This document shows, in pieces, positions 1 to 64,000 of a stretch of DNA of 64,000 bases. The DNA lies in the IMG/VR virus record IMGVR_UViG_3300000172_000001, positions 38,431 through 102,430 of that record, one strand, 5' to 3'. Positions within the stretch are counted from its first letter, which is position 1. The number at the start of each line of letters is the position of its first letter. The notes beneath the pieces were generated by a model. The model searched no databases, was not told the origin of the DNA, and saw only the letters and a list, made by a program, of their open reading frames with translations. The position numbers and the translations under genes were made by a program. The stretch is from a virus.

Positions 1-233
1 TCTACATTGACCAATTGACTCTCAATGTTGAGGCCCAGGTTCCAATTTTCGCCTTGAAGTTGGAATCCCAGATAGCCAAGATCGTTTGTTAGTGAATCGC
101 TATCGCTAACATTTAAAAAGGTTTCAAAATCCCCACTAATAGTGATATCCTGCGAAACAGTAGTATCAAATGTAGGGAACTGGGCCATTGTAAATGTAAA
201 CAGCGTTACACATAGCAAAAGTATCTTTTTCAT
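1..233 (-). CDS. Secreted or outer-membrane-type protein, 3' part outside window
   Basis: The first 77 codons of a gene that runs off the left edge. It opens with a Sec-type signal: MKK, a hydrophobic core LLLCVTLFTFT and a probable cleavage after MAQ. The mature start is rich in Asp, Ser, Thr and Gly with alternating hydrophobics (LGYLGFQLQGENWNLGLNIE), as in beta-strand outer-membrane or porin-like proteins. A GGAG-type ribosome site precedes the ATG. No family can be named from this fragment; export is well supported, the role is not. Confidence 0.6.
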   Translation of the reverse strand, partial: MKKILLLCVTLFTFTMAQFPTFDTTVSQDITISGDFETFLNVSDSDSLTNDLGYLGFQLQGENWNLGLNIESQLVNV

Positions 234-279
234 ATTTCTCCTTGTTTATTATTCTATTATCGTGACACATGTCACTGTA

Positions 280-360
280 CCTTCGGAGAGACTTGAACTC
301 TCAAGATCTTTCAACCAACGGTGTCTAAGACCGCCGTGTATACCATTTCCACCACGAAGG
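280..360 (-). tRNA. tRNA-Leu (UAG)
   Basis: Cloverleaf with anticodon loop CTTAGAC (anticodon UAG, reads CUA), a T-loop TTCAAGT and an extended variable region as expected for Leu. The first tRNA of the leftward cluster, six bases from the amber-decoding tRNA. Confidence 0.85.
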
Positions 361-365
361 CATTG

Positions 366-441
366 TGGCCGGGACAGGGCTCGAACCTGTAGCTGACAGG
401 GATTTAGAGTCCCCCGCTCTATCCAATTGAGCTACCCAGCC
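366..441 (-). tRNA. Amber-decoding suppressor tRNA (anticodon CUA)
   Basis: Canonical cloverleaf: acceptor GGCTGGG with CCCGGCC, D-stem GCTC/GAGC, anticodon stem GGGGA/TCCCT and loop CTCTAAA. U33 fixes the anticodon as CUA, which pairs with the UAG stop codon. The T-loop is TTCGAGC and N73 is A. The amino acid cannot be deduced; it is a class I tRNA, so Tyr, Leu and Ser are unlikely by bacterial rules. It matches the in-frame TAG in the metallophosphoesterase at 11535-12242. Suppressor tRNAs of this kind are known from recoded phages. Confidence 0.85.
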
Positions 442-446
442 ACTAT

Positions 447-743
447 TTATAAGGTTCTTAAGCTTTTAAATAATTTATTATTATTTTCAACTGCAATAGC
501 AGTTAGTTGCCCGTCTAAATCAGGCTCATAAAAAGAGGAATGACTAACATCCCGGGATGAAAGTTTGTATTGCCATTTTTCGAGCTCCTGTTCATCCCGA
601 ACTGCAAGATAAATGAGATAATCGTTATTCCATTCCTGTGTGTTGCCATTAAGTAAAATTTCTGCAACTGCATGCCCTCCTTGGACTGCTGCGTAAACTG
701 GATCTAAATCCTTTCTACATAATATAAATAAAAAAGGGGACAT
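447..743 (-). CDS. PTH2-like peptidyl-tRNA hydrolase family protein
   Basis: A 98-residue protein. The N-terminal RKDLDP then AAVQGGHAVAEIL resembles the PTH2 core (R-x-DL then AAQ-x-x-HA), and the C-terminal PDLDGQLTAIAV resembles the PTH2 strand before the final helix. Family members release peptides from stalled peptidyl-tRNA, which suits a locus full of tRNAs and recoded stops. It is slightly shorter than typical PTH2 (about 115 residues). The ATG follows an AGGAGGGG ribosome site. Family membership is inferred from motif pattern only. Confidence 0.5.
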   Translation of the reverse strand: MSPFLFILCRKDLDPVYAAVQGGHAVAEILLNGNTQEWNNDYLIYLAVRDEQELEKWQYKLSSRDVSHSSFYEPDLDGQLTAIAVENNNKLFKSLRTL

Positions 744-745
744 GA

Positions 746-1024
746 TTATGACCCCTCCTGAATTCTTTCGACGTATTCTTCTTTATATAATGTTATTCTA
801 GTTTCATTTGGGGGATTTTTGGTATGTCTCTCGATCTGCTCACGAGTGCGACCTCTAAGCTCACAGCGCGCAATATGCCTATGTCTAAACTCTGTAGACT
901 TTGTCTCAATATTACACTGTAATTGCCAATCTGATCCATTTCCTTTTCTTTCCTTTTTGAGATCTCTGATCCCCTTTCCTAAACTTTTTTGTTCTTCTTT
1001 AATTTCTAAAATTGTTTTGTTCAT
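746..1024 (-). CDS. Small basic protein of unknown function
   Basis: 92 residues, very rich in Lys, Arg and Glu (EIKEEQKSLGKGIRDLKKERK near the N-terminus), likely helical and nucleic-acid binding. The start is an ATG behind AAGGAGA. It lies two bases upstream of the PTH2-like gene and is the first gene after a TTATATT-type promoter motif at 1141, so the two probably form one transcript. I do not recognise a family. Confidence 0.6.
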   Translation of the reverse strand: MNKTILEIKEEQKSLGKGIRDLKKERKGNGSDWQLQCNIETKSTEFRHRHIARCELRGRTREQIERHTKNPPNETRITLYKEEYVERIQEGS

Positions 1025-1140
1025 GTCTTCTCCTTGAAGTTTGTTACTTAGTTACTTGTATTTTTATGTAATCTAAGTTTCAAGGAGGACCTCGCAAACA
1101 AATCTAGCTAAATTGCATTATGTAATTCTTCTTCATTTTT

Positions 1141-1153
1141 AAATATAACTATT
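1141..1153 (-). promoter_or_regulatory. Candidate promoter motif, TTATATT class
   Basis: Minus-strand AATAGTTATATTT, repeated almost exactly at 26437 and resembling plus-strand sites at 44105, 46188, 49364 and 61927. It sits in the 180-base non-coding gap upstream of the gene at 746-1024. Confidence 0.4.
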
Positions 1154-1205
1154 AGTTTTGGTTAAATCAATTGTTTTCTTTATCTTTCGCCACCGCCTTA
1201 ATATG

Positions 1206-1280
1206 TGGTCCAGGATGGAGTTGAACCATCAACCTCCCGGTTATCAGCCGGGTGCTCTAACCAATTGAGCTACCGGACCA
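1206..1280 (-). tRNA. tRNA-Ile (GAU)
   Basis: Clean cloverleaf: anticodon stem CCCGG/CCGGG, loop CTGATAA (GAU), D-loop with GG, T-loop TTCAACT, acceptor GGTCCGG paired with CTGGACC apart from one mismatch near its base. Confidence 0.9.
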
Positions 1281-1285
1281 GTTTA

Positions 1286-1660
1286 TTAAGATGCATTTAA
1301 TAATAAGTGTTGAACGTATCCAGCCTCTATAAAGTGATAAAGCGCTGCAAAAGCTGGTACTAAAAAAGCCACCCCTACAATATGTAAGATTATTATGTAT
1401 TTAGCTATTAAGATTATTGCTATTGCGGCAATAACTTTTAAACTAGCTGAAGTCAAACTTAACTGTTGACTATACTGTACCCCTGCGGTTTTATATGCGC
1501 TAATTGAGAGTAACCCTAACCCTGCAAATATAAAATTGCATACTATTATTTCCACAGAGGTAGTTAAGAGCCCTATTGCAAGAAAAATGCAATACCATAG
1601 AATCATAACGCTAAATCCGTTTTTTATTTGTATATTCCCTAATTGTATAAATGAGAACAT
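1286..1660 (-). CDS. Integral membrane protein, four predicted TM helices
   Basis: 124 residues, almost entirely hydrophobic. Four likely membrane helices lie near residues 17-36, 38-55, 75-93 and 94-112. No soluble domain and no recognised motif. It ends five bases from the tRNA-Ile gene. Function unknown; topology is the only safe statement. Confidence 0.6.
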   Translation of the reverse strand: MFSFIQLGNIQIKNGFSVMILWYCIFLAIGLLTTSVEIIVCNFIFAGLGLLSISAYKTAGVQYSQQLSLTSASLKVIAAIAIILIAKYIIILHIVGVAFLVPAFAALYHFIEAGYVQHLLLNAS

Positions 1661-1672
1661 ATTTTTCCTTTC

Positions 1673-2041
1673 TTATTTTTTATATTTTATCCATTCCGCA
1701 AGCCATATATCTGCTCGAGAATGTATTTTTGGCCAAATAAGTCCCCTAACTTGCACAGGGATTATTTTGAGCTTGTTGAGACGTGTTTTAAACTGCGCTT
1801 TTTTGAAGGCCTCCGCAGCTTCTTTCGTAGGCAATAAATGCCAACCTGAAGTATATACCGTAGCATGACTTCCATCCTTTATTGGTTTCTGATCAGACTT
1901 TAGCCATTTATTAGGCTCTAAGTGTCTAGATCGGTTTGTTCCATGGAATAGTGTGCGTACTCCGCCCTTATACTCTTCCACAATTCTATAATATATTGTC
2001 GTCGTTTTCAGTTGTCGAATATTAGGGCGATTGTCTTTCAT
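1673..2041 (-). CDS. Hypothetical phage protein
   Basis: 122 residues, basic. The middle reads LFHGTNRSRHLEPNKWL then DGSHATVYTSGWHLLPTKE, with conserved-looking His, Trp and Gly. The order HGT then Y-x-SGWH loosely recalls small phage proteins with ADP-ribosyltransferase-like first strands (FHGT), but the later motifs needed for that call are not evident. The stop is TAA and the ATG abuts the stop of the next gene upstream. Function unassigned. Confidence 0.5.
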   Translation of the reverse strand: MKDNRPNIRQLKTTTIYYRIVEEYKGGVRTLFHGTNRSRHLEPNKWLKSDQKPIKDGSHATVYTSGWHLLPTKEAAEAFKKAQFKTRLNKLKIIPVQVRGLIWPKIHSRADIWLAEWIKYKK

Positions 2042-2409
2042 TAATTATTTTTGATTGTTATCGTTATTTTTGTATCTTTGGGAATTAGTTCCTTTCCTGG
2101 GCACCATCTCGGACTTGGTATATCTCCAAAAGTAGTAAAGCAGTTTTCGCCTCCAATTTTTGGAAAAGTTGTTACCTTACAGCAATACTGCATGTACTGT
2201 ATTCCCTGCCCATTTGCAGTATATTCATGAGTATCTACCAAGTATTTACAACCGTTACAATACTGATCGTAGTTATCTATTTCCCAAATGGTAGCTAAGT
2301 CATATCCTTTACTTTCACAGGTAGGGCAAGGAATTGGCCACGGTACTAAACCTTTAGCGTCATATTTACCCTTACCCTCGCACGTTTTACAAACTATTTT
2401 TACTTTCAT
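2041..2409 (-). CDS. Cysteine-rich zinc-binding protein
   Basis: 122 residues with CKTCEGKGKYD and CPTCESKGYD, two CxxCxGxG-like units as in DnaJ-type zinc fingers, then further Cys at CNGC, CC and WCPG. Zinc binding is likely. The start overlaps the previous stop and the end overlaps the ATG of the SpoU gene by one base, so it sits in a translationally coupled run. No catalytic domain seen. Confidence 0.6.
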   Translation of the reverse strand: MKVKIVCKTCEGKGKYDAKGLVPWPIPCPTCESKGYDLATIWEIDNYDQYCNGCKYLVDTHEYTANGQGIQYMQYCCKVTTFPKIGGENCFTTFGDIPSPRWCPGKELIPKDTKITITIKNN

Positions 2410-2960
2410 TAGCAGTTACCTATAAATCCACGATCCTCTTGTAAAGAATCATAAATATCGGGAATTAACCCCTTTTTAAATCTTTGTTCTTTCCGATGAG
2501 CTAATACTACATTTACGGCTGCTGCTAAATTAGTACAGTGGGCCGTGGGTAGTACCACAAATCGATGACAATGTTGTAATGTTTTCCAATCCAGCCCACC
2601 ATCTTCTGGGCCGAATACATACACTGCGTTTTCAGGATGTTCAAAATCAAATAACATTTCAGATCCAGGCCTTAATTCTATTGCTACCGGAACTGTGTCT
2701 TCGCTAAAATTTTTCAATGTATGTTTTAACGTATCAACTCTATGCATAGATACTTCTTTGTATCCCTTCATACGTTCTTCCCTTGGAAGTCTATATTTTT
2801 CTGTCCATTCATCTGGATGCTGCACTCTATGTCCAGTCCAATAAACTTGCTCTGCTCCCCAACATGACGCTGCCCTAACTGTAGCTCCAACGTTAACTGC
2901 AAACTTTGGGTTTGTCAGCATTATTGCAGGAGATATACCTTTAATTCTTTTAGGCTTCAT
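2409..2960 (-). CDS. SpoU/TrmH-family RNA 2'-O-methyltransferase
   Basis: 183 residues. The three SPOUT motifs are present: motif 1 NPKFAVNVGATVRAA near residue 17, motif 2 VYVFGPEDGGL near residue 113, and motif 3 VVLPTAHCTNLAAAVNVVL near residue 135. This is the knotted SAM-binding fold that methylates ribose in tRNA or rRNA. The compact size without an extra RNA-binding domain resembles TrmL, which modifies position 34 of tRNA. Given the tRNA genes around it, a phage or host tRNA is the likely substrate; the exact position is inference. Confidence 0.8.
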   Translation of the reverse strand: MKPKRIKGISPAIMLTNPKFAVNVGATVRAASCWGAEQVYWTGHRVQHPDEWTEKYRLPREERMKGYKEVSMHRVDTLKHTLKNFSEDTVPVAIELRPGSEMLFDFEHPENAVYVFGPEDGGLDWKTLQHCHRFVVLPTAHCTNLAAAVNVVLAHRKEQRFKKGLIPDIYDSLQEDRGFIGNC

Positions 2961-3320
2961 TTATAGCTCCTTAAACTCTTCCACAAATTTTGCCCAGGTT
3001 CCTGCATGGTCTAATCTAATGGATATTACATTATCATTATATCCGCATTGTATATAAGTACTAGATATGGAATGTAGTGTATAAGCCACTGCCATACAAG
3101 GGCCCGTGATATCCATATTAGCATACGGAGTCCCATGTAATATGCTAATTATGTCAGGATCTATTATTTGGGCATACTTATTAACATCGCATGAGTCGCG
3201 GAGTCCTGCCTGTACTATAGCTCCTCGTATTAGTGTTAGGGCTTCTATCTGCCAAGTTTTTTCTGAATAGGTAGGGACTACTGGGTTAGTATAATCTTTA
3301 TATGTTTTAATTTGTATCAT
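2961..3320 (-). CDS. Hypothetical protein
   Basis: 119 residues with no recognised motif. The sequence is mixed helix and strand, with no membrane segment and a few scattered Cys. It starts with ATG after a loose ribosome site and ends adjacent to the SpoU gene. It is the first protein gene downstream of the large structured RNA region. Confidence 0.5.
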   Translation of the reverse strand: MIQIKTYKDYTNPVVPTYSEKTWQIEALTLIRGAIVQAGLRDSCDVNKYAQIIDPDIISILHGTPYANMDITGPCMAVAYTLHSISSTYIQCGYNDNVISIRLDHAGTWAKFVEEFKEL

Positions 3321-3360
3321 TTTATTTTTTGGTTAAGTTATCAGTTATAAACTAAATCGC

Positions 3361-4020
3361 CGAATAGAAGGGATCTTGGGGCTCTATTCGACGACTCTTC
3401 TCCAGTATTGCTACTGGGTAAAGGTGTTTCAAGTTGTTCAGGTCGCTCACCGAGGATCTCATGAATGTTTGGCGTTAGTTCGATCGGTGATCAACCCGAT
3501 AGCGTAGGCCCTCTCAACAGATCGCTGTGTGCGATACATCCTCTGTTCCAATCGTACATCCTCTGTGCCCTCAAGGCAACTTGAAAGTTTAATTAATGTA
3601 TATAAATAGTGTGCTGTTACGCCAAAGACAACTAGGAGGCACTCCTAGCTACAGCCCCCAATGCCTTTTCCCTGGAGGTAGATTTTATCCAACTGCTACG
3701 TCATGTTTAGAGCATGAGTTATCACTCTTTAAAAGATGGCTGCTTCTAAGCCTACTTCCTACTTATAATTTGGTCGCGAGTGTAGTTTATTACACTACAT
3801 TCCCTCTCTAACAAAGAGGTTCCTAGACTTAGACGAACTCGCGTTAATTGGTGGGGAAGTACAGGATCTTGCACCTGCGCTGATATGCATCAGCATATAT
3901 CCGGATAACTTCCCCTCTAGCAGTTAGGATAGGACTTAAACCTATATATGTTACTAATCGCCAGTGACTGTTCACGCCACCCGTTTTTCACATGTCTTAG
4001 TCTATTTGGACGACCTAACT
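3361..4020 (-). ncRNA. Large structured non-coding RNA candidate with 23S GTPase-centre-like segment
   Basis: About 650 bases without a credible protein gene. The GC content is higher than around it and there are many strong hairpins, including a terminal one pairing 3361-3368 with 3383-3390. On the minus strand, 3726-3760 closely matches the bacterial 23S rRNA GTPase-associated centre (helices 43/44); the core GGCUUAGAAGCAGCCAUC is identical to E. coli. A T-arm-like unit ATAGG, TTTAAGT, CCTAT lies near 3925-3941. Size, ornate folding and place beside tRNAs recall the phage-associated GOLLD and ROOL RNAs, but I cannot assign either. Limits are approximate. Confidence 0.55.
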
Positions 4021-4022
4021 AT

Positions 4023-4098
4023 TGGTTGCGGTGACAGGACTTTAACCTGTGTCCTCCCCCCTGCCTGGGGGGCGAGCTATTCTCTGCTCTACACCGCG
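4023..4098 (-). tRNA. tRNA-like gene, initiator-type acceptor, abnormal anticodon arm
   Basis: Folds as a tRNA with acceptor CGCGGTG/CACCGCA, leaving a C1-A72 mismatch as in initiator tRNA, followed by A and an encoded CCA. It resembles the adjacent fMet gene. However the anticodon arm is a CCCCCC/GGGGGG stem closing only AGGCA, position 33 is not U, the D-loop AGAGAATA lacks GG, and the T-loop TTAAAGT lacks C56. It is probably a diverged, non-decoding copy or the 5' domain of the adjacent structured RNA. Confidence 0.5.
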
Positions 4099-4156
4099 CC
4101 TATTAGGTTTATTGTACCTTATTAACTAATAGGATTATTGCCTTCCGACAATGAAT

Positions 4157-4234
4157 TGGTTGCGGGGGAGGGATTCGAACCCCCGACCTCAAGGTTATGA
4201 GCCTCGCAAGCTACCAGACTGCTATCACCCCGCG
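4157..4234 (-). tRNA. tRNA-fMet (CAU), initiator-like, CCA encoded
   Basis: Acceptor CGCGGGG/CCCCGCA has the C1-A72 mismatch typical of bacterial initiators, and the gene ends A-CCA. Anticodon loop CTCATAA. The three G-C pairs usual at the base of the initiator anticodon stem are not all present, so an elongator role is not fully excluded. Confidence 0.8.
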
Positions 4235-4303
4235 TTTGATTTTTAAATTGGTAGCTCTCAACCTCAGCTCATGAGGCCACGGTTTTGTGCACTGAGAGCC
4301 TTG

Positions 4304-4374
4304 TAGCGGGAGCGGGGATCGAACCCGCGTTGAAAGAGTTATGAGTCCTTTCCGGAAGCCAACATCCTTCCCGC
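4304..4374 (-). tRNA. tRNA with CAU anticodon (Met or Ile2)
   Basis: Acceptor GCGGGA/TCCCGC, T-loop TTCGATC, anticodon loop CTCATAA. It could be elongator Met or, with lysidine at C34, the AUA-reading Ile tRNA; sequence alone does not decide. The 31-39 pair is A-C. A stem-loop linker (about 4250-4300) separates it from the initiator. Confidence 0.75.
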
Positions 4375-4376
4375 GT

Positions 4377-4556
4377 CTATTTCTTTTCCGGAGCATTTTC
4401 CAATGGACAACCTTTTAAAAGACCTCTATTTTTAAAGTCCGCCTTTTCTCCAAATTGTAACGTCCATTTATCCGGTTCTGACAGTTTGCTGATTAGAGGG
4501 CATCCAGTCCATTTAGGGCATTGGGAACAACTTCCCACCCTTATCATTTTTTGCAT
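4377..4556 (-). CDS. Small cysteine-rich protein
   Basis: 59 residues starting MQKMIRVGSCSQCPKWTGCPL. Cys at CSQC, GC and GC suggest one metal site. This ATG is preferred over an upstream in-frame one because it follows AAAGGAGC at good spacing. It is followed immediately by a tRNA gene. Function unknown. Confidence 0.55.
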   Translation of the reverse strand: MQKMIRVGSCSQCPKWTGCPLISKLSEPDKWTLQFGEKADFKNRGLLKGCPLENAPEKK

Positions 4557-4605
4557 AACTGCTCCTTTATTTTGTATACTGGTTATATACTTAAGTATAG
4601 TGGTT

Positions 4606-4989
4606 TTAATTCTCAAAATCAAATAAGAATTCTACATTATCTACTTCAATTAATTCTTTTAGTCTATTACAAATGATTTTTTCCCAGATACCGTACTTAT
4701 TAGCCAACCCGCTTCCTAGTTTTGATATGAGGAATATGTTATCATGTTTGACTTGTATCATAGCTGTTAACATATCAAATTCGTTTTCAAAAACTGTTTT
4801 GTATTCTTCCGGATGGTAGTATGAGCTATCTTTATAATTAGGATACTTTTTTGTAATAAACCCAAGGACATTAGGGAGGTCTCTAAGCTCTGAAGCACCT
4901 TTTTTACCTTTTCGTAATAAATTATCTCCAAACACAAAAATGTGTGTGGGATTTTCTATTAGATATTCTTCTGTAATTATTCTTTCCAT
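4606..4989 (-). CDS. Macro-domain-like (DUF7831-type) protein
   Basis: 127 residues. The pattern FVFGDNLLRKGKKGASELR, then NVLGFITKKYP, then IFLISKLGSGLANKYG matches the small phage/bacterial family with a macro-like fold: strand-GDN-basic loop-R-x-x-PN-x-x-G-x-x-TK. Macro folds bind ADP-ribose or related nucleotides. It lies next to NadD, the Nudix hydrolase and NadE, which supports a role in NAD/ADP-ribose handling. Ligand and enzyme activity are inference. Confidence 0.5.
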   Translation of the reverse strand: MERIITEEYLIENPTHIFVFGDNLLRKGKKGASELRDLPNVLGFITKKYPNYKDSSYYHPEEYKTVFENEFDMLTAMIQVKHDNIFLISKLGSGLANKYGIWEKIICNRLKELIEVDNVEFLFDFEN

Positions 4990-4992
4990 AAT

Positions 4993-5529
4993 TTATTCTT
5001 TATATAGTTGATGTCCTATAATATAGCCAAAGATACTTCCGTCGAGTAATCTTCCAGCCAACTCATACTCAGCTTTACAAATGTGTTCTCTAACTTTACC
5101 GCTACTTGCGTGAGTATACTCTGAAATCTTTCCTAAATCAATCGACTCTATAGCTGCGCATTTTTTAATTTCATCAATATCCTGCCACTTATGAACTTCT
5201 AACCCAGTATCATCATCGCCTACATAAATTACAATATTCACATTATAATACATAATCTGTATATGATTAATTAAACTCATCATATACGTATGGTTATAAT
5301 GTAATATAAAGTTATTTGGGAAAGCTTTAGCACACATTGCTACTTTGTCGTTGTAATCGCTTTGAAGAGGTTGTTCTATTTTAAAGGGATTAAATGACGG
5401 GCAAATAAGTAATAAATCTGAACTAGGGTATTCGGAGTTATATATTTTATTATTTAAGTATTCAACAGCTGCCATATGTCCCAAGTGAGGAGGATCAAAT
5501 GACCCCCCGTATATGTGAATTGTTCTCAT
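4993..5529 (-). CDS. nadD: Nicotinate/nicotinamide mononucleotide adenylyltransferase, NadD-like
   Basis: 178 residues. The N-terminal YGGSFDPPHLGHMAA is the class I nucleotidyltransferase ATP site (GxFxPxHxGH), and a C-terminal SSGKVREHI corresponds to the ISSTxxR motif. The enzyme joins ATP and nicotinate mononucleotide to make deamido-NAD. Start and stop overlap neighbours by one base in the order Nudix, NadD. With NadE, PncB and PncA in the same region it completes the Preiss-Handler route. NaMN versus NMN preference cannot be read from sequence. Confidence 0.8.
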   Translation of the reverse strand: MRTIHIYGGSFDPPHLGHMAAVEYLNNKIYNSEYPSSDLLLICPSFNPFKIEQPLQSDYNDKVAMCAKAFPNNFILHYNHTYMMSLINHIQIMYYNVNIVIYVGDDDTGLEVHKWQDIDEIKKCAAIESIDLGKISEYTHASSGKVREHICKAEYELAGRLLDGSIFGYIIGHQLYKE

Positions 5530-6122
5530 TATTTCATCCTTATATATTCGTAATTTGGAGATTCCATAAAAGATAATCCTGCTGCAAATGACAGAAGTCT
5601 GCTTGAGATTTCTACTTTTTTTGCTTTTTCAGAGGCTATGAAACTAAGTAAATTATAACCATTAATTAAGATTATTTGGTCTATATCTTCAAAGTCTCCT
5701 AACGACTGTTGCTCTGGTAAGTAACTTCCTAAAGCTCCCATTACTAAATGAGTTGCTTCATCTGACATTCCTGCGGTATTGATGGCTGCAGGAAATACTC
5801 TACAAGCCCCGTCTACTTCATATCCAGTTTCCTCCAACAATTCTCTACGCATAGCGTCTTCTGGAGTTTCTCCCTCTTCTATCATACCTGCTGGAAATGA
5901 CCAAATGTAGTTATCTAACGCAGGTCTCCACTCCTTAATTAGTAAGAATCTTCCAGAGCGGTCATGAAATACTCCCGCTACAGACTTTTGGTTTCCAATT
6001 CTTCTAACTATTTCCCAATCAGTAGTTTCTCCAGCTTCATTTTCTAGATTTAATGTTTCAGCTATTACATGTTGGGGCTCTATTAAAGCGTCTGATACAA
6101 ATTTAATCTTAATTTTTGGCAT
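5529..6122 (-). CDS. Nudix hydrolase, ADP-ribose pyrophosphatase-like
   Basis: 197 residues. A complete Nudix box GMIEEGETPEDAMRRELLEE runs from about residue 79, preceded by WRPALDNYIWSFPAG, a feature of the ADP-ribose pyrophosphatase (NudF/YffH) branch. Likely substrate ADP-ribose or another NDP-sugar, giving AMP and ribose-5-phosphate. It lies between nadD and nadE with one-base overlaps on both sides, so it is part of the NAD cluster and could recycle ADP-ribose made by host NADases. Substrate is inference. Confidence 0.8.
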   Translation of the reverse strand: MPKIKIKFVSDALIEPQHVIAETLNLENEAGETTDWEIVRRIGNQKSVAGVFHDRSGRFLLIKEWRPALDNYIWSFPAGMIEEGETPEDAMRRELLEETGYEVDGACRVFPAAINTAGMSDEATHLVMGALGSYLPEQQSLGDFEDIDQIILINGYNLLSFIASEKAKKVEISSRLLSFAAGLSFMESPNYEYIRMK

Positions 6123-6913
6123 TAGGCTATGTCCCTTAAAAAGCTTGGAATATTATCGCGTTTATGACGGCTATTGTTTATCATACTTTCGATATTATTC
6201 ATAACTTCTACAGAAACCGGAGATGGTACATTTTCACAGTCCATAGTACTCCACCAAATCAAATAAGAATCTAGTTCTTGGTATGTAAATCCAAATTCTT
6301 GTTCATCAGTTTGTCCTTCCCATAATCCCGCAGAAGCTACCGCATTTGCATATTCGTTAGGTAGCTCTAATTCTCTAGCTATTTCTCTAACTTCAAATTT
6401 GTAAAACTCTAACAATGGTTCAAAATCTACTCCACCGTCTCCATATTTAGTAAAGTACCCTATTTCGTATTCAGACTTGTTAGTTGTTCCTATTACGAGG
6501 TTATTGGTACTATTTGCTAGCAGGTACAGTGCAGACATGCGGGCCCGGGCTTTCATATTCCCTTTTGTGAGGGTAGTTATTGCCTCTGTTTGGATATAAG
6601 TCATACCCTCTATCATGGCGTCTACAGAAGTGGTAATATCTATACAATTAAGGTTTAATTGGAGATGTTTTGCAAGAGCTAGTATATTATCAGCTCCATG
6701 AAATAAATTAGATATTGAGGGAATAACTGTTTCATGGTAAGGCAGCCACACCGCCATAACCTTCTCTGGCCCTAAAGCTCTTTGAGCTAAAGCCGCAATT
6801 ACTGCGGAGTCTACTCCTCCAGATAATCCTATGACTACCCCATCAGCACCTGCATCTTCTACTGTTCTTTTTATAAAATCTTGTAAGTCAATTATGTCTT
6901 GTCTAAGTTTCAT
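6122..6913 (-). CDS. nadE: NH3-dependent NAD synthetase
   Basis: 263 residues. The ATP pyrophosphatase loop GLSGGVDSAVIAA lies near residue 29, followed by GTTNKSEYEIGYFTKYGDGGVDFEPL near residue 142 and a C-terminal R-H-K-R region, all NadE hallmarks. No glutaminase domain, so ammonia is the nitrogen source. It converts deamido-NAD to NAD, the last step of the pathway. Start overlaps nothing; its end overlaps the Nudix ATG. Confidence 0.9.
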   Translation of the reverse strand: MKLRQDIIDLQDFIKRTVEDAGADGVVIGLSGGVDSAVIAALAQRALGPEKVMAVWLPYHETVIPSISNLFHGADNILALAKHLQLNLNCIDITTSVDAMIEGMTYIQTEAITTLTKGNMKARARMSALYLLANSTNNLVIGTTNKSEYEIGYFTKYGDGGVDFEPLLEFYKFEVREIARELELPNEYANAVASAGLWEGQTDEQEFGFTYQELDSYLIWWSTMDCENVPSPVSVEVMNNIESMINNSRHKRDNIPSFLRDIA

Positions 6914-6930
6914 CTGTTTTCCTTTTTAAA

Positions 6931-7329
6931 TTAAGCAAAGCAGTTGTTTAATATGGTAACCGCCCTGTGTATGTTGTTATCTATGTAAGCTATTCCTCCT
7001 GCAGCATTTACTAACTCTACAGTAGCTTTTAAACTTTTGAGCTGTCCTTTATCAAATCCATCAGGCCTAACGTGCAATATAGTTCGTTTGCCGTGGGTGT
7101 GTGCGCTATTTACAACTTCTGCTATGGAAAATACTCCTTGCATTTCTTTAGAAATAAGATAAAAATGTACATTACATTTATTGTCTTTTTCATCCATTTC
7201 TATTGCTTGGCACGCCTCTGTCCAGTCTTCCACATCTGGATTAAAGTAGTCTATAGTTAGTTGAGGAATTATTTGATTCCTCCAGGTTGTATGTGCGCAA
7301 GTGCCTCCTAAAAATACTCTGTTTATCAC
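6931..7329 (-). CDS. Nucleoside 2-deoxyribosyltransferase-like protein
   Basis: 132 residues beginning INRVFLGGTCAHTTWRNQII, matching the VFLGG-x-x-x-x-x-W-R start of the deoxyribosyltransferase-like fold; DVEDW then FYLISKEMQGVFSIAEVVNSAH supplies the acidic and ES-type active-site region. Relatives cleave or transfer N-glycosidic bonds of nucleosides, and the fold is shared with TIR and CMP hydrolases. The start is GTG, overlapping the TGA of the small gene upstream. Its place beside nadE suggests a nucleotide or NAD-linked role (inference). Confidence 0.6.
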   Translation of the reverse strand: MINRVFLGGTCAHTTWRNQIIPQLTIDYFNPDVEDWTEACQAIEMDEKDNKCNVHFYLISKEMQGVFSIAEVVNSAHTHGKRTILHVRPDGFDKGQLKSLKATVELVNAAGGIAYIDNNIHRAVTILNNCFA

Positions 7330-7487
7330 TGTTCCTTTCCTTTTTTACTGTTTAAATCATCTTGGATATTGTTATAAGTTTTTAACAATTTAGCTTTTTC
7401 TTTGGCTCGTTTTTGATCATCTCCAATAGCCCATAATTTTAGAAACCCAGTCCATGTGACTTGTGGTTTTTCTTTCTTTTCTTTCAT
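7326..7487 (-). CDS. Small lysine-rich protein, 53 residues
   Basis: Begins MKEKKEKPQVTWTG behind a GAGG ribosome site and is rich in Lys and Gln, with a central helix. It ends in TGA directly followed by TAA, so the product is 53 residues if TGA stops and 54 if it is read as Trp. The TGA overlaps the GTG of the next gene. No family recognised. Confidence 0.5.
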   Translation of the reverse strand: MKEKKEKPQVTWTGFLKLWAIGDDQKRAKEKAKLLKTYNNIQDDLNSKKGKEQ

Positions 7488-7505
7488 TTATCCTCTTTGT
7501 TATTA

Positions 7506-7630
7506 GTGGCTAGGACAGGACTCGAACCTGCATACGCACCATGCGTCCACTATATAGTATATCTACTGAAGTGTTACTGAGTCGAACAGCCTACTACGCG
7601 AAGATGTTTCCCAATTACATCACCTAACCA
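7506..7630 (-). tRNA. tRNA-like gene with about 38-base insert in the anticodon region
   Basis: Both ends fold well: acceptor TGGTTAG/CTAGCCA, D-arm GATGT/ACATC with GG in the loop, a variable-arm hairpin ACGCA/TGCGT and T-arm CAGG, TTCGAGT, CCTG. Between D-arm and variable arm there are about 55 bases where 17 are expected, containing a second T-loop-like TTCGACT and short inverted repeats. No normal anticodon arm is found. It could be an intron, an insertion or a fusion of two tRNAs. Confidence 0.4.
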
Positions 7631-7639
7631 TTTTTTTTG

Positions 7640-7712
7640 TGGGCCCTGCTGGACTCGAACCAGCATCCTACACATTATGAGTGTGTTGCTCAGCCAATTG
7701 AGCTAAAGGCCC
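7640..7712 (-). tRNA. tRNA-Met (CAU), elongator-like
   Basis: Acceptor GGGCCTT/AGGGCCC, anticodon stem ACACA/TGTGT, loop CTCATAA, T-loop TTCGAGT. Fully paired first base pair, so not an initiator; Met or lysidine-modified Ile2. Confidence 0.85.
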
Positions 7713-7715
7713 TGG

Positions 7716-7805
7716 AGGAGAGGACAGGGATCGAACCTGCAGACCCCCTTGCGGGGGCGCACCGGTTTTCAAGACCGGCAGAATACCATTCTCTTACACC
7801 TCTCC
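7716..7805 (-). tRNA. tRNA-Ser (UGA)
   Basis: Type II cloverleaf: acceptor GGAGAGG/CCTCTCC, anticodon stem CCGGT/ACCGG with loop CTTGAAA, long variable arm CCCCC/GGGGG, T-loop TTCGATC. Confidence 0.9.
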
Positions 7806-7899
7806 GTAAAGAGCGACGCGATACTTTTTTCTGCAGTTATTATATTGCGCGCTCCCATCTCCTTCTGCTCTTACACGCAAGCGATGGCAGATGAGTCTG
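7806..7899. other. tRNA spacer, no gene seen
   Basis: Ninety-four bases between tRNA-Ser and tRNA-Phe with no plausible ORF or strong hairpin; presumably processed out of a tRNA precursor. Confidence 0.4.
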
Positions 7900-7971
7900 T
7901 GGCGAAAGATGGAATCGAACCACCGTCGCGTGGATCTTCAATCCACCGCTCTACCCCTGAGCTACCCCGCC
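7900..7971 (-). tRNA. tRNA-Phe (GAA)
   Basis: Anticodon stem GTGGA/TCCAC, loop TTGAAGA, D-stem GCTC/GAGC, T-loop TTCGATT. The acceptor uses three G-U pairs. The last ten bases of the upstream protein gene overlap its 5' end, which supplies that gene's TAG stop. Confidence 0.9.
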
Positions 7972-8465
7972 GGAGTATTTAATAATTTAATTGCTTGTTC
8001 TACATGCTCATCTTGTAGACCTAAATCTGTTTTTGTTTGTACTAGTCGATCCATTAAATGCTCCATGTCTGAGTCATCGTCCAAAATTATGAAGGAATCG
8101 GCTCTTTCGTGGTAATGTTCTTTAGAGAACTCAGGATCTGCGTCGTATTCGGCATTATGCTCATCAAGCCATTGTTGAATTTCTATGCCTCTTCTTTTAT
8201 GTAGTCTTGGGGTACTCTTCCCTATTACGAAGGGTAAATTGAATCCCAAGGCAGCAAATAGATGTCTAAACATAAATGAATCACCATGAAGTCTCCAAGT
8301 TGAGGATACTACTATTTGTGCTCCAGTTGCGTCAATTATTTGCTTTAAGCGTTCTACTAGCGTTATGTCTGGAAGCCATACATTTCCTAACTTTTCTTCA
8401 TGTCGTTTATGTACCGACTCACGATTATTGAGTACGCCGTCGATATCTAAAAATATTACTTTCAA
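7962..8465 (-). CDS. HAD-superfamily phosphatase of the HAD_SAK type
   Basis: 167 residues. Motif I is FLDIDGVLN (both catalytic Asp present), motif II VSSTWR, and the acidic motif IV FIILDDDSDM. The DIDGVLN plus SSTWR pair is characteristic of HAD domains associated with RNA-repair polyproteins. The start is TTG, fused closely to the next gene upstream. The stop TAG lies inside tRNA-Phe, using its conserved TAGCTC; amber readthrough would add seven residues before a TGA. Probably a 3' or 2',3'-cyclic end-processing phosphatase (inference). Confidence 0.7.
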   Translation of the reverse strand: MKVIFLDIDGVLNNRESVHKRHEEKLGNVWLPDITLVERLKQIIDATGAQIVVSSTWRLHGDSFMFRHLFAALGFNLPFVIGKSTPRLHKRRGIEIQQWLDEHNAEYDADPEFSKEHYHERADSFIILDDDSDMEHLMDRLVQTKTDLGLQDEHVEQAIKLLNTPAG

Positions 8466-8822
8466 TTATTCAATTCCTTCTTCTTTTTTCCATTTCTGGT
8501 AACGTTCAACTCTTTCCAAATATATCTCATACTCGGCTCGAGTTCCGCCTTTGCACCCTCCGTGACCGTCTGATCTGATCTGCCAACCAACAAAGGCATA
8601 ATGATCCTTGCATTTAGCTTCATATTTCGCTAATTCGTCTTCTTCAATAGGAAAAAAGTCATAAATTTCTGTTAAACGTTTAAAGGTGTAGTTGTCATGA
8701 GCGTTTGCTCTTGTGCCGTCTGAATATTTTATAGGTTTATAGCTTCTATAGCAATTGTTTGATTCGTCTAATTCCCATATATAGGAATCGTCTGGCCTGA
8801 CTATATATTTTGGATTTTTCAT
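8466..8822 (-). CDS. Hypothetical protein
   Basis: 118 residues, rich in Tyr, Asp and Glu, with a C-terminal charged helix (EIYLERVERYQKWKKEEG). The N-terminus IVRPDDSYIWELDESNNCYRSYKP looks like a beta hairpin. No recognised motif. ATG start; it ends directly against the HAD gene. Confidence 0.5.
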   Translation of the reverse strand: MKNPKYIVRPDDSYIWELDESNNCYRSYKPIKYSDGTRANAHDNYTFKRLTEIYDFFPIEEDELAKYEAKCKDHYAFVGWQIRSDGHGGCKGGTRAEYEIYLERVERYQKWKKEEGIE

Positions 8823-8846
8823 TTTTTAGTTCCTAAGTTAATTGGG

Positions 8847-8929
8847 GTGTCGGACGGGATTTGAACCCGCATGAGGAGCAACTCCAACTCGGGTCACAGC
8901 CGAGTGCATTACCAAATCTGCCACCGACA
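8847..8929 (-). tRNA. tRNA with His anticodon (GUG) on a Leu-like type II body
   Basis: Anticodon stem CTCGG/CCGAG, loop CTGTGAC, so GUG. Unlike normal tRNA-His it has a long variable arm GGAG-TTG-CTCC and a Leu-like 5' half. N73 is C, the HisRS determinant, but position -1 is T rather than the G that bacterial tRNA-His genes encode. The phage also encodes a Thg1 enzyme (34739-35434), which adds exactly that G. Confidence 0.7.
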
Positions 8930-8932
8930 ACG

Positions 8933-9016
8933 GGCTGATGGTAGGATTCGAACCTACGTGGACTTTCGTCACCTGATTACAAATCAGGACCTTTCGACCG
9001 CTCAGGTAACACCAGC
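8933..9016 (-). tRNA. tRNA with Thr anticodon (UGU) on a type II body
   Basis: Acceptor GCTGGTG/CATCAGC, anticodon stem CCTGA/TCAGG with loop TTTGTAA (UGU), D-loop GAGCGGTCGAA typical of Ser/Tyr tRNAs, and a long variable arm closed by GAC-GAAA-GTC. Thr tRNAs are normally type I, so the amino acid loaded is uncertain; SerRS recognises long arms rather than anticodons. Confidence 0.7.
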
Positions 9017-9052
9017 TCTATTTAAAAGTGGGGACGCTTGGCCCCCACGTAT

Positions 9053-10198
9053 TTAAACCTTTAATATTTGTTTACATAACGCAATCTCGTCTGGATCGCC
9101 TGTATGTTTTCCCGGGGAATCTGACAACTTAATAGCTGGTTCCCATACATCATTTAATTTAACAGCGTTAATTTTGATTACCATATTCAATGGTGTAACG
9201 TCTGTATCATTAGTGAAGTTGGTACCAATTCCGTAAGCCGTTTTAATGTGCTTATTCACTTCTTTTTCGATGTGTACCGCTTTTTCGAGATTTAAACTGT
9301 CTGAAAAGATTATTAATTTACTTTTCGGATCAATGTTTAAATGCTCATAGTGGTTAATAATTTTGTTAGCAAACACAAGCGGGTCCCCACTGTCTTGCCT
9401 CACACCGTCAAATAGTTTAGAATACTTCATGGCAAATTCTTTAAGAAAAACGTCTGTAGTAAAGGTATCTGGTAAAGCTGTTCCCAGACTTCCTTGAAAC
9501 ACTTCTACCCATTTCTCTAATACCATAGTAGTTGCCATCTTGTAACCGTATAGGCGTGATAAGACCATATATACTTCGTGAGCTTGTGTACCTGTTGGGG
9601 TTAAATTATATTTTTTGGCAAAATGAACATTAGAGGTTCCTACCAATCCATGCTTTAAAATATTAAGAGTTTTATCATGTACGTCATAAGAGTGCCTTCG
9701 TCTAGTTCCGAAGTCGGCTACGCTTAAATGATTATCGTGTATAATTCTCAATTTTTCTATATTCTGTTTTTCTAACTCATACAGCGGGCTTAATTCCCCA
9801 TTAGACATCTCTGAAATAATAGCCATAATAGGTACTTCCCACAGTATAGTCCTATACCAGGGACCTCTAATACATATCTCAAATTGATGTTGTTTACCGG
9901 GTTCATAAATTACTTCTACTTCAGAAGAGTCATACGCATACCCTTTTAAAAAGTCCCTATACACGGGAGTGAAATAATAACATTTCTTTTTTAAAAAAGT
10001 TGCTTCTGAATCAGTTAACCGTAGTGATCCCATTGCGTTAATATTGCTTATCAATTTTGTAGCAAACGAGTCACTAAACTCAACTGGAGTTCTCAATATC
10101 CACTTGTATTCTACTTCCAGGTTTGGAAATTGCTGACAAACAAACATTTGTTGTGTAAATTTATATATGTCGTTATCTAAAATTGAATTAATTAACAT
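9053..10198 (-). CDS. pncB: Nicotinate phosphoribosyltransferase
   Basis: 381 residues, full length for PncB. Motifs: DFGTRRRHSYD near residue 160, GTSNVHFAKKY near 185, GTQAHEV near 200 and RQDSGDPL near 270, all in the PRPP/nicotinate site. It makes nicotinate mononucleotide from nicotinate, PRPP and ATP, the first committed step of the Preiss-Handler route, feeding NadD and NadE encoded at 4993-6913. The C-terminus SDSPGKHTGDP matches the PncB tail. Its start overlaps the next upstream stop by one base. Confidence 0.92.
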   Translation of the reverse strand: MLINSILDNDIYKFTQQMFVCQQFPNLEVEYKWILRTPVEFSDSFATKLISNINAMGSLRLTDSEATFLKKKCYYFTPVYRDFLKGYAYDSSEVEVIYEPGKQHQFEICIRGPWYRTILWEVPIMAIISEMSNGELSPLYELEKQNIEKLRIIHDNHLSVADFGTRRRHSYDVHDKTLNILKHGLVGTSNVHFAKKYNLTPTGTQAHEVYMVLSRLYGYKMATTMVLEKWVEVFQGSLGTALPDTFTTDVFLKEFAMKYSKLFDGVRQDSGDPLVFANKIINHYEHLNIDPKSKLIIFSDSLNLEKAVHIEKEVNKHIKTAYGIGTNFTNDTDVTPLNMVIKINAVKLNDVWEPAIKLSDSPGKHTGDPDEIALCKQILKV

Positions 10199-10491
10199 TA
10201 TTTGGTATCCTTTCCAGAGTGTATTGTACGTAATACGGTTAGGCTGGAAGAACCGTCAACCACCTCTATTATACAACGCTCGATAGCATAGTCTTTCAAT
10301 AAAAAGTGTCTTTCTGCTATCTTTCTCCAACCGTAGTTATCGTATCCTTGAACGTCTATTTTAGTGGGACTAACTTTAGTTATTGCCCACCTACGTTGTG
10401 TCCAGTATGACGGAATGTGGTCTTCGCCAGTACTAGCTCGTACCGTTATAACGTCATCTACTTTTAATTTAAACATCTGTTTCCTCTCCAT
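10198..10491 (-). CDS. Hypothetical protein
   Basis: 97 residues, beta-rich: VDDVITVRASTGEDHIPSYW then WAITKVSPTKIDVQGYDNYGW. This reads like an SH3/PUA-type barrel, a common phage small-protein fold, but no family is certain. ATG start overlaps the upstream gene; stop overlaps pncB. Confidence 0.45.
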   Translation of the reverse strand: MERKQMFKLKVDDVITVRASTGEDHIPSYWTQRRWAITKVSPTKIDVQGYDNYGWRKIAERHFLLKDYAIERCIIEVVDGSSSLTVLRTIHSGKDTK

Positions 10492-10657
10492 TAAGTTTAT
10501 CGAGTTTTCTACAAATTTGTAATAGAAGTATATCTGTAAGGGTTAGTCTGCCATTTCCAAATTTGGTTTCCAAAATAAGTTGTAAATCCTCATCTATGGT
10601 AGCTTCTAAAGGTAGTATAACCTCACTCATTAATAAACCTTCTCGAGTATTTCCCAA
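10469..10657 (-). CDS. Hypothetical small protein
   Basis: 62 residues, acidic with a Leu-rich helix (IDEDLQLILETKF then LTDILLLQICRKLDKLN). A second in-frame ATG nine codons in (MSEVILPLEATI) lies right at the end of the pilin-like gene and may be the true start. Overlaps both neighbours. Unknown. Confidence 0.45.
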   Translation of the reverse strand: MGNTREGLLMSEVILPLEATIDEDLQLILETKFGNGRLTLTDILLLQICRKLDKLNGEETDV

Positions 10658-10965
10658 CGTGCCTCGGGAATATTAATTACTTGAACTATTTCGCCATTGA
10701 CAAAAAAAGTTAGTTTGTTGTCACCTATTGACACACGATCCGCTAAGTATTCTTTGTCATATTTAATATTATAAGCTTTGTCATAAACTGTAAGAGTATA
10801 GGTAGTTCTAGAATCATTTCCATAACCTAATTCTGTTTTCGTACCATTCGCATCTATAACACCAGAATTAAAAAGCTTTGGTATTGCCACTGAGCCTATA
10901 ATCCCTGCAATTACTAGAACAATAATTAGTTCTATTATTGTAAATCCTTTTTTACTTCCATTCAT
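10630..10965 (-). CDS. Type IV prepilin-like (pseudopilin) protein
   Basis: 111 residues. The N-terminus is KKGFTIIELIIVLVIAGIIG, a textbook class III signal: basic leader ending in Gly, cleavage before Phe/Thr, Glu at +5 and a hydrophobic helix. The rest is a small beta domain (TYTLTVYDKAYNIKYD, LTFFVNGEIVQVI), shorter than major pilins and similar in size to minor pseudopilins. Prepilin peptidase of the host would be needed. It overlaps the NADAR gene upstream. A phage-encoded pilin is unusual; its role (competition with host pili, exclusion) is speculative. Confidence 0.8.
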   Translation of the reverse strand: MNGSKKGFTIIELIIVLVIAGIIGSVAIPKLFNSGVIDANGTKTELGYGNDSRTTYTLTVYDKAYNIKYDKEYLADRVSIGDNKLTFFVNGEIVQVINIPEARWEILEKVY

Positions 10966-11413
10966 TTTCTTTTAGTTCCTTTCTTACTTTCATTAATGCT
11001 TTTCCTAAAAGGTTTGTACCTTTACCATTTTTTCCGATGCCCCATATTGCGTCGTTCCATTCAGCCGCGTCTTCTATTAATTCTGCATCTTGTGTACATA
11101 GTAAAATCTTTTTGTAAAGATCTATTTTGAATTTTTCTCTTAAGCACATAACCATAATGTCATATTTTACTTCTTCCCAATCTGGGCGAAGATTTACTTT
11201 ATTACCCGCACGTTTAGATTTGCCAGGGGTTTTTAACTGTGCTATTTCTTTACGTATTGTGTTATTAAATGTTTTATGTGCTTGAAACGCATGCTCTACT
11301 GTTGGATATTCAATACCTTCTATAGTAATAGGGGAATGTGCAAAATTAGAAAAATATTGATCATAGCCTGATGGCTTCTTTGCGGAGAAAATTATTTGGT
11401 TTGTGTTTTTCAT
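10952..11413 (-). CDS. NADAR (YbiA-like) family protein
   Basis: 153 residues. YFSNF near residue 21, PTVEHAFQAHKTF near 38, the RPDWEEVKYDIM region and C-terminal GKGTNLLGKALMKVR are the defining NADAR motifs. NADAR proteins act on N-glycosides of ADP-ribose or riboflavin intermediates; some remove ADP-ribose from guanine in DNA, as the antitoxin side of DarT1-NADAR. Together with the macro-like and NAD genes this fits reversal of host ADP-ribosylation (inference). Confidence 0.85.
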   Translation of the reverse strand: MKNTNQIIFSAKKPSGYDQYFSNFAHSPITIEGIEYPTVEHAFQAHKTFNNTIRKEIAQLKTPGKSKRAGNKVNLRPDWEEVKYDIMVMCLREKFKIDLYKKILLCTQDAELIEDAAEWNDAIWGIGKNGKGTNLLGKALMKVRKELKENEWK

Positions 11414-11443
11414 TTGTTAGTTTGATTTTTATTATTTAAAAGT

Positions 11444-11527
11444 GTGGGCAGAGAAGGATTCGAACCTCCGAACCCCGTAGGGACCAGATCTACAATCTGG
11501 CGCTTTTGACCGCTCGGCCAGCTGCCC
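11444..11527 (-). tRNA. tRNA-Tyr (GUA)
   Basis: Type II tRNA: GGGCAG acceptor, anticodon stem CCAGA/TCTGG with loop TTGTAGA (GUA), variable arm CCCTACGGGG, T-loop TTCGAAT, N73 A. Confidence 0.9.
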
Positions 11528-11534
11528 AACTTAA

Positions 11535-12242
11535 TTATCGTTCTCTTCCATGGTAGTCGTTCGGATATAAATCTTCTGATAAGTCTGATTGCCAGTACTC
11601 ATGCGTATTTACATCCATGATAGTAAGTTTTCCTTCCCAACCTGATCCGGTGTCTAACATCCATAGATTGGAAATATTTAAAGGTTTATCCGTTCCAAAC
11701 ATTCCTGTAGTTGTATGCCCAACGAATACCTCTTTATAATCTTTAAATTCACGCTTTTGAGTTACGTAAATTTTTGCCACTTCAATGATGTGACGATTCC
11801 AATACAAATTATACGGATCCTGATCCCGGATAGGGACCTTTTGATCGAATCCTCCGTGTACGTAGATTTTGTTCTCATCATCGATGTGGTAAAATACTGT
11901 TTTGTTACGTAGATAATGTAGGTGCTTAGTTCTCCATTCTAGTGGGGCTGACACGTAGCTGGCAATTGTAGCCATACCACCTTGTCTAGTCCACAATGAG
12001 GGAGTTTGTCCATATTCTAACCACCCAAGTAGCCATACGTCGTGATTACCTATAACCTATATTAAATTCTTAATCTTTAAAAGTTCTTCGAAACACTTTG
12101 CCGTATCTGGCCACCCGTCATTTATATCGCCAAGAAAGACTAATGTATCCTCCTCATAATTGAAGTTAGAACGTTCGAAACATTGGAGCATGCCCTGGTA
12201 ATTACCATGTACGTCTCCCAGTACAAATATTTTATTTTTCAT
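11535..12242 (-). CDS. Calcineurin-like metallophosphoesterase with one in-frame TAG
   Basis: One reading frame of 236 codons interrupted only by a TAG at 12057-12059. Upstream: FVLGDVHGNYQGML and LVFLGDINDGWPD, the first two metal motifs (GDxHG, GDxxDxG). The TAG lies directly before VIGNHDVW, the third motif (GNHD), and VHGGF and VGHTTTG follow downstream, so both halves are one protein phosphatase of the lambda/PPP type. The position before VIGNHD is often Tyr or Phe in relatives. Either the amber tRNA at 366-441 decodes it, or the gene is a recent point-mutant. Confidence 0.8.
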
Positions 12243-12460
12243 CCTTCATCCTTTGTAATGTGGTTTATACAGGCAGCTATTCTACTATCCTGGTAAAATG
12301 GATCCATTGCTGTAGCTCTAATCTCTTCTGCTACTTCCGGATAAAGTATATAAAGTGCATTAAAAATACATTGCCCACGTCTCCAGAGGGGGTTGTTTAG
12401 TCCCATTTTATTTGTTGTTTGAAAGAGGGTTTTCATTTCCTCTTGAGTTAATTTATTCAT
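12239..12460 (-). CDS. Hypothetical protein
   Basis: 73 residues from ATG at 12460 (MNKLTQEEMKTLFQTTNKM). This start overlaps the upstream TAA by one base, which is more likely than an upstream in-frame codon. Helical, with W-RRGQCIFNALYILYP and AACINHITKDEG. Small phage proteins of this appearance are common but uncharacterised. The stop TGA overlaps the phosphatase ATG. Confidence 0.5.
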   Translation of the reverse strand: MNKLTQEEMKTLFQTTNKMGLNNPLWRRGQCIFNALYILYPEVAEEIRATAMDPFYQDSRIAACINHITKDEG

Positions 12461-12645
12461 TACCAACGTCTCCCGCACTCACACTCCCAGCGTCCTTTAT
12501 AAACTTTGGTTGCTAATAGTCCGCAACTATGGCATGTCATTTTTGGGGCTATACGGGTATTTATTCCGAATAGTACTCCTTTTAAAAAGGTGTCAATTAC
12601 TTGGAAAAGCCCGGTAGTAATTTTATCTTTAGTTTCTTGTTTCAT
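12460..12645 (-). CDS. Small zinc-ribbon protein
   Basis: 61 residues starting MKQETKDKITTGL. The C-terminal half has CHSCG and then CECGRRW, a four-Cys zinc ribbon with Trp/Arg tail that may touch nucleic acid. The N-terminal half is an amphipathic helix. The start follows GAGAAATAATT and lies just downstream of tRNA-Pro. Confidence 0.55.
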   Translation of the reverse strand: MKQETKDKITTGLFQVIDTFLKGVLFGINTRIAPKMTCHSCGLLATKVYKGRWECECGRRW

Positions 12646-12667
12646 AATTATTTCTCTTTTTTTTCTG

Positions 12668-12741
12668 TAGCACGAGTGGGCGTCGAACCCACCTTCCCAG
12701 GTTTCCAAAACCCAAGAGCCTCGCCCCCGGTCACCGCACTA
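12668..12741 (-). tRNA. tRNA-Pro (UGG)
   Basis: Acceptor TAGTGCG/CGTGCTA, anticodon loop TTTGGAA (UGG) on a weak stem TGGGT/ACCTG, T-stem GTGGG/CCCAC with loop TTCGACG. Confidence 0.8.
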
Positions 12742-12752
12742 AACCTATTTAG

Positions 12753-12989
12753 CTACCTAACTTTCCTAGCTACCGCTATTATTTCATGTACAAATACATC
12801 TCCCAATTCATAGCTGCCATAAGTATAGGGAGACTTAACTCCGCAAAACCATCTAGCGCCTTCTTTGTTATCATCTATTTGCCATTTTTTTAAAACTTTC
12901 CATTCCCAAGACTGATCTAAAGTTCTCCATATTTCATATGGGTTGTCAAGAGGTCTGGTCTTTCCACATAAATTCTTCTGTCTTGTCAT
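12753..12989 (-). CDS. Hypothetical protein
   Basis: 78 residues from MTRQKNLCGKTRPLDNPYEIW. The upstream in-frame extension runs through tRNA-Glu, so this ATG is chosen. Compact and Trp-rich (WRTLDQSWEWKVLKKW). Ends in TAG. The pattern NPYEIW then W-EWKVLKKWQ resembles small phage proteins of unknown function. Confidence 0.5.
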   Translation of the reverse strand: MTRQKNLCGKTRPLDNPYEIWRTLDQSWEWKVLKKWQIDDNKEGARWFCGVKSPYTYGSYELGDVFVHEIIAVARKVR

Positions 12990-13015
12990 TTTATTTTTCT
13001 GGTTTGTTACCTTCG

Positions 13016-13087
13016 TAGCGCATAGGAGAATCGAACTCCTGTACCCAGACTGAAAACCTGGTGTCCTAGCCATTAGACGAATGCGCC
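13016..13087 (-). tRNA. tRNA-Glu (UUC)
   Basis: Acceptor GGCGCAT/ATGCGCT, anticodon loop TTTTCAG (UUC) on stem CCAGG/TCTGG, T-loop TTCGATT. Confidence 0.88.
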
Positions 13088-13099
13088 GTTATTAATGAG

Positions 13100-13173
13100 T
13101 GGAGAAGAGGGGATTTGAACCCCTGACCCTCTGCGTGCAAAGCAGTTGCTCTCCCAGACTGAGCTACAACCCC
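13100..13173 (-). tRNA. tRNA-Ala (UGC)
   Basis: Anticodon stem ACTGC/GCAGA, loop TTTGCAC (UGC), D-stem GCTC/GAGC, T-stem AGGGG/CCCCT. Two T-T mismatches weaken the acceptor. Confidence 0.85.
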
Positions 13174-13179
13174 ATTAAT

Positions 13180-13416
13180 TTATTCTGTTTGTTCTGTTGC
13201 TTGTTTTTCTTCTTCTGCCATGACTACTTCTGATTCGGCCCATGAAAGTATTAAAAGATACCACACGATTCCACAAATGGCATAACAAGCTAGTCCATAT
13301 GTTTTTGCCCATCCGGCTTTCTTTGTATACTTTGGCATTAGCGACATTACTAGGAACATAGTTCCAAGCCCAAATATAATTCCCACTGGTATGAGAAGTA
13401 CTATAATTCCCATCAT
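13180..13416 (-). CDS. Small membrane protein, two TM helices
   Basis: 78 residues. Hydrophobic segments at about residues 4-26 and 40-60, then an acidic tail rich in Glu and Gln (MAEEEKQATEQTE). Starts at a double ATG behind AAAGGACAACG. Might be a holin-like or host-envelope-modifying protein, but nothing specific supports that. Confidence 0.6.
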   Translation of the reverse strand: MMGIIVLLIPVGIIFGLGTMFLVMSLMPKYTKKAGWAKTYGLACYAICGIVWYLLILSWAESEVVMAEEEKQATEQTE

Positions 13417-13441
13417 AACGTTGTCCTTTCTTTTTATTTCG

Positions 13442-13514
13442 CAGAGCGCACGGGGATCGAACCCGCAGTCTCCGGCGTGACAGGCCGGCGTGTTACCATT
13501 AACACTTCCACCCT
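13442..13514 (-). tRNA. tRNA-Asp (GUC)
   Basis: Anticodon stem CCGGC/GCCGG, loop CTGTCAC (GUC), N73 G as expected for Asp, T-loop TTCGATC. Confidence 0.88.
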
Positions 13515-13523
13515 ATAAATTAG

Positions 13524-13595
13524 AGCCTAGGGAAGGAGTTGAACCTCCATTTCTCTTAGCGGACTAAGAGCGTCTTACCATTAGACGACCACGGC
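13524..13595 (-). tRNA. tRNA-like gene with 8-base/closed anticodon loop
   Basis: D-arm GTCT/AGAC with GG, T-arm GGAGG, TTCAACT, CCTTC and variable region are normal. The anticodon arm CTCTTAG/CTAAGAG pairs over seven bases and closes only TCCG, or, with a normal five-pair stem, leaves an eight-base loop. Either a frameshift-suppressor-type tRNA (Gly or Arg register) or a non-decoding tRNA mimic. Two acceptor pairs are mismatched. Confidence 0.55.
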
Positions 13596-13597
13596 GT

Positions 13598-13670
13598 TGG
13601 TTGGGGGTGTGGGATTTGAACCCACATTCGCCTGCCTCTGCAGACGTCCTTTACGTTGGATGAGCCCCCA
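13598..13670 (-). tRNA. tRNA-like gene with closed anticodon arm, CCA encoded
   Basis: Acceptor TGGGGG/CCCCCA followed by A-CCA, T-arm GTGGG, TTCAAAT, CCCAC. The anticodon arm CGTCTGC/GCAGGCG pairs over seven positions and closes AGAG, with no U33 and no usable anticodon; the D-loop lacks GG. It shares an encoded CCA with the two initiator-like genes near 4.1 kb. Confidence 0.5.
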
Positions 13671-13707
13671 TTAATTTTTTCTCTCTATGTCAAAAAACTA
13701 GAATCTT

Positions 13708-13947
13708 CTATAGAAGGTTCTTTTGTTTTAAAATACGATTTACATGTAGTTTTGTAATTACAGGCTGTTTATTTTGACTAGCCATATGTAACGCAATTTT
13801 AACCTCTTTACCTTTGTGCCCTGGTTTGCTTGTTGCAAATTTTACAATTCGTCTTGCTATGTTCATTTCCCGTGTTTCACGCCCCAGGTATCGTTGGCAT
13901 TTTATTTTGTCTCTACCCTGTTTGTTAGAGTTTGATTTTTGTGACAT
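13708..13947 (-). CDS. Hypothetical basic protein
   Basis: 79 residues, rich in Lys, Arg, Asn and Gln, e.g. IARRIVKFATSKPGHKGKEV and a C-terminal KLHVNRILKQKNLL. A DNA- or RNA-binding helix-turn-helix is possible: KEVKIALHMASQNKQPVITKLHVNRIL has a plausible two-helix spacing. Ends in TAG, five codons before a TGA. Confidence 0.5.
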   Translation of the reverse strand: MSQKSNSNKQGRDKIKCQRYLGRETREMNIARRIVKFATSKPGHKGKEVKIALHMASQNKQPVITKLHVNRILKQKNLL

Positions 13948-13956
13948 TAGCTTTCC

Positions 13957-14352
13957 TTATTTTTTAAATCTTTTTTCCAATTGTTTATAAAGCTCAAAAT
14001 CGTCTTTTTCTTTCTTATTCTTCCGTCTTGTCGCGTTTCGCTTTCTAGTTATTTCAGATTTTTTTGCTCTATCTTTTAATACATTCGTTCTAATAGTAAA
14101 TTCCTCATCCGTCTCTTTTCGACTCACGCTAACCTCTAATTCGTCGAGCTCTATCCTATCGTCCCACGAGTTGAACTGGCTACAAACTGCGGTAAACCTC
14201 ACATCTGGGTTGTCTACCCCTGTCTGTTGTCTAGAAAGAGCTATGATGTGCCTTAGTACCTCTTGTACGTCTTCAAGTTTTCCTTCTAGATCATCATAAT
14301 CATACGGGTGTGCTATTATTATTTTAACTGTTTTCTTTTCATAACTTGCCAT
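13957..14352 (-). CDS. Hypothetical protein
   Basis: 131 residues: an alpha/beta N-terminal part (VKIIIAHPYDYDDLEGKLEDVQEVL then RFTAVCSQFNSWDDRIELDELEVSV) and a long Lys/Arg-rich C-terminal helix. No catalytic motif recognised. ATG start, TAA stop. Confidence 0.5.
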   Translation of the reverse strand: MASYEKKTVKIIIAHPYDYDDLEGKLEDVQEVLRHIIALSRQQTGVDNPDVRFTAVCSQFNSWDDRIELDELEVSVSRKETDEEFTIRTNVLKDRAKKSEITRKRNATRRKNKKEKDDFELYKQLEKRFKK

Positions 14353-14374
14353 TGTTTTTTATTGGTTTTATTTG

Positions 14375-14445
14375 AGCAACTAGAGAGAATCGAACTCTCA
14401 TCGTCTGAGTGGAAGTCAGAAGTCTTACCGTTGGACCATAGCCGC
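14375..14445 (-). tRNA. tRNA-Gly (UCC)
   Basis: Acceptor GCGGCTA/TAGTTGC, anticodon stem TCTGA/TCAGA, loop CTTCCAC, T-loop TTCGATT. The upstream protein gene ends inside it. Confidence 0.9.
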
Positions 14446-14694
14446 TTTAATTGGTAAAGCTGTGACAATTTCATTAGTTTTCTTATCATATACTACTTTG
14501 TATCTAATGCTATTTTGCTCAATAATCATAACTAACCTGTGTCCTACTTTTTCTAGAACGCTTACTCCTTGGTCGTTATACTCGTTCCTAATTCTATTCA
14601 ATAATTCTTTTCTTAGCTTTTTGGTCAACGTAATATCATAACGCTCTTCAAATCTTTTTACAGCGTGTTGTCGTTGATTGTGTTTATAACTCAT
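14425..14694 (-). CDS. Hypothetical protein whose end overlaps tRNA-Gly
   Basis: 89 residues from MSYKHNQRQHAVKRFEERYD (ATG at 14694 after GGGCAAC; the in-frame extension upstream lies in a tRNA). Pattern H-x-x-KRFEERY-x-I-x-LT and a following beta sheet GHRLVMIIEQNSIRYKVVYD recalls small phage proteins with a BrnT/HigB-like fold. The last 21 bases, including the TAA, lie in the 5' half of tRNA-Gly(UCC). Function unknown. Confidence 0.55.
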   Translation of the reverse strand: MSYKHNQRQHAVKRFEERYDITLTKKLRKELLNRIRNEYNDQGVSVLEKVGHRLVMIIEQNSIRYKVVYDKKTNEIVTALPIKAAMVQR

Positions 14695-14715
14695 GTTGCC
14701 CTTTCTATTTATTTG

Positions 14716-14786
14716 AGCAGCTAGACGGATTTGAACCGACATTCCAACCATGGCAAGGTTGTGTCCTACCATTAGACGATAGCCGC
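14716..14786 (-). tRNA. tRNA-Gly (GCC)
   Basis: Same GCGGCTA acceptor as the UCC isoacceptor, anticodon stem CAACC/GGTTG, loop TTGCCAT, T-loop TTCAAAT. Likely a duplicate that diverged in anticodon. Confidence 0.9.
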
Positions 14787-14787
14787 A

Positions 14788-15465
14788 TTACCAAGAAACT
14801 TTTCTTATTTTTAATAGAAAATCATTTACTAATTTTGAGTTAGCTTCTTTTTTTGTAGACTTATTAAACGCGTCTTCTAGTTTTTCTTCCCAAGAGCTAC
14901 AAGTTTTTATAACCTCTGGTATAGTAGATTCGCCTTCCTTATATTTTCTGCAAAGAATGCCTACTTCTGTATCAGCTATTCTGGCTGTAAAATCGCCAGT
15001 TTGTAATAGTTCGTATCCATTATATAACATTCTTAACCAGGCCGCTGATGATTTTCTTTTTCTAATGGTATCTAATTCTACATTTCCATTACTAAGGGCT
15101 TCATCATTTTCTAAAAGCTTTTTGCGTTGCGATTGAGCATAACCCCTGTACGAGTGGAAAACTAATTTAGAACTCCAAACGTCTGGAAATAGACTTCTTA
15201 ACTCTTCACACCAGTTCTCGTTTTCTGTAGTAAATGTCGCTTTAAAAGTTTCCAGAATTGTAGGATTACTTCTTAATGCGAAATGTAGAAATCTAGCTAA
15301 TTCCCAGGTATCTGCTGGATCCTTTGGATCGCTGGGCTGGTGCTCTGGTAAAGCTAAAATATTTGAAGTAGTCTCAATAAATACAGTTTTATAATCGAAA
15401 TCACTTATAGGAGTATCTAACCCATGCAATCTACTTCCTACTAACGCTCTCATTAATAATCTCAT
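14788..15465 (-). CDS. RlaP-like nucleotidyltransferase
   Basis: 225 residues. ALVGSRLHGLDTPISDFDYKTVF is the minimal polymerase-beta-type signature (GS-x-x-HG-x(n)-D-x-D). RlaP-type proteins accompany RNA ligases and are thought to add or process RNA ends. The rest is helical. Here the phage also encodes Pnkp and two ligases, which supports an RNA-repair role. The actual nucleotide and RNA substrate are unknown. Confidence 0.7.
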   Translation of the reverse strand: MRLLMRALVGSRLHGLDTPISDFDYKTVFIETTSNILALPEHQPSDPKDPADTWELARFLHFALRSNPTILETFKATFTTENENWCEELRSLFPDVWSSKLVFHSYRGYAQSQRKKLLENDEALSNGNVELDTIRKRKSSAAWLRMLYNGYELLQTGDFTARIADTEVGILCRKYKEGESTIPEVIKTCSSWEEKLEDAFNKSTKKEANSKLVNDFLLKIRKVSW

Positions 15466-15493
15466 TTATAATTCCCTATTGTTAATAATTGTT

Positions 15494-15525
15494 AAAAAAA
15501 AGACCCAGCGAGTGATCGCCGGGCC
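15494..15525 (-). terminator. Intrinsic terminator
   Basis: GGCCCGGCGA pairs with TCGCTGGGTC over ten positions (two G-U) around TCAC and is followed by eight T on the minus strand. It closes the unit beginning at 19350. Confidence 0.85.
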
Positions 15526-15590
15526 TAATTTCAAAGATATAAAGCGGTTAAGCTTTATAATGTCTTTTATTGACGATCTACATAGAAGCG

Positions 15591-15977
15591 CTAGCCTTCG
15601 CTAACTGTGAACTCCTGTGGAGTGAATTTCCCTTTTACAGGTATGGCGATGGTTAAAACACCACGAACTAGCGAACTAGTTAATTTTCCATAATTAAAAT
15701 GTTCACCGTTCTGTAATGGAAATTCGTTATAGAAACCTTTACAGAAAGTTCCTTTACCAATCTCTTTATCCGGTCCAGCTGTCACTAACAGGCGGTCATG
15801 AGTTGAAGGCGAATTGCCGAACGCAGTTCCAGCCTTAGCTATTCTAATTTTAATGTTAGAAGCCTGATAACCTGGTACTAATAGCTCAACCATTACGTTT
15901 GGCTCGTTCCAGTACAGTACGAAGTCTACTGCATCATATTTTTTATCGTCACTTAATTTTGAGTATAAATTGCTCAT
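15591..15977 (-). CDS. Small heat-shock protein (Hsp20/alpha-crystallin-like)
   Basis: 128 residues in an alpha-crystallin layout: VMVELLVPGYQASNIKIRIAK near residue 29 and VRGVLTIAIPVKGKF near the end (G-x-L-x-I-x-x-P). Hsp20 proteins are ATP-independent holdases; T4-like phages often carry one. It ends in TAG eight codons before a TAA. It is followed by a terminator. Confidence 0.7.
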   Translation of the reverse strand: MSNLYSKLSDDKKYDAVDFVLYWNEPNVMVELLVPGYQASNIKIRIAKAGTAFGNSPSTHDRLLVTAGPDKEIGKGTFCKGFYNEFPLQNGEHFNYGKLTSSLVRGVLTIAIPVKGKFTPQEFTVSEG

Positions 15978-15989
15978 TTGTTGTCTTGA

Positions 15990-17681
15990 TTATTTCATTT
16001 TTAGTTGATACATCCGATTCATTTCATAGAACCGAACAATATTGCCCTCGTGGGCCAGTGTCATCGACGACTTGATGGCAGAGTCTTTGTAGACCTGCAC
16101 ATCACTTGAAGCCTTAGCGCGAAACATTTCTAAAGCGCCATCTTCATGTATACTTATAGTTAATCCGTTAGGTAGGCAGATAAAATTCAACATATTATCT
16201 GCGTCCTTCAAGATTCTTATATCATATTTTTTGAAATTTTCATCGAATACGATAATAAATTTATCATACTTGCTGCCTGATTGTCCTATTATCATACAAA
16301 CCCTGTCTCGGCATTTTGCATCAATTATCTTGTACTTATCTAGTTCAGGAATTGCTACAATTGCACATTTGTTGGGTGCGTATGGTAAATATAAATGAGT
16401 TTTACCTAAAATACTAGAACATAATACTCCATCTAACATTTCTGTAGAATTATTGAATATTTCCCAAGTATTTAAAATATAAAACGTAGGCTTTGAGCCG
16501 GTATCTAATACATCTATTTCAAAAAATCTATCCTTGTTTACGCCATATAGCCTATTTTCGTATATCATAGTTTTTTCAACCTTAATATTTGTACTATGAT
16601 AAGGAGATTGGCTATCTTCCAATGATCTGTATACTAAAGATTCATCCTTAGTTTTCACAAGAAACGTCTTTTGAGACATACTGTGTGAAAAAACCTTGGA
16701 GGTGGTATCTTTAATATAACTATTATTGTTATATATGACAACATCTTTTTTGGTATATATTATATACTGTCTACCAAAATAAGTGCAGTCAATTATGTCG
16801 CCAGGATAATCGTTTAATTGTTGTATTGTAAAATATTTGCTTCCGGTGTGTGTTGTTATTATAGGAGTTATTGGAAGTATAATGTACTGCCCTTTCATGT
16901 CTGGAGGAGTACTTCTATAACCATTTTCAAATACTTCTTTAAACCAATCATAATAACTCTTAGGTATATTTGTAAAGTCCCTTACTGCGCCCGGAACACG
17001 CGTTTCAGGGTTAAAGATTGATACGTTTGCTCTCATACGTTCTTCTAATGTAGCTCGTTTAAAGTGAGAATTCTTTCCCTTATATGGGTGAATTCCTATA
17101 AACAGTTGACAAGCTATTACAGCGAAGGAAAACCAATCTGAAATTTCTGTGAATTCTGTAGCATGCCAATCTCTAATAGAGGGCATAATTACTGTAGCTG
17201 GATAATTAGGAGTTTGCCATGAGTTTACATCTATACAATAAGCAGTAGTATGCTTTCTAGTTTCTATTAAATAATTTAATTCGTTACCATCGACCATTAT
17301 TATGTCATGATCGTGCACATGACTAATTGTATCCTTAATATTTGTAACTAATTTAGTAACGGTATCGTTATTTAAATTGTTTCTATTAAGATACGCAGAT
17401 GTAAACATTCTTGGTAATGGAATAGACTGAGGTACAGTCTGCATCATAAATCCTATTAACGTGTTTTTTGTAGTGTAAATTAAATTCTCAGGTTTTATAA
17501 TGGTATTCTTAGTAAGAACTGACAGTTCCCTAATTTTTTCTTCAGGTATCATAGTTTTTGGGTCATGAAATATTTTATAAGCTCTTCCACCTTTTACATA
17601 TACTTTACCCTCTCCACCTTGAGCTACAAAATTAGAGTCTAATAATGATACTTGCCCCTTTCCTTGTACTAAAACCTTCAT
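15990..17681 (-). CDS. Serine/threonine protein kinase-like protein of a TerY-P triad
   Basis: 563 residues. N-terminal region has a glycine-rich loop GGEGKVYVKGGRAYKIFH with the probable ATP Lys, a HDHDIIMVDGNELNYLIE segment in place of the usual HRDLKPxN, and DVNSWQTP in place of DFG, then DWFSFAVIACQLFIGIHPYKG, matching kinase subdomain IX. The C-terminal half is a repeated beta structure, possibly a propeller. It overlaps the PP2C gene by four bases (ATGA). Kinase plus PP2C plus vWA is the TerY-P arrangement linked to tellurite-type stress and conflict systems. Confidence 0.75.
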   Translation of the reverse strand: MKVLVQGKGQVSLLDSNFVAQGGEGKVYVKGGRAYKIFHDPKTMIPEEKIRELSVLTKNTIIKPENLIYTTKNTLIGFMMQTVPQSIPLPRMFTSAYLNRNNLNNDTVTKLVTNIKDTISHVHDHDIIMVDGNELNYLIETRKHTTAYCIDVNSWQTPNYPATVIMPSIRDWHATEFTEISDWFSFAVIACQLFIGIHPYKGKNSHFKRATLEERMRANVSIFNPETRVPGAVRDFTNIPKSYYDWFKEVFENGYRSTPPDMKGQYIILPITPIITTHTGSKYFTIQQLNDYPGDIIDCTYFGRQYIIYTKKDVVIYNNNSYIKDTTSKVFSHSMSQKTFLVKTKDESLVYRSLEDSQSPYHSTNIKVEKTMIYENRLYGVNKDRFFEIDVLDTGSKPTFYILNTWEIFNNSTEMLDGVLCSSILGKTHLYLPYAPNKCAIVAIPELDKYKIIDAKCRDRVCMIIGQSGSKYDKFIIVFDENFKKYDIRILKDADNMLNFICLPNGLTISIHEDGALEMFRAKASSDVQVYKDSAIKSSMTLAHEGNIVRFYEMNRMYQLKMK

Positions 17682-18457
17682 AATATTATTCCAGCAATTC
17701 CAATATCGTCTGCGTTAGTAATATAATTTCTATTCCAGGTTTTCTTAAGAAACCTTAGTTTTCTTACAGCGAATGCTCCTGCGGCACTTGGGAAATGAGT
17801 GATGATATCATCAATCACTACTCTCTCTCCAGTATCCCTATCTATTACTTGGTCTATACCATCAGTAGTTAAAATTACCGAAGCTATCGGGTAATCAGGC
17901 TGAAATATAAAGGGCATTCCAGTTTCTAATGCTACATTGGTAGGATCCTCGTCACCATCATTCATGTGAACAACTGTTTGTCCTTTGTCCTTTAAACACT
18001 CTTTGTATTCTTCCTGATCTTTTCGAGTAATGTTATACGCAGGATAGTATGGAGTATTATGAGGTGATTGAATATCTATATGAAGCGGTCCTTCTTTTGA
18101 ATCTAAGAAACAATGTCCATCTCCGGCCATAAGAATATAAAAGCTTTGTTTTTCTTTATTATAGATAGCTACCAACACAGTTGACAGCAGCATACGGCGG
18201 TCCAGGCCTTGGACATCAGTATAACCTTTACATAATTGAAGTTGCCACTCTAATTTTTGACGAGTCAGCTCTCCAAATTCTCTAATGGCTTGTTCTACAC
18301 TATGGGCTATTAATCTAGCTCCAAAATCTGTGTGAGGAGCGCTTGAACACCCATCACATACAATAATATAAGCTATCTCATCTGTTTCCCCATGAAGTGT
18401 ATAATCTTCACAAACCCGATGAGTGGCCCCTTGAATAAAATGTGAATCTATGTTCAT
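17678..18457 (-). CDS. PP2C-family phosphatase of a TerY-P triad
   Basis: 259 residues. Metal motifs: IIVCDGCSSAPHTDFGARL near residue 32 (DG), YILMAGDGHCFL near 107 and VILTTDGIDQVID near 196, with NADDIGIAGI at the end (DD). These are the PP2C Asp ligands in order. It dephosphorylates Ser/Thr, presumably in opposition to the adjacent kinase. Ends in TGA overlapping the kinase ATG, so TGA acts as a stop here or adds only three residues. Confidence 0.8.
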   Translation of the reverse strand: MNIDSHFIQGATHRVCEDYTLHGETDEIAYIIVCDGCSSAPHTDFGARLIAHSVEQAIREFGELTRQKLEWQLQLCKGYTDVQGLDRRMLLSTVLVAIYNKEKQSFYILMAGDGHCFLDSKEGPLHIDIQSPHNTPYYPAYNITRKDQEEYKECLKDKGQTVVHMNDGDEDPTNVALETGMPFIFQPDYPIASVILTTDGIDQVIDRDTGERVVIDDIITHFPSAAGAFAVRKLRFLKKTWNRNYITNADDIGIAGIIL

Positions 18458-18486
18458 AGTTTTCCTTTTAATAAGAACGAACGTAA

Positions 18487-18554
18487 CAGCGCGGATTGGA
18501 TTCGAACCAATGTCTAGGGTATCCCCTAACTCTACCCTGCTGAGATACCGCCCC
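18487..18554 (-). tRNA. tRNA-like gene with GNRA-closed anticodon arm
   Basis: T-arm ATTGG, TTCGAAT, CCAAT and D-arm CTC/GAG with GGG in the loop are normal, N73 is G. The anticodon position is a five-pair stem TAGGG/CCCTA closing the tetraloop GATA, so there is no anticodon. Located between the PP2C and vWA genes. Confidence 0.5.
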
Positions 18555-18585
18555 GTTACGCCGTTTCTTACGTACGTTTTGTAAG

Positions 18586-19350
18586 TTAGAATTTCATACT
18601 AGCTTGAGCAGAAGGTCCGCCAGTGCCAAGTGAATGGCTCTGTGAACTAATGCTTTGGCTAATGAAATTCCCTAATTTTGCAAGAGTTTTAGCATTTGCA
18701 TTGCCCGCATCAATATATTGCGTGAGGTCTGCATCATCTTTAAACTCTTTTAATAGTTGTGAAACCCTAGAGCCCCAACCATGGTTGCCGTCTGTGCCTA
18801 TCCCGATTAATACGGAAATTAAAGATTCAATTGATTCTTCGGCACGTTTAATGGAGTGTATTCTGTCCTTTACATTAGTGGCTGTCATAGTCGAAGAATT
18901 ATCATCTCCGTCTGTAATAACATACACGGCAGCATTTACACTGTATTCCTGGTCCGCTAGGGATTTACCATACTGTTCAATTGATCCGATCATATCATAA
19001 GTGGCATCAAACAGGTTAGTAGCTGCGTCAGGTACTAATTTCCCTGAATACTCACTTAAATCTATATCGTTTACAGGCTTAAATCCATGGATTTCCAAAA
19101 TATCAGTCTGACTATTAAACAGTGTTACCCTAACAAGTAGATTTTCAGAACGTGCAGACATTTTACATGCCCCCACTATTTCTTCAATCATCTTTTGTAA
19201 CATAGTTTCATAACCGCCCACTGATCCGGTAATGTCAACGACTATACCTACTAAGGTATATTCGGAGGCTTCTAGTTCATCTAAGCCTATTGCTGAAAAC
19301 TTAAAATTTCCAGCTCCTAATAAGTCCACACTTTGCATGGTATCTACCAT
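18586..19350 (-). CDS. TerY-like von Willebrand A protein
   Basis: 254 residues. GIVVDITGSVGGYETML near residue 35 is a MIDAS (D-x-T-x-S), with further vWA strands LLVRVTLFNSQ, NLFDATYDMI (MIDAS Thr region) and VYVITDGDDNSS near residue 142. TerY proteins bind metal and dock with a PP2C and a kinase, both encoded next. The C-terminus is Ser/Gly/Gln-rich and flexible. First gene of the triad. Confidence 0.8.
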   Translation of the reverse strand: MVDTMQSVDLLGAGNFKFSAIGLDELEASEYTLVGIVVDITGSVGGYETMLQKMIEEIVGACKMSARSENLLVRVTLFNSQTDILEIHGFKPVNDIDLSEYSGKLVPDAATNLFDATYDMIGSIEQYGKSLADQEYSVNAAVYVITDGDDNSSTMTATNVKDRIHSIKRAEESIESLISVLIGIGTDGNHGWGSRVSQLLKEFKDDADLTQYIDAGNANAKTLAKLGNFISQSISSQSHSLGTGGPSAQASMKF

Positions 19351-19380
19351 TGATAATCTCCTTTATCTTTGTGTGTTTGT

Positions 19381-20244
19381 TTATTTCAAAAAGTCTTCAG
19401 CTTTACAGATCTGCATACCGCGTGAAACCATTTCCGTTACAAAGTCGGTACCCAATTTCTCAAACCCAGTAACATTTGAAGAAGTGTCTTCAAGCAGTAC
19501 TAGTTTTTTGATATTCTCTTCTCCGAAGTTGTCTGCAATATCTTTAACTGTATTAGCTACACAGTGTGATAGAGCCTGACCTGAAAGGGCAATTATGTCT
19601 GCGTCTTTTAAAAGTTTTAAAAGAGTGACGTTTAACTGCGTAGTAGGATCTTCATCGTCAGGTACATCAGCAATAACGCCAGAGTAATGTTCTGTCCAAG
19701 GGTTGTGTCCTTTTGTAACATAGTTTATTCTGCGTTTTCTGCTTTCTTCCCAGGCTTCAAGTTCTGCGTTTACAACATCTACTACATTGTGGCCCCATGT
19801 GCCCACTTTACAATGTGGTGGCCATATACACAGAAGGTATCTGTCGTTGTCTTGGAGAGCTTGCAGGTAAGCTCTGGCTCTTGGAATTCGATCTGGGCTA
19901 GTCGGTGTCCAAACTGATCCGTTTAAGTCGTCTAGACTTATAAGTGTAAACGGGCCCGGATGTTCTCCAGCACTATTCATCCAAAATAATGGATGCGAAA
20001 TATCCAACAATTGGTGGGTATCTAGCGTCACGTGGATCCCAGTAATTTTACCTCTTAAGCGGTTAAGCACCATAGCTAACCTCTCAGAGTCCTCATAAGC
20101 CCCCGGTACCGGTAATTCTGGTTCTGGAAGTCGTAATCCTATATCCGCCAAATTTATGCCGGCTTTTTGAAGTAAGACTAAATCATTGTTTCGATCCATA
20201 AAAGAGTTTTGTGGATCAATTATTAAGAAGTGCAATTTTTGCAT
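19381..20244 (-). CDS. pncA: Nicotinamidase / isochorismatase-family hydrolase
   Basis: 287 residues. FLIIDPQNSFMD near residue 6 carries the catalytic Asp, HVTLDTHQLLDISHP the metal/His region, WPPHCKVGTWGHNV the Lys, and ALSGQALSHCVANTVKDI the nucleophilic Cys. It would turn nicotinamide into nicotinate, supplying PncB, NadD and NadE encoded elsewhere in the window. It is longer than bacterial PncA (about 210 residues), nearer the yeast or KVP40-type phage enzymes. Substrate inferred from motifs and context. Confidence 0.75.
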   Translation of the reverse strand: MQKLHFLIIDPQNSFMDRNNDLVLLQKAGINLADIGLRLPEPELPVPGAYEDSERLAMVLNRLRGKITGIHVTLDTHQLLDISHPLFWMNSAGEHPGPFTLISLDDLNGSVWTPTSPDRIPRARAYLQALQDNDRYLLCIWPPHCKVGTWGHNVVDVVNAELEAWEESRKRRINYVTKGHNPWTEHYSGVIADVPDDEDPTTQLNVTLLKLLKDADIIALSGQALSHCVANTVKDIADNFGEENIKKLVLLEDTSSNVTGFEKLGTDFVTEMVSRGMQICKAEDFLK

Positions 20245-20298
20245 TTTGTTTTTTTTCCTTTTCTAACTTGTATGTTATTATTTCGTCAGTTTATTAAT

Positions 20299-21213
20299 TT
20301 AGAAGTTTCCGTAGTTTACTTGGAAACATTGTAGACCTAAGTCTTTACGCCATAGACCAACTACTTGGTCTCTATCATCAAACACGCAAAATACGTTGTA
20401 TTTATCTTTAACGTGTTCATCATAAAGTTTGCGTTTAAGAATTGAATCTCTTATATTATGCTCAAACAATGGTCTCATGAACATCTTCCAATGAGGAAAC
20501 GGAAGGTTTGCTTTCAAAAACTGTCTAGTTTCTGAAAGGTATTTTTCCGATCTTCCAGATAAAAAGATTATTTGGTATCCCTGTTTGTCCATAACGTGAA
20601 GAATTTCCCCCAAAATCGCATTGTAAGTATCGTTCTCACAAGTAGAGGCGTCATAAGGGTTACGGCCTTTAAGGAATGCCATCGTGCCGTCTAAGTCACA
20701 AATGATTGCCTTAGGTAAGCCGTCTACCAACTCAACCGTGCCTGGAGGCTCAGGATAGTCGTGAGGCTCATCTTTCTTTAGAAACCTACTGTACATATCA
20801 TAAATAACTTTAGAGCCTACATGGGCCGATCCTGTACGTAATGCGTCTCGATCAATGGCATCAAATACATCTGTAGGGAATTCTCTAACCACAACTAATA
20901 CGTCGTGCTTAACTTCCCGTAAAATGTTATAGTCCGCCACTATTTTTCTAATATGCTCCTCATTTGAGCTGTGTAAGTTTGTATCATCTACGAATACTGA
21001 TCTTCCGGCATCTAAGTATCTAAAGATTAAAGAGTCTCTAATTGCTTTAATTATTTTCTCATTTCCTTTAGAGTATACTCCACCATCAACCATGCTTCGT
21101 AGACTATCCCTATTTACACGTTTGTATGTATCTGGCATTTTATCCATCATATCTACGGCATACGAAGTCTTACCGCTTGCGGGTAACCCCCGTAGTATTA
21201 TTACTTGTCTCAT
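20299..21213 (-). CDS. pseT: Polynucleotide 5'-kinase / 3'-phosphatase, T4 PseT-like
   Basis: 304 residues, the length of T4 Pnkp. N-terminal kinase: P-loop GLPASGKTS at residues 9-17 and NRDSLR near 35. C-terminal HAD phosphatase: ICDLDGTMAF near 171 (both Asp), FLSGRSEKY near 214, and FDDRDQVVGLWR then LQCFQVNYGNF at the end, as in T4. It converts 2',3'-cyclic-P and 5'-OH ends to 3'-OH and 5'-P, ready for ligation. With the Rnl1-like ligase at 23351 it forms the tRNA-repair pair that defeats anticodon nucleases in T4. Confidence 0.92.
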   Translation of the reverse strand: MRQVIILRGLPASGKTSYAVDMMDKMPDTYKRVNRDSLRSMVDGGVYSKGNEKIIKAIRDSLIFRYLDAGRSVFVDDTNLHSSNEEHIRKIVADYNILREVKHDVLVVVREFPTDVFDAIDRDALRTGSAHVGSKVIYDMYSRFLKKDEPHDYPEPPGTVELVDGLPKAIICDLDGTMAFLKGRNPYDASTCENDTYNAILGEILHVMDKQGYQIIFLSGRSEKYLSETRQFLKANLPFPHWKMFMRPLFEHNIRDSILKRKLYDEHVKDKYNVFCVFDDRDQVVGLWRKDLGLQCFQVNYGNF

Positions 21214-21237
21214 TTTGTATTTCCTTTTATTTATGGC

Positions 21238-21621
21238 TTAGTCTCTATCCCATAACTTTATAGAACTCTCCGCCGTACTCTGGGCGTGTTTGTACTCAAC
21301 GTCAGAGTATTGGTATAAAGATGCTTTCCACATATCTTTATTTCGTGCAAATTGTTCAAGATGCTCGGGAGCTATCACTTCTGTTATTGACAAACAGTTT
21401 CCAGCTGATTCACCTAACTGTGAACTATGTACGCGAGTATTTACATACAAAGTGTCAGAGTCAAAGTCTAACCAGTCGAAAGAGCGCCCCTCACCCTTTG
21501 GAATGAATTTAGTATTTTTGAGTTGGCATATCTCTAACACTGAAGGCTCATATAACCCAGGAAGCACCATTAATACTATATCGCCATCTTTCAGTGTTTT
21601 TAAAAGCTGGTTACTTTTCAT
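21238..21621 (-). CDS. Hypothetical protein between Pnkp and RNA ligase
   Basis: 127 residues. LKDGDIVLMVLPGLYEPSVLEIC begins a beta-rich domain, with a helical end. No recognised motif. Its location between two RNA-repair genes suggests cotranscription, perhaps a related function (inference). ATG directly before the ligase stop. Confidence 0.5.
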   Translation of the reverse strand: MKSNQLLKTLKDGDIVLMVLPGLYEPSVLEICQLKNTKFIPKGEGRSFDWLDFDSDTLYVNTRVHSSQLGESAGNCLSITEVIAPEHLEQFARNKDMWKASLYQYSDVEYKHAQSTAESSIKLWDRD

Positions 21622-22686
21622 TTATTCTCCAAACTTAATTAAGAAGTCAGGGTTAATTACTTTAAAACTAAAGCTACCATCTCTCGCTCTAATCACAATT
21701 CCCTCTCTTGGGATATCAGGATTTAGAAGGCTTGGGCCTTTAGAAAGCTCTACTAATTCGTCTACTGTATGGTTTAACACCATCTTTGGATTAAGGACAG
21801 GTACAGTATTAAATATTCTATCTAACCCTCGTACGCGAACTTCCCCCTCAGTTGTGTAGTCCCCAAATATAAGATTTAGAAAGCTCTCAATACTTCCAAA
21901 GCCACCATCTTGTATAGTAAAAGCGTTAAACATTTTTACTTCTGTAGCAGACAATTTGTATTTATTTTTCTGAATCCCTGGCCCCAGTAATTCTCCTTGG
22001 AAAATTACATTTATACCAAGTTTAGACATTTTCTCTTCTGCGTCAATATCTCTAGCGACTTTCCAGAAAGAATTTTTGTCATTCTCTATTAGGTCAAGCT
22101 TCCGACTGCATACTCCGAAAGGTGTTGCTTTTCGGTAGTTAGGTGCATAATAAAAGGTAGATGACGATCCATCTAATTTCTCTGTTATGTAGCACTCTGT
22201 TCCTGCCCATTCTTTTATTTCATCTACAAGATTCTGTACACGTTCTTCATCCGTCTTAGGAATCCAGGAAGGTCTGTGGCCTTTAATCTGGCCACTTAAG
22301 CATGCTGGAATGGGTGCTTCATATTTTACTACTTTCAAAAGTTCACTTACGTCTGTTCCCACTTCGGGGCCATCGGCGAGCTCTTCGAAAGTATCTAATG
22401 GCATGGCTAGCCCTTGACTAATTTGCTTACGCAATTTTATAGTTCGTAAGCGATAACCTCTTGTGCCGTCATCTATTGTTTTGACACCGTTTTTCTTTAA
22501 GAATTCAAACGGCTCTATTTCTGGCAACAAAGAGTCCACTTCAAAGTAGACGCATTTATCACCTATTTGAAATTCCCCCTTCTTAACTACTAGATGCCAG
22601 CCTTTTACAGTTGCTTTTTCAATTACATCTGCTCCAGAGATAGGCTCTAAATTAGCTATGAGTTGGATTGTTGCTAAATGTCTCAT
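21622..22686 (-). CDS. RNA ligase of the DraRnl (Rnl5) type
   Basis: 354 residues. N-terminal OB-like module MRHLATIQLIANLEPISGAD through VVKKGEFQIGDKCVYFEVDSLLPE, then nucleotidyltransferase domain: motif I EKLDGSS (Lys 170), motif III-like FQGELLGPGIQKNKY, motif IV EGIVIR and motif V FKVINPDFLIKF. The N-terminal domain is the signature of the Deinococcus-like ligases, which seal 3'-OH/5'-P nicks in RNA paired to RNA or DNA. Likely joins nicked structured RNA such as tRNA. Confidence 0.85.
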   Translation of the reverse strand: MRHLATIQLIANLEPISGADVIEKATVKGWHLVVKKGEFQIGDKCVYFEVDSLLPEIEPFEFLKKNGVKTIDDGTRGYRLRTIKLRKQISQGLAMPLDTFEELADGPEVGTDVSELLKVVKYEAPIPACLSGQIKGHRPSWIPKTDEERVQNLVDEIKEWAGTECYITEKLDGSSSTFYYAPNYRKATPFGVCSRKLDLIENDKNSFWKVARDIDAEEKMSKLGINVIFQGELLGPGIQKNKYKLSATEVKMFNAFTIQDGGFGSIESFLNLIFGDYTTEGEVRVRGLDRIFNTVPVLNPKMVLNHTVDELVELSKGPSLLNPDIPREGIVIRARDGSFSFKVINPDFLIKFGE

Positions 22687-22687
22687 T

Positions 22688-23209
22688 TTATAATTTCCAT
22701 TCTTGTTTTAAAAAGTTTATTCTGGCTGTTATACTTTTATAATATTGCCAACCTGCTGGAGACTCCCAGCGATTGCCCGCCCTGTAGGATCTTACAGTTT
22801 TGGACCAGCTACCATTATGTCTCTCATTCTTCCAATAGGTTAGTTCAGTTATTGCTTCTCTACAACTAAGTATGTGACTATCTATGAGCCATTGGGCCAC
22901 TACATTCCTATTAAAGGGTGTGTCCTCTATCTCATCTCTATGTCTACTCATATATGTGTTGATATTGATATGGTGAGCTCCTGCGGAAGGGTCTTGCAAA
23001 TTTACAAGGTATTTACCTCCTGCAGATTCTTGCCACTCAATAGCAGCTAATGTCCACCCTAAATCAAAGGGCACCCCATATTCATAGGATGCCCGTATTG
23101 ATTCTTGTTGATGGCTTGTTAAAGCTTTCCATTCCTCAGGTAAGGCTCCAACGCATAAACATATATTTGTGAGTAGTATTAGTAAATATCTAATCGAGCC
23201 AACTTGCAA
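22688..23209 (-). CDS. Secreted lysozyme/transglycosylase-like protein
   Basis: 173 residues. Signal-like start YLLILLTNICLCVGA, then LGWTLAAIEWQESAGGKYLVNLQDPSAGAHHIN, which has the E-S-(S/G)G and D-x-SAG-x-x pattern of SLT-type lytic transglycosylases (Glu near residue 59 catalytic). A helical C-terminal domain follows. Start is TTG; no ATG is available. It could act in peptidoglycan degradation at entry or lysis. Placed among RNA genes, not beside a holin. Confidence 0.6.
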   Translation of the reverse strand: MQVGSIRYLLILLTNICLCVGALPEEWKALTSHQQESIRASYEYGVPFDLGWTLAAIEWQESAGGKYLVNLQDPSAGAHHININTYMSRHRDEIEDTPFNRNVVAQWLIDSHILSCREAITELTYWKNERHNGSWSKTVRSYRAGNRWESPAGWQYYKSITARINFLKQEWKL

Positions 23210-23354
23210 TTGCAGCTATACCGCCTACAGCTAAAAATAATAAGACGAAGCCAAGCCACAGCGGGGCAGTTATCCACCACCAACTCCATGTAATGACTCC
23301 AACTAACTTTAGGACAAGTAATACTATAAATAGTATGAATCCGGGATTTTTCAT
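23190..23354 (-). CDS. Small membrane protein, two TM helices
   Basis: 54 residues starting MKNPGFILFIVLLVLKLVGV, with a second hydrophobic segment LWLGFVLLFLAVGGIAAIA. The ATG overlaps the TGA of the ligase upstream (ATGA). Ends in TAG inside the next gene's start region. Topology only. Confidence 0.55.
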   Translation of the reverse strand: MKNPGFILFIVLLVLKLVGVITWSWWWITAPLWLGFVLLFLAVGGIAAIASWLD

Positions 23355-24424
23355 TTTTTCTCCGTTTGTTTTGGTTTTAAATATTTCCAAATTAAGGGCT
23401 TTATGTTTTTCCCTTGTAACATTGTAAATACTAAAGAAATTATTTGTTTATTTCCAATATTTATGACTTTTTCTGCTACTGCTTTGGAAGTTCGTTTTTT
23501 CATATCAATTGATTCTGGGAAACTAGTTATAAGGTGCATGTATTGTTTACAAGCAGTGTTTGCTAATATCACATAATTCTCTCTAAAGTTATCTATAGAG
23601 GTATGAAGCCATTTATAGTATTCATCTGGTACAATATCAATTAACTCTTGTATATCTAATTCTGGATCTGATAAGTATTTCCATACCGTTTTATCATTGC
23701 AAAGCTGCAATATACGGTGATGTCTTACATACCAGTCAAATTTTACTTTAACTCTGAACCCGTTATCATATGCTAACACAAATCCTTCTTTGTTTTCTTG
23801 ATTTGGTACATTATATAACTCACTTACATCGCAATCATGTTCATATAGCTCTGTTCTTGGTATACAAGTAGTAACAGCGTGCAACCCTATCTCTCTGCCA
23901 GTAAACGTATCGCGTACTGCCAATAGCCTTAGGTCGCTCTCTGGGTAGGTGATACAGGTCATCCCCCCTTTCTTAAGAGTAGGTGTTAAGAACTCATAGC
24001 AGTATGTGAAGTCCTCCCTTATAGTAAGGTCAGGGTATTTTTCTTCTAAGACTACATTGGCCTCTGTAATATATTCATTATCAAAAGAGCCTCTTGTAGA
24101 TTTAATTAAATGCCCCCTCCACATAACCATTATAAATAGACATCCGTCTAGTTTATTAAAAATGCTGTAGTGGTCATCTGGGAGCTCGATACCTAGTCCT
24201 TCTAATTCTGTATAGTTGAAAAATTTTCTAAAAGGGTTGGCTACTACAGTTCCATATTCATCTAGTATAAGACCCCTACATCTAGTAGTGGTATCGTTCC
24301 AATTTCGAGCATACTGTGTGGCATGGGTATAATTATATATCCAAAGTGGAAACTCTGGATGTTTTCTTCGCTTTACCCACCCTTCCTTTATTTGGGTTTC
24401 TAAAACTGTTAGGACTGTATTCAT
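23351..24424 (-). CDS. T4 RNA ligase 1-like ligase
   Basis: 357 residues, close to T4 Rnl1 (374). Motif I is FNKLDGCLF with Lys 91, preceded by RCRGLILDEYGTVVANPFRKFFNYTE as in Rnl1; EGFVLAYDNGFRVKVKFDWYV supplies motifs IV and V, and a helical C-terminal domain follows. In T4 this enzyme reseals the anticodon loop of cleaved tRNA after Pnkp. Both partners are encoded here within 3 kb. Ends in TGA overlapping the next ATG. Confidence 0.88.
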   Translation of the reverse strand: MNTVLTVLETQIKEGWVKRRKHPEFPLWIYNYTHATQYARNWNDTTTRCRGLILDEYGTVVANPFRKFFNYTELEGLGIELPDDHYSIFNKLDGCLFIMVMWRGHLIKSTRGSFDNEYITEANVVLEEKYPDLTIREDFTYCYEFLTPTLKKGGMTCITYPESDLRLLAVRDTFTGREIGLHAVTTCIPRTELYEHDCDVSELYNVPNQENKEGFVLAYDNGFRVKVKFDWYVRHHRILQLCNDKTVWKYLSDPELDIQELIDIVPDEYYKWLHTSIDNFRENYVILANTACKQYMHLITSFPESIDMKKRTSKAVAEKVINIGNKQIISLVFTMLQGKNIKPLIWKYLKPKQTEKK

Positions 24425-24427
24425 TAT

Positions 24428-25444
24428 TTACCTTTTTGTTTTAAAGCCTATATTATGAGAAGAAATTGCTACTTCAGACGTAGCTACCTCTTGCCTTAGT
24501 TTATTAATTCTGTCTATTGATACTTTATAATCTGTATCTAACATTATGACGCTTACTATGAGTTCTTTAATATGTGCGAAAGACCAGTTATTAGTATCTT
24601 TTACCCAAGTATTTAATTCTTTACCCTTTAAACTACTCTTTAATTGTAAATATTTTTTACGAGTAATTTCATCTGGGTAATCCTGGTGCATAACCCTGTC
24701 AAACCTCGAAGGTCTATTTTTTAAAGATGTAGGAAGCCGTTCTGGATAAGCAGTTGTAGCTAAAAATACAACATTATTTATTACTCCTATTCCATCTAGT
24801 AAATCCAGAATCTTTGCTTCAGCTACTGGATCCATTATAATTCTGTCAATGTCTTCAATTATAACAAGTATGGGCCTATTCCCCTCAATATCTCTTATTC
24901 TAGTAATACCTTCTGATACTACAAAAGAGCTATCAAATACTAAATATCCTTTTTGAATACAATTTGACATTACTATTTTCATTGTACTATTTTTTCCTGA
25001 GCCGTCTCCACCATAAATTAGAATTCCTCTTTTATGGCTTTCTCCCCAAGCTTTATAAGCTGATCCAAGTTTCCAAAATTTTCCTAATTCTAATAATATT
25101 TCTTCAGCTATTGAATTACTAAATAAAATTAGGTCCGAGGCTTCTAGCTCAATATTTAAGAACTCTACGGCGGCTCCTCTAGATTCTAATACTTCATAAT
25201 ACCCTGCTGGTAAAATTTTTACAAAAGCTGAAGCTGGTAAAAAAGTTCCTTGTTCATTGGTTAAATATCCAGAGGTTACGTTTTCAAGATTTAGGTTTTT
25301 ATCTTCGGGGAGTAGGGCGCTATTCTGGCTATCTTCGGATAAAAAAGTTTCAGGTTCACTATTATTATATAATTCTGAACTTGTAATCTCTTTTTTCCTA
25401 AATTTATCAATTTGTTTTTTATCTACTTCTATTTTGCTAGTCAT
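24428..25444 (-). CDS. AAA-family ATPase
   Basis: 338 residues. Walker A GGDGSGKNSTM has Asn where Ser/Thr normally follows the Lys, Walker B is PILVIIEDIDRI, then a sensor-like FLATTAYPERLP and RPSRFDRVM (arginine finger region), as in Bcs1/FtsH-type AAA modules. The N-terminal third is low complexity. A remodelling or chaperone ATPase; no protease domain is present. The altered Walker A may reduce Mg binding. Confidence 0.75.
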   Translation of the reverse strand: MTSKIEVDKKQIDKFRKKEITSSELYNNSEPETFLSEDSQNSALLPEDKNLNLENVTSGYLTNEQGTFLPASAFVKILPAGYYEVLESRGAAVEFLNIELEASDLILFSNSIAEEILLELGKFWKLGSAYKAWGESHKRGILIYGGDGSGKNSTMKIVMSNCIQKGYLVFDSSFVVSEGITRIRDIEGNRPILVIIEDIDRIIMDPVAEAKILDLLDGIGVINNVVFLATTAYPERLPTSLKNRPSRFDRVMHQDYPDEITRKKYLQLKSSLKGKELNTWVKDTNNWSFAHIKELIVSVIMLDTDYKVSIDRINKLRQEVATSEVAISSHNIGFKTKR

Positions 25445-25454
25445 AAATCTCCAT

Positions 25455-25483
25455 AAAGAAAAACGGGGCCGAAACCCCGTTTA
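25455..25483 (-). terminator. Intrinsic terminator
   Basis: ACGGGG, TTTCGG, CCCCGT followed by five T on the minus strand, just after the gene at 25488-26339. Confidence 0.8.
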
Positions 25484-25487
25484 TATA

Positions 25488-26339
25488 TTAATATCTAGTT
25501 GTACACGCTGGACAACATATCCAGGTAGACTTTTTTCGTCTAAGTCCACATTTTTGGCAATAACGTTTCTCTAAATCATTTACCGTAATAGGTTTTAATG
25601 ACATAGGTAATAATTTATAGGTTACTACATGAGAGGGAGTATGCTCAAATTTTTGATAGCTTCTTCCGAACTTTTGTTCTGAATGACTACCTTGTTTAAT
25701 TCTACCCGTCTCTTTCATAGGCGCGCTTGCAAAGCATGCGGTTGTAAGTACTTCGCCACTATCTTCTATCATACCCATAGCCATTTGAGGCTCTGCTGGA
25801 TTTGAGCATCTTGTGCCCCTAGCGCTATACATACTTGGCGCTGACATGCCGCTAATTCCCGTGAATTCGCCAGCAAGGTCGGTCCACCAAGTATTATCGT
25901 TGGTTAGTATATCACCTTCCCATGTAAACGGTCTTGGGTAGACATTAGGATTAGTGTATGGGCTACAGTATTTATGCTCGATAGGAAATGACTCTCGATA
26001 AAACTCTATCTCTAGTAATCCGTTCTCGGCTATAGCTTTGTCTATTTCCTCAGTATCTTCTACGTTATATGTTGAAAATTCAAACTTTCGATCTACTTCG
26101 ATATGTCGTTCCAGAAAATAATGCTGTCCAGGGTCAAGCACAAGCCCGCCATTGGAAATATATTTTCCATTAAGTTTTATCCTCAATTTACAGGAAGAAG
26201 TTTCTAAGTTAGTAAGTTCGATTTCAAATTCGTCTTTATCATTTAAGTAATAAGTTGCTTCTATGCCATTCCAGACATCTAATTGGCTATATACTTTTAA
26301 ACGATTCTTTTGAATTGTAAGGTTGGTTTTTATATTCAT
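25488..26339 (-). CDS. Zinc-ribbon protein with beta-rich N-terminal region
   Basis: 283 residues. The C-terminus YCQKCGLRR then WICCPACTTRY is a Cys4 zinc ribbon. The first half looks beta-structured (ATYYLNDKDEFEIELTNLETSS). The middle is low complexity with several Cys and Met. A promoter-like motif lies 100 bases upstream. Function not recognised. Confidence 0.55.
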   Translation of the reverse strand: MNIKTNLTIQKNRLKVYSQLDVWNGIEATYYLNDKDEFEIELTNLETSSCKLRIKLNGKYISNGGLVLDPGQHYFLERHIEVDRKFEFSTYNVEDTEEIDKAIAENGLLEIEFYRESFPIEHKYCSPYTNPNVYPRPFTWEGDILTNDNTWWTDLAGEFTGISGMSAPSMYSARGTRCSNPAEPQMAMGMIEDSGEVLTTACFASAPMKETGRIKQGSHSEQKFGRSYQKFEHTPSHVVTYKLLPMSLKPITVNDLEKRYCQKCGLRRKKSTWICCPACTTRY

Positions 26340-26436
26340 TATTGTTACCTTGTGTTTACGTCAAATTTGTGTGGAATTGCCACACTCAAATGCCACATAT
26401 TTAATATGACACTCTGATACAATTATCAGGTCTCTT

Positions 26437-26449
26437 AAATATAACTATT
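26437..26449 (-). promoter_or_regulatory. Candidate promoter motif, TTATATT class
   Basis: Same 13-base minus-strand sequence as at 1141, in the gap between 26340 and 26475. It could drive the zinc-ribbon gene and the terminator-bounded unit. Confidence 0.45.
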
Positions 26450-26475
26450 ATTTTTAATATAACCAACTATTATAT

Positions 26476-26757
26476 TTATAGCGTAAGCATGTCTCCATGC
26501 CCACTATCTAGTTTGATACTAGTGCACCCTGCGTTGGGCATACCAAAATCGTCTAGTGGTTCAAATCCGTCGTATTCTCCGCAAATATATCCGGTGTAAT
26601 ATAATATATCATCATCGTCATACATTTCGAATTTTCTGCCGAATTCTGTAATTTCTTCTTCGGAATATACAGCCCCTCCTGGGCCTAATGTTCCTAATTC
26701 ATCTTTTAAACTTTCAAGATGGCTTTCGGTTATAATCCAAGCATAAGCTCTACTCAT
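26476..26757 (-). CDS. Hypothetical acidic protein
   Basis: 93 residues, strongly acidic (EEEITEFGRKFEMYDDDDILYYTGYI). Alpha/beta, compact, no known motif. ATG start; a promoter-like site lies downstream rather than upstream, so it is probably cotranscribed with the gene at 26771. Confidence 0.5.
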   Translation of the reverse strand: MSRAYAWIITESHLESLKDELGTLGPGGAVYSEEEITEFGRKFEMYDDDDILYYTGYICGEYDGFEPLDDFGMPNAGCTSIKLDSGHGDMLTL

Positions 26758-26770
26758 AGTAGTTTATTGG

Positions 26771-27127
26771 TTAATTAAATAAATATCTCGGTATTATTAT
26801 TAAGATAGCTGTAATTACCCAAAGAATCCCAGTACCCATAAATCCGGCTAACATACTTATTAACGCAGTTCCAAAAGTTATTATTATTAGTTCTTTAGAA
26901 GTGCAAAAATTTTCAGTAAATTTTAACATCTCTGTTGACTTGGTATTTATATCTATAGCAGAAGAATCGTCCGTCGTCGCTAACTTTACTATATGTATAA
27001 TAACTAATGTTATTAACGCTATAGTAGTTAAAGTTATGAAAAAGAATATTAGTCCCTCTATGTGAAGTAAGAACATTATTGCAGGTATTAGTAGTAATAA
27101 TGTCTTCTTATATTTCATATTAATCAT
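26771..27127 (-). CDS. Integral membrane protein
   Basis: 118 residues. Predicted helices near residues 7-40, a short loop with Asp/Ser, and two more near 76-112. Start ATG follows AAGGAAACAGAAG. Overlaps the upstream gene by eight bases. Unknown role in the host envelope. Confidence 0.55.
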   Translation of the reverse strand: MINMKYKKTLLLLIPAIMFLLHIEGLIFFFITLTTIALITLVIIHIVKLATTDDSSAIDINTKSTEMLKFTENFCTSKELIIITFGTALISMLAGFMGTGILWVITAILIIIPRYLFN

Positions 27128-27473
27128 CTTCTGTTTCCTTTTGTTTTTGTTTTTGTACTAGTTTACATACAGCTTCGTATTTTTTAGGCTCTTCTTTAGC
27201 CTCACTATAGTTACTATAAACTCTTTCCATTTCTTCTTTTATTTCTTGTGCAGTTTGAATGTTGTTGAGAATTTTAATAGGGCCGTCATGCTCAATTCGA
27301 ATTGAACCGATACAAGGTTCACCCCAACCTTCATCCATATGTTCTTGATCTAGTTCAGCTAATTTTTCACTTTCCATTAATTGTGGATAAGCACTTCCAT
27401 CCCCACCGTTTTGTACACTGTACCATATTTTAGTTATCATTATTGTTTTTTTTTGATTTAGTTTAGTTGACAT
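27120..27473 (-). CDS. Hypothetical protein
   Basis: 117 residues. WYSVQNGGDGSAYPQLMESEKLAELDQ is reminiscent of small phage proteins with a conserved GDGSAYP segment; the remainder is a helical, Glu/Lys-rich tail. ITKIWYS can also be reached from a second ATG twelve codons in. No function. Confidence 0.5.
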   Translation of the reverse strand: MSTKLNQKKTIMITKIWYSVQNGGDGSAYPQLMESEKLAELDQEHMDEGWGEPCIGSIRIEHDGPIKILNNIQTAQEIKEEMERVYSNYSEAKEEPKKYEAVCKLVQKQKQKETEDD

Positions 27474-27762
27474 GCTCTCTAGTATTTAGAATAGCTTTTA
27501 CATGTTTAACGAAGGCTTCCCAATCATCACTTAACTTCTTTAAAGCCTTAGCTTCTTCATCTGTTACATTTTTATAACTCGATGTAACAACTCCATCCTT
27601 GTCTTCATACCATAGAACTTCGCATCTGAATTCGCAACAGTAAAACATACAAGTTTTTCGTAGCTTATTTCGAATCGATTTATAGTAAGATAGTAGGCGT
27701 TTAGTATTCAATTTGTGCAGCTGTTTATCAGTCAGTATATTAATTTCGTCTTGTAATTCCAT
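27463..27762 (-). CDS. Hypothetical protein
   Basis: 99 residues, mostly helical and basic, with CMFYCCEFRCEV in the middle. ATG after AGGAAACCT. Cotranscribed with the downstream gene (overlap of 11 bases). Not recognised. Confidence 0.5.
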   Translation of the reverse strand: MELQDEINILTDKQLHKLNTKRLLSYYKSIRNKLRKTCMFYCCEFRCEVLWYEDKDGVVTSSYKNVTDEEAKALKKLSDDWEAFVKHVKAILNTREHVN

Positions 27763-27781
27763 AGGTTTCCTTTTTTGATTG

Positions 27782-27854
27782 CTGTAACGACGAGACTCGA
27801 ACTCGCAACCACTGCATTAACAGTGCAGCGCTCCACCAATTGAGCTACGTTACA
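27782..27854 (-). tRNA. tRNA-Asn (GUU)
   Basis: Acceptor TGTAACG/CGTTACA, anticodon stem CTGCA/TGCAG, loop CTGTTAA, N73 G, T-loop TTCGAGT. Confidence 0.9.
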
Positions 27855-27865
27855 GATTTAATTTA

Positions 27866-28117
27866 TTAGGTCATTTTTGGATAATCAATGGAAGAGGCGT
27901 GATACTTACCAGCTAAAACATCCAGTTTTTCCATTTCAAAGCTTACTTTTAATACTTGATGAACTGGATAATAACTCATAATTCCATTTTCAACGTTACG
28001 CCATCCTTCTGTTATTATTCTATGTGCATGCTCTCGAGCCACTGCTGAATCACTTACTTCATACTTGAATACTCTTCCGTCTTGCATATACACATTTATT
28101 GTAATTGACTTTTTCAT
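27866..28117 (-). CDS. Hypothetical protein
   Basis: 83 residues. INVYMQDGRVFKYEVSDSAVAREHAHRIITEGWR is a beta hairpin plus helix, a frequent layout in small phage proteins. No motif. ATG start, TAA stop. Confidence 0.5.
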   Translation of the reverse strand: MKKSITINVYMQDGRVFKYEVSDSAVAREHAHRIITEGWRNVENGIMSYYPVHQVLKVSFEMEKLDVLAGKYHASSIDYPKMT

Positions 28118-28118
28118 T

Positions 28119-28323
28119 TTATCTTTTATTGGTTGATTTTGCTAAATAAGCCTCTTCATCTTCTTTCCAGTTTCCTGTAAGCTCTGGATAAATTTCAAAA
28201 AACATTCCTGAATTTAATAGTTTATCATAACCTTCTCGAAGATTATCCATTAACTCTTCATATCTTTTGGCAACAGCGTCATCTACTGTATGCTCATGAT
28301 TATAAACAATTATTTTTTTTCAT
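28119..28323 (-). CDS. Small protein split by an A8 frameshift
   Basis: ATG at 28323 is followed by eight A (28313-28320 on the plus strand as T). Read with seven A it gives a 67-residue protein (MKKIIVYNHEHTVDDAVAKR, then ELMDNLREGYDKLLNSGMFF) ending in TAA. With eight A it stops after seven codons. Either a sequencing indel, slippage on the homopolymer, or a recent mutation. The downstream frame is clearly coding-like. Confidence 0.5.
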
Positions 28324-28346
28324 TTGGTTCCTTTTTAATGGGGGCG

Positions 28347-28417
28347 TGAAGGCGGTAGGAATCGAACCTACGTCGGCGGCTTAAAGGGCCGCTGCTAAAC
28401 CACTCAGCTACGCCTCC
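28347..28417 (-). tRNA. tRNA-Lys (UUU), with C33
   Basis: Acceptor GGAGGCG/CGCCTTC, anticodon stem GCGGC/GCCGC, loop CCTTTAA. The anticodon reads UUU but position 33 is C instead of the almost invariant U. T-loop TTCGATT normal. Confidence 0.75.
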
Positions 28418-28424
28418 ACAGTTT

Positions 28425-28499
28425 TTATATTATGAGTGTTAATATTAATAGTAGTGCTACAAAATGTAGGAACTGGTCAAAACCTATAGTATTAAACAT
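28425..28499 (-). CDS. Tiny single-helix membrane protein
   Basis: 24 residues: MFNTIGFDQFLHFVALLLIL followed by TLII. One transmembrane helix. It sits two codons downstream of the DUF3307-like membrane gene with TTAGG before the ATG. Too short for a family. Confidence 0.35.
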   Translation of the reverse strand: MFNTIGFDQFLHFVALLLILTLII

Positions 28500-28503
28500 A
28501 AAC

Positions 28504-28818
28504 CTAATTTTGTTTAAAGCAAATGCTTTTTTTTACTATTCTACTAGTAACAGCGTCTATCCATAAATGTGACATAAATAATAAAGACCAGCATAGCGCT
28601 GCATTTCCTAATGAAATAGTTATTATTGTGCCAAGAGAGGGCGCTAGCATTATAAACGCCGTCAATACAGTGGCATATACTACACAATGTAAAATTAGAA
28701 TGCCCCAGTGTTCATGTTTTTTTGAAGCCATTTCCTGTGTTTGAAACAAGAAATCTGCTACCCAATGAACTAGCAATACAACTAGTATTATGTGAACTGT
28801 AAATGTTGTAGTTAACAT
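28504..28818 (-). CDS. DUF3307-like membrane protein
   Basis: 104 residues. HWVADFLFQTQEMASKKHEHWGILILHCVVY carries the H-x-x-x-DF-x-x-Q-x(5)-K-x(5)-L-x-x-H pattern of DUF3307, a four-helix membrane family found in phages and bacteria. Its role is unknown. Ends in TAG; start overlaps the upstream TAA. Confidence 0.6.
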   Translation of the reverse strand: MLTTTFTVHIILVVLLVHWVADFLFQTQEMASKKHEHWGILILHCVVYATVLTAFIMLAPSLGTIITISLGNAALCWSLLFMSHLWIDAVTSRIVKKSICFKQN

Positions 28819-28997
28819 TAGCAGCCTTTATAGTGGGAATCGTAACGTTCTATAAACGCGGCTAACCACCCTGCTAATAAAAGGCAGCCCGCTATCGTAA
28901 TAGGAGTACTAGGTAGTATAATTCCTCCAGCTATTACAAATACTCCTGTCAAGAAGTTCAGTAGTAATCTTAATGCTCCGAAAAATTTAAAATTCAT
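28818..28997 (-). CDS. Small membrane protein
   Basis: 59 residues from MNFKFFGALRLLLNFLTGVF. Two hydrophobic helices joined by PSTPITIAG, charged C-terminus. This ATG is chosen because the upstream frame passes through tRNA-Cys. No family. Confidence 0.5.
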   Translation of the reverse strand: MNFKFFGALRLLLNFLTGVFVIAGGIILPSTPITIAGCLLLAGWLAAFIERYDSHYKGC

Positions 28998-29046
28998 TTT
29001 GTGTTCCTTATTATTTTTATTAATTAAAATACTTATCGTAAGTATT

Positions 29047-29123
29047 GAGGGATGAGTCGGATTCGAACCGACACAGTCCAGGGTTGCAGCCTGTCGCATT
29101 AACCAATTTTGCTTACCATCCCT
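29047..29123 (-). tRNA. tRNA-Cys (GCA)
   Basis: Acceptor AGGGATG/CATCCCT, anticodon loop CTGCAAC (GCA), T-loop TTCGAAT. N73 is C rather than the usual U. Confidence 0.85.
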
Positions 29124-29135
29124 AATTTTTTATCT

Positions 29136-29175
29136 AAAAAGAAAGAGGGCGGATATTGCACCGCTCTCTTTCTAA
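29136..29175 (-). terminator. Intrinsic terminator
   Basis: GAAAGAGAGCGG pairs with CCGCCCTCTTTC around TGCAATAT, followed by five T on the minus strand, downstream of the HflC-like gene. Confidence 0.8.
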
Positions 29176-29199
29176 TCTTTTAAATGTGGCTTCTAGTAT

Positions 29200-30159
29200 C
29201 TATTCAAACAATACTTTTAAGACACCATTTCTGCTGGTCATCATTATGTTGGTCGACGGTGTTACCGCTTTCTCCAACGTTTCCAACGATTTCACAAAAT
29301 TATAAAAGTCTGGATCTGCGCCATAAGCTTCTGCGTAGATCTTGGTAGCTGTTGCATCAGCTGTACCTTTAATCATCTCAGACTCATTATAAGCCTCAGA
29401 CATTAGATTTTTTATTTTGTTATTTCGTCTTCCAGCTAATTCCTGTCTCTCTTTCTGCCCCTGGGCGCGATATTTCTGAGCAATTCGTGACTGCTCTGAA
29501 ACCATTCTATCCTGTATCTTTTTCTTGACTACATTGGTAAAATTTACCCGTTTCAGCTGAACGTCTATAATTTCGATTCCTAATTTACGTTCGGCTAGTT
29601 TTGATTGAGCCATTGCCAGGATTTTAGCCACAATTTCGTCTCGGATTCCTGGTTGCATGAAGCTGGACTCGGTGCCCTGATCTTCAGTATTTGTATCTGA
29701 GGTTTCCTGCGAACGTAACACCATCTCCCGATTACTAGACCGTACAATTTGAGACATTACATGCTCAGCAATTATGTCACGTGAGCTACCATCTATTACA
29801 TCATCAATTCGAGATTGTGCCTGGTTTTCACGACCACCTACAGCTTTATGATATTCCTGAGGATCACTAATTCTCCATCTGGCAAATACATCAATAAAGA
29901 CATATTTATTATCTTTTGTAGGTAATTCTTCGGCATCCCCATCCCATTCCAGAATACGTTTGTCATAAACATGCTTATTCTGAATGTAAGGAATCTTCAG
30001 GTGAACCCCTGCGTCAGTAATCGCTTCGCCGCGAATTTTACCAAACTGAGTAATCACCACTTGTTCTTTTTCATCGATAACGTATAAACCGCTAAAGAAT
30101 CCAAAAAGCAGGAACATAAAGAGGAATATGAAAGCCCCTTTTTTAACTGTCAATTCCAT
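29200..30159 (-). CDS. hflC: HflC-like SPFH/band 7 membrane protein
   Basis: 319 residues, near E. coli HflC (334). One N-terminal TM helix (IFLFMFLLFGFFSGLYV), then VIDEKEQVVITQFGKIRG and FARWRISDPQEYHKAV of the SPFH domain, GIEIIDVQLKRVNF typical of HflC, and a long coiled-coil region. HflK and HflC form a periplasmic cage around FtsH and modulate its proteolysis. Ends in TAG. It follows the HflK-like gene with two bases between, as in bacterial hflKC. Confidence 0.88.
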   Translation of the reverse strand: MELTVKKGAFIFLFMFLLFGFFSGLYVIDEKEQVVITQFGKIRGEAITDAGVHLKIPYIQNKHVYDKRILEWDGDAEELPTKDNKYVFIDVFARWRISDPQEYHKAVGGRENQAQSRIDDVIDGSSRDIIAEHVMSQIVRSSNREMVLRSQETSDTNTEDQGTESSFMQPGIRDEIVAKILAMAQSKLAERKLGIEIIDVQLKRVNFTNVVKKKIQDRMVSEQSRIAQKYRAQGQKERQELAGRRNNKIKNLMSEAYNESEMIKGTADATATKIYAEAYGADPDFYNFVKSLETLEKAVTPSTNIMMTSRNGVLKVLFE

Positions 30160-30161
30160 AA

Positions 30162-31085
30162 CTAGTTGCCTCCCAAATTAAAGTGTGGTAGTGCTGAAAT
30201 GTTTTCATCAATAAACCAAACGTTTTCTGCTGTCGGTAGAATTTTCTGCATTGTTTCAAAATATAAACGGTCCTTAGTTACCTTAGGATTTACTTTATAC
30301 TCATTATATACTGCAGTAAACCAAGCTGTGTTACCTTTAGCTTCGTTAACTCTTTCGATAGCATAACCATTTGCTTCCTCAACCAGTCTTGCCGCTTCAC
30401 CTTCAGTTTCTGTTACCTGCTTGGTGTAGTCTTCCCTGGCCTCATTAATAGTAGTCTCCTGCGTTTGCTCAGCAGAATTTACTTCTTTAAAGGCAGCCTG
30501 AACTAGCGGAGGTGGATCAACAGTTTTCAACTGAACCAACTCTACGATAATGCCGCATTCATATAATGTTAGCATATCCTGCAGGTGAGTCTTGGCCGTA
30601 TTGGCTATAGCTACACGATCTTTTTGTAATACTTCATAGAAGGAGCGATCCCCTACCATTAAACGCATTACACTTTCCGAACCGTCTCGCAAGAGCTCTT
30701 CAGGGTTTCTAGTGGCAAACAAATACTGATAAGGATCATTAATCTTATATTGTACAACCCATTGTAGGTACACAATATTTAAATCCCCTGTCAGCATTTC
30801 TGATTCTTCGACGAATCCGCTTTTGTTGTAGTTGGTATTTTTACCAGCAGATACAGTTCTAAATCCAAATTCGGCTTTATATTCATACTCAGTTCTCACT
30901 TTGTATGCTTCATCAATCCCGAACGGAATCTTAAATTGTAGTCCTCCAACAGCGGTAGTACTATTGTACTTCCCCAAACGGAGCACGACTGCTTGTTCAT
31001 TAGCGTCTAGCGTGTATGCAGCTGAGAATGTACCCCAGAGCACTACAACGACTATAGCTATTAAAATGCCTAGCGCTTTGTTCAT
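30162..31085 (-). CDS. hflK: HflK-like SPFH/band 7 membrane protein
   Basis: 307 residues. TM helix near residues 5-25, then YTLDANEQAVVLRLGKYNSTT and GGLQFKIPFGIDEAYKVRTE, WVVQYKINDPYQYLF, GIIVELVQLKTVDPPPLVQAAFKEVNSAEQ (the HflK VDPP-x-x-V-x-x-AF-x-x-V signature) and a coiled coil. The Gly-rich N-terminal tail of bacterial HflK is missing. It would pair with the HflC-like product to replace or decorate the host FtsH-HflKC complex (inference). Confidence 0.88.
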   Translation of the reverse strand: MNKALGILIAIVVVVLWGTFSAAYTLDANEQAVVLRLGKYNSTTAVGGLQFKIPFGIDEAYKVRTEYEYKAEFGFRTVSAGKNTNYNKSGFVEESEMLTGDLNIVYLQWVVQYKINDPYQYLFATRNPEELLRDGSESVMRLMVGDRSFYEVLQKDRVAIANTAKTHLQDMLTLYECGIIVELVQLKTVDPPPLVQAAFKEVNSAEQTQETTINEAREDYTKQVTETEGEAARLVEEANGYAIERVNEAKGNTAWFTAVYNEYKVNPKVTKDRLYFETMQKILPTAENVWFIDENISALPHFNLGGN

Positions 31086-31088
31086 GCG

Positions 31089-31280
31089 TTATCCTTTTTC
31101 TTTTGTTATGGCGTCTTTGAGGCTAGCGATTTGTTCTTTCAGGCGGTTGCCTAATTGTAAATCCCCTAGTTCTCTTGTTAATTTATTTACTTTACGAACC
31201 TCTTTTGGTACTAAAGCATAATATAACATTATGACTATCAGTAGTCCAATAATCCCTCGTAAAAATAGTAATCCGAACAT
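31089..31280 (-). CDS. Small membrane protein preceding HflK
   Basis: 63 residues. One TM helix (FLRGIIGLLIVIMLYYALV) and a coiled-coil tail KLTRELGDLQLGNRLKEQIASLKDAI. The form suggests a partner of the HflKC complex. Closely spaced with hflK (three bases). Confidence 0.55.
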   Translation of the reverse strand: MFGLLFLRGIIGLLIVIMLYYALVPKEVRKVNKLTRELGDLQLGNRLKEQIASLKDAITKEKG

Positions 31281-31288
31281 GTATGTTA

Positions 31289-31816
31289 CTACTCCTTATC
31301 TAAATATCCCGGAAGGTTATAAGTCTTTATTAATTTTAGAAACGCTTCCAAATTACCCATAGCGTCATCGATAGAGCTATGTGTATGAGGAGTATCTCTC
31401 AGGTGTTTGAAGTTTTCAAAAGGAGTTTGAACCAACCCTTTAAAAAGACTTCCTAGGTTTGCACTTGAGTGCCCAAAGGGATTTATCCCTAAGTACTTAT
31501 GACAGTAATAATTTATGAACTGCCAATCATGCCCATTGTTATCAGATATAAACATCGGCCTTCCTTTTGAAGTTTCTTTTACAAACTCTGCTAAAGTTTT
31601 TATAGCTTCTTCAGGATCTCCGTATCCAAGAGTTTCTTCCCTAGTTACCCCTATCTTTTCTAAAGCTTCAGGTTTCCATAGGTTAGTAATAGGCCTTAGG
31701 CGCTCGTGGACGGACTCGTCCTTCGCTTCCGTGACCCTTATTGCTGCAAACTCTACCATAGAGAATATTCCAGGGCATTCCCCGTCAGACTCTATGTCTA
31801 TCATGAAATAACTCAT
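31289..31816 (-). CDS. DnaQ-like 3'-5' exonuclease
   Basis: 175 residues. DEDDh motifs: FMIDIESDG near residue 4, ISDNNGHDWQFIN near 92, and HTHSSIDDAMGNLEAFL near 142. Acts on single-stranded DNA or RNA ends. There is no polymerase domain, so it may work with the phage polymerase or in RNA turnover. Ends TAG-TAA. ATG behind AAGGAGTAG. Confidence 0.75.
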   Translation of the reverse strand: MSYFMIDIESDGECPGIFSMVEFAAIRVTEAKDESVHERLRPITNLWKPEALEKIGVTREETLGYGDPEEAIKTLAEFVKETSKGRPMFISDNNGHDWQFINYYCHKYLGINPFGHSSANLGSLFKGLVQTPFENFKHLRDTPHTHSSIDDAMGNLEAFLKLIKTYNLPGYLDKE

Positions 31817-31822
31817 ACTACA

Positions 31823-32119
31823 CTACTCCTTGTATTTTAACGTGTCTACTTCGTCTGGAATCCACCAATCGTAGTAATATTCATTATCAAACTGAACGTG
31901 ATTGACCCACAAGTTGTACTCGCGTGCAGCCATCTCCGAACTGTTTTCCATTTTATGATGAACTAGGTCTCTAGATATCCATATACTGGCAAATAAACAG
32001 AATACTGCTATTAACTCCCAATATATAGCTTCTGTTTTCCATCTTGGTAATCCAATTGCTTGAAAATACCACGGTACTAAAAAACATATAACTAGAAATC
32101 CTACTATCCATGATAACAT
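31823..32119 (-). CDS. Membrane protein
   Basis: 98 residues. Two TM helices (IVGFLVICFLVPWYF and AIYWELIAVFCLFASIWI), then a soluble Trp/Tyr/Asp-rich tail. Ends in TAG overlapping the ribosome site of the exonuclease. Unknown function. Confidence 0.55.
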   Translation of the reverse strand: MLSWIVGFLVICFLVPWYFQAIGLPRWKTEAIYWELIAVFCLFASIWISRDLVHHKMENSSEMAAREYNLWVNHVQFDNEYYYDWWIPDEVDTLKYKE

Positions 32120-32140
32120 CTTAACCTCCTTCCATTTTTC

Positions 32141-32377
32141 TTAATTCTTTAAAGCTTCGCCTTTAATTATTTGTTCTATAATCATTCCAGAATATTCTTC
32201 ATCCTGATTTACAACCCAATAATTAGGTGCTGCTTCTCTTCCTGTTTTCTCTCTATATTTTTGTATTTTTATTATTATTGCCTGCAGAACTAAGCGTTCA
32301 TCAGGCTCTAGACCTTTGTCAATATCTTCAGTTTTCAGTATTAGGAATAAGTTGTCTTTTATGTTTACTGTACTCAT
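32141..32377 (-). CDS. Hypothetical protein
   Basis: 78 residues. Helical, DERLVLQAIIIKIQKYREKTG then PNYWVVNQDEEYSGMIIEQIIKGE, resembling small phage proteins with a conserved YWVVNQDE segment. No function known. Confidence 0.5.
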   Translation of the reverse strand: MSTVNIKDNLFLILKTEDIDKGLEPDERLVLQAIIIKIQKYREKTGREAAPNYWVVNQDEEYSGMIIEQIIKGEALKN

Positions 32378-32398
32378 CGGTCTAGATGGTTAGTTGTT

Positions 32399-32596
32399 TT
32401 ATGCTTCTGCCTCTATTCCTGAGCTGGCAGTTGCTCGTTCGATACTAATTGTATCTATTGCTTCTCCGTCGTCTAAAGCTATAGCAGCCCTTACTAACGA
32501 CTCAAGTTCGTACATGGTTACCGGTAAACAGGCTCCCAATCGATCTTCTTGATTTTTATGATGCACTACTTTTAATAAGTTTTGCATTAACTTCAT
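32399..32596 (-). CDS. Hypothetical protein
   Basis: 65 residues, helical with an acidic second half (ALDDGEAIDTISIERATASSG). ATG behind AGGAGATAAC. No motif recognised. Confidence 0.5.
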   Translation of the reverse strand: MKLMQNLLKVVHHKNQEDRLGACLPVTMYELESLVRAAIALDDGEAIDTISIERATASSGIEAEA

Positions 32597-32618
32597 GTTA
32601 TCTCCTTTTTCTTATACC

Positions 32619-32870
32619 TTATTTATTGTTATATTTTTGGCGTTCGCTGTTAGCTAATGCCGAGTATCTACTGGCATAATCCATTGAAAGTTTTTCAGAT
32701 ACGAAACTAGCCATATTTAAATGTTGAGAAAAGGAAACCATCTCTTCTCCAGGAGTAAACCAGAAAACTCTAACTTCTAAGATACCGTCTGCATTTTTTC
32801 TAAGAGAAAGCTCTACTCTATCTGCCTTTGTAAGTTTAAGAATTTGTTGAAGAGGCTTTATGTCGTTCAT
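32619..32870 (-). CDS. Hypothetical protein
   Basis: 83 residues, a beta hairpin (ADRVELSLRKNADGILEVRVFWF) followed by helix. Start overlaps the TGA of the gene upstream. No motif recognised. Confidence 0.5.
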   Translation of the reverse strand: MNDIKPLQQILKLTKADRVELSLRKNADGILEVRVFWFTPGEEMVSFSQHLNMASFVSEKLSMDYASRYSALANSERQKYNNK

Positions 32871-33217
32871 AATTTTACATCTCTCAGGTTTTGTCGTAAG
32901 ATATCTCCTAAAACTACAACATAGTAAATAGTAGTATCCTCAAATAATATTTTAGTGTTTATCCACTTGCGAGTTACATAACTAGAGGCATCTTCTTTAT
33001 AAGTAGCATAAGATACCCCCATGTAGAACATCACCTCATCGAACTCTACCGGGATAGTGCCGGGTTCTAACTTCATAAGGACTTCTCCACATTTAGGGAG
33101 AAATTCTACCTTATATTCTAAGATTTCACCTTTTACTATTTTTCTTAATATTTCAGCATTAGTATAGATCATTAGGGTTTTGTTCATTCGTTTTACAAAA
33201 GTCATTGGGGTGCTCAT
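32867..33217 (-). CDS. Hypothetical protein
   Basis: 116 residues. Mixed alpha/beta with ILEYKVEFLPKCGEVLMKLE and several Tyr. TGA stop overlapping the next ATG; start overlaps the previous TGA. Part of a run of five ATGA-coupled genes (32.6-34.0 kb) where TGA must act as a stop. Confidence 0.5.
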   Translation of the reverse strand: MSTPMTFVKRMNKTLMIYTNAEILRKIVKGEILEYKVEFLPKCGEVLMKLEPGTIPVEFDEVMFYMGVSYATYKEDASSYVTRKWINTKILFEDTTIYYVVVLGDILRQNLRDVKL

Positions 33218-33462
33218 TCGGAACGGATCCCTCCCATTTTGAAAAAGTCTACATTACTTAACCCGGTAAATTTGAAAGAATCTCTGTCTTTTTTCGAGTA
33301 TTTATCGCAGACATAATGTTCCATTTCATCAACAAACTGGTTAAAATCCATTTTGTTGAAATAGTTTATAGTATCAATAGCTTCTTTTAATTCGTGAAAG
33401 TTATGTTTTATTTTTCTTATTGCACACCCGCCTTTAGTTGTGCGAACTATTTCAGTATTCAT
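33214..33462 (-). CDS. Hypothetical protein
   Basis: 82 residues, Lys/Asp/Phe-rich, with CDKYSKKDRDSFKFTGLSNV. Ends in TGA within ATGA. No family. Confidence 0.45.
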   Translation of the reverse strand: MNTEIVRTTKGGCAIRKIKHNFHELKEAIDTINYFNKMDFNQFVDEMEHYVCDKYSKKDRDSFKFTGLSNVDFFKMGGIRSE

Positions 33463-33760
33463 GAGTTCTCCCCTTTTGCTTATTATATGGTTCTTTCAAG
33501 TAAAAAAAATCACCTAATTCTGAACATTTTCCTTTTTCTGATTCGGTATAGCAGCATGTCCTATGATATTTATGTTTTTGATATTTCGTATGACACACAC
33601 ATTCACAGCTTTCCCATTTTTCTTTTGGTTCTGGTATCTTATCCACCAACCATACCACGAAAGGAGTTTCCCAATAAAAATTACCAGATTCTCCGGCTTC
33701 ATATTGAGCTCTTACATTTTCCTCTCTCAAATACTGTTCCATTAGTTTTGTTAATTTCAT
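33452..33760 (-). CDS. Cysteine-containing hypothetical protein
   Basis: 102 residues. WESCECVCHTKYQKHKYHRTCC then KGKC suggests a zinc-binding knuckle. The N-terminal part is helical. Overlaps both neighbours; TGA stop. Confidence 0.5.
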   Translation of the reverse strand: MKLTKLMEQYLREENVRAQYEAGESGNFYWETPFVVWLVDKIPEPKEKWESCECVCHTKYQKHKYHRTCCYTESEKGKCSELGDFFYLKEPYNKQKGRTHEY

Positions 33761-34017
33761 TCTTTCTCCTTCGGCTTAATAGACTCAGCAAGCCTCTTGC
33801 CTAGATCTGTAGCGCATCTAACTATGTCGTTAGCCATAATATCTAAATACTGTTGAGTATAATTCTCAGGAATATTAAAACAGAATGATTCGTCCTCTTC
33901 GTTAACAAAGGATATTGTACCTTCATATCTATCATGTCGTTTATGTTCTTTCTTTTCCCAACCATATCCTTGTTTAAACCTGATACTTATATTATCAAGT
34001 TTCCAATTATTTTCCAT
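33757..34017 (-). CDS. Hypothetical protein
   Basis: 86 residues, charged; ISIRFKQGYGWEKKEHKRHD then helical ENYTQQYLDIMANDIVRCATDL. ATGA overlap with the next gene. Confidence 0.45.
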   Translation of the reverse strand: MENNWKLDNISIRFKQGYGWEKKEHKRHDRYEGTISFVNEEDESFCFNIPENYTQQYLDIMANDIVRCATDLGKRLAESIKPKEKE

Positions 34018-34030
34018 TATTTCTCCTTAT

Positions 34031-34216
34031 TTAGGGTTTAATAGCAACATACAAATCTAAGGCTTTATATATTATTTCGCCTTCTTGTAAATTCGCCCTC
34101 ACCTTTTCTTCAATATTGCCCCACTCCATAAGATTTTTATAATTGTATCTTTTGTCATGAAAGAAATTAATACTTTTTAGCAAATCTTTTTCAATCTGTG
34201 TTAAATCATTTTTCAT
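34031..34216 (-). CDS. Hypothetical protein
   Basis: 61 residues, helical, Asn/Lys/Glu-rich. ATG adjoining the stop of the gene upstream. No motif. Confidence 0.4.
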   Translation of the reverse strand: MKNDLTQIEKDLLKSINFFHDKRYNYKNLMEWGNIEEKVRANLQEGEIIYKALDLYVAIKP

Positions 34217-34357
34217 TTAGTCTCCTCCAGTTTCTCTGGTATACTGTTCATATAGGCAATCTAATTCACCTGCTGAAAACTCACAATCTAACTGAGTTGT
34301 CGGTCCATAATGACTTAGATGCCCTTCTTCTATTAACCATTCTATGAAGTCTTCCAT
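34217..34357 (-). CDS. Hypothetical acidic protein
   Basis: 46 residues from MEDFIEWLIEEGHLSHYGPT (ATG at 34357 with AAGGGGACC upstream, better than an upstream TTG). Acidic and helical. Unknown. Confidence 0.4.
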   Translation of the reverse strand: MEDFIEWLIEEGHLSHYGPTTQLDCEFSAGELDCLYEQYTRETGGD

Positions 34358-34362
34358 TGTTG

Positions 34363-34602
34363 TTAGGTCCCCTTGATAAAATATGTTTCTTTGTGCCAAT
34401 ATGGGCTTTCTTTTACAACACTTCGATTTTTTTGTTTCTTAAAACATTTTTCACATACCCTGTGCTTTTTTGTAGCCATTCCAAAAGTCCAATAGATCCA
34501 GCTATGCCAGCAAAACCACTTTTTTCGTTGCTTAGTATGTAAAATTAGGTCGAGCTCTTCTCTAGTTAGTCTGTAACTTGTTGGGGTGAAATCAATTACC
34601 AT
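34363..34602 (-). CDS. Basic Cys/His-containing protein
   Basis: 79 residues. WFCWHSW and VCEKCFKKQKNR give a possible C-x-H / CxxC metal site; Lys-rich. ATG follows AAAGGAGCATAGT. Function unknown. Confidence 0.5.
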   Translation of the reverse strand: MVIDFTPTSYRLTREELDLILHTKQRKKWFCWHSWIYWTFGMATKKHRVCEKCFKKQKNRSVVKESPYWHKETYFIKGT

Positions 34603-34634
34603 ACTATGCTCCTTTATAATAGTTTTTCATCTGT

Positions 34635-34724
34635 TTATCCATTTTCTGTAGGGTCGTGTATAATTATTGAGTTTCCTTCACTCTTTGTTTCAACTACCAT
34701 TCCTACACTTAATTCTAATTTCAT
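34635..34724 (-). CDS. Small protein, 29 residues
   Basis: MKLELSVGMVVETKSEGNSI then IIHDPTENG, beginning after AAGGAGTGAAAAAGAA at a good distance. A short beta unit. It fills the gap between the Thg1 gene and the next gene in the same direction. Confidence 0.45.
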   Translation of the reverse strand: MKLELSVGMVVETKSEGNSIIIHDPTENG

Positions 34725-34738
34725 TTCTTTTTCACTCC

Positions 34739-35434
34739 TTAATTATTTTCTATTAAATATACATGTTTTTCAATGTAATCTTTACCCCTAGCTGAGGCAA
34801 ACACTGGGATATTCATATCTGGGTGGTTATTGTCTATACAGTACCCTTGTCGTCTTAAACTAGAGAAGTCATCAAAATTAATTCCTATCTTTTTGGATAG
34901 AAGATGTTTTATATTCTCAACACTTCTCATGTGAAGTTCTTTCTGAGAGAAATGCTCTCTTCCTACCATCTGGACAGCGTTGCGTATAGCATCTTGTTGT
35001 CTCCAGATATAATAGTTTGTCACTTCATCTTTTGCCAAATTAAAAGCTCTAGCATCAAACTGCACTTTTTCGCCAGTTATTGAATAAAAGTTAGTGCTTA
35101 CGATAGCTGCTGTAATTGATACTATTTTCTGTATGGAATTATTGAACCACGACTGTGTGTTATGAGTTTTATAATCCGTTAATAAAAAACTGATCTCATC
35201 AGATTGACCATAGCAAAACTTTGTTGACTGCATATCTTCCATAGAAGCCCTAGCAGTTTCCATCATATTTGCAGAGAATCCGGTAGACCATCCTCTTCCA
35301 TATAATTTTCTTGTAAGAGTGTGAAACGCTCTACCGTCTACTCTTATTATTACTGGCATTCTTTTGTGAAGCTTGTATTTATAGGTAGCTTCATAATCTT
35401 TCATACGATCACCTAGTGGGGTTCCGTCTCCCAT
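34739..35434 (-). CDS. Thg1-family tRNA(His) guanylyltransferase
   Basis: 231 residues from MGDGTPLGDRMKDYE (ATG with AGGAG nine bases upstream). RVDGRAFHTLTR at 31-42 and CYGQSDEISFLL near 74-85 are the two carboxylate motifs (Asp 33, Asp 79, Glu 80) of the reverse 3'-5' polymerase fold; NYYIWRQQDAIRNAVQM near 145 replaces the HINNLYN-type motif. Thg1 adds G-1 to tRNA-His; Thg1-like proteins repair tRNA 5' ends. The His-anticodon tRNA at 8847-8929 lacks an encoded G-1 and has C73, so it is a credible substrate. Confidence 0.88.
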   Translation of the reverse strand: MGDGTPLGDRMKDYEATYKYKLHKRMPVIIRVDGRAFHTLTRKLYGRGWSTGFSANMMETARASMEDMQSTKFCYGQSDEISFLLTDYKTHNTQSWFNNSIQKIVSITAAIVSTNFYSITGEKVQFDARAFNLAKDEVTNYYIWRQQDAIRNAVQMVGREHFSQKELHMRSVENIKHLLSKKIGINFDDFSSLRRQGYCIDNNHPDMNIPVFASARGKDYIEKHVYLIENN

Positions 35435-35435
35435 A

Positions 35436-35645
35436 TTATTTAGTCTCCTCTTTTTCATCTACGAACTTTACTTGAAAGTTTTTTCCTTCTACTTGTTTAG
35501 TGTGTTCATCACATACATAAAGGAAGCCTATTAAGTGGTTATCTTTATTACGATGCCCCACCATGTGGATGTCCTTTCTAGTTGAAGAGCATATACAACA
35601 ACATAGAATATAATCTTTTCCGCTGTTGTTTCCTACTTTACTCAT
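35436..35645 (-). CDS. Small zinc-binding protein
   Basis: 69 residues. YILCCCICSSTRKDIHMVGH then FLYVCDEH provides CCxC and CxxH pairs, a small treble-clef-like site. Coupled to the Thg1 gene. Function unknown. Confidence 0.5.
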   Translation of the reverse strand: MSKVGNNSGKDYILCCCICSSTRKDIHMVGHRNKDNHLIGFLYVCDEHTKQVEGKNFQVKFVDEKEETK

Positions 35646-35674
35646 TGTTTTTCATTGTTGTTTTCCTTTTTAGT

Positions 35675-35715
35675 TAAAAATAGAAAGAGGCGCACAGAAT
35701 TATCTGGCGCCCCTA
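35675..35715 (-). terminator. Intrinsic terminator
   Basis: GGCGC, CAGATAATTCTG, GCGCC hairpin then a T-rich tail on the minus strand, right after the gene at 35722-36345. Confidence 0.75.
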
Positions 35716-35721
35716 ATTATT

Positions 35722-36345
35722 CTATAGTAATCCTTGTCTTTCTGCGATTGCTATAAGTGTTTCATTTGGTACTTTACGATTTCCTATACTCAATCCTGTG
35801 TCTTCAAAGACTATTACGTCGCCGTCAAGGAATATTAATGGAGTTGTTTTAACATCTAACACTCTGGAACAGAAGCCAGCTCTAAACAAATGACCTCCCT
35901 CTAATCCCGATTGTAATAACACATCCATGGCGTTTATACCGCGGTAATAACGTGGACCCGACACCTCACATACCGTTGTAACAGTTTCTATATATTCGTC
36001 CATGTATCCATGCCAACTACGCCATTCTTTATCCGCATGAATACGTGCGAAATCGCCTTCTCTGAAAGCTACTCCATGAGGAGCTTCTGCTTTTATTCCA
36101 TTTTGATTAAATAATCCCTGTAGTCCTGAATCAAGTTGTACTCCATATATAGTAATATTTTGGTCCTGGGGATTAATTGCTGAATCCATAATTATTCCCA
36201 AGTCACCATTAGCTCCTACTGAGTGGTATTCCTGGTATTTATCGAGACCAAGTTTTCTCGCCATTTCTTCATAGCCACTATATTGTTGCCCAACGTGGGT
36301 TATAGACACTAAAGTATTTTTAGGGATTATATTATAGTCAATCAT
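35722..36345 (-). CDS. Paralogue family A member (GD-x-V / YP-x-W-x-L module)
   Basis: 207 residues. Shares with the four upstream genes the start of the module and a C-terminal NRKVPNETLIAIAERQGLL that is repeated in the next two genes (DNDTIKIVLERQGLL, SNDQLLTVAKKQGII). VAFREGDFARIHADKEWRSWHGYMDEYIETV matches the GD-x-V then W-x-x-x-M-x-x-x-I core. Ends in TAG. Function unknown; the family forms a tandem array beside the repeat-rich region. Confidence 0.55.
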   Translation of the reverse strand: MIDYNIIPKNTLVSITHVGQQYSGYEEMARKLGLDKYQEYHSVGANGDLGIIMDSAINPQDQNITIYGVQLDSGLQGLFNQNGIKAEAPHGVAFREGDFARIHADKEWRSWHGYMDEYIETVTTVCEVSGPRYYRGINAMDVLLQSGLEGGHLFRAGFCSRVLDVKTTPLIFLDGDVIVFEDTGLSIGNRKVPNETLIAIAERQGLL

Positions 36346-36753
36346 TTACAGTAAGCCTTGTCGTTCTAGTACAATTTTAATAGTATCATTATCGATACAT
36401 TGGCATCCTACCTGGATATCATCCTCACTAAAGACTACTTCATGTTCACCTATATACAAGGTTTCCTCTTCTATTTCTTCTGGCTCCACTCTCATAAGAA
36501 CGAAGAAAGGATATGAATTACCGTCTGATAACTCTATTCCTGTGTTAGAGTTTTTGCCTAGATTTGTTATTTTAAGGATATGCTCCTCTTCAACAGCCTC
36601 GGTCATCTCATGGATCCAGCTGTCTCCCCAACCCATTTCACCATCTTCAGCTGTTCTAACAACTTTAATAGATTCTCCTACTTCGAAGTCAGTGGCCTCG
36701 CTTAAAGTCATGTAGGCCATACTTAGTTTTGCGCTTGTTTCGCTATTGTTCAT
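36346..36753 (-). CDS. Paralogue family A member, single module
   Basis: 135 residues. SEATDFEVGESIKVVRTAED then MGWGDSWIHEMTEAV, HILKITNLG and YPFFVLMRVEP form one copy of the module, followed by the shared C-terminal QGLL segment. Beta-rich and acidic. Starts at ATG behind AGGAAACAA. Unknown function. Confidence 0.55.
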   Translation of the reverse strand: MNNSETSAKLSMAYMTLSEATDFEVGESIKVVRTAEDGEMGWGDSWIHEMTEAVEEEHILKITNLGKNSNTGIELSDGNSYPFFVLMRVEPEEIEEETLYIGEHEVVFSEDDIQVGCQCIDNDTIKIVLERQGLL

Positions 36754-36782
36754 TGTTTGTTTCCTTTATTTTAAAAGATTTA

Positions 36783-37421
36783 TTAGTTTCTGGCAATGAT
36801 GCCTTGTTTTTTGGCAACAGTTAATAATTGATCGTTGGATATAGTTAGGTTTCCAACCCTTACATACTCTTTGTGGAAGTGCATAATAGATCCATCAAAG
36901 ACTAGGGCTACGTCTTCCACAAACTCTAAAACAAACCAAGGTACCCAGTACGGGTTATCTCCCTCTAGGTCTTCAATTTCATAACTATTGTGATCTTTAT
37001 TAGTAATTCTATATAAATCGCCAACATCACAATCGTCTAATTCTTCAGGCCACTCCTCTGCCCATCCATATTCATCTTCTTCTGCAGTTCTGACTAATTT
37101 TACTAAATTGCCTGTTTTCAGCTCACACTTTGCGTGGTATTCCTCAAAAATTCCATATAATGAGTTAGTGTTTGTATCTGGTTCTAGTACAAACCATGGA
37201 TACCATCTAGTTCCGGCTGGTGTATCTAACATAATTCCCTGTCTAGGGTCTACAGCTGTTACTGTATAAATATGGTCCACTGTACTGTTCATGTCCGTTG
37301 TCCAAACACAGCCGTACCCCATTTCGCCAGTTTTAGCCGTTCTAATGACTCTTACTTTATCCCTGACTCTAATATTGCAGTTTTCAGTAAATCGTCTATA
37401 TAATTCTCGTTCGTTAGTCAT
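36783..37421 (-). CDS. Paralogue family A member, two modules
   Basis: 212 residues with two copies: VRDKVRVIRTAKTGEMGYGCVW with YPWFVLEPD, and LKTGNLVKLVRTAEEDEYGWAEEW with YWVPWFVLEFVED. The repeat period is about 95 residues. C-terminal LLTVAKKQGII as in its neighbours. It shows that the module duplicates within and between genes. Confidence 0.55.
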   Translation of the reverse strand: MTNERELYRRFTENCNIRVRDKVRVIRTAKTGEMGYGCVWTTDMNSTVDHIYTVTAVDPRQGIMLDTPAGTRWYPWFVLEPDTNTNSLYGIFEEYHAKCELKTGNLVKLVRTAEEDEYGWAEEWPEELDDCDVGDLYRITNKDHNSYEIEDLEGDNPYWVPWFVLEFVEDVALVFDGSIMHFHKEYVRVGNLTISNDQLLTVAKKQGIIARN

Positions 37422-37582
37422 TTGACTTTTCCTTATTTTTATTGTTTATAATAAATGTTGTTTATGTTTGATGTCATATATACTTATGGCTGTGTTTCGC
37501 GCTTCGGCGGTGGAAGATCCATAGGTAATACACATTTTTGGTTAGAGACGGTTCCTCGGTTCCTAGACCCAGACTCCGTCAG

Positions 37583-37623
37583 GTTGATAGCTTGATAGCT
37601 TGATAGCTTGATAGCTTGATAGC
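37583..37623. repeat. Tandem octamer repeat, about five copies
   Basis: The unit TTGATAGC runs head-to-tail from about 37583 to 37623 just beyond the stop of the gene at 37624. Upstream (37500-37580) are short inverted repeats around CGGTTCC. The whole 180-base spacer between 37440 and 37623 holds no gene. Confidence 0.85.
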
Positions 37624-38586
37624 TTAGTCAGAAAATAGTTTAGATTCGCCATAGTTGTTATACGTATTATCTATACTGTCATTATGGTCATAGTAGTCAT
37701 CAGCTGGCATTCCAACTGTTTTAATAAAAGCTTCAGATAGCTCAGCATGTGTAGGTATTTTAGGGTTTACTTCTAATGACCATAAGGGATATGACCACTT
37801 TACTAAACTTTCATCTGCAAATATACTACGTTTGTCGGTAATGTCGAGATTAGGTTTTAACCATACACGAGCATTATGTATATCTACGCGATCTACAATA
37901 GCAAATCTACCAATTGCTTCATCCATATTAGGAATCCAACAAGCTTTAGCTCCCAAATATTCATCTGGCACTTTAGTAACTATCTTTACTGAGTCACCAG
38001 CGTGTATATAAGACTCTAATAATATTGAGTAAGCTTCTTTTATAGAAAGGTCTTGAAGTACGGCGCCAAATACGCTATCTTCCTCTTTACGTACGTCTTC
38101 TGCAATTACTTCAGAAATTAACTTAGGAACTAATAAAGAAGTATAATTATTACTACTGCAGACGCTGGTAGTTTCTTCTAATTCTATCTTCTTTAAGCAC
38201 CATATAGGGAAATAGCATTTAACTGCTGCTAATATTGTTTCAGTTGTATGTGTAAATATGCCTCTTTCGGAATACCAAATTGGATCTTCGCATAAAGTTA
38301 CGCCATTCACGTAGGAACGTCTGTGCCCGAAAGGAGCGTTTGATAGTGTTTCAGGCGAGTCTATTATATGTATACCTTCAACTATAAATCTATGCCCTAT
38401 TGTTACATCCATTTCTGGTATCCAGTCCGTTGACCAGCCTAGCTTTTTACTAATGTCGCTAGTGTCTGAGGGGCTGTTGATTGTGTATGGATTTAGGACT
38501 TCTACTATATCTCCTGGCTTTAGATACGAACTTTGTAAAGTTTCATAAGCCTTTCTTAATATGATATTTTTGGGGGTGTTATTCAT
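37624..38586 (-). CDS. Paralogue family A member, two modules
   Basis: 320 residues. SSYLKPGDIVEVLNPYTI, LGWSTDWIPEMDVTIGHRF and YFPIWCLKKIE make copy one; SYIHAGDSVKIVTKV, ACWIPNMDEAIGRFAIV and YPLWSLEVN copy two. Low-complexity Asp/Asn/Tyr tail. ATG behind AAAGGAAACACAA. Function unknown; sequence suggests a small beta-barrel repeat. Confidence 0.55.
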   Translation of the reverse strand: MNNTPKNIILRKAYETLQSSYLKPGDIVEVLNPYTINSPSDTSDISKKLGWSTDWIPEMDVTIGHRFIVEGIHIIDSPETLSNAPFGHRRSYVNGVTLCEDPIWYSERGIFTHTTETILAAVKCYFPIWCLKKIELEETTSVCSSNNYTSLLVPKLISEVIAEDVRKEEDSVFGAVLQDLSIKEAYSILLESYIHAGDSVKIVTKVPDEYLGAKACWIPNMDEAIGRFAIVDRVDIHNARVWLKPNLDITDKRSIFADESLVKWSYPLWSLEVNPKIPTHAELSEAFIKTVGMPADDYYDHNDSIDNTYNNYGESKLFSD

Positions 38587-38667
38587 ATTTGTGTTTCCTT
38601 TAATATGTTAAGTTAGTGTGTTGAATTAATATTGTTTATTATTCTGAAAGTATAATTTACTATATGT

Positions 38668-39264
38668 TTAAGTAAAGAGAGAAGGGGTTACCTCATATCC
38701 TTGTGATGGCTTGTTTAATGGTCCATCTTCTGGATAAGTGCAAGATACATCAGCTGGCTTTGGAGGAGCCAAGGTGCCATCTTTGTCAACAACAAAATTT
38801 AAGTCTATATATTCAATTGATTGTCTCATTTGTATGCTTACATTTATAGAATCTATTTGTTCTATCATATTTTTATCTAATGTTGTACTTAGATTTCTAC
38901 GAATTTCATTACTTACAGCTTTGAGTACATCTGGGTTTTTTGGATACATTGGATGTGGAGGTACTATCTTTTGTAGACTCCATAGCGGGTATAGATAGTT
39001 ACTAGCGTAGTCAATTGCTTCGTACTCCTCAGTATCTACGGTATCTTTTAATATAATACTATATTTTGGATGCATCTTAAGAGATATACCGCTATATTCT
39101 AATTTGTTTACGATAAATACATGACCTATTGCTGGGTGCATATAGTATTCCCAGGAATATGGGTTCCCTGCAAAGTGGCGTGATGTTCGGTGAGTAACTA
39201 GTACTACATCACCGGTTTTTAAATAGGAGTTATATAATGAAGTATATTCGGACGTGTGTGTCAT
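38668..39264 (-). CDS. Paralogue family A member
   Basis: 198 residues from MTHTSEYTSLYNSYLKTGDV (ATG at 39264; the open frame upstream runs into the repeat region and is not coding-like). NSYLKTGDVVLVTHRT, WEYYMHPAIGHVFIV and YPLWSLQKIV show the module. First gene leftwards of the repeat-rich region, so it may be driven from there. Confidence 0.55.
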   Translation of the reverse strand: MTHTSEYTSLYNSYLKTGDVVLVTHRTSRHFAGNPYSWEYYMHPAIGHVFIVNKLEYSGISLKMHPKYSIILKDTVDTEEYEAIDYASNYLYPLWSLQKIVPPHPMYPKNPDVLKAVSNEIRRNLSTTLDKNMIEQIDSINVSIQMRQSIEYIDLNFVVDKDGTLAPPKPADVSCTYPEDGPLNKPSQGYEVTPSLFT

Positions 39265-39332
39265 TTTAGTGAGTTCCTGGTTAATTTTGATTGTAATTTT
39301 TGTAATAATTTGTGTGTTTTGGGACAATTTAT

Positions 39333-39442
39333 TGGTAAAAAGAGCGCAAAAGTGGTCAAAAGGTGGTTGAAAGTGGTAAGCAATTGGTCGAAAGTGGTAA
39401 CGAAAGTGCTCAAAGTGGTAAAGAAAAGTGTAGTTTTGGTAA
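39333..39442 (+). repeat. Left iteron array, TGGTAA class, six copies
   Basis: TGGTAA or TGGTCA at 39333, 39353, 39374, 39394, 39416 and 39437: steps of 20, 21, 20, 22 and 21 bases. Most copies read AAAGTGGTAA. All point the same way and face the right array. Confidence 0.75.
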
Positions 39443-39566
39443 GACCTATATGTTGTGTAATGGGTATATAGCTTGTGTACGATATAGTTCTGCACAACAT
39501 ATGGGTAACCTATATAGCTGCTTGCTCTATCTAAAATAGAAATACACTGGCTTTTTTTGATGGTTT

Positions 39567-39660
39567 TTTTACCACTTTTGATGTTTTGCTTACCAGTTTG
39601 GGGCGTTCGCTTACCACTTTAGGGGGGTTGGCTTACCAGTTTGGGGGTTTTGCTTACCAG
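39567..39660 (-). repeat. Right iteron array, TTACCA class, five copies
   Basis: TTACCA preceded mostly by GC at 39567, 39588, 39609, 39631 and 39652 (steps 21, 21, 22, 21). Several read GCTTACCAGTTTGGGG. It is the inverted counterpart of the left array, 125 bases away. Confidence 0.75.
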
Positions 39661-39724
39661 TGCCATTTTGGTCGAAATTGGGTGTAAGTATAGGTAAATA
39701 ATAAAGATAAGAGAAAAGTATAAA

Positions 39725-40095
39725 AAATCCAAACTACACTTTTGAATCCATTACTACACCATTACTACACATAGTAAAAAAATATATGTATATATAATAA
39801 CAATAACTTATTTGGTCTAAACTACGATTACTACGATTACTACGCTTTCTGGAAGGAGAGACACGTCAGCAAATATTTATAAATTGTCGATCTCTTTTTT
39901 TTCTGATTAAGGACCCTCTAGTTTTGGCCTAAAAGTGTAGTAATGTAGTTTAGTATTGATAAGTGTATGTAAATAAAGAATATATCCAAACTACACTTTT
40001 GAAAATAGGTGTAGTAACGTGTAGTAATGAAATTGGTAATTGCTATAAATGCTTAAAAATACTGATGTTATAGATAAAAAAAAGTGTAGTTTAGA
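39725..40095. repeat. ACTACAC / GTGTAGT repeat family
   Basis: AAACTACACTTTTGAA occurs twice (about 39733 and 39990) and inverted GTGTAGT units occur near 39933, 39945, 40010, 40020 and 40083; ATTACTAC units lie between. Copies are in both orientations and unevenly spaced. Confidence 0.7.
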
Positions 40096-40371
40096 ATTTG
40101 GAAATATTTCCTTAATTAGGATACGCTTGTCTTTTTAGTATATAAATGATGGTGTAAGTGATGGTGTAAATGGTGTTCCGTGCAGGCTACAAGCCTACTT
40201 TTTCCTAAAGTTAATTACAAGCGGTTTGCTAGCAACCAACTTGTGTTCTCCTTAGTACGCATTATTGATATATATGCTAACGGAACATTCAGGAAGTTTA
40301 ATGGCCTTTCGAGAAGAAAAAGATAGCACGGCCAATTACGGCCAATTATTCTTCTTCAGGATGTAGTAGTA

Positions 40372-41193
40372 TTATTTGGTTGTGGTGTCTGCTTTTGATA
40401 CTAAATCTTCAGCACAAGGTACATAGACTGACTCATAAGTTACTGAATCTTGTTTGTTAGCTATGTGAGCTAACCCACGCCAGGCTGCTTCAGGTAAGTT
40501 CATACATCCTAGTTTTCTGATGGTACCGTTTTCTCTGTATCTTATGTTGTATCCGAAAAGCCTTTGAGGTTTTGGGTCTTGTAGGTGTTTGTAGTTGAAC
40601 CCTGGATAGAAGAATGTGCTCTTACCCGGAATTAGGTGAGTCTCGTTCTCATACTCATCGCTGTAGTTTTTTAAGGAGTGTATTCGAAATATTGGCTCTA
40701 AATAAGAGTCCAGAGCGCTATCGATTATTACACATAGCTCGTCATTTCCAACATTTCCAGGTATTTGAACAATATCACCTTCACAAGGAGTTGTAACTTT
40801 TGAGGGGTTGTATAGCTTTCTTATAAGATCTTTAGAAAACATAATTGATCGAGCATCTGTAGCAGAATATACTATAAATGCACCTTTCAACATTGCAAAC
40901 ACAAAGTCTTTAGAGCTGAACAACACTTTAGGTACTAACTCTCTGGGGTAGTATATATTAAAGGCTGAGTGAGATAATTTAGCTCCTGAGCTATATAGTA
41001 ATAGATGAGGAGTGTCTACAGATACGCTGTCTTGTTGCATTACTGTTACAACATTATTATTGATATCAGTACATATTCGTAGATGACCTATTAACTCGTC
41101 AATGCTTTGCTGACTAGACATAAGATAATAGAGCCTTGACATATAGTCTTCTACTGCTAGATTAGCTATTTGGGGATGGTCTTTGAGATTCAT
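40372..41193 (-). CDS. Paralogue family B member
   Basis: 273 residues. Shares with the next two genes: YYPRELVPKVLFSSKDFVFA, FSKDLIRKLYNPSKVTTPCEGDIV, a later C/F-x-x-LQDPKPQRLFGYN and a C-terminal GCMNLPEAAW. The layout looks like two beta domains. Some extra Ser/Asp-rich tail. No known function. It ends beside the repeat-rich region. Confidence 0.55.
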   Translation of the reverse strand: MNLKDHPQIANLAVEDYMSRLYYLMSSQQSIDELIGHLRICTDINNNVVTVMQQDSVSVDTPHLLLYSSGAKLSHSAFNIYYPRELVPKVLFSSKDFVFAMLKGAFIVYSATDARSIMFSKDLIRKLYNPSKVTTPCEGDIVQIPGNVGNDELCVIIDSALDSYLEPIFRIHSLKNYSDEYENETHLIPGKSTFFYPGFNYKHLQDPKPQRLFGYNIRYRENGTIRKLGCMNLPEAAWRGLAHIANKQDSVTYESVYVPCAEDLVSKADTTTK

Positions 41194-41194
41194 G

Positions 41195-41911
41195 TTATCC
41201 TTTCATTGCGTTTTTTAGAAGTAAGTCCCATAATTTGGGGTCAATATCTTGGCAACCTACATTTGATATAGCATTTCTTTCTTTATTGTAAGTTGTACAA
41301 TTACTACCAAATAGAAATTTGGGAGTAGGGTCTTGTAAAAACTCACAATCTAATAGGTCTGTGTACTCTATGCCTATTTCATAATCATCTACTATTCTAG
41401 TACATCTCATCATTAGTTTATTACCCGCTATGCAGGCGTCCAAGATCATAACCATCTCACCAGTTTTAGTTCTTACTACGTCACCTTCACAGGGTTGGTT
41501 GGTGTGGTCGCTTCGTCGTATTTTTCTAATGAGGTTTTTTGTAAATACCCAGATTTCATCTCCGTGTAGTAATAAGTAGGCTTCTCCTATGTCGGCAACA
41601 ATATAATCGTTTGTTCCATCCTTATCATAAATAATGTTAGGTATGAGGTGTTCAGGGTATGTGTAAGTTTTTAGCTTTTTGATGGGCGCGAGGTCCCCTA
41701 TATGAGTTGAGTGCCAGGTTCTATAAGGCAGTTGTTGATTCATAGGGAAGCCGGGTTTAGAGAACCACATAAACACAGCACCCTCCTGAGTTCGCTGTAT
41801 TGAGATGTCTTTAAGTTTAAAAGTGTTGTATCCGCTCAGAACTTCGTCATATAAATGCAGATAAGCTTGTACTAAGGATAGATGATATTTGTTAATAATA
41901 TGTTGTAGCAT
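41195..41911 (-). CDS. Paralogue family B member
   Basis: 238 residues. YPEHLIPNIIYDKDGTNDYIVA, FTKNLIRKIRRSDHTNQPCEGD, CEFLQDPTPKFLFGSN and VGCQDIDPKLWDLLL are the family signatures. ATG after a weak ribosome site; one base from the next gene's ATG. Function unknown. Confidence 0.55.
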   Translation of the reverse strand: MLQHIINKYHLSLVQAYLHLYDEVLSGYNTFKLKDISIQRTQEGAVFMWFSKPGFPMNQQLPYRTWHSTHIGDLAPIKKLKTYTYPEHLIPNIIYDKDGTNDYIVADIGEAYLLLHGDEIWVFTKNLIRKIRRSDHTNQPCEGDVVRTKTGEMVMILDACIAGNKLMMRCTRIVDDYEIGIEYTDLLDCEFLQDPTPKFLFGSNCTTYNKERNAISNVGCQDIDPKLWDLLLKNAMKG

Positions 41912-41932
41912 ATTTATTCCTTTTTTAATAGT

Positions 41933-42619
41933 TTAAAAATAATCGTTGTTGGCGGATTCAAGTAACACGTCCCACAAGGATTTAGTGATCCTATGACATC
42001 CAATTTGAACAATCCGGGACTGAGAACCCTCATTAGTAAATCTGGCGTGATACCCGAACAATCGAGGTGGTCTTTTGGTTTGTAAAAATTCACAAGAATT
42101 TACAAAGCTCATAGATACCTCACGATCGTAGCCCCGAGTGGTGGCTATAGAATAATTGAAAAGATTATTATTTTCTTGAAGAGTTACATAATTTATAGTA
42201 TGTGGGGTATCTTCAAATAATATAACATCACCTTCGCAGGGTACCAGTACTTTAGTAGGAAGGCCTATCTTACGTATCAAGTTTTTGGAAATATATATAT
42301 AATCGGAAAGTTCATGATGATACACTAAAAAATGATTTCTAAAAGCTGCGTAAATTGCTGTACCACTTTTACTTAACACTGTAGGCTTTAATTCTTCTGG
42401 AAACTCATAATGGTGAATCGTTTTGGTAGGAGGTAAGCCTGTATAGCTACGAGAATAAGCTGTGTATTTTCCTGTAGACAACACATACCCTATCGAAACA
42501 TCGCCGAATATAGTTCTCTGTATAATAACTGGAGTATGTATGTCCCCCATTCTATGTTGCAGGGACATATATTCTTTAGCAAGTTCATATGTTAATTTGT
42601 CTGTAATAGTTTTAAGCAT
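41933..42619 (-). CDS. Paralogue family B member
   Basis: 228 residues. HYEFPEELKPTVLSKSGTAI, ISKNLIRKIGLPTKVLVPCE, CEFLQTKRPPRLFGYH and IGCHRITKSLWDVLLESA. First of the three tandem copies. The C-terminal IGC-x-x-I-x-x-x-LW-x-LL unit also resembles the VGC segment in family C at 50-52 kb, a possible distant link. Confidence 0.55.
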   Translation of the reverse strand: MLKTITDKLTYELAKEYMSLQHRMGDIHTPVIIQRTIFGDVSIGYVLSTGKYTAYSRSYTGLPPTKTIHHYEFPEELKPTVLSKSGTAIYAAFRNHFLVYHHELSDYIYISKNLIRKIGLPTKVLVPCEGDVILFEDTPHTINYVTLQENNNLFNYSIATTRGYDREVSMSFVNSCEFLQTKRPPRLFGYHARFTNEGSQSRIVQIGCHRITKSLWDVLLESANNDYF

Positions 42620-42638
42620 TACTGCTCCTTTTTATTTG

Positions 42639-42824
42639 TTAATTAGTTTCGATAAGATATTTAGCAAAATCAGATAAGCTTACGTCTTTAGGTAATTGTT
42701 TCATGTATTTAGAGATAATAACTTTTAGTTCTAGTTCTTTGTTTGATTTTGTAGAACGTAAGGCTTTATTAATTTTGAACACAACCTCTTTATCGAAGAG
42801 ATTGTTTAAATCGAATTTAGTCAA
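42639..42824 (-). CDS. Small helical protein
   Basis: 61 residues, Lys/Leu-rich: VVFKINKALRSTKSNKELEL then VSLSDFAKYLIETN. Preceded by two GGTATAAG promoter motifs (42851, 42903). No family. Confidence 0.5.
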   Translation of the reverse strand: MTKFDLNNLFDKEVVFKINKALRSTKSNKELELKVIISKYMKQLPKDVSLSDFAKYLIETN

Positions 42825-42850
42825 TGATGGGTCTCCTGTGTATTCCAGTA

Positions 42851-42860
42851 TTCTTATACC
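42851..42860 (-). promoter_or_regulatory. GGTATAAGAA promoter motif
   Basis: Minus-strand CGGTATAAGAA, 27 bases before the ATG at 42824. Confidence 0.5.
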
Positions 42861-42902
42861 GGTATTTATTAAATAATGTTATAGGGTTAAATATTGTCAT
42901 AG

Positions 42903-42912
42903 GTCTTATACC
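42903..42912 (-). promoter_or_regulatory. GGTATAAG promoter motif
   Basis: Minus-strand AGGTATAAGAC, just after the T-run that ends the candidate RNA B. Confidence 0.45.
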
Positions 42913-42925
42913 TACAAATTTAAGG

Positions 42926-43012
42926 TAAAAAAAAGAATACGCTTGTAAGATGGCACAGAGTGCACGGGCGTAAGGCCAATTTTTCAGGTGGCTTTCCTGG
43001 TATTCTTTTTAT
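42926..43012 (-). terminator. Terminator of structured RNA B
   Basis: AAAGAATAC at 43001-43010 pairs with GTATTCTTT at 42932-42940, enclosing two smaller hairpins, followed by eight T on the minus strand. An unusually large terminator loop. Confidence 0.65.
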
Positions 43013-44060
43013 GGAAGATGAGAGTGGCTGAGGGGTAAACTCTTCTTCCGAGGGATGCAACTCCCTTTGCGAGACTTATTAATCCCCGCACCACCTACGT
43101 TAAGTAGGAAGCCCTATCTTAAATTCTTTTCCAAATTGAAGGCTCTAGCCTTGCAACTCCTTCGGATAGACACCCAACGTTTTTATTACGTCTTTGGCCC
43201 AGTTTTATGAAGTTTGTACTTTTCCTGAGAATACAGTTAGTACGGTATATCTTTAAAGGGATCATTTCAATTCCCCTCGTTTCCACGCAGACTTACGTCG
43301 TCGTAATACACCAATCACAGCTCCAGGTATGGAGCCAGGTCTTTCCACTTACATTAACTCTACAATTTCACGACTATCTTAGCTGCCGCCAAGCTTAACC
43401 GCTTCCTTATAAATACTGCTGCAACCCTTGCGAGGCGCAGAGCTCGACGTTATACAGGCCGATATTAGTGATCTTTTATTATAAGCAGCCAGGAATCTAA
43501 TTGCTTTCATTATAAATGACGAGAATCGAACTCGTGATCTACGGATTAATATTCCGTTGCTCTACCAACTGAGCTACATTATGGTTTTTCTGTGATTGGG
43601 AGGACGCGTTCCCGGTTGTGGTTACGTAGTTTTCAGCCACATAATGCCACTCGCCCTCGTAAGTCATTAGCCATGACAGCCTCCGATCCTTCATCATAGT
43701 AGTTGTCTCTTCTTGACTTAGAAGCCAATGAAGGCCTCAATATCTTGATCCCGACAAACTATATAATTGATAACCCGCTTGACAGACAGGATATCTTGCG
43801 ATTACTATACAGACATTTCTGCCTACCCCTCAGGGGATACGTATCTCGACCTTCACGCCTCGCAGTTAGCCTGGAGTGTTGGACTATTTTTTACAAGATA
43901 AATAGAAGTTCGCAGTGTATAAATGTTTGCACTCCCGAAGGAGAACAACGCAATGCCAGGTATAATTTCACAGACCCGACTGCTTTTAGTCCCATTGCTG
44001 GGGTTATCTTTAACTGGATGTCATACCACCCAGGTGCTAATTAAGGCTAAGCCTTGATTG
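43013..44060 (-). ncRNA. Large structured RNA candidate B with embedded tRNA-like domain
   Basis: About 1.05 kb without a credible gene. It starts just after a GGTATAAGAA promoter (44066), ends at a large terminator and contains a tRNA-like fold at 43511-43583. Many hairpins, e.g. AGGCTAAGCCT near 44045 and CTCCAGG/CCTGGAG near 43321. Within it, GTGAAATTG and GGAAAGACC occur 16 bases apart (43341-43374), both short matches to 23S rRNA domain V. The size and embedded tRNA fit the GOLLD class of phage RNAs; that assignment is a hypothesis. The plus strand shows one 113-codon frame here that I reject. Confidence 0.55.
43511..43583 (-). tRNA. tRNA-like domain with AUU anticodon inside RNA B
   Basis: D-stem GCTC/GAGC, anticodon stem ACGGA/TCCGT, loop ATATTAA, T-arm ACGAG, TTCGATT, CTCGT are canonical, but only four of seven acceptor pairs form. 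An A34 anticodon (AUU) is atypical for bacteria. Probably a structural domain of the large RNA rather than a free tRNA. Confidence 0.5.
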
Positions 44061-44065
44061 CGAAA

Positions 44066-44075
44066 TTCTTATACC
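44066..44075 (-). promoter_or_regulatory. GGTATAAGAA promoter motif for RNA B
   Basis: Minus-strand TGGTATAAGAA, immediately upstream of the candidate RNA. Confidence 0.55.
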
Positions 44076-44104
44076 AGAAAATATTGTTTTTTAAAAGACA
44101 TTGG

Positions 44105-44115
44105 GTTATATTCAA
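44105..44115 (+). promoter_or_regulatory. TTATATT-class motif
   Basis: GTTATATTCAA three bases before the ATG at 44118. If it is a promoter the transcript would be almost leaderless or start at a later ATG. Confidence 0.35.
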
Positions 44116-44117
44116 GT

Positions 44118-45617
44118 ATGGAAAGAAATTATGAAGTATTTAGAGCTAGGGTAGTTTCAGTAGAGAGTCCTGATGTAAACGCCCTAGATAAAAAAGACAT
44201 ATATATTCAGGCAATAGATGAGACAGATCCTGAGAAGACGTATTTGGCGTTACCTCCGATATTTATACCAACTTCTGCATTTGGGTCGGGAGTAGTATCA
44301 GTGCCTCCTGAAAATCAGGAGTGTTTGGTGGCCTTGGACAAATGAAATAATGTTGCACAGATTCTTACTTATATCCCCTCAGGACTATCTTCGGCCTTCG
44401 GCGGTTTATCTGCAGAAGCTGTACCAGAGGGGGGAGTGTTATTAAAAATAGGTGGAAAGAACAAAACTAACTTCCTAATGGCTCCAGATGGATTCTTTAG
44501 TTGGTTTTCTAACGCCTTCGCTGAAATAACTTTGGATGGAGCTTATAAGAAACTAAATATTACAACTAAACGATATGAAAGACGAAGCGCAACTAATTTT
44601 GTTAGAGACTCATATCATCCTAAGAAATCTGCAGGAATAGATAAAGGAGCTACATCACATTTAGAAGTATATTCAAAGTTTGATGATACTACTGGGTATC
44701 TTGACCATATCTCAGAAAACACTGAGACTCACCGCAGTATTCCTTTCAAGCACCAATTCACAGATCAAACTATTATAAAGTCTGGATACATACCTCATGT
44801 TAAGAATTTAAAAGGCACGCCTTATTCCCATTTGTATCAATTAGAGACTAGACAAGCTACTGGAGGTTCTAAACAGAAGAATACCTATACTAAGTTACAT
44901 CTAGGGTATCAAGGGGCTACAGATCTATTTGATATAGGAGAAGAACACCCGGCAGGTTCTTTATTTCATTGGGTATTTAAACGAGCAGTAACAAATAATA
45001 ATAGCTCAATGATAAATAGATTTGGGAAATTAGAGTCCGGGAGTTTAGCGGGAGAGTTATATAGACATCAAATATATGATGGAACTTTTGATGCTACAGC
45101 CTGGAAAGCTGGGCAAGGTTACGATTATACTTTTATCAACACCGGAATTAAACAGCAATATGTAAGTAGTTTTGGCAAGTTAAACACGGGTAGAATATGA
45201 GGAAGACACATCCATCAGCTAGAAACCACAACTAATGGTAAAATGTATACTAAAGAGTTTGGCGGTACAGATATATTAAAGACAACAGTGCAGTCCGGGG
45301 ATGTTGCAACTCCAGAGTTGAAATTGACAAAGACGTTAAATAATGAGGCATACACTGTTAAACTGAATCTAGGAGATACTACTCTTACTATAACTTTGGA
45401 TAGCAGCGGAATAACTCTTGACGTGCCTGAAGGTAAAAATGTGTATCTCGGAGGCTCAGAGGGTCAGACGTTAGTTACTAAAGAGTTTGTTACAGAATTA
45501 TACGCGGGACATACACATGGTACAGGAGTGGGACCTTCGTCACCTCCAATAATTCAGCCAAGTATTTATGATCCTTTGGATGAGAATATTTATACTGTGA
45601 AGACTTTATCAGAATAA
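44118..45617 (+). CDS. Baseplate spike/hub-type virion protein with two recoded TGA codons
   Basis: 499 codons in one frame with TGA at 44343-44345 and 45198-45200 read as Trp. The N-terminal SVESPDVNALDKKDIYIQAI then YLALPPIFIPTSAFGSGVVSVPPENQECLVAL is an OB-like domain; the C-terminus LYAGHTHGTGVGPSSPPIIQP is the H-T-H-x-GP-x-x-PP signature of baseplate assembly/spike proteins (gpV or gp45-like), preceded by beta-helical repeats. Three Trp also use TGG. ATG chosen for frame continuity. It overlaps the next gene at TAATG. Confidence 0.75.
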
Positions 45618-46159
45618 TGTTAAGTGAAACTAATTTAAAGACTGAGCTAATCGCGGAGTTTTATAAGTATTATTATTTAGAAGGCGATAACCGAATAGCT
45701 TATACAGTTGATGAAAAAAGCATCAGGTTAGGGGAGATTATTAGTGAATATATGAGCGAGGCTGTAGTAGGAGTTACTGGAATCACTACAAACTTTTCTA
45801 ATGTAGAAATAACTATACCCGAATGACCAGAGGTTGATGTATCTTTAACTTTTATATCTAACCCATTGGCGGAGATTTCAGGGTCTAGAGGTATATCTGA
45901 TGAAGATTTACTAGCGGAAGCTACTACATTAGTACCTACAGCAGTAGGATTTATAACTTATACTCCTGTAGGACCAATAATACCCTTTATAACACCCACA
46001 TGAGGTAGCAGCAATGCAGAGTTAATAGCCCAAACTGTGGAGATCTTTTGTGAAGACTTGGCAACTAGTATCCATAACTATGTAAAACAAATAAAGTTTC
46101 AAATGACAGGAACGTCGGCAAGTGGTGTAGTACTTACAGTAGTATGGACTATAACGTAG
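45617..46159 (+). CDS. Virion protein with two recoded TGA codons
   Basis: 180 residues reading TGA at 45824-45826 and 46001-46003 as Trp. Ends at TAG (46157-46159). LKTELIAEFYKYYYLEG then SEAVVGVTGITTN and a C-terminal beta region. It follows the spike gene with a one-base overlap, so a baseplate or tail component is likely, but no family is recognised. If TGA were a stop it would be 69 residues with orphan coding sequence downstream. Confidence 0.6.
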
Positions 46160-46187
46160 ATAATACTTGACTAAAAACCTAAGCTTA

Positions 46188-46198
46188 GTTATATTGAA
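46188..46198 (+). promoter_or_regulatory. TTATATT-class motif
   Basis: GTTATATTGAA, 42 bases before the large structural gene. A 12-codon frame (MLEETKLVINWR) lies between and ends at that gene's ribosome site. Confidence 0.4.
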
Positions 46199-46239
46199 AT
46201 GTTAGAAGAAACAAAGTTAGTGATTAATTGGAGATAATA

Positions 46240-48417
46240 ATGGACAACTTATTTATAAAGAACTCTTTTACTAAAACAGCGTCATACTCAGTGGATATGG
46301 ACGCAACGAAGTGGGTTAGAAATGTAATTACGTATTTTTACGAACAATATCCGTTCGCTCAAAATCAGCCTGCAGTGGTTCAGTGGAAGAAAAAAGATAG
46401 TACAAAGGGATATGCGGTAGGGGTATTAAAGATATCCGGGGCATCCATACCAGTAGTAATCAAAGATTGGAAATTATCTCCTTTAGACATAGTTATGGCA
46501 GGTGGAAGAACTTTACCACTTAATACTGAGGTGTTAAGAACTATGTTAACTTCGCCAGGAGCATTTGTAGGAGTAGCGTCGTCTCCTCCTAAATCAGGAC
46601 TGGACATGTTCTCACAATTACAGTATTCTCCTGATGGGAGTATAAACAATTCAGCTAGCGAGTCTAGTTCACAAGAACGACCTGCTAAAATAGCTTCATT
46701 TATTGACAAAATTGAGCATATAGACAAAAAAGCCGTTGTTGAAATACTAAATACTGTTAAAAACAACCCAGAAATCCATAATAACTTCAAAAAGACCGGA
46801 AGATTAGACGTTTTAGACAAACTAGCGTCAAAAACAGAGAGTCAAGAAGAAATCGTGGATTCTTTCATTAGGGACCTTGATATAGATAGACAGTTAGTTA
46901 TTAAAGACTCTTTAGGTAATCACACAGTTAAACAAGCTAATTCTAACATAGATTTTGTATGAGAACTCCCTATTAAGGCTTCAGAAGCTGAAGAATTTGA
47001 GATATTAACTGCTTCAAGTTTCCAAGAAAAGACTGCTGAGTCTGTAGATGCTAATTGCTACAAGATTTGGGACACTGATAGACACCTTATGGTAACATCG
47101 GACAAAGATTATCATGATTTTAGTAGAAATGATGTGAAAACGGCTGAAGCATTTACTTTAGAAGAAGACCAACCACAAGTTGGTGATCTTGGCGTTTGAA
47201 AATTTGGAGAATCAGTCTCTGAACCTTTTGAAGTACTAGGAATGGACAAAGTATCGTCATATTCTTCAAATCTTTATAAACTAGACGGAGGTCCAGGGTA
47301 TCTTAGCATCAGTAAGAATAAAGATTGGGTTATTTTAGAGAAATTAGGACAAAAGTCTTCAGAAAATGTAGAAATAGACGGAGATTTTCCTAAAATAGGA
47401 GATTTCGGAGCGTGAGTTATGCCTGATGGCAGTGCCACTAAGCCTTTTGAGATTAGAGAACTATTACAAGACTTAGAAGCTTCTAGCAATAAACAAGTAC
47501 AAGTAGCAGGTTGGGATGGATTGCAGAAGATTGCGTATTACCTGACTGAAATGCCTGTTAAGAGTCTGATGGACTCAGAGAATGGCGGAAAGTTACTACC
47601 TAAAGAAGCAAAGTTTGTTAAATTAGGCAAAGAATTAAGAAAAGTTTCTGAAGTTAGCGAGGATAATCAAGATACCCCATTAAAAGTTACAGGATGGGCC
47701 GGAAGAGAAAAAGTATCTTATTACATCGACAACACAACTACTTCTGAAGCAAAATATGTAGAAAAAGAATCTAGTTGGTATTTATCTAAGGACGTGAGCT
47801 TCATTAAGCTAGGATCATACTTACAAAATGAAATACCACATACTGTTAAAGTAAATAAACACACAGTTGGAAAAGACTCTGTAGGCCTTTATTACTTAAA
47901 AGGTGCAGAGTTCTCTAAATATGCAGAAAACAGCCATGAATTACGTGATTTAAGCCTCTCAGAGGCAGAATGATCATTAATTCATTGTGGAGCAACCAAG
48001 ACTGATATAAATAAGGCGGCAATGTTGCTGAAAGGCACTGAAATGCTAATTGCTTGTCCAATTGAAGCTCCTATACCTCCAAAAGTGTTTATTGATAAAA
48101 TAGCAGAAACTTATGAAGATAGTACTAATGACATAGAGATGTTAAAAGTAGACTTAGTAAAAGAGGCTGCGGTTTTATCTGATAAAAGCACTGTAGATGC
48201 TGTATTGTCTCTTGGAGCTATCAACAAACAGAATATTATAGAATACATAGCTCTATTACCTCAATATGAGATGATTATGAGTGAATTAGCCAAAATGCTG
48301 CTTATGACTAGGTTAGGTATGAGGCATCTTCCGGAGGAAGCCGTAAAGAACGCCATGGATTCAGTAACTAAAATAGTACTGTTGCTTATGGGCGTTAACA
48401 AACTGTACTCTAATTAG
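46240..48417 (+). CDS. Large virion structural protein with four recoded TGA codons
   Basis: 725 residues from ATG after TTGGAGATAATA, with in-frame TGA at 46960-46962, 47197-47199, 47413-47415 and 47971-47973. Two TGAs fall at the same place in an internal repeat: VGDLGV-TGA-KFGES...PFEVLGM and IGDFGA-TGA-VMPDG...PFEIREL, so the codon stands for a conserved residue, most simply Trp. TGG is also used (TKWVRN, KDWVIL). Ends in TAG followed at once by the next ribosome site. Probable tail/baseplate or internal virion protein; no family recognised. Confidence 0.7.
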
Positions 48418-48425
48418 GAGATACT

Positions 48426-48842
48426 ATGAGATCTTTAGGGGATATGGCGCGACAGATGACTTCATTGCAGAAATTAGTGGTTAGCCAGAATGATCAAGAA
48501 GGCGTAGACGAGGTTGTATATGAAAAGGCGTACGAGTCTACTGCAGGGGCAGATTCTATAGGGCGAAGTATTTATAACGAAGAAGATGGATCAGTAATGA
48601 TATTATCTTTGCCAGAAGGAACAGAGTTTCCACCACATACTCACGAAAATCCAATAGTAGAGTATGGAATCATATTAAAGGGGAGTATAAGAATTACACA
48701 AGAAGGAGTAGATGACGTAATCTATTCTTATCAAGACTGCGTAATTCTTAAAGATGAGGTTATGCATTCTGGAGTAGCTTTAGAAGATACGAAGATAATC
48801 GCAATAACAATCCCACAAGAGTTAGGATACCCTGGAGCTTAG
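48426..48842 (+). CDS. Cupin-domain protein
   Basis: 138 residues. SLPEGTEFPPHTHENPIVEYGIILKGSIRI and YQDCVILKDEVMHSGVALED are the two cupin motifs with metal-binding H-x-H-x(n)-E and H. Cupins bind small ligands or catalyse oxidations or isomerisations. Lying among virion genes it may be a structural cupin fold. No in-frame TGA. TAG stop. ATG preceded by TTAGGAGATACT. Confidence 0.7.
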   Translation: MRSLGDMARQMTSLQKLVVSQNDQEGVDEVVYEKAYESTAGADSIGRSIYNEEDGSVMILSLPEGTEFPPHTHENPIVEYGIILKGSIRITQEGVDDVIYSYQDCVILKDEVMHSGVALEDTKIIAITIPQELGYPGA

Positions 48843-48871
48843 TCTCCACATTATAAAATAGGAATATTAGA

Positions 48872-49339
48872 ATGACTGATAAAAAAGGACCAATGAGCTG
48901 AGAAGAGTTTTTCGTTAAAATCGGAGACAAAGTGGATGAGCATGAAAAGACGTTAGTGACTTTTACTAACGGTAAGTTTAAATCATTAGAAGATAATGTA
49001 GATACTTTAAAAGAGACAGTTGGGGGCATTAAGAATGATATGTCTGAGATTAAAAGAAGACTTCTAGATCCTGAAACCGGCGTAATTCACAAAATGAATG
49101 AAGCTACGGTATATGTAGGCAAATTACAGAAAGAAGAAACGTTAGACCAGATCAAATTAGTCAAAAAAGCTAATACGAACGTTTCACGGTTATTCTGGCT
49201 AGTTATGACATTTGTTATAGGCTCTTTCTTATCTCAGGTCATACCAGACACTTGGTATCCATATTCAGATAAATATACACCAAAAATAGAAAATGTTCAG
49301 CCTGAACCAGTGATAATACCTGATACTATCGCTAATTAA
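48872..49339 (+). CDS. Coiled-coil membrane protein with one recoded TGA
   Basis: 155 residues. MTDKKGPMS then TGA (48899-48901, Trp) then EEFFVKIGDKVDEHEK. A long coiled coil (VDTLKETVGGIKNDMSEIKRRL) leads to one TM helix (RLFWLVMTFVIGSFLSQVI) and a periplasmic tail with Pro and Glu. The layout resembles XhlA-type holin partners or spanin-like anchors. If TGA stopped, translation would end after nine codons, so this gene needs recoding from its start. Confidence 0.65.
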
Positions 49340-49363
49340 TATTTGTATAATACCTAGAATCTA

Positions 49364-49375
49364 ACTATATTAAAG
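49364..49375 (+). promoter_or_regulatory. TTATATT-class variant
   Basis: ACTATATTAAAG, 17 bases before the ATG at 49392 and resembling the site at 61927. Confidence 0.35.
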
Positions 49376-49391
49376 AAAGGGGGTAATTCCA

Positions 49392-49517
49392 ATGATAATA
49401 CACTGGGGTCTCTCTATAAAAGACAATTTGAAGAATAAAGTATTAAATCAGTATAAAAATAATGCACAATTCGCCTCTCTCGATTACAAAAGCAGCTGCA
49501 ATACAGTTAGAAACTAA
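49392..49517 (+). CDS. Small protein overlapping the IscA-like gene
   Basis: 41 residues from MIIHWGLSIKDNLKNKVLNQ with a strong GGGGG ribosome site. Overlaps the next gene in another frame by 56 bases, so it may serve for translational coupling. No family. Confidence 0.4.
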   Translation: MIIHWGLSIKDNLKNKVLNQYKNNAQFASLDYKSSCNTVRN

Positions 49518-49794
49518 GAAAATTAGCTTAAATCACCCAAAATCCCACATATTAAACATAAAGTTGGCGCCAAATTACGAAACTGAGATGGCACACTTCG
49601 ATTTTACATATAAAGACATAAAAGATATTAAAAATATAGTGTATGATGATGACTATGCACACACCATGGATTCGGAAACTGCTATGTATCTTCTTGGCAG
49701 TACATTAGATTATAAGGATAATAGACTTATATTCGATCATATGGAGCTAGATGGCTTAAATAACTTTAATAATATTGATAATAATAGCAATTAA
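49462..49794 (+). CDS. A-type iron-sulphur carrier-like (IscA/HesB) protein
   Basis: 110 residues. ISLNHPKSHILNIKLAPNYETEMAHFDFTY, then DSETAMYLLGSTLDYKDNRL matches the HesB/IscA fold (id-x-x-s-x-x-x-L-x-G-x-x-iDY). The three cluster-binding Cys of IscA are absent, as in several phage homologues, so it is unlikely to carry a standard Fe-S cluster. Starts at ATG; ends with Asn-rich tail. Function in the phage unknown. Confidence 0.55.
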   Translation: MHNSPLSITKAAAIQLETKKISLNHPKSHILNIKLAPNYETEMAHFDFTYKDIKDIKNIVYDDDYAHTMDSETAMYLLGSTLDYKDNRLIFDHMELDGLNNFNNIDNNSN

Positions 49795-49865
49795 TAGCTT
49801 TTTAAGGTAAAAAGAAGAGCTTTCACTCTCCTTTTGTGCAACTGACGTGTTACACAACGTAATTA

Positions 49866-50072
49866 CTAATCGATAGCAGATTCTTCCAAGGATGGAAGGT
49901 CTGTATTGCGATTATCATAGGCTCGTAATCCAAATGCCCCAGCTGCAACACTTAGGACTACTAATCCAGTGTTTTTCACTGCGGGTTTTGAGGCAACGGC
50001 TTTAATACCATTAACTGCTTTACGAAAATAACCTACTTCTGGGGTCTCAACGACCTTAAGTTCATCAGACAT
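49866..50072 (-). CDS. Small protein with one hydrophobic segment
   Basis: 68 residues: acidic start, basic KAVNGIKAVASKPAVKN, hydrophobic TGLVVLSVAAGAFGL. Stop TAG-TAA. Driven by a GGGTATAAGAA motif 80 bases upstream. Could be a membrane-associated or virion-internal peptide. Confidence 0.5.
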   Translation of the reverse strand: MSDELKVVETPEVGYFRKAVNGIKAVASKPAVKNTGLVVLSVAAGAFGLRAYDNRNTDLPSLEESAID

Positions 50073-50152
50073 GTTATGTCTCCTTTTACGTTATTTAGTT
50101 GTTTAATTAACGCCAGACATGGATTTTTCTCATTGTATCCTCTGGCGCATCA

Positions 50153-50163
50153 TTCTTATACCC
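50153..50163 (-). promoter_or_regulatory. GGGTATAAGAA promoter motif
   Basis: Exact copy, upstream of the gene at 49866-50072. The rest of 50164-50361 is AT-rich with no gene seen. Confidence 0.55.
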
Positions 50164-50361
50164 TATTTGGGGCCAAAATAGCCCATTTTTGACTAATATG
50201 AGCATCATACACTTAATTATTAACGTTTTAAACTCGATCTTGCGGATTAAGGTTCCATATCATGCCCCCTATCCAAATGCACAGAATAAAACTAAATTGA
50301 AGGGTTTAAAATTTTTCCTATATGAGATTTTTTATTTTAAAATTTTTTAATTTATTTTTTT

Positions 50362-50793
50362 TTATTTTAAAACTTTTTCCCCAGATTTCAACATTTTTTC
50401 CCGGTGCTTATGGCAGGCCCATACTTCTTTTAAGTCACTTCTCTTAAGAGTCACGGTATTTATAATATCCCAACCATAGCCCTGAATAGCTACTTCAAGC
50501 CTAATCCGTAAGATTTTAGGCCCATAGGTTCCATGTAGGCGCATACGGGTTAAAATTCCTTCGGGAGATAATGTATAGGTATCCGTGCCCCCAGGCCATG
50601 CTAAACCTATCTTAATTCTCCCAAAAGGTGAATATTTCAATTTATCAAGCACTTGTTTTAAAACTGAGTATTTATATATATGACAACCAACCCTTAATCC
50701 TTCATGATGCGGTACAATATTCCTATTAATAACCTCATGATCGAGCGCTCCTATGCGTTCCTTGACTTTCCAAGGCCATTTATCATTCATCAC
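50362..50793 (-). CDS. Paralogue family C member
   Basis: 143 residues. Core shared by five genes: LRVGCHIYKYSVLKQVLDKLKYSPFGRIKIGL, LRIRLEVAIQGYGW and TVTLKRSDLKEVWACH. The pattern is VGC, a helix, PFG, beta strands, then (F/L)KRSDLKE-x-W. Ends with Lys-rich tail. Function unknown. Confidence 0.6.
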   Translation of the reverse strand: MMNDKWPWKVKERIGALDHEVINRNIVPHHEGLRVGCHIYKYSVLKQVLDKLKYSPFGRIKIGLAWPGGTDTYTLSPEGILTRMRLHGTYGPKILRIRLEVAIQGYGWDIINTVTLKRSDLKEVWACHKHREKMLKSGEKVLK

Positions 50794-51191
50794 AACTTCT
50801 CCATAATAGCTACTATACTCCGGTTATAAGCCCACATGTCCTTTAAAACTTTCCTTTTAAAATAGACGGTGTTTACAGGCCACCAAGAACCTTGCCAGCT
50901 GATCCCTTCAACAGCGACCCTTACAATTTTAGGCCCAAACCGAACATTTAATCGAGCGTTATATAGAACATTTTCGGAAAAATCATAAAGTTTTAAATCA
51001 ACAACATCTTCTATAGCAAGCCTAAATTCCCCAAACGGTAAATATCTCATTGAGGAAACTATTTTATCCAAAATACTTATGCCGAAACATAGGCAACCTA
51101 CCTTTACAACCTCAGTATCTACGATAATACCTCTAGTAACCTGCATACTCTTTAACTGTTCATCTGCAGTCCATTTATATTCTTGCATCAT
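50790..51191 (-). CDS. Paralogue family C member
   Basis: 133 residues with VKVGCLCFGISILDKIVSSM, YLPFGEFRLAI, VRVAVEGISWQGSWWPVN and YFKRKVLKDMWAYN. TGA stop inside an ATGA overlap with its downstream neighbour; ATG also overlaps the upstream TGA. Confidence 0.6.
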   Translation of the reverse strand: MMQEYKWTADEQLKSMQVTRGIIVDTEVVKVGCLCFGISILDKIVSSMRYLPFGEFRLAIEDVVDLKLYDFSENVLYNARLNVRFGPKIVRVAVEGISWQGSWWPVNTVYFKRKVLKDMWAYNRSIVAIMEKL

Positions 51192-51676
51192 AAAATTGTC
51201 TCCTTATCTTTTTGTAAATCCTCTTTGATATTATTAGCGGTTAACGTATCAGCTTTTAGCTGAAGCTTTGCAGCTTCCCGCTCTCTAACCAATAACTCTC
51301 TCCATAACTCTCTAAGATCTGATTTTTTAAATACAAGATCCTGCAAAACTATGTCGTAGTTTATACCCCAGCCAGTAGTAACAATAATTTTTCTTATTCT
51401 TACCTTCCTAAGACCCCAACTCATTTTTAGAAGTGTGGCACTAACTCCAGGACTCGGGGTTTCACGGGTGCTAAGCCCAAAAATGCCACCACGATCGCGT
51501 ATATACAAATCACCTCGGCCAAATGGCCACATAACTTTTCTTAGGGCGAGTTCTAATACAGACTTGTGAAAATTATTACAGCCTATATTTACAAGCATAC
51601 CGTGTTTTTCAGACTCCCATAACCTTATACCTAGCTTATGGGGTAGGCGGCTATTATAGTATTCTGCGTGTCTCAT
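51188..51676 (-). CDS. Paralogue family C member
   Basis: 162 residues from MRHAEYYNSRLPHKLG (ATG inside the upstream ATGA). VNIGCNNFHKSVLELALRKV, WPFGRGDLYI, VRIRKIIVTTGWG and LVFKKSDLRELWREL, then a Lys/Glu/Asp-rich extension. TGA stop. Confidence 0.6.
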   Translation of the reverse strand: MRHAEYYNSRLPHKLGIRLWESEKHGMLVNIGCNNFHKSVLELALRKVMWPFGRGDLYIRDRGGIFGLSTRETPSPGVSATLLKMSWGLRKVRIRKIIVTTGWGINYDIVLQDLVFKKSDLRELWRELLVREREAAKLQLKADTLTANNIKEDLQKDKETIL

Positions 51677-52059
51677 ATTAACGCCTTCCATGCTTTTTTT
51701 AGGTCTGATTTATAGAATACAAGATCTTCTATCACAGAAGCTTCTGAAAATCCCCAACCTTGATAAATCTTTTGTATTCTTAGTTTTCTAGGACTATAAC
51801 TAACCTTTAAATATGCACGATGTGGAGCTGTGTTAACGCCTTCTACGTAAAAAATATCCGTATGGACTATTTCTATAGAGAACTTACCAAATAGCCCTTT
51901 AGAACGATGTATTATCTTTTCCAATAACTCTACCCCATACCTTTCACATCCTACTTTTAAATAAGATCCGCCACCCGCGTCGGTAAACCGCATAGAGTAT
52001 ACACTATAGTGAGCACACACGCTTCGACGGGCTTTCTTGTGCGGACGGGTCTCAAACAT
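51673..52059 (-). CDS. Paralogue family C member
   Basis: 128 residues: LKVGCERYGVELLEKIIHRS, GLFGKFSIEIV, LRIQKIYQGWGFSEA and LVFYKSDLKKAWKAL. First gene of a four-copy tandem. TGA stop overlapping the next ATG, so TGA terminates here. Confidence 0.6.
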   Translation of the reverse strand: MFETRPHKKARRSVCAHYSVYSMRFTDAGGGSYLKVGCERYGVELLEKIIHRSKGLFGKFSIEIVHTDIFYVEGVNTAPHRAYLKVSYSPRKLRIQKIYQGWGFSEASVIEDLVFYKSDLKKAWKALI

Positions 52060-52124
52060 AACTTCTTACTCCTCGGCTGATATGCGACATCTTGTTGCCT
52101 CCAATAATTTGAGTTTTCTTTTAA

Positions 52125-52595
52125 TTAGTAAATATTATTAGTAGATAAAACTTGTTTTATTTCTATACATTTTTGCATTTTTCCTATTAACATAAGAGCC
52201 TTACCCATCTCTGTGAGTAGTTCTTCATATATCATATTAGTATGAAATCTAAATAACTGTCCACCAAGTCCTTCAAATTCTAGACTTTTCCAGGTTGATC
52301 CGCTACCTTCGAAAGGAAATGGGTCCCTTGTTACGGGCCCTAATCCTAATGCAGTCCCAATTGACCTAATAGAATCAATATTTACGGTCATATAAGAGTC
52401 CTTGTTACCGTTCGTATTGGCCGGTATTGCGTCATAATGGGCCCAGTATCGCTGTTGTTGGGCAAAGGTCATGTTACACCCCTCCCAATCTTCTATACCC
52501 AAGTTTTTATCGAGGTCCCACTGCTCTTGGGAACTTAGTTCAAAATAATTTTTAGGTCTTTTGAAGGACTCTTTGTACATTTGAAATTCAGTCAT
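52125..52595 (-). CDS. Hypothetical protein
   Basis: 156 residues. LSSQEQWDLDKNLGIEDWEGCNMTFAQQQRYW reads as a helical region with conserved Trp and Cys, followed by an alpha/beta part. No catalytic motif identified. Start overlaps nothing; stop TAA. Confidence 0.5.
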   Translation of the reverse strand: MTEFQMYKESFKRPKNYFELSSQEQWDLDKNLGIEDWEGCNMTFAQQQRYWAHYDAIPANTNGNKDSYMTVNIDSIRSIGTALGLGPVTRDPFPFEGSGSTWKSLEFEGLGGQLFRFHTNMIYEELLTEMGKALMLIGKMQKCIEIKQVLSTNNIY

Positions 52596-52861
52596 TATAA
52601 GTCTCCTATATATGTGTTGCCATCAGGCAAATCTTCTAGTAATTTTGGAAATCTTCCCATTTTATATAAATAGGAGTCATCTTCATCTGTAACTTCGTCA
52701 ACGGTAATATCTTTTACTTTAAAATTGAAGCCTTCTGCTACTTTCATTAAATATAACCTAGAATCACCATCGCCAAGGGTATGTCCCTCGTCATGAAGCT
52801 CTCCATTAATATAGATACCTTCCCAATTCCCACTACCAGAGGTTAATATTAGTACTTGCAT
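52595..52861 (-). CDS. Hypothetical protein
   Basis: 88 residues. VLILTSGSGNWEGIYINGELHDEGHTLGDGD, a beta-rich Gly/Asp sequence common in phage small proteins. ATG adjacent to the next gene's stop. Unknown. Confidence 0.5.
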   Translation of the reverse strand: MQVLILTSGSGNWEGIYINGELHDEGHTLGDGDSRLYLMKVAEGFNFKVKDITVDEVTDEDDSYLYKMGRFPKLLEDLPDGNTYIGDL

Positions 52862-53266
52862 TTATTTCCTAAGCCCTTTAAGTTCATCTATAATTCCTAC
52901 AAACTCGCGCCCTTCTGCAAAGTTAGCTTCACCGGCAGCCAACCCTCTTAAAACTTCATCTTTAGTTGCAAGTCTGAAAAGGCCGCTACTGTTTAAGTGT
53001 TCTGCAAATTTAGCTCTAGGATGAACTGCAGCAACCATACCATCAGACATGGATATTAAACAGTAATCGCCTCGGCCACTAATGGCCACGTCGTCGTCAT
53101 CTTCTTTACGATTTTTTATTGCAAGGTAGTCTACATGCCAGCCTATTTTGTATAACATACTAGTAATACTTCTGTTATCGTCAAGAGTTACTCTATCTGT
53201 ATGCACAATATACAGCCCACCAGTAATATCGGCAGTCTCCCATATTGTTTTTATATATTGTCTCAT
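52862..53266 (-). CDS. Hypothetical protein
   Basis: 134 residues. YIVHTDRVTLDDNRSITSML, a charged loop with DDDD, then AVHPRAKFAEHLNSSGLF and a helical end. Possibly a nucleotide-binding alpha/beta fold; no motif is secure. Confidence 0.45.
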   Translation of the reverse strand: MRQYIKTIWETADITGGLYIVHTDRVTLDDNRSITSMLYKIGWHVDYLAIKNRKEDDDDVAISGRGDYCLISMSDGMVAAVHPRAKFAEHLNSSGLFRLATKDEVLRGLAAGEANFAEGREFVGIIDELKGLRK

Positions 53267-53301
53267 TATTTTTCTCCCATAATCATTTATATTTTAAAAG
53301 C

Positions 53302-53580
53302 CTACGGGACCTGTGTTATAGTAACAGTGCCGAAAAACTCTACGAAAGTTGTATGATCCCATACGTTTGTTATTAACCCATTTGTATATACTGTGCCGCC
53401 AAGTTCTTCCCCATAACTATAGTGTATACACATACCCAAAAGCTCCTTATTGCTGGTGTTGGCACAGCGAACCACTACCACTATATCACTGTGTATTCCG
53501 AGGTAGTACCTACCCTGGATAAATATCTTCTCTCTAGGGGTCGGCAGAACTGTATCTACCGTAGTAACTATTGTTGACAT
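53302..53580 (-). CDS. Hypothetical beta-rich protein
   Basis: 92 residues, mostly beta strands (EKIFIQGRYYLGIHSDIVVVVRCA then GTVYTNGLITNVW). Stop TAG; amber readthrough would add only five residues. Overlaps the gene upstream by 13 bases. Confidence 0.45.
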   Translation of the reverse strand: MSTIVTTVDTVLPTPREKIFIQGRYYLGIHSDIVVVVRCANTSNKELLGMCIHYSYGEELGGTVYTNGLITNVWDHTTFVEFFGTVTITQVP

Positions 53581-53753
53581 TTTTCTTTCTCCTTATCTTT
53601 TAACACCCACTTTAGTATACCTATTTCGGACTCTAAGCCCAGCTGTATAAGTGCTAGTGGTGCATTTGCAAATACGGTAGCCGCTGGATACCCCAACCTT
53701 TCATCCCCTTTAAGCTCTTTTAACTTATCCTGGATCTCTTTTTTTGTTTTCAT
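53568..53753 (-). CDS. Hypothetical helical protein
   Basis: 61 residues, Lys/Glu/Leu-rich (IQDKLKELKGDERL then LQ-like IQLGLESEIGILKWVL). Preceded by AAGGAGTAGACT overlapping the upstream stop. Confidence 0.45.
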   Translation of the reverse strand: MKTKKEIQDKLKELKGDERLGYPAATVFANAPLALIQLGLESEIGILKWVLKDKEKEKCQQ

Positions 53754-53756
53754 AGT

Positions 53757-54095
53757 CTACTCCTTGATCAATAATGGTAATTTCAACAATTCCGCCAAAC
53801 ACCAATCAGAGCGTTCATAGTTATGCCCCTCAGCCTGGATAGCCCAAGCATGTACTTGAGTTCTACCGTGAGTGAACTTATACACACTGTCGTAATCAGG
53901 GAACCTGTCAAAGAGCCAATCATTAACTGCGTGTCTATCGTTCCCAACTAACGTATGGAACAAGAGGTGTTCACTTATATAATTACAAATTCCCCAAGTA
54001 TTTCCAAGAGAATGCTTAGGTTTTAATCTAAACACCTTTTCTGCATCAAGAAGCATGTCCCTAATAACTATCAATAATCTTTGCGATGGTTCCAT
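53757..54095 (-). CDS. Hypothetical protein
   Basis: 112 residues. Helical; GICNYISEHLLFHTLVGNDRHAVNDWLFDRFPDY and VHAWAIQAEGHNYERSDWC contain several His, Asp and Trp but no recognised active site. Similar small proteins occur in other large phages. TAG stop. Confidence 0.45.
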   Translation of the reverse strand: MEPSQRLLIVIRDMLLDAEKVFRLKPKHSLGNTWGICNYISEHLLFHTLVGNDRHAVNDWLFDRFPDYDSVYKFTHGRTQVHAWAIQAEGHNYERSDWCLAELLKLPLLIKE

Positions 54096-54097
54096 AA

Positions 54098-54292
54098 TTA
54101 ATCCTCCTCACAACAAGGTTCATGAGGAAGTATACAATCTGTAACTCTATTGTACGAGCTTGTTATAGGTATCCCTCCAGCCCTAATACAGGCGTCTATA
54201 GCTTGTTGCTTGACGACCCAAATCCTATCAGCCTCTTTACAACCAATAAATACAAATATACTCATTAGAAGTAATATCTTTATTTTTTTCAT
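54098..54292 (-). CDS. Predicted lipoprotein
   Basis: 64 residues. MKKIKILLLMSIFVFIGC is a lipoprotein signal with lipobox FIGC, cleaved before Cys 18. Mature part is 47 residues with four more Cys (two at the C-terminal CC). Compatible with an Rz1-like outer spanin or a superinfection-exclusion lipoprotein; neither is proven. Confidence 0.6.
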   Translation of the reverse strand: MKKIKILLLMSIFVFIGCKEADRIWVVKQQAIDACIRAGGIPITSSYNRVTDCILPHEPCCEED

Positions 54293-54315
54293 TACTATTC
54301 CTTTATTTAAGTCTT

Positions 54316-54576
54316 TTAATATCCACCTAGTTTTTTACCCGTTTTGTGCGACTCTACGGCAATCTCATCTTCTATAAGTATGAGGCTATCGTCTAGCGCA
54401 GATCTTGCTGCAGCTATTATATCATTCAACAGCTCTGCAGAACTCTTTCGATTATATGAATGAACTACCTTCCCATCTGTGTCGTAAAACACTACCCTAT
54501 ATGTATCATCCTTTATTTTCCAAGATGCAGCTTCAAGTTTGGTATATTGTTCTTTTAATTTTTCTAGTTTTGTCAT
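54316..54576 (-). CDS. Hypothetical protein
   Basis: 86 residues from MTKLEKLKEQYTKLEAASWK (ATG inside the ATGA of the MESH1-like gene). Coiled-coil start, beta hairpin YRVVFYDTDGKVVHSY, then a Ser/Ala/Asp helix. Unknown. Confidence 0.45.
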   Translation of the reverse strand: MTKLEKLKEQYTKLEAASWKIKDDTYRVVFYDTDGKVVHSYNRKSSAELLNDIIAAARSALDDSLILIEDEIAVESHKTGKKLGGY

Positions 54577-55175
54577 TGTTTTTCCAATTCTATAACTAAT
54601 TCGTTTAAAGATCCCCAAATATTCATTAACATTCGGTTCATTTCTGTGTCTACTTCTATAGTTTTCTCATTAACAACATTACACGTAGAACTCAAACGAT
54701 CAGAAATTATAGGATATTCTTTTATATACATATTAAAACGGCGTTTACTATGAGACCCACTAAATACCATGTTAGCAAATCGATCACATAATTTTACATA
54801 TAAAGACATTTTACTAATTATGTCTGTCTGCTCTAAAGCTACATATACTGATTCTTTTCTTTTAGCTCTATTGTATCCTGGAGAATCTGATACGTTTCTT
54901 ACTATTTGCGCTGCAGTTTCGCCAAACTCTTTTAATAACTGTTCATAAGTTATCTCAGAGTCCTCAATAACATCATGTAATATACAACCTAGCATTATAT
55001 ACCTTCGGAGATCGCTAGCAGTTTGCGTATACGCCGGTATAAAATTAGATTCAGCAACTATAACCACCTGTTTTAAATGAAATTTATAAGGGTATATGTC
55101 ATAGCTTTGCCCACGATGAGCAGCTTCCGCAACCATCCAGGCGCGCTCATATATAGGAATTTCTTTCGGATACAT
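54573..55175 (-). CDS. HD-domain (p)ppGpp hydrolase, MESH1/SAH-like
   Basis: 200 residues. AAHRGQSYDIYPYKFHLKQV near residue 18, LGCILHDVIEDSEITYEQLL near 63, VRNVSDSPGYNR near 90 and SLYVKLCDRFANM near 122 match the HD/ED metal site and substrate pocket of RelA/SpoT hydrolase domains (RxxH, HDxxED, then KLxDRxxN). No synthetase domain, so degradation of (p)ppGpp or a similar alarmone is likely. This could blunt host stringent or toxSAS-type defence. TGA stop within ATGA. Confidence 0.75.
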   Translation of the reverse strand: MYPKEIPIYERAWMVAEAAHRGQSYDIYPYKFHLKQVVIVAESNFIPAYTQTASDLRRYIMLGCILHDVIEDSEITYEQLLKEFGETAAQIVRNVSDSPGYNRAKRKESVYVALEQTDIISKMSLYVKLCDRFANMVFSGSHSKRRFNMYIKEYPIISDRLSSTCNVVNEKTIEVDTEMNRMLMNIWGSLNELVIELEKQ

Positions 55176-55204
55176 TTTATTTTTCTCCTAATTGTTATCG
55201 AACA

Positions 55205-55444
55205 TTATAGATCTTCTACTTCTTCTACTTTTACAGTTACCCTAATCACTAACCTTTTACAGTTCTTATCAACAGGGTTTAACCTGGTATGCCTATAACC
55301 ACGTTTTATTTGGTCCTTTGCGGTATTGAAAATACCACCGGCATGCTCTCTTAGTGTTAAATTTCCATAATCATACACCATTTCTTGTAATCCCAACTCT
55401 ACGGGGGCGGAAAGTGTCCTACTTTTTATAGTGTCTTTACTCAT
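55205..55444 (-). CDS. Hypothetical protein
   Basis: 79 residues from MSKDTIKSRTLSAPVELGLQ (ATG overlapping the upstream TAA). Arg/Lys-rich middle and a C-terminal acidic strand VTVKVEEVEDL. Unknown. Confidence 0.45.
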   Translation of the reverse strand: MSKDTIKSRTLSAPVELGLQEMVYDYGNLTLREHAGGIFNTAKDQIKRGYRHTRLNPVDKNCKRLVIRVTVKVEEVEDL

Positions 55445-55694
55445 GACACCCACTCTCTACTTCAAAATAACCTATTTCGCCAAAGGGCTGCTCTCCCATT
55501 TCAGGGGTCCACGTTCCCAAATGCCCTATGCAAGGTTCGTCTAACGGCTCGTTTAAAGACGGGTGTGAATCGTCGTCAAAACATTCACGACAAAACCCGG
55601 CAATTATTTGGTCTTCACCACGACAAACATGCCCACTAAAACAAGTAGCGTCTTCTTTAAGGCAGGTTATACATTTTGCGGTTGCTAATGACAT
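55437..55694 (-). CDS. Cysteine-rich zinc-binding protein
   Basis: 85 residues with CITCLKEDATC, HVC, FCREC and two further Cys: a treble-clef or RING-like spacing (CxxC...HxxC...CxxC). The acidic C-terminus may mediate protein contacts. Starts after AGGAAGAAAA. Confidence 0.5.
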   Translation of the reverse strand: MSLATAKCITCLKEDATCFSGHVCRGEDQIIAGFCRECFDDDSHPSLNEPLDEPCIGHLGTWTPEMGEQPFGEIGYFEVESGCHE

Positions 55695-55722
55695 TTTTCT
55701 TCCTTTTTGCTATTCATCATAA

Positions 55723-55902
55723 TTATTCGTTAACTTCAACTGGGTGGATACTAACAGGTCCATCATCGATAACTTCTTGCTTAGTCATACCTACCATCCC
55801 CCAAGGGATGTCATAAGAATAGACACTCATTACCCACCAGTCTCAAGCCTTAATAGTCATATTTATTTTTCGGCTATCCTCTAGCGTGTTTACCAATTTC
55901 AC
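55723..55902 (-). CDS. Small protein with one recoded TGA on the minus strand
   Basis: 59 residues from GTG at 55902 (an adjacent GTG at 55905 is equally possible; GGAGAAG upstream). The frame VKLVNTLEDSRKINMTIKA is followed by TGA (55843-55845) and DWWVMSVYSYDIPWGMVGMT then IDDGPVSIHPVEVNE and TAA. The Trp-rich continuation is strongly protein-like and there is no other start after the TGA with a ribosome site. Function unknown. Confidence 0.55.
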
Positions 55903-55916
55903 CACTTCTCCACATT

Positions 55917-56342
55917 TTATAGAGGCCAAGTACTCTCGTGAGTTTCTATAGCTTTTTTCATTTCTTTAAAAACTTTTCTTTTAAAATGAAAGTTTTCTTG
56001 AGTAACCCAACTAGGGTATGTGTGCCATTGGCACTTAGTTTGTAATAATATGTATACATTTACAAACCCATAACGAACTTTAAGCCTAGTTTCTCTTTCA
56101 GGTATAGACACATATCGTTTTTTATAGAAGTAATGCCCATTGCAGTCTCTCTTTATGAATACATTAAACCACCCAAAAGGGTATCTTCTTAGTTTGCTAA
56201 TAACCTTCATTAGCACAGATTTATTAAATCTTCTACAACCTATGGCTACTCCGTCAGCATAAAGATTAATTCGACGTGAGTCTTCCATTAATCCCCGATC
56301 TACAGCTTCCCATTTATCTGATATCAAGTATACAAAATTCAT
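55917..56342 (-). CDS. Paralogue family C member, dispersed copy
   Basis: 141 residues. VAIGCRRFNKSVLMKVISKLRRYPFGWFNVFI, LKVRYGFVNVYILLQTKCQ and FHFKRKVFKEMKKAIE carry the family C signatures 4 kb away from the tandem copies. ATG adjoining the HAD-like gene's stop. Unknown function. Confidence 0.55.
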   Translation of the reverse strand: MNFVYLISDKWEAVDRGLMEDSRRINLYADGVAIGCRRFNKSVLMKVISKLRRYPFGWFNVFIKRDCNGHYFYKKRYVSIPERETRLKVRYGFVNVYILLQTKCQWHTYPSWVTQENFHFKRKVFKEMKKAIETHESTWPL

Positions 56343-56343
56343 A

Positions 56344-56886
56344 TTATTTTCCCTCTATTATTTGCTCACTTACATTACTTTTTACCCGTCTTCGGCGAGC
56401 ACTAATCTCCGCAGGAGTCAGTCTCTTACGGTTAGGGTTTTTCCATTCCGGATTCGGCGCGCTATTACAGCTTAAAAACTGTATAATATCTAACCACTCG
56501 TTTGGGTGAAAGCCGGCTTTGTCGTCCAGATATATGTCAAAATAAGGCTTGTTTTCATAATAGCCAAAGTCCTCGTATGAACGTACTTCTGGATTTTCGT
56601 TTATATAATCAAACTTAATATGGTGCCCTTCCAATATCTTTAGGTATTCTAGTATTTGATCAGGATAAGAAGAAGTATATAATATTAATCTAGTATCGTC
56701 ACGTAAAGTAAGCATCTGCAAACAGGTACATGCGAATTTATTAACAAAATTCAACTCTAACTTATCTAAATCATAATTAGGATGGCAAATCACTCCATGA
56801 ATATCAATCATCCAGTAACTTTCATACCAATGATATAGCATTTGCTTCTCATGTTGTCGGGCAAGTACATCAATTATTTTACCCAT
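56344..56886 (-). CDS. HAD-like protein with altered catalytic motif
   Basis: 180 residues. SYWMIDIHGVICHPN replaces the HAD motif DxDGV with DIHGV, so the acid/base Asp is His. LILYTSSYPD (motif II) and YFDIYLDDKAGF (motif IV) are otherwise typical. C-terminal tail is Arg-rich. Loss of the second Asp suggests altered or no phosphatase activity, perhaps RNA or ligand binding (inference). Confidence 0.6.
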   Translation of the reverse strand: MGKIIDVLARQHEKQMLYHWYESYWMIDIHGVICHPNYDLDKLELNFVNKFACTCLQMLTLRDDTRLILYTSSYPDQILEYLKILEGHHIKFDYINENPEVRSYEDFGYYENKPYFDIYLDDKAGFHPNEWLDIIQFLSCNSAPNPEWKNPNRKRLTPAEISARRRRVKSNVSEQIIEGK

Positions 56887-56962
56887 CAGCTATACTCCTC
56901 AAAGCCTGCTTCTCAAGCTCTCTGGAGATGTTTCCGATCGTTTCTGCATCTTGTGTATTCAT
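56879..56962 (-). CDS. Tiny protein, 27 residues
   Basis: MNTQDAETIGNISRELEKQA then LRSIADG, beginning after AAAGGAATGATCG and ending over the next ATG. An amphipathic helix; possibly a coupling leader. Confidence 0.35.
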   Translation of the reverse strand: MNTQDAETIGNISRELEKQALRSIADG

Positions 56963-56985
56963 CGATCATTCCTTTTTTTTAATTT

Positions 56986-57013
56986 AAAAAGAACGGCATT
57001 ATACCGTTCTCTT
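56986..57013 (-). terminator. Intrinsic terminator
   Basis: AGAACGG, TATAATG, CCGTTCT followed by TTTTT on the minus strand, after the secreted-protein gene. Confidence 0.8.
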
Positions 57014-57025
57014 TGTAGTTATTAA

Positions 57026-57460
57026 TCAGTTTTTTTCATCCTGAGCAGCTTCAAAGATAAGCACTATATCGTCACTTACTAAAAGAGATACTATATCATA
57101 GTAAGGATTATATCCCCCTATGAATACATTATCTTTATAATAAATCCAAGCGCCTCTATCAGCATCCCAGTGAATCGTATCAAACTCGAAGAGATCCACT
57201 GTGTCATTTAAACGATCACGTACTATTAATATATGCTCTCCCTCAAAATAATGCCCATCTTCCAAGTCTACGAATATTGTAGCATATGAAGATTGGGTTT
57301 CAACGACGGTTGGATCGAAGGAAGTATAACTAACTGTATAGCTATAAAACGGACCAACTGTTACGCTTTGAGGGTGTATTCTATCTTTAGCCTGTACTTG
57401 GCAACCTATTCCAATGATTATTATTAAATCAAATAGGGCAACCTTTATTAAGTTTTTCAT
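57026..57460 (-). CDS. Secreted protein
   Basis: 144 residues. Signal-like start MKNLIKVALFDLIIIIGIGC with a lipobox-like GIGC; the mature part is beta-rich (VTVGPFYSYTVSYTSFD, ILIVRDRLNDTVDLFEFD). Ends in TGA without overlap, nine codons before a TAA. Preceded by a GGGTATAAGAA motif. May be a periplasmic or lipoprotein effector on the host envelope. Confidence 0.6.
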   Translation of the reverse strand: MKNLIKVALFDLIIIIGIGCQVQAKDRIHPQSVTVGPFYSYTVSYTSFDPTVVETQSSYATIFVDLEDGHYFEGEHILIVRDRLNDTVDLFEFDTIHWDADRGAWIYYKDNVFIGGYNPYYDIVSLLVSDDIVLIFEAAQDEKN

Positions 57461-57502
57461 AATAGTTTCCTTTCATAATTTATGATTGACTTGTATCTAT
57501 AC

Positions 57503-57513
57503 TTCTTATACCC
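57503..57513 (-). promoter_or_regulatory. GGGTATAAGAA promoter motif
   Basis: Exact copy, preceded on the minus strand by TTACCTTAAAAA and followed 33 bases later by a GAAAGGAAAC ribosome site and the ATG at 57460. Confidence 0.6.
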
Positions 57514-57547
57514 TTTTTAAGGTAAAAAAAAGAGTATATATTTAAGT

Positions 57548-57597
57548 TAAAAAAGCAGCTATATCCGTTAGGATACAATCATATACGCTACTTTTTT
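57548..57597 (-). terminator. Intrinsic terminator
   Basis: AGTAGC pairs with GCTGCT with an inner GTATATG/GGATATA pairing, followed by six T on the minus strand. Confidence 0.6.
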
Positions 57598-57647
57598 TAT
57601 AAGACCTTCTACAGCTTCGACCTTCTGTTTTCAGCTTGTGCGTTTTG

Positions 57648-57773
57648 TTAGGAGGAACGCTTCCTTTTTCAAAATTTAATTATTTTACGCAAGCTCCTAT
57701 TTCTTTGAAGAAGGACTTGTATGGCGAGATAATAATCCAATAATTTTAGTTTTTCAAGATTGCTAATTGCCAT
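57648..57773 (-). CDS. Small protein with a TGA seven codons before TAA
   Basis: MAISNLEKLKLLDYYLAIQV then LLQRNRSLRKIIKF, TGA (57669-57671), KRKRSS, TAA: 34 residues with TGA as stop, 41 with TGA as Trp. GAAAGG ribosome site and its own GGGTATAAGAA promoter at 57814 support expression. Confidence 0.5.
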
Positions 57774-57813
57774 GATATACCTTTCGTTATTTTAGTTATT
57801 GTTTGCTCTATTA

Positions 57814-57824
57814 TTCTTATACCC
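57814..57824 (-). promoter_or_regulatory. GGGTATAAGAA promoter motif
   Basis: Exact copy, 41 bases before the ATG at 57773. Confidence 0.6.
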
Positions 57825-57832
57825 TTTTTAAG

Positions 57833-57860
57833 GTAAAAAAATACACCTCCCCCGGAGGGG
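57833..57860 (-). terminator. Intrinsic terminator
   Basis: CCTCCCC/GGGGGAGG-type hairpin (CCCTCC, GGGAGG) followed by seven T on the minus strand; ends the gene at 57884. Confidence 0.65.
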
Positions 57861-57883
57861 AGGGTACAACTCTTTCTTTTATC

Positions 57884-58066
57884 TCAGGAACAGGAATTAA
57901 CCTTGCCCCTGGACTGGAAATACAAATGACCTCTACAGCCTTTGTACTTACCGTTTTTGATATCTTGTTTCTGGTTCTTATTCTGTAGCTGGCGTAAAAA
58001 GCTTCTACGGCGAGCAACAGCTTCTGGGGATAAGACGTCAAACGCCTCATTATTTTGAGCAGCCAT
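57884..58066 (-). CDS. Small basic protein
   Basis: 60 residues: MAAQNNEAFDVLSPEAVARR then Arg/Lys/Gln-rich sequence with one Cys pair. ATG follows ATGAAAGGAAGATT, the same ribosome-site style as its neighbours; a longer overlapping frame in another phase is judged a shadow. TGA stop. Possibly a nucleic-acid-binding peptide. Confidence 0.5.
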   Translation of the reverse strand: MAAQNNEAFDVLSPEAVARRRSFLRQLQNKNQKQDIKNGKYKGCRGHLYFQSRGKVNSCS

Positions 58067-58105
58067 AATCTTCCTTTCATTTTTAGTTTATGTTTAACTC
58101 TAGTA

Positions 58106-58116
58106 TTCTTATACCC
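58106..58116 (-). promoter_or_regulatory. GGGTATAAGAA promoter motif
   Basis: Exact copy, 40 bases before the ATG at 58066. Confidence 0.6.
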
Positions 58117-58121
58117 ATTTT

Positions 58122-58168
58122 AAGATAAAAAAAGAACTAGCGGGTTGTTACACTAGCTCTTTTTTATA
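58122..58168 (-). terminator. Intrinsic terminator
   Basis: AAAGAGCTAG pairs with CTAGTTCTTT around a GC-containing loop, followed by a T-run on the minus strand. Confidence 0.75.
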
Positions 58169-58213
58169 GTTTCTCACTTTATGCTACTGCATAAGCGGTT
58201 CCGCAGTAGAAAA

Positions 58214-58465
58214 TTAAAGATTGTGCACTTCAAATTGATAATGACCTGGAATCGGTTTGACTCCTATAGTCACATCAATAGCGAAATCTCGAGCATCTTG
58301 CCATCGATCATTTTCTGTTATACCCTCATAATTCCATACAACTACGTATACTCTCCAGGCTGCCTTATGAGCGCATATATCCTGTCCCACATTAGGGACG
58401 TGATTGGTGGAAAAGGTTAGATTCGTTTTCGAAGAATCGTCAAAAGCTATTCGCATCCTAACCAT
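58214..58465 (-). CDS. Hypothetical protein
   Basis: 83 residues, beta-rich (MRIAFDDSSKTNLTFSTNHV then RVYVVVWNYEGIT, VTIGVKPIPGHYQFEV). It may be a small immunoglobulin-like or lectin fold; nothing decisive. ATG behind AGGAGATAAAATT. Confidence 0.5.
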   Translation of the reverse strand: MVRMRIAFDDSSKTNLTFSTNHVPNVGQDICAHKAAWRVYVVVWNYEGITENDRWQDARDFAIDVTIGVKPIPGHYQFEVHNL

Positions 58466-58477
58466 AATTTTATCTCC

Positions 58478-58663
58478 TTACCATAGGTTATCTTTGCTTC
58501 GAAACCATTTACAACTGCTAATACAATTAACAGATTGTAAACAGCGTTTTAAACTGCAGTTATACCAGTAGCATTTTTTACACGGCTTTTCAAAATAGCC
58601 AGCGTATAAAACACTACCAGCAACTACACAACATCCAATGACTAGAGCAATAACTCCTGTCAT
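58478..58663 (-). CDS. Small membrane protein with Cys-rich tail
   Basis: 61 residues. TM helix VIALVIGCCVVAGSVLYAG followed by CKKCYWYNCSLKRCLQSVNC. The Cys-rich tail after one TM helix recalls disulphide-bonded or metal-binding envelope peptides. ATG in an ATGA overlap. Confidence 0.5.
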   Translation of the reverse strand: MTGVIALVIGCCVVAGSVLYAGYFEKPCKKCYWYNCSLKRCLQSVNCISSCKWFRSKDNLW

Positions 58664-58761
58664 TTTTTACGACTCCTATTGGAGTTCCAGGCATAAACCC
58701 ATTTCCATCCGTGATAGCCAATGAAGACTATCCACACAATGATTACAATAGTTACTAGCAT
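58660..58761 (-). CDS. Tiny membrane protein, 33 residues
   Basis: MLVTIVIIVWIVFIGYHGWK then a basic tail NSNRSRKK. ATG at 58761 follows GGAGAAAGTAG at the end of the upstream gene. Stop TGA in ATGA. Single helix anchored by positive charges. Confidence 0.45.
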   Translation of the reverse strand: MLVTIVIIVWIVFIGYHGWKWVYAWNSNRSRKK

Positions 58762-58762
58762 C

Positions 58763-59020
58763 CTACTTTCTCCACCAGATACTAAATGCGCGTTCCCAAT
58801 CTTCGAGAACATCAGCTGTATCCTTTCCATGTACAACCCAAACTCCAATACCAGCTATCACTAGTAATACTACGATAGCTCCTATTAGTCCGAAAATGAG
58901 CCATAACACAGAGAAGGCTATCTTAAGTACAAAGATTACAAAGTAACCAATGAGCAAGAGTACCAACCCTATGACTATTCTGGCCATAAACGGCGCTTCA
59001 TATAATGATTTAAAATCCAT
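58763..59020 (-). CDS. Membrane protein, two TM helices
   Basis: 85 residues with ARIVIGLVLLLIGYFVIFVL and LWLIFGLIGAIVVLLVIAGI, then a soluble C-terminal helix ending FSIWWRK. Stop TAG. It heads a run of three small membrane proteins, as in phage lysis or envelope-modification cassettes (inference). Confidence 0.55.
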   Translation of the reverse strand: MDFKSLYEAPFMARIVIGLVLLLIGYFVIFVLKIAFSVLWLIFGLIGAIVVLLVIAGIGVWVVHGKDTADVLEDWERAFSIWWRK

Positions 59021-59041
59021 TATTTTCCTTTTTGTTATTTA

Positions 59042-59524
59042 TTAAAATTTATCTCTATCCTCTACGCGGTCAGCACACTTACAATCCTCAATACAATGCT
59101 CATCAGCTTCATAAGGTACTTCCATATCCAAATCGGGCAGTAGTTTCTTAGTGGCGGCCTCAGGATTAGTTAAATACAGAGTCAAATTTTCTATAAAGTC
59201 AGTCAAGTCTGAAAATACTAAAAGTTGACAACCTACATGTACGATAACTCCATTATTTACTCTTTCTATCCTAATATCGTGAATTTGGTACCCTTCTTTA
59301 CCAACACCCCAATAGCTATGCGACCCTCCAATTTCTTCCCTATCTAATATTAAGAAATTATATTTGGGAGGAAACTTAGCGCTATAGAAATAGCCGTTGT
59401 CGTCTAACCAAAGTACCACCTCGTTTGCAACATTATTAATGGTGTCTAGTAGCAGCGGACCCGTAAAGGTATGCATGATATACCCATTTTTTGCGTGACT
59501 AATAATTATTTTATTTTTGTCCAT
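59042..59524 (-). CDS. Hypothetical protein, possibly related to family C
   Basis: 160 residues. IHDIRIERVNNGVIVHVGCQLLVFSDLTDFIENL has the VGC-helix unit seen in family C, here at the C-terminal side, followed by an acidic Cys-containing tail. Beta-rich first half. Relationship is tentative. Confidence 0.45.
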   Translation of the reverse strand: MDKNKIIISHAKNGYIMHTFTGPLLLDTINNVANEVVLWLDDNGYFYSAKFPPKYNFLILDREEIGGSHSYWGVGKEGYQIHDIRIERVNNGVIVHVGCQLLVFSDLTDFIENLTLYLTNPEAATKKLLPDLDMEVPYEADEHCIEDCKCADRVEDRDKF

Positions 59525-59673
59525 TAGCCTTCCTCATTTACAAATGTTGCAAAATTTTGATCGCACGGAGGCAGACCTTCGGCCTCACACCAATTTTCAA
59601 AGTCATTATAAAATGCTAAAAGCTCCTCAAAATCGAAGCACGATAACACATCTTTTATTATCTCTGTATCCAT
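59524..59673 (-). CDS. Small acidic protein
   Basis: 49 residues: MDTEIIKDVLSCFDFEELLA then FYNDFENWCEAEG, ending with TAA over the next ATG (TAATG). Two Cys, helical. Preceded by a GGAGAAATAGAGAG ribosome site. Confidence 0.45.
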   Translation of the reverse strand: MDTEIIKDVLSCFDFEELLAFYNDFENWCEAEGLPPCDQNFATFVNEEG

Positions 59674-59700
59674 ATTCTCTCTATTTCTCCATTTCTTATA

Positions 59701-60204
59701 TTATTTGTTAAACCACACTACATGGCTAAAATCTGTTCTCACATTATCAGGTACATCACTAGGGTAAATGTGTATATCCGAAGCCCGGGTCGAAGTAGCA
59801 TACACGCCATCTCCATCAGAATCAAGAAATCCCCCACATTCACAATTTCCAATAAAATCGTCTAAAGAAAAAAGATCTCCAAACGTAGGCACATAATCTT
59901 CGTCTTGAAATACGCTCAAGTATTGCTTTTCAGCTTCTGATACCGGGTATTTAATTGCAAGTATTCGACCCTCTAACCATAGGTTCTTTGGAGTCGGAGG
60001 TAGCACTGAATGATATACAAGAGTATCTACTTCGTCGGTGATGTAGACAACTTCAACGGATATCAATTGACTATTTACGGGCTCTTTATAACTGCTAAGC
60101 CCTTGGTTGAGCACTCCAGTAAAAATTGCTACCATAATGGATACGACAAATACTATAGCTATGGCATATCTCTTTTTAGTGAATTGTGATTTTGTGTGTA
60201 ACAT
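59701..60204 (-). CDS. Single-pass membrane protein
   Basis: 167 residues. Basic N-terminus, TM helix YAIAIVFVVSIMVAIFTGVL, then an extracytoplasmic domain with FIGNCECGGFLDSDGDGVYAT, an EF-hand-like DxDGDG calcium loop. Type II orientation likely. Function unknown. Confidence 0.55.
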   Translation of the reverse strand: MLHTKSQFTKKRYAIAIVFVVSIMVAIFTGVLNQGLSSYKEPVNSQLISVEVVYITDEVDTLVYHSVLPPTPKNLWLEGRILAIKYPVSEAEKQYLSVFQDEDYVPTFGDLFSLDDFIGNCECGGFLDSDGDGVYATSTRASDIHIYPSDVPDNVRTDFSHVVWFNK

Positions 60205-60222
60205 TATTTTCCTTTTCTTTTA

Positions 60223-60609
60223 TTAATTGTAAAATTTTTGTACTAATTCATCAAGCTCACTACGAGCTAAACTAAATGTAAGAATCACATCCTTACAAGG
60301 TTTATAGCTATTAGTGCTATTTTTCTTTAATTTCATAGTTTGTGTTAATTGAATTACAATGCTTCCATCCCTTAGATACTGTGCCTGAAGATTTCCGGAG
60401 ACTATAGTATCACCAAAACCTCTAGACATTAGCCAGAATCTCAAATCAGGATTAAAGTGCACAGGAACAATGTGAATATGGTCAGGATTACCTGTTAAAA
60501 TCTTTAACACTACTTCTTTAAAAGCTCTAGTGCTTATATCAATGTATGGACGCGTGTCCATCCTTAAGAATTGCCCATTATCTATCCAAGCGACCCAGCG
60601 AGCTATCAT
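60223..60609 (-). CDS. Hypothetical protein
   Basis: 128 residues. WVAWIDNGQFLRMDTRPYID, a helix, FGDTIVSGNLQAQYLRDGSIVIQL, and C-terminal LTFSLARSELDELVQKF. The order (strands, helix, strands, SELDE-x-V helix) resembles family C without its VGC motif. Unknown function. Confidence 0.45.
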   Translation of the reverse strand: MIARWVAWIDNGQFLRMDTRPYIDISTRAFKEVVLKILTGNPDHIHIVPVHFNPDLRFWLMSRGFGDTIVSGNLQAQYLRDGSIVIQLTQTMKLKKNSTNSYKPCKDVILTFSLARSELDELVQKFYN

Positions 60610-60644
60610 ATGCTTCCTTTCATTTAATTAGTTTGGTATTGAAA

Positions 60645-60989
60645 TTACTTGCTCAGCAAAAATTCCATTAGTTGTTTATACTTCTTTTGTATATTAGTGT
60701 CTTTATCAACGGCAAAACGTATGTTATGATGAACACAAGTAACAGCCGTATTTGCTAAATTGGCAAGCGCCTGCATAGCATATATAACGTCTATAATTCC
60801 CCCAGAATAACTCTTACTTATTTGAACAGGTATCACTGTAGAAGCAGTGTATATTTCTTTATTAAGTATTATATCACGTTGAATTAAGGCTTTTTTAATG
60901 GCCAGTTTATTAGCTTCAATTTCTTTAGCTCTTGTCTCTAATTTACGTTCGTACCAGTATTCCAATTCCCACATCGGCTTCCATGACAT
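60645..60989 (-). CDS. Hypothetical helical protein
   Basis: 114 residues, mostly helical: ELEYWYERKLETRAKEIEAN then a second helix region with IDVIYAMQALANLANTAV. Promoter motif GGGTATAAGAA lies at the other side (61038) and faces it. No family. Confidence 0.45.
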   Translation of the reverse strand: MSWKPMWELEYWYERKLETRAKEIEANKLAIKKALIQRDIILNKEIYTASTVIPVQISKSYSGGIIDVIYAMQALANLANTAVTCVHHNIRFAVDKDTNIQKKYKQLMEFLLSK

Positions 60990-61037
60990 ACTACTGACTC
61001 CTTTCTATTATTTATAAATATTGATTGTCTTCTATAC

Positions 61038-61048
61038 TTCTTATACCC
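61038..61048 (-). promoter_or_regulatory. GGGTATAAGAA promoter motif
   Basis: Exact copy, after the T-run that ends the gene at 61070 and 49 bases before the ATG at 60989. Confidence 0.6.
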
Positions 61049-61069
61049 TTTTTAAGGTAAAAAAAGGAG

Positions 61070-61801
61070 CTACCCTTTTTCCGAACAAAACTTAGTTTCA
61101 TAAGCTAGTATCGCTCTCATTATTAACCATTCATAATATCCACATTTATCTTCACCAGAGGACTGTGTGCCGTCTGGAAGACTTTTTTGTTTAGCTCCTA
61201 ACGCTAATGGGGACGAATTATTAGAATTACCTTTCATAATAATAACTACACTTTTCGGGAATAACTCTTCAAGCTTACTACGTAAGCGGGGGGATATGTC
61301 TCCCCTAGAGTATTTATTCTCACCAACTATTATATACTTCGGCTGTAGGTTATAGTTATTATACCATCCAGGAACGTGGTGTTCCATAGGGGTATCAACT
61401 AAATGTTCCGGCCGAACTATGTTTTTTCTGGGAGTTTCATACTGCAGTATTCCGTGACGTATTACCTCTTCAGGATCAAATAAAAAGACTATCGGACGTA
61501 AAAGGTCTGCCTGTTTCTCAAACTTATATGACTTGAGATAATTCCATGCAGCATTAACTACGACACTTGCGAACTTAGTAGTTCGTGATAGCCATATATT
61601 GGTCCAACAATCGGTGCCCTTAAAGCCAACCTTTTCATCTTCTTTAGTAATCATAAGATTTCTAAATTGTCCGAAAAGTGTACAAGCTAAGTGGGCGAAT
61701 CCCCAGTATGGGAATTCTTCCATCTGTTTCTGAACTGTCTTACGAGATACAGGTAGTTTCATCCTGTTAGTGTATCTTTCCTCAAAGATATGACACTTCA
61801 T
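61070..61801 (-). CDS. Hypothetical protein
   Basis: 243 residues. FAHLACTLFGQFRNLMITKED then YIIVGENKYSRGDISPRLRSKLEELFPKSVVIIM and a C-terminal helical part. The segment I-VGE-x-x-SRGD near residue 155 hints at a nucleotide-binding alpha/beta core but no family is secure. TAG stop followed by a T-run. Confidence 0.5.
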   Translation of the reverse strand: MKCHIFEERYTNRMKLPVSRKTVQKQMEEFPYWGFAHLACTLFGQFRNLMITKEDEKVGFKGTDCWTNIWLSRTTKFASVVVNAAWNYLKSYKFEKQADLLRPIVFLFDPEEVIRHGILQYETPRKNIVRPEHLVDTPMEHHVPGWYNNYNLQPKYIIVGENKYSRGDISPRLRSKLEELFPKSVVIIMKGNSNNSSPLALGAKQKSLPDGTQSSGEDKCGYYEWLIMRAILAYETKFCSEKG

Positions 61802-61843
61802 GATTTTCCTTTCATTTTTTTAGTGTTATGACATTCTCTATAT

Positions 61844-61854
61844 ATCTTATACCC
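61844..61854 (-). promoter_or_regulatory. GGGTATAAGAT promoter motif
   Basis: Near-exact copy, 43 bases before the ATG at 61801. Confidence 0.5.
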
Positions 61855-61926
61855 ATATATAATACTAATTCCTTCGTAAAAAGAACAATCAATGGGAACT
61901 AATATTTGACTCTACCCCAAAAACAT

Positions 61927-61939
61927 ATCTATATTTAAG
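61927..61939 (+). promoter_or_regulatory. TTATATT-class variant
   Basis: ATCTATATTTAAG, 24 bases before the plus-strand ATG at 61963, facing away from the minus-strand promoter at 61844. Confidence 0.4.
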
Positions 61940-61962
61940 AAAGAGATATAACCACATTTAAT

Positions 61963-62154
61963 ATGAAAACTAAACAAGAATTAATAGACGAAATAGAGAG
62001 ACTAGAAAGTCTAACATGTCAGCGCGCCGGCGACTTATTAGGTCGTCCAAATATTGCTATAAATAGAGAAATTGTATCAGAGAATATTTTTCGAATGACA
62101 TGTAGAATATCTGCTCTGAAATGGGCACTGGAAGAAACCGAGATTGTAATATAA
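61963..62154 (+). CDS. Small helical protein
   Basis: 63 residues: MKTKQELIDEIERLESLTCQ then RMTCRISALKWALEETEIVI. Two helices, coiled-coil-like. TAA overlaps the next ATG. One of only two plus-strand genes outside the virion block. Confidence 0.55.
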   Translation: MKTKQELIDEIERLESLTCQRAGDLLGRPNIAINREIVSENIFRMTCRISALKWALEETEIVI

Positions 62155-62429
62155 TGAGGCCAAGAGAAAGGAAATTAGCGACGATAGTAAAACTATTTGC
62201 CAAGGCAATGTTTCATGGCAATTGGGTATGGGAAACTCCAAACGAAAGGGTAATAGAGATGCTAATGAGGGATATTGGTATGTATCCTTTTGAAGATGAG
62301 AACGATATGATTAGCAAAACAAGGGTAAGTGAAGGACTCTACTTAAAGGCCAAAGAGGTGATACCTACGAGAAAACCTATTGCTCGGCAGGGCCTGGTGA
62401 ACCCCCGTACTAGCAAGATATCAATTTAA
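62154..62429 (+). CDS. Small basic protein
   Basis: 91 residues from MRPRERKLATIVKLFAKAMF (ATG at 62154 in TAATG overlap). Helical, with W-VWETPNERVIEMLMRDIG and a Lys/Arg-rich tail. Possibly nucleic-acid binding. Terminated by the hairpin near 62437-62468 shared with the convergent gene. Confidence 0.5.
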   Translation: MRPRERKLATIVKLFAKAMFHGNWVWETPNERVIEMLMRDIGMYPFEDENDMISKTRVSEGLYLKAKEVIPTRKPIARQGLVNPRTSKISI

Positions 62430-62470
62430 GATAAAAAAAATAAGGTAGAGAAAAGCGTTAGCTTCTCTCG
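62430..62470. terminator. Bidirectional terminator
   Basis: AGAGAAAAGC and GCTTCTCT form a stem with an A-run on the left and none on the right, so it works best for the minus-strand gene at 62479; it lies between two convergent genes. Confidence 0.55.
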
Positions 62471-62478
62471 GTTATCCG

Positions 62479-62787
62479 TCATATAGCCTGCACCAAAACA
62501 TCAACAGGCATGCTCTCGGTGTGGGTGTCTATAAAAGTATCATTATCATCTTCTAGTCTATAGCTATATATCACATCTATCACTCTAAAAGAATCTCCAG
62601 CCCCAACAATAGTGCTTTTGTACTTTTTAAGTGAATCAGGTATATGTAACTCAATAACACCGGTAAGGTAGATTCGTTCACCTATTCTAGGGACGATGTT
62701 AGTGGTTAGACTTCCTATAGTAAACTCATGTCCTTCAGGTAAGCCCATTTTAAAGCACACCTCTACGGACGTCTGTGGTGTATACAT
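62479..62787 (-). CDS. Hypothetical beta-rich protein
   Basis: 102 residues from MYTPQTSVEVCFKMGLPEGH (ATG at 62787 with AAAGGAAGAAACA). Strands predominate (RIGERIYLTGVIELHIPDSL). Stop TGA, eight codons before a TAA. GGGTATAAGAA promoter at 62831. Confidence 0.5.
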   Translation of the reverse strand: MYTPQTSVEVCFKMGLPEGHEFTIGSLTTNIVPRIGERIYLTGVIELHIPDSLKKYKSTIVGAGDSFRVIDVIYSYRLEDDNDTFIDTHTESMPVDVLVQAI

Positions 62788-62830
62788 TGTTTCTTCCTTT
62801 ATTTTAATTAATTTAATCGATACACTATCA

Positions 62831-62841
62831 TTCTTATACCC
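62831..62841 (-). promoter_or_regulatory. GGGTATAAGAA promoter motif
   Basis: Exact copy, 44 bases before the ATG at 62787. Confidence 0.6.
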
Positions 62842-62848
62842 CATTTTA

Positions 62849-62965
62849 TTAATATTTAAGATAAAAAAAAGGGAAATGTGCTTTCACACACTCCCTTTTT
62901 CAATCGCATTCCTGGAGATTTTTTCAAATATGTATGGGTTCTCTATGTGAGATCTAATTCTTCAT
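62849..62965 (-). CDS. Candidate micro-gene needing TAG and TGA readthrough
   Basis: ATG at 62965 has a TAGGAGC ribosome site and lies 53 bases after a GGGTATAAGAA promoter. The frame is MKN, TAG, ISHREPIHI, TGA, KNLQECD, TGA, KRECVKAHF..., ending TAA-TAA after 38 sense positions. With standard code it is a three-residue peptide. The distal part overlaps the terminator hairpin at 62869-62901. It may be a recoded gene, a decayed gene or a leader. Confidence 0.3.
62867..62903 (-). terminator. Intrinsic terminator
   Basis: AAAAGGGA, GTGTG, loop, CACAT, TTCCCTTTT followed by more T on the minus strand. Confidence 0.75.
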
Positions 62966-63017
62966 GATAGCTCCTAGTTAAAATTAAGTAATTTTTAATT
63001 GCTACTTGTCATCGTTA

Positions 63018-63028
63018 TTCTTATACCC
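63018..63028 (-). promoter_or_regulatory. GGGTATAAGAA promoter motif
   Basis: Exact copy; its first base overlaps the TAG stop of the upstream gene. Confidence 0.55.
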
Positions 63029-63240
63029 TAAAAATTGCCAGACCTCGTAATTTTTACAAAGCGTCTAGGTACTGTGATATAGGAGTCTCTCATATTTTTT
63101 TCTTCATGAAAGTCTTCCATCTCTGCAAAAGTGTGGCCAGGGCCGCCAGGACTTCCGCCAGATACCTTTAATTTTCCATTGTGCTTAATTAGTGCATCTA
63201 CACGTTCTTCAACTGTTAATGTAATTTTTTTGCGTATCAT
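63028..63240 (-). CDS. Hypothetical protein
   Basis: 70 residues: helical start KKITLTVEERVDALIKHNGK, Gly-rich GGSPGGPGH, then acidic and basic tail. ATG follows AAAGGAGTG. The TAG stop lies in the next promoter. Unknown. Confidence 0.5.
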   Translation of the reverse strand: MIRKKITLTVEERVDALIKHNGKLKVSGGSPGGPGHTFAEMEDFHEEKNMRDSYITVPRRFVKITRSGNF

Positions 63241-63258
63241 AAATACACTCCTTTCTGT

Positions 63259-63558
63259 TTATTCAAATCCTAGCGCTAAAAGGCGTTGATCCTTTTCTGG
63301 AGCTACATAATTAGCTTCAGGTAGAAGCTCCACCAAAACATCTACAAAAGCGTGAATGGTTTGGTCAGCAGCGGCGACGCCGCGTTCGAGCCAGGCATCA
63401 AGCACCTCTTGTCGATATTTATATTCTGAATTTTGTAAGCATATAGCTGTGATCTCATGCCAGACTTTCCCACCGATGTGCTTTTCTCGTCTATATCCCA
63501 GCCGTACTGTGATTACAAAATCATATCCTTTATAGTGAAAGTCTTTCACCATATCCAT
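63259..63558 (-). CDS. Hypothetical protein
   Basis: 99 residues. FHYKGYDFVITVRLGYRREKHIGGKVWHEITA is a beta sheet, followed by two helices ending in LLPEANYVAP. ATG with GAGGAGC upstream. No family. Confidence 0.5.
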   Translation of the reverse strand: MDMVKDFHYKGYDFVITVRLGYRREKHIGGKVWHEITAICLQNSEYKYRQEVLDAWLERGVAAADQTIHAFVDVLVELLPEANYVAPEKDQRLLALGFE

Positions 63559-63599
63559 AGTTAATTGCTCCTCATAAGTTTGTTGTTAAAAATTGCTAT

Positions 63600-64000
63600 T
63601 GCCTTACACGATAACCCATCTGCAAACAGTATCGCCACCGCCCACACCTCGGGCAATCTCCTGGGACGGCCAGGTCACTCTCAGACTGTGTTGTCGGGGG
63701 TATAATTACCATAAGCCGGCTGAGTCCTCGCTGCGTCCCATGTTTAAATTTGTGCGAGAGAGGGTCGTGTGATGACAAAATCACCGCCCGTATCCCGCAT
63801 TTTTGTTGGCCCCTACCGTAGAGTAGGTTTGCCGCCAACGGCTCGTGTTTTATATTAGCTTAGCTTTCTCCGTGCAGAGTGCCTACGTTACTAATATTAG
63901 AGAAGACATTCTGTCAAGAATGCCCAGCAGTCCACATTAACCCCTCTCTATGACGCCATAGGAGCGGCCTCTCCTGCATTAAGGTCTCTCTATTAGACCT
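63600..64000 (-). ncRNA. Structured region C, cut by window edge
   Basis: About 400 bases with higher GC and frequent hairpins on the minus strand: AGGTCT/AGACCT near 63990, GGAG/CTCC near 63970, GCATTCT/AGAATGT near 63915, GTGAT/ATCAC near 63770, CCTAC/GTAGG near 63825. A weak 80-codon frame from a TTG start (63596-63838, ending CPRCGRWRYCLQMGYRVRQ) crosses it; a 38-residue version from an ATG is possible but has no ribosome site. Most likely another large structured RNA continuing beyond the window. Confidence 0.35.

Follow-up and report, generated by a model that had tools for sequence, protein, structure and literature searches.

A tRNA with two anticodon-like arms as probable late reader of UGA in a phage that uses TGA both as stop and as tryptophan codon

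Can one codon close some genes of a phage and be translated within others, and if so, what reads it? The question is raised by a viral DNA stretch of 64,000 nucleotides (the window; positions 38,431 to 102,430 of IMG/VR record IMGVR_UViG_3300000172_000001), for which a sequence-only reading had proposed that TGA terminates minus-strand genes and serves as a sense codon in the virion block. A longer contig of 205,518 bp holds the entire record (G000, 102,430 bp) with 100% identity; it is named G001 below where the fuller genome is meant. With regard to termination, all 11 minus-strand gene ends listed by that reading, from 12239 to 54573, do fall on TGA:

12239..12478, minus strand: small ORF with TGA end; ATGA overlap, readthrough extension 32 codons
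17678..18457, minus strand: PP2C-like phosphatase gene with TGA end; ATGA overlap with 15990-17681, which is weakly kinase-like
23351..24424, minus strand: T4 Rnl1-like RNA ligase gene with TGA end
32867..33217, minus strand: early-type gene with TGA end; ATGA overlap with 32619-32870, readthrough would add 2-3 aa
33214..33462, minus strand: early-type gene with TGA end; ATGA overlap
33452..33760, minus strand: early-type gene with TGA end; 11-base overlap
33757..34017, minus strand: early-type gene with TGA end; ATGA overlap
50790..51191, minus strand: early-type gene with TGA end; ATGA overlap, readthrough extension 12 codons
51188..51691, minus strand: early-type gene with TGA end; ATGA overlap, readthrough extension 11 codons
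51673..52059, minus strand: early-type gene with TGA end; 19-base overlap
54573..55175, minus strand: early-type gene with TGA end; 46-base overlap

Seven of these stops (12239, 17678, 32867, 33214, 33757, 50790 and 51188) lie in 4-base ATGA overlaps and the remaining four (23351, 33452, 51673 and 54573) in overlaps of 11 to 46 bases; further TGA stops, free of overlap, were found at 57026 and 62479, and the whole record holds 16 minus-strand TGA stops and no plus-strand late gene that needs TGA as a stop. Since NTGA is the sole 4-base overlap possible, such an overlap necessarily ends in TGA, and the ATGA overlaps represent translational coupling of the usual kind. It had also been suggested that coupled early genes are lengthened, and perhaps shut off, once UGA is read late. 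Many coupled early genes do end in TGA; however, the next in-frame TAA or TAG follows after 1-13 codons (32 once), and in the window this distance does not differ from the expectation from same-frame downstream positions (median test, P = 0.45), evidencing no selection for backup stops after TGA. Moreover, the TGA share among stops of minus-strand genes is about equal in G001 (20/148) and in the standard-code relative G003 (7/54), and TGA is the only ending that a 4-base overlap can have. The shut-off idea is therefore very unlikely to hold.

The use of TGA as sense in the virion block was confirmed by 10 in-frame TGA codons in four ORFs between 43923 and 49339:

43923..45617, plus strand: late virion-type gene, in-frame TGA at codons 45, 141 and 426
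45617..46159, plus strand: late gene, 2 in-frame TGA
46228..48417, plus strand: late gene, 4 in-frame TGA, three of which (codons 245, 324 and 582) lie opposite TGG Trp codons of G004
48872..49339, plus strand: late gene, 1 in-frame TGA

The true start of the first of these genes is probably near codon 65, which leaves the TGA at codon 45 upstream of it. In-frame TGA also occurs within conserved genes, namely those for RNA polymerase, terminase, baseplate and tail fibre, and in the RNA polymerase four of five TGAs (64, 166, 354 and 958) align with a Trp that is a conserved TGG in nearly all relatives. Alignment of TGA sites with Trp of relatives rules out Ser or Sec as the meaning; as computed from such alignments, TGA in the late genes means Trp.

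The distribution of the two meanings was examined at alignment columns where relatives carry TGG, counted gene by gene in place of a whole-genome tblastx without gene calls, which gave many antisense artefacts. In G001, plus-strand genes have TGG at 178 and TGA at 89 of these columns, versus 258 and 1 in minus-strand genes, a contrast far beyond chance. TGA is absent from the genes for DNA polymerase, ribonucleotide reductase, primase, sigma factor and helicase, and present in terminase, baseplate and sheath genes. As exceptions to a split by strand, in-frame TGAs occur in a minus-strand sugar block (epimerase and glycosyltransferases; G001 20976-29600, outside the window) and are lacking in several late genes of the plus strand (portal, endolysin, actin-like); the split tracks gene class, not strand. 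A host that itself reads TGA as Trp, with the phage merely following, would be consistent with a genome profile search in which neither a release factor (PF00472) nor a Tyr/TrpRS (PF00579) was found in G001, G003, G004 or G005. Against it, a single TGA among the minus-strand Trp columns is unexpected for an AT-rich phage of such a host, and TGA works as a normal stop in the minus-strand genes, which makes this explanation highly improbable.

A check of the fuller genome for a UCA tRNA, as the sequence-only reading had advised, revealed one, a class II gene in the late lysis cassette; ARAGORN found no other in G001:

record 4052-4148 (G001 70650-70746), plus strand: two-arm UCA tRNA, 97 nt, outside the window (34,378-34,282 bases before window position 0)

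The cassette is on the plus strand and the remaining tRNAs form a minus-strand array. ARAGORN labels the molecule tRNA-SeC, its UCA anticodon and long variable arm are common to tRNA-Sec, and it scores 48.5 bits with Rfam RF01852, above the gathering value of 47. That model is unspecific, however, since the tRNA-Ser of the same phage also passes it with 50.3 bits. The acceptor and T stems measure 7+5 bp, versus 8+5 in bacterial tRNA-Sec; two-arm tRNAs also differ from tRNA-Sec in their A1-U72 or G1-U72 pair, a conserved UCCAA and their link to TGA=Trp. In addition, the TGA sites align with Trp and real tRNA-Sec formed a clearly separate group in an unbiased scan, so that a genuine or slightly divergent selenocysteine tRNA can be set aside with near certainty.

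Other potential decoders were also considered. A putative UCA tRNA at 43511-43582 of the window has an anticodon that reads AUU and lies inside a GOLLD-like RNA, and suppression by the phage tRNA-Trp(CCA) in G001 was rejected, as the anticodon stem of this tRNA is a normal one of 5 bp. In the tRNA-Trp(CCA) of G004 this stem ends in an A-C pair, leaving 4 bp; stems of that kind are discussed in PMC13092985, and UGA might additionally be read by this tRNA in G004. The window also encodes an amber tRNA:

365..441, minus strand: CUA-anticodon (amber) tRNA

Only one TAG stood opposite a sense residue in 141 alignments, giving no indication that TAG is read as sense through this tRNA.

The UCA tRNA belongs to a family of 56 unique phage tRNA sequences, of 90-97 nt, whose variable arm takes the form of a second anticodon arm bearing the UCCAA loop of tRNA-Trp. 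These members were collected by a pattern demanding TCCAA, and only a few analyses are independent of that choice, including an unbiased set and a blastn search with the tRNA of this phage. In the unbiased set, which was not selected by loop, UCCA was present in the variable arm of 27 of 28 non-Sec tRNAs with G73 and in none of 17 Sec-type tRNAs. The blastn search matched nt 46-97 of this phage's tRNA to phage tRNA-Trp genes (83%, E 4e-5); in the L170 copy the 3' half likewise matches tRNA-Trp genes, and the UCA arm is identical to the anticodon arm of the adjoining tRNA-Trp save for C34U. Within the family, the second-arm stem pairs in fixed register in 253/280 (138 +/- 7 when shuffled, 83-133 when slid), the second loop fits a 7-nt loop in 40/56, UCCAA is spaced 10 nt from the T arm in 44/56, and both arms stand at canonical anticodon-arm spacings. 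The acceptor is likewise conserved (G73 in 56/56, A1-U72 in 45/56, G2-C71 in 31/56, G3-C70 in 46/56), with a 7+5 bp acceptor and T stem.

RNAalifold recovers both arms, and both also form in the folds of five of the six members tested. The copy in this phage is less regular, with 8 nt in the second loop and wobble pairs G1-U72 and U4-G69, and the second arm is missing from its fold of lowest energy. UCCAA also occurs in the variable arm of three bacterial tRNA-Sec genes found with a pattern that demands it, as would suit coincidence or shared ancestry of the motif without a second anticodon arm. Considering the near-constant UCCA of the unbiased set, the strong stem covariation, the constant T-arm spacing and the tRNA-Trp match, there is little room for this explanation. 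Among bacterial species genomes, the fold test for a dual-arm tRNA was passed by tRNA-Sec look-alikes only.

Presence of the tRNA and recoding go together. TGA is a sense codon in six of six relatives with the two-arm tRNA and in none of 12 without it (Fisher P 5e-5), and ORF coverage rises under table 4 in contigs bearing the tRNA (median gain 0.14 vs about 0.01-0.02). At some loci with the tRNA, little TGA sense was seen in the DNA examined there.

Based on this evidence, it is likely that early genes follow the standard code while late genes use UGA as Trp, and that the reader is a late-expressed two-arm derivative of tRNA-Trp. The arm beside the D arm has the tRNA-Trp anticodon with C34 changed to U (UCA) and would read UGA on the ribosome; the second arm, placed in the variable region at the normal anticodon-to-T-arm spacing, keeps the loop UCCAA. 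The host TrpRS would charge the molecule via its Trp-type acceptor (G73, G2-C71, G3-C70, usually A1-U72), with the CCA arm helping, and the ribosome would then use the UCA arm. It is proposed that the location of the tRNA gene in the late plus-strand block makes UGA a stop in the early phase and a sense codon later on. Of the time- or context-dependent decoding suggested earlier, the two meanings in functionally different gene sets are supported; late timing, judged from the position of the tRNA gene, is plausible, given the two codon meanings, a UGA-reading tRNA in a late cassette and the lack of a phage release factor. Time-dependent decoding is itself an already published model: phages are known to divide their genes into late recoded and early standard ones (Yutin 2021, PMC7886860; Borges 2022, as cited in PMC10746230).

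With regard to the CCA arm, it can be hypothesized that TrpRS charges the tRNA through it. A two-headed tRNA encoded in the late operon, with the CCA arm kept for the synthetase and the UCA arm for the codon, is a serious but tentative proposal. From the E. coli TrpRS-tRNA structure it was argued that discrimination between C34 and U34 is not required of the enzyme (PMC12135181); charging may thus be possible without the CCA arm. A possible, though less probable, alternative is that the two-arm tRNA reads UGA as Trp and its CCA arm has another job, such as a decoy for anticodon nucleases of the host, an aid to folding or to EF-Tu binding, or UGG reading in an alternative fold. Such a role would agree with tolerance of U34, with the two RNA ligases of the phage (one T4 Rnl1-like, of the tRNA-repair family), which are consistent with anticodon-nuclease pressure, and with the canonical spacing of both arms, by which either could be presented. 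Yet conservation falls exactly on the element read by TrpRS, namely the CCA triplet with its flank, and the Trp-type acceptor is conserved as well; a decoy would need no linkage to TGA recoding. If the two-headed arrangement is true, identity and decoding, normally vested in one anticodon, would be divided between two arms of one molecule, and the code switch would be tied to late transcription.

As in crAss-like phages (PMC7886860) and the Zeta crAss-like phage Lera (PMC12386605), TGA means Trp mainly in structural and late genes and is a stop elsewhere; a UCA tRNA is encoded, as in alternatively coded TGA=Trp phages, and the CUA tRNA is unused, as in Lera. In contrast to crAss-like recoders, the UCA tRNA has two anticodon arms, a long variable region and a lysis-cassette site. 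Unlike some recoding phages, no RF1 or TrpRS was found here, neither being required of such phages. This phage has a fused beta-beta' RNA polymerase. With tRNA-Trp(CCA) and the opal-suppressor tRNA-Trp(UCA), the two-arm tRNA shares G73, Trp-type acceptor pairs (PMC9976931), the anticodon loop CUNCAAA and a similar 3' half. It is longer than tRNA-Trp (about 73-76 nt) and not single-armed, having UCA instead of CCA at the anticodon position and an extra complete anticodon-like CCA-loop arm between the UCA arm and the T arm. In the literature searched, mainly open-access journal papers, the only remark on a tRNA with two anticodon arms concerns chloroplast tRNA-Ser(GCU), in similar wording and with one arm for a stop codon; the accessible part of that proposal (PMC10228390) treats one class II tRNA-Ser and describes no cognate-arm copy, family or link to recoding.

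Dual use of TGA in phages is already known, and it is the probable decoder that is new. Among 73 phages with predicted table 4 use, a set that includes many Mycoplasma and Spiroplasma phages, a UCA suppressor was called in only 11 (PMC11210395), and extremely divergent suppressors were suggested by Yutin et al. (PMC7886860). As ARAGORN, a standard finder, labels 52 of the 56 family members tRNA-Sec, the two-arm family may explain part of this gap in decoders. The position of the decoder in the lysis cassette also makes the late-switch model testable. Should charging and decoding be divided between the two arms, this would be a tRNA architecture for which no description was found, relevant to the function of suppressor tRNAs.

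The virus record is 102,430 bp long, with the window at its positions 38431-102430. It matches positions 66599-169028 of a 205,518-bp contig (G001) at 100% identity and is fully contained in it. Several further contigs agree with it exactly along long stretches, and the sequence is therefore no artefact of assembly. The phage encodes a gene set of the contractile-tail type (sheath, baseplate, terminase, portal) together with a fused beta-beta' RNA polymerase. ORFs were delimited with a home-made gene caller and their boundaries are approximate, the homology columns being independent of treating TGA as a stop; the labels "early" and "late" were assigned by gene function.

As the sequence-only reading had proposed for the virion block, the ORFs of the late plus-strand block are open only when TGA is read as sense. 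In the RNA polymerase, four of the five TGAs align with a conserved TGG of other phages (at one of these sites one relative has Arg) and the fifth aligns with Tyr. Over the 205-kb genome, the columns in which relatives have TGG hold 178 TGG and 89 TGA in plus-strand genes, compared to 258 TGG and a single TGA in minus-strand genes. Judged from these alignments, sense TGA in this phage is tryptophan. In-frame TGA is present in the terminase, baseplate, sheath, tail fibre and RNA polymerase genes, and there is none in those for DNA polymerase, ribonucleotide reductase, primase, helicase and sigma factor. The split follows gene class and not strand, because a block of sugar genes on the minus strand also carries in-frame TGAs:

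G001 20976-29600, minus strand: sugar-gene block (epimerase, glycosyltransferases), 3-4 in-frame TGAs per gene.

A TGA-rich tail-fibre region (record 1143-2481) is 98.4% identical in DNA to positions 2549-3887 of the phage contig L015, despite portal proteins that are only 53% identical; by sequence comparison, this is a recent exchange of a recoded gene between phages.

The sequence-only reading had pointed to phage-encoded release factors and UCA tRNAs as genes of interest. Neither a release factor nor a Tyr/Trp synthetase was found in the phage, and ARAGORN detected no UCA tRNA in the window; such a tRNA is present in the remainder of the record:

Record 4052-4148 (window coordinates -34378 to -34282, outside the window), plus strand: UCA tRNA, 97 nt, called tRNA-Sec by ARAGORN.

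The remaining tRNAs in the record lie on the minus strand. The upstream neighbour is a small membrane protein (record 3408-3815, holin-like by eye), and 34 bases separate the end of the tRNA from the endolysin gene (record 4183-4755). In relatives with sense TGA, a homologue of this tRNA occupies the same position, roughly 4 kb ahead of the portal gene. Among the relatives whose DNA reaches far enough upstream of the portal, TGA is sense in 6/6 with the tRNA vs 0/12 without it (Fisher P 5e-5), and in a seventh relative with the tRNA (L085) several short genes contain TGA. A covariance model was used to recheck the absences; in it, tRNAs of this two-arm type scored at least 56 bits and all others lower, the next best being an ordinary tRNA-Trp(CCA) with 52 bits. 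One contig without the tRNA (L099) has six TGAs in a portal ORF at the contig end. The gain in ORF coverage under table 4 had a median of 0.14 in contigs with the two-arm tRNA vs 0.01-0.02 in controls (rank test against AT-rich controls, P 3e-8, computed on rounded values); some of the former showed little gain in the available stretch, which may be early-gene DNA. The two-arm UCA tRNA is very probably the decoder of UGA.

The second arm lies in the variable region. UCCAA occurs in the variable-arm loop of all seven homologues, which were found without reference to this arm, and a pattern scan of viral contigs yielded 56 unique two-arm tRNAs, chosen by their UCCAA loop, most of which have a variable hairpin with a 7-nt loop containing this motif. 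In contigs L157 and L170 the variable region, CGGGU-CUCCAAA-ACCCG, is an anticodon arm of the tRNA-Trp(CCA) type. In a fixed register, 253/280 cells of the second stem are paired vs 138 +/- 7 with shuffled partners, all four Watson-Crick types occur at several pairs, and the distance from loop to T arm is canonical in 44 of the 56. Because this set was selected by its loop, another scan placed no constraint on the loop sequence: among the matches listed, UCCA was in the loop of 27/28 cloverleaf UCA tRNAs with G73 and of 0/17 selenocysteine-type tRNAs. RNAalifold recovered both arms, which also appear in the lowest-energy folds for L170, L158, L015, L146 and L072, and not in those for L157 and the phage's own copy.

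By blastn, the second half of the record tRNA (variable arm onward) matches phage tRNA-Trp genes, and the L170 tRNA likewise matches tRNA-Trp genes; its UCA arm is the anticodon arm of the tRNA-Trp next to it with the single change C34U. The bacterial Trp determinants are G73, G2-C71, G3-C70 and A1-U72 (PMC9976931); G73 is present in 56/56 acceptor ends and the three pairs in most. In the simplest reading, a tRNA-Trp would have gained a UGA-reading arm through C34U and have kept or gained a CCA arm. TrpRS may read this CCA arm. Charging through the CCA arm is plausible but somewhat doubtful. It is countered by a structural study of E. coli TrpRS, according to which the enzyme does not have to tell C34 from U34 (PMC12135181), so the CCA arm may serve another role.

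The eleven TGA gene ends named by the sequence-only reading were all confirmed at the stated positions, seven of them in ATGA overlaps. Since NTGA is the one form that a 4-base overlap can take, TGA at these sites is a matter of arithmetic and needs no regulatory reason. If UGA were read in early genes, window proteins would gain 1-13 codons (32 in one case), the lengths predicted by same-frame distances. The proposal that readthrough extends and shuts off early genes found no support, the extensions being short and at chance level and minus-strand TGA stops about as common as in a standard-code relative.

Further features were observed in these genomes:

Window 43222-43659, minus strand: GOLLD RNA (RF02032; 124.8 bits, E 4e-34, short of the curated threshold of 150 bits), in the gap directly before the late plus-strand block, with an embedded tRNA (anticodon AUU, window 43511-43582).
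Window 365-441, minus strand: CUA-anticodon tRNA, also found in the relatives G004 and G005.
Window 13523-13595, minus strand: tRNA-??? (ARAGORN), anticodon loop apparently enlarged; candidate four-base decoder or divergent tRNA.
Record 30299-30670, minus strand: tmRNA, tag GRPAVKLAA, also in contig L002 (11297-11670); the G004 tmRNA has a different tag.
L170 5822-6158, plus strand: OLE RNA (RF01071), 109 bits, in a contig also with a tmRNA and >20 tRNAs.
G004 109296-109371, minus strand: tRNA-Trp(CCA), last anticodon-stem pair A-C, giving a 4-bp stem.
Window 15990-18457, minus strand: ATGA-coupled pair, weak protein-kinase match and PP2C phosphatase.
Window 21622-24424, minus strand: two RNA ligases of different types, near each other.

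A 4-bp anticodon stem has been described for a UGA-reading tRNA-Trp (PMC13092985). G001 does not use TAG as a sense codon despite the CUA tRNA, and phage Lera is reported to show the same unexplained pairing (PMC12386605).

Late-gene use of TGA as Trp by phages that encode UCA tRNAs was already published (PMC7886860, PMC12386605, and Borges 2022 as cited in PMC10746230); the existence of recoded phages that lack a recognised suppressor has been described as a puzzle (PMC7886860, PMC11210395). A literature search of mainly open-access papers, preprints aside, returned no description of the two-arm family. For these reasons, the recoding reported here is another case of the known phage use of TGA as Trp, and its two-arm decoder is possibly new and may represent a new class of tRNA.

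Follow-up and report, generated by a model that had tools for sequence, protein, structure and literature searches.

The minus strand of this large phage encodes a non-coding RNA of ~0.84 kb that almost certainly belongs to the GOLLD family, whose model is matched at 43659–43222. We consider it probable that this RNA is a phage GOLLD equipped with its own transcription signals, whose linker carries a tethered, non-translating tRNA mimic inside the GOLLD cage. An embedded tRNA in GOLLD is not unprecedented: tRNAs within GOLLD linkers have been reported (PMC12286853), as has a pseudo-tRNA in a mycobacterial GOLLD that gives no detectable tRNA (PMC6582537). The new aspect, as judged from sequence comparison, is that the domain recurs, always just 5′ of the conserved AAAGCAA motif in about 13 phage lineages, with a decaying acceptor stem.

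Identification of a GOLLD RNA

The window analyzed here is a stretch of 64,000 nucleotides from a 102-kb viral record. The full RF02032 (GOLLD) model, positions 1–416, was matched without truncation at 43659–43222 (minus strand) in a local cmscan search (124.8 bits, E=5e-34; E=1.8e-32 for the same match over the whole window). This match substantiates the original prediction of a structured RNA in this region. GOLLD was absent from a default Rfam scan of the window because the gathering score of RF02032, 150 bits, is above 124.8 bits; the cmscan check suggested with that prediction turned positive once this curated cut-off was relaxed. The gathering score is an annotation threshold and not a structural feature, and was therefore not taken as defining GOLLD. 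By the threshold of a published family survey (E≤1e-5; PMC12286853), the match is clearly a GOLLD. The helices of the conserved 3′ region are all in order in the cmscan alignment, and the single-stranded and pseudoknot motifs AAAGCAA, AAAGnTnACTAAT, CGCAAG and TGTAnTCTCAG are all present and ordered between 43507 and 43224 (minus strand). Some GOLLDs with linker insertions are hidden by the Rfam cut-off; tRNA-bearing members with the same motifs were found at 126.5 (contig L151), 117.2 (L163), 98 (L165) and 94.7 bits (L162).

Identical sequence (100% over the compared stretches) occurs in contigs of 141,836, 163,945 and 205,518 bases, and the phage genome is therefore probably at least 205 kb. 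A blastn search of the GOLLD unit against phages matched the tRNA part only, and a search with the GOLLD consensus gave no match in plasmids.

The expectation that two giant RNAs would coexist in this phage was not borne out. GOLLD was the only one matched in the window, with no ROOL, OLE or other giant RNA at E≤0.5 over its whole length, and a single GOLLD was detected in the 102-kb record, as in each of the contigs of this phage, which reach 205 kb. Two large gaps were considered as giant RNAs and rejected: the gap at 39.3–40.4 kb has no family match and looks repeat-rich and origin-like, and that at 3.3–4.4 kb, also without a family match, contains tRNAs, tRNA-like pieces and a ribosomal-RNA mimic. 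Matches to T-box at 42600 (14 bits) and to RCNMV_5UTR (16 bits) were dismissed as noise.

Boundaries of the transcription unit

A promoter had been predicted for this unit, and the element GGTATAAGAA is located at 44075–44066 on the minus strand. It is a real promoter element of the phage: the 102-kb record contains it in 12 exact copies, every one of them on the minus strand, and most of these closely precede a minus-strand gene. With one mismatch allowed, the window contains 17 matches compared with 8.8 expected, and none of 100 shuffles reached 17 or more. GGTATAAGAA thus defines a phage promoter family that is restricted to the minus strand. Further exact minus-strand copies are found, for example, at 32618, 57512, 57823, 58115 and 61047, often with TTTTTTTACCTTAAAAAG ahead of them.

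We infer that the RNA starts near 44058 (minus strand). From there to the 3′ end of the GOLLD model (43222) the RNA would measure ~835 nt, in agreement with a total length of around 800 nt or more. The first ~400 nt (44058–43660, minus strand) form a lineage-specific 5′ region, which lies outside the Rfam model and is comparable in length to that of env-38. Locally it folds no more than slightly better than shuffled sequences, and no close relative was found for comparison. The 3′ region proper (43659–43222) is followed by a ~210-nt extension (43221–43011, minus strand) without an Rfam match, in which the fold of 43160–43013 has a z-score of -1.2 against shuffles.

An intrinsic-type terminator at 43010–42930 (minus strand) would end the transcript. 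Its 11-bp outer stem, AAAAAGAAUAC/GUAUUCUUUUU, encloses small hairpins and runs into the U tract UUUUUUUU; the fold has a z-score of -2.75, and an equally good one was obtained in 0 of 200 shuffles. The original prediction was thus right about the existence of a terminator and wrong about its position: the predicted hairpin, at ~43013–43050, was rejected because it lacks a U tract behind it on the minus strand, and the better one lies ~80 bases past the predicted boundary. Directly past the terminator, the next copies of GGTATAAGAA (42912–42903, with one mismatch, and 42860–42851, exact, both minus strand) precede the downstream minus-strand genes. As originally predicted, the GOLLD unit is autonomous, with its own promoter and terminator.

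A tRNA-like domain in the GOLLD linker

The GOLLD linker contains a class I tRNA-like domain at 43582–43511 (minus strand), with its arms parsed and an RF00005 score of 58.7 bits, comparable to those of the true tRNAs of this phage. It is the only one not called by ARAGORN among the 20 tRNA matches above the Rfam cut-off. All pairs of the D, anticodon and T stems are formed (4/4, 5/5 and 5/5), and the GG of the D loop and the TTCnAnT of the T loop are present. As predicted, the anticodon is AUU (anticodon loop AUAUUAA) and the acceptor stem is broken: 4 of 7 pairs form in register, or 6 bp if one U is allowed to bulge, so that it falls short of the seven-bp stem of a functional tRNA. No CCA is encoded after the domain. 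Bacterial tRNAs rarely use anticodons that begin with A, and several of the embedded domains described below have such anticodons (AUU, AAU, AAG and AGG). The tRNA-Asn(GUU) of the phage itself is encoded separately, at 27781–27854 (ARAGORN).

Only 3 nt separate the end of the domain from the AAAGCAA motif of the GOLLD consensus (43507–43501, minus strand), which lies directly 3′ of it. In the env-38 GOLLD, whose 3′ region starts at nt 421, the disordered linker facing the lumen comprises nt 497–538 (PMC12286853). This corresponds to about positions 76–118 of the 3′ region, and the tRNA-like domain aligns at the same place.

Recurrence across phages

A tRNA-like domain is also found in the GOLLD linkers of the Roseobacter-group phages DSS3_MAL1 and MD18, the mycobacteriophages Papyrus and Weiss13, Sinorhizobium phage Phosso and the viral contigs L151, L158–L160, L162–L167 and L196/L198, each confirmed with RF02032. 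In every relative that carries one, the domain is located 0–11 nt upstream of AAAGCAA or a close variant. The figure of ~13 lineages is a judgement based on sequence similarity and not on a tree. V10 and DSS3P8, which share ~69% identity with MAL1 in this region, have no tRNA-like domain, and neither do the GOLLDs examined from Acinetobacter and Streptococcus phages; in many GOLLDs a short A-rich linker takes its place.

Our first DNA pattern for GOLLD was too loose, returning 120 loci that were mostly chance-like, with one GOLLD among the 40 checked. Contig L131, proposed as a GOLLD carrier by a pattern scan of contigs, was a false positive in which the model found no GOLLD. In several phages a tmRNA gene adjoins GOLLD (L129, 977–1395; L143, 1591–2007; L145, 1744–2159; L026, 5274–5356).

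Acceptor decay and core conservation

Stem pairing was compared over 15 embedded domains. Pairs are formed at 58 of 60 D-stem positions, 74 of 75 in the anticodon stem and 72 of 74 in the T stem, compared with 68 of 105 in the acceptor stem; these paired fractions (0.97, 0.99, 0.97 and 0.65, respectively) were 0.83, 0.61, 0.72 and 0.35 in a control in which strands were mispaired between sequences. Since our search patterns required the T-loop sequence, conservation of the T arm is partly a selection effect; this selection did not involve the D, anticodon and acceptor arms, and the pairing of the first two is somewhat inflated by a parser that takes the best D and anticodon arms. The GG in the D loop and an A as its first base are retained in all 15 domains, and the anticodons are diverse.

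The state of the acceptor stem varies. A 7/7 stem occurs in only two of the 15 domains (L166 and L196/L198), and L151, L159 and L160 have 6/7 pairs. Papyrus, L162, L164 and L165 have no acceptor at all, and AAAGCAA follows their T stem almost immediately; the long variable arm of the Papyrus domain made manual placement necessary. For 58 free-standing tRNAs from the same loci, with register slack allowed, the stem is 7/7 in 45 and 6/7 in 11. The inner acceptor pairs of the embedded domains are formed more often than by chance, so that the decay is incomplete.

In L162 and L165, a pair of related acceptor-less copies, five of the six substitutions in the domain fall in the anticodon arm, including the anticodon loop, and the anticodon stem shows a compensatory flip from A-U to U-A. 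A test for clustering of these substitutions was uninformative because substitutions cluster in the 5′ region too, and the arm-by-arm count was used instead. No earlier description of acceptor loss with core retention across phages was found in a literature search that covered part of the key GOLLD papers.

Other features of the phage

A small RNA-like element at 3767–3601 (minus strand) copies the GTPase-associated centre of 23S rRNA. It consists of GGCTTAGAAGCAGCCATCnTTTAAAGAGTG, a variable insert and CTTTGGCGTAACAGCACAC, closed by a 9-bp outer helix, and was matched to positions 1089–1152 of LSU rRNA in the whole-window cmscan (34.5 bits, E=8e-7); a narrower search did not report it again. 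The same split design is present, unannotated, in phages GAP32, Aeromonas 4_4572, Vibrio 2.275.O and pf16, where the outer helices differ yet still pair (for example, GTGCAGTGG/CCACTGCAC in pf16), and phage CBB gives the same two-piece match. Such an element may bind L11 or act as a decoy for translation factors. No description of a phage mimic of the 23S GTPase centre was found in our literature search. Next to this element, 4375–3770 (minus strand) contains, besides a tRNA-Ala and a tRNA-Met, several unusual tRNA-like pieces that ARAGORN does not call, some of them with a terminal CCA.

A frame scan revealed in-frame TGA codons in late plus-strand genes (43923–48417 in the window; about 20390–26449 in G000:C1), with frames of 564, 725 and 2019 codons containing 3, 4 and 5 TGA, respectively. 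TGA is the terminal stop in some minus-strand genes, and a tRNA-like gene with a UCA anticodon is located at G000:C1:4052–4148. The frames suggest that the late genes decode TGA as an amino acid.

The stretch at 39270–40372 is non-coding and repeat-rich, with a 21-bp unit repeated 4.8 times, CCATTACTACA and other repeats, and is located near a change in GC skew. It looks like a replication origin.

Possible role of the embedded domain

The RNA described here would be transcribed leftwards from the promoter at 44075–44066 and ended by the hairpin at 43010–42930. Based on the solved structure of the family, a 14-mer in env-38, it should assemble as a closed multi-copy cage; the linker, and hence the tRNA-like domain, would sit inside. 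The domain would then be a tethered tRNA mimic, with a retained core (D, anticodon and T arms, the GG of the D loop and the T loop) and an acceptor free to decay. Since the D, anticodon and T stems are 97–99% paired and the acceptor is 65% paired or absent, it is unlikely that the domain serves this phage as a tRNA in translation. Decay of the acceptor while the rest stays paired suggests that what is being maintained is the core or anticodon arm and not the capacity for charging.

Alternatively, GOLLD could be the precursor or the storage cage of a functional phage tRNA that RNase P and RNase Z excise. The intact cloverleaves of the tRNA-Asn(GUU) in L196/L198 and of L166, both with 7/7 acceptors, fit this idea, as does the frequent location of GOLLD in tRNA clusters, and caged phage tRNAs have been raised as a possibility (PMC12286853). 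However, the acceptor is bulged in this phage, with neither a CCA nor an ARAGORN call, and it is lost entirely in Papyrus, L162, L164 and L165; in addition, the pseudo-tRNA embedded in the M. aubagnense GOLLD has no detectable expression (PMC6582537). We thus consider a functional tRNA unlikely, while with the complete or 6/7 acceptors listed above the domain could still undergo excision and charging in some phages. It is also rather improbable, if slightly less so, that the domain is a neutral passenger, a tRNA gene that landed by chance in an unconstrained linker and then decayed. The widespread acceptor decay, the domain-free relatives V10 and DSS3P8 and the many short A-rich linkers are as expected for a passenger, but the decay is not uniform, sparing the D, anticodon and T stems, a compensatory change occurred within an acceptor-less copy (L162/L165) and the recurrence is always at one site.

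Protein coding on the plus strand, with an incidental RNA signal, is a very remote prospect. The candidates are a 113-codon frame (43703–44044) and a 34-codon lipoprotein-like frame (43953–44057), the latter with a Shine-Dalgarno-like GAAGGAG and a lipobox-like LTGC. Neither has a Pfam or PHROG family match, and the covariance match to GOLLD on the minus strand has an E-value of 5e-34. The 34-codon frame is antisense to the GOLLD 5′ end and could encode a small lipoprotein or be due to chance.

For the tethered mimic, a docking or decoy role toward readers of the tRNA core or anticodon arm can be suggested only tentatively. The mimic might dock or titrate such readers, including tRNA-modifying enzymes, ribosomes and anticodon nucleases. 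A previous study mentions that GOLLD binds ribosomes in pull-downs and that phage tRNAs are encapsulated (PMC12286853). Anticodon loops of phage tRNAs have been proposed to evade host defences that target tRNAs (PMC10264068), which makes the decoy reading testable. More speculatively, the GOLLD cages of many phages might have their inner wall lined with arrays of tRNA cores that lack an acceptor, and so work as a dock or decoy for host factors able to read cores or anticodons. Such factors could be, for example, anticodon nucleases of defence systems or tRNA-modifying enzymes, and selection would then preserve the core and the anticodon arm while leaving the acceptor unconstrained.

If the cage lumen does repeatedly hold a tRNA core with a dispensable acceptor, the possible functions of GOLLD are narrowed. 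For such phages, the storing of usable tRNAs would become less likely, and recognition of the tRNA core or the anticodon arm more so. The existing isolates DSS3_MAL1, MD18, Papyrus and Phosso share the design and allow a direct test.

Comparison with known GOLLDs

The env-38 GOLLD, determined by cryo-EM as a 14-mer cage, has a total length of 833 nt with a 5′ region of 420 nt (PMC12286853). The RNA described here is similar in its full and ordered 3′ region, its ~400-nt 5′ region, its total of ~835 nt, its tRNA-gene-rich phage genome and the variable linker before AAAGCAA. It differs in its score of 124.8 bits, below the cut-off of 150, in the 72-nt tRNA-like domain of its linker and in the ~210 extra nt before the terminator.

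A degenerate tRNA-like domain inside GOLLD is shared with the GOLLDs of Mycobacterium tRNA arrays, which contain a pseudo-tRNA (PMC6582537), and with Papyrus and Weiss13 (L138 and L137). In the two phages, whose copies are those examined for position in this group, the domain is likewise directly before AAAGCAA. Papyrus has no acceptor and a long variable arm, whereas the domain described here has a bulged acceptor and belongs to class I. The GOLLDs of DSS3_MAL1 and MD18 (L143 and L145) score 160–170 bits and have the domain in the same place, also with an interrupted acceptor stem, but they carry an Arg-like UCU anticodon and an adjacent tmRNA gene, and are not near-identical in sequence to the GOLLD of this phage.
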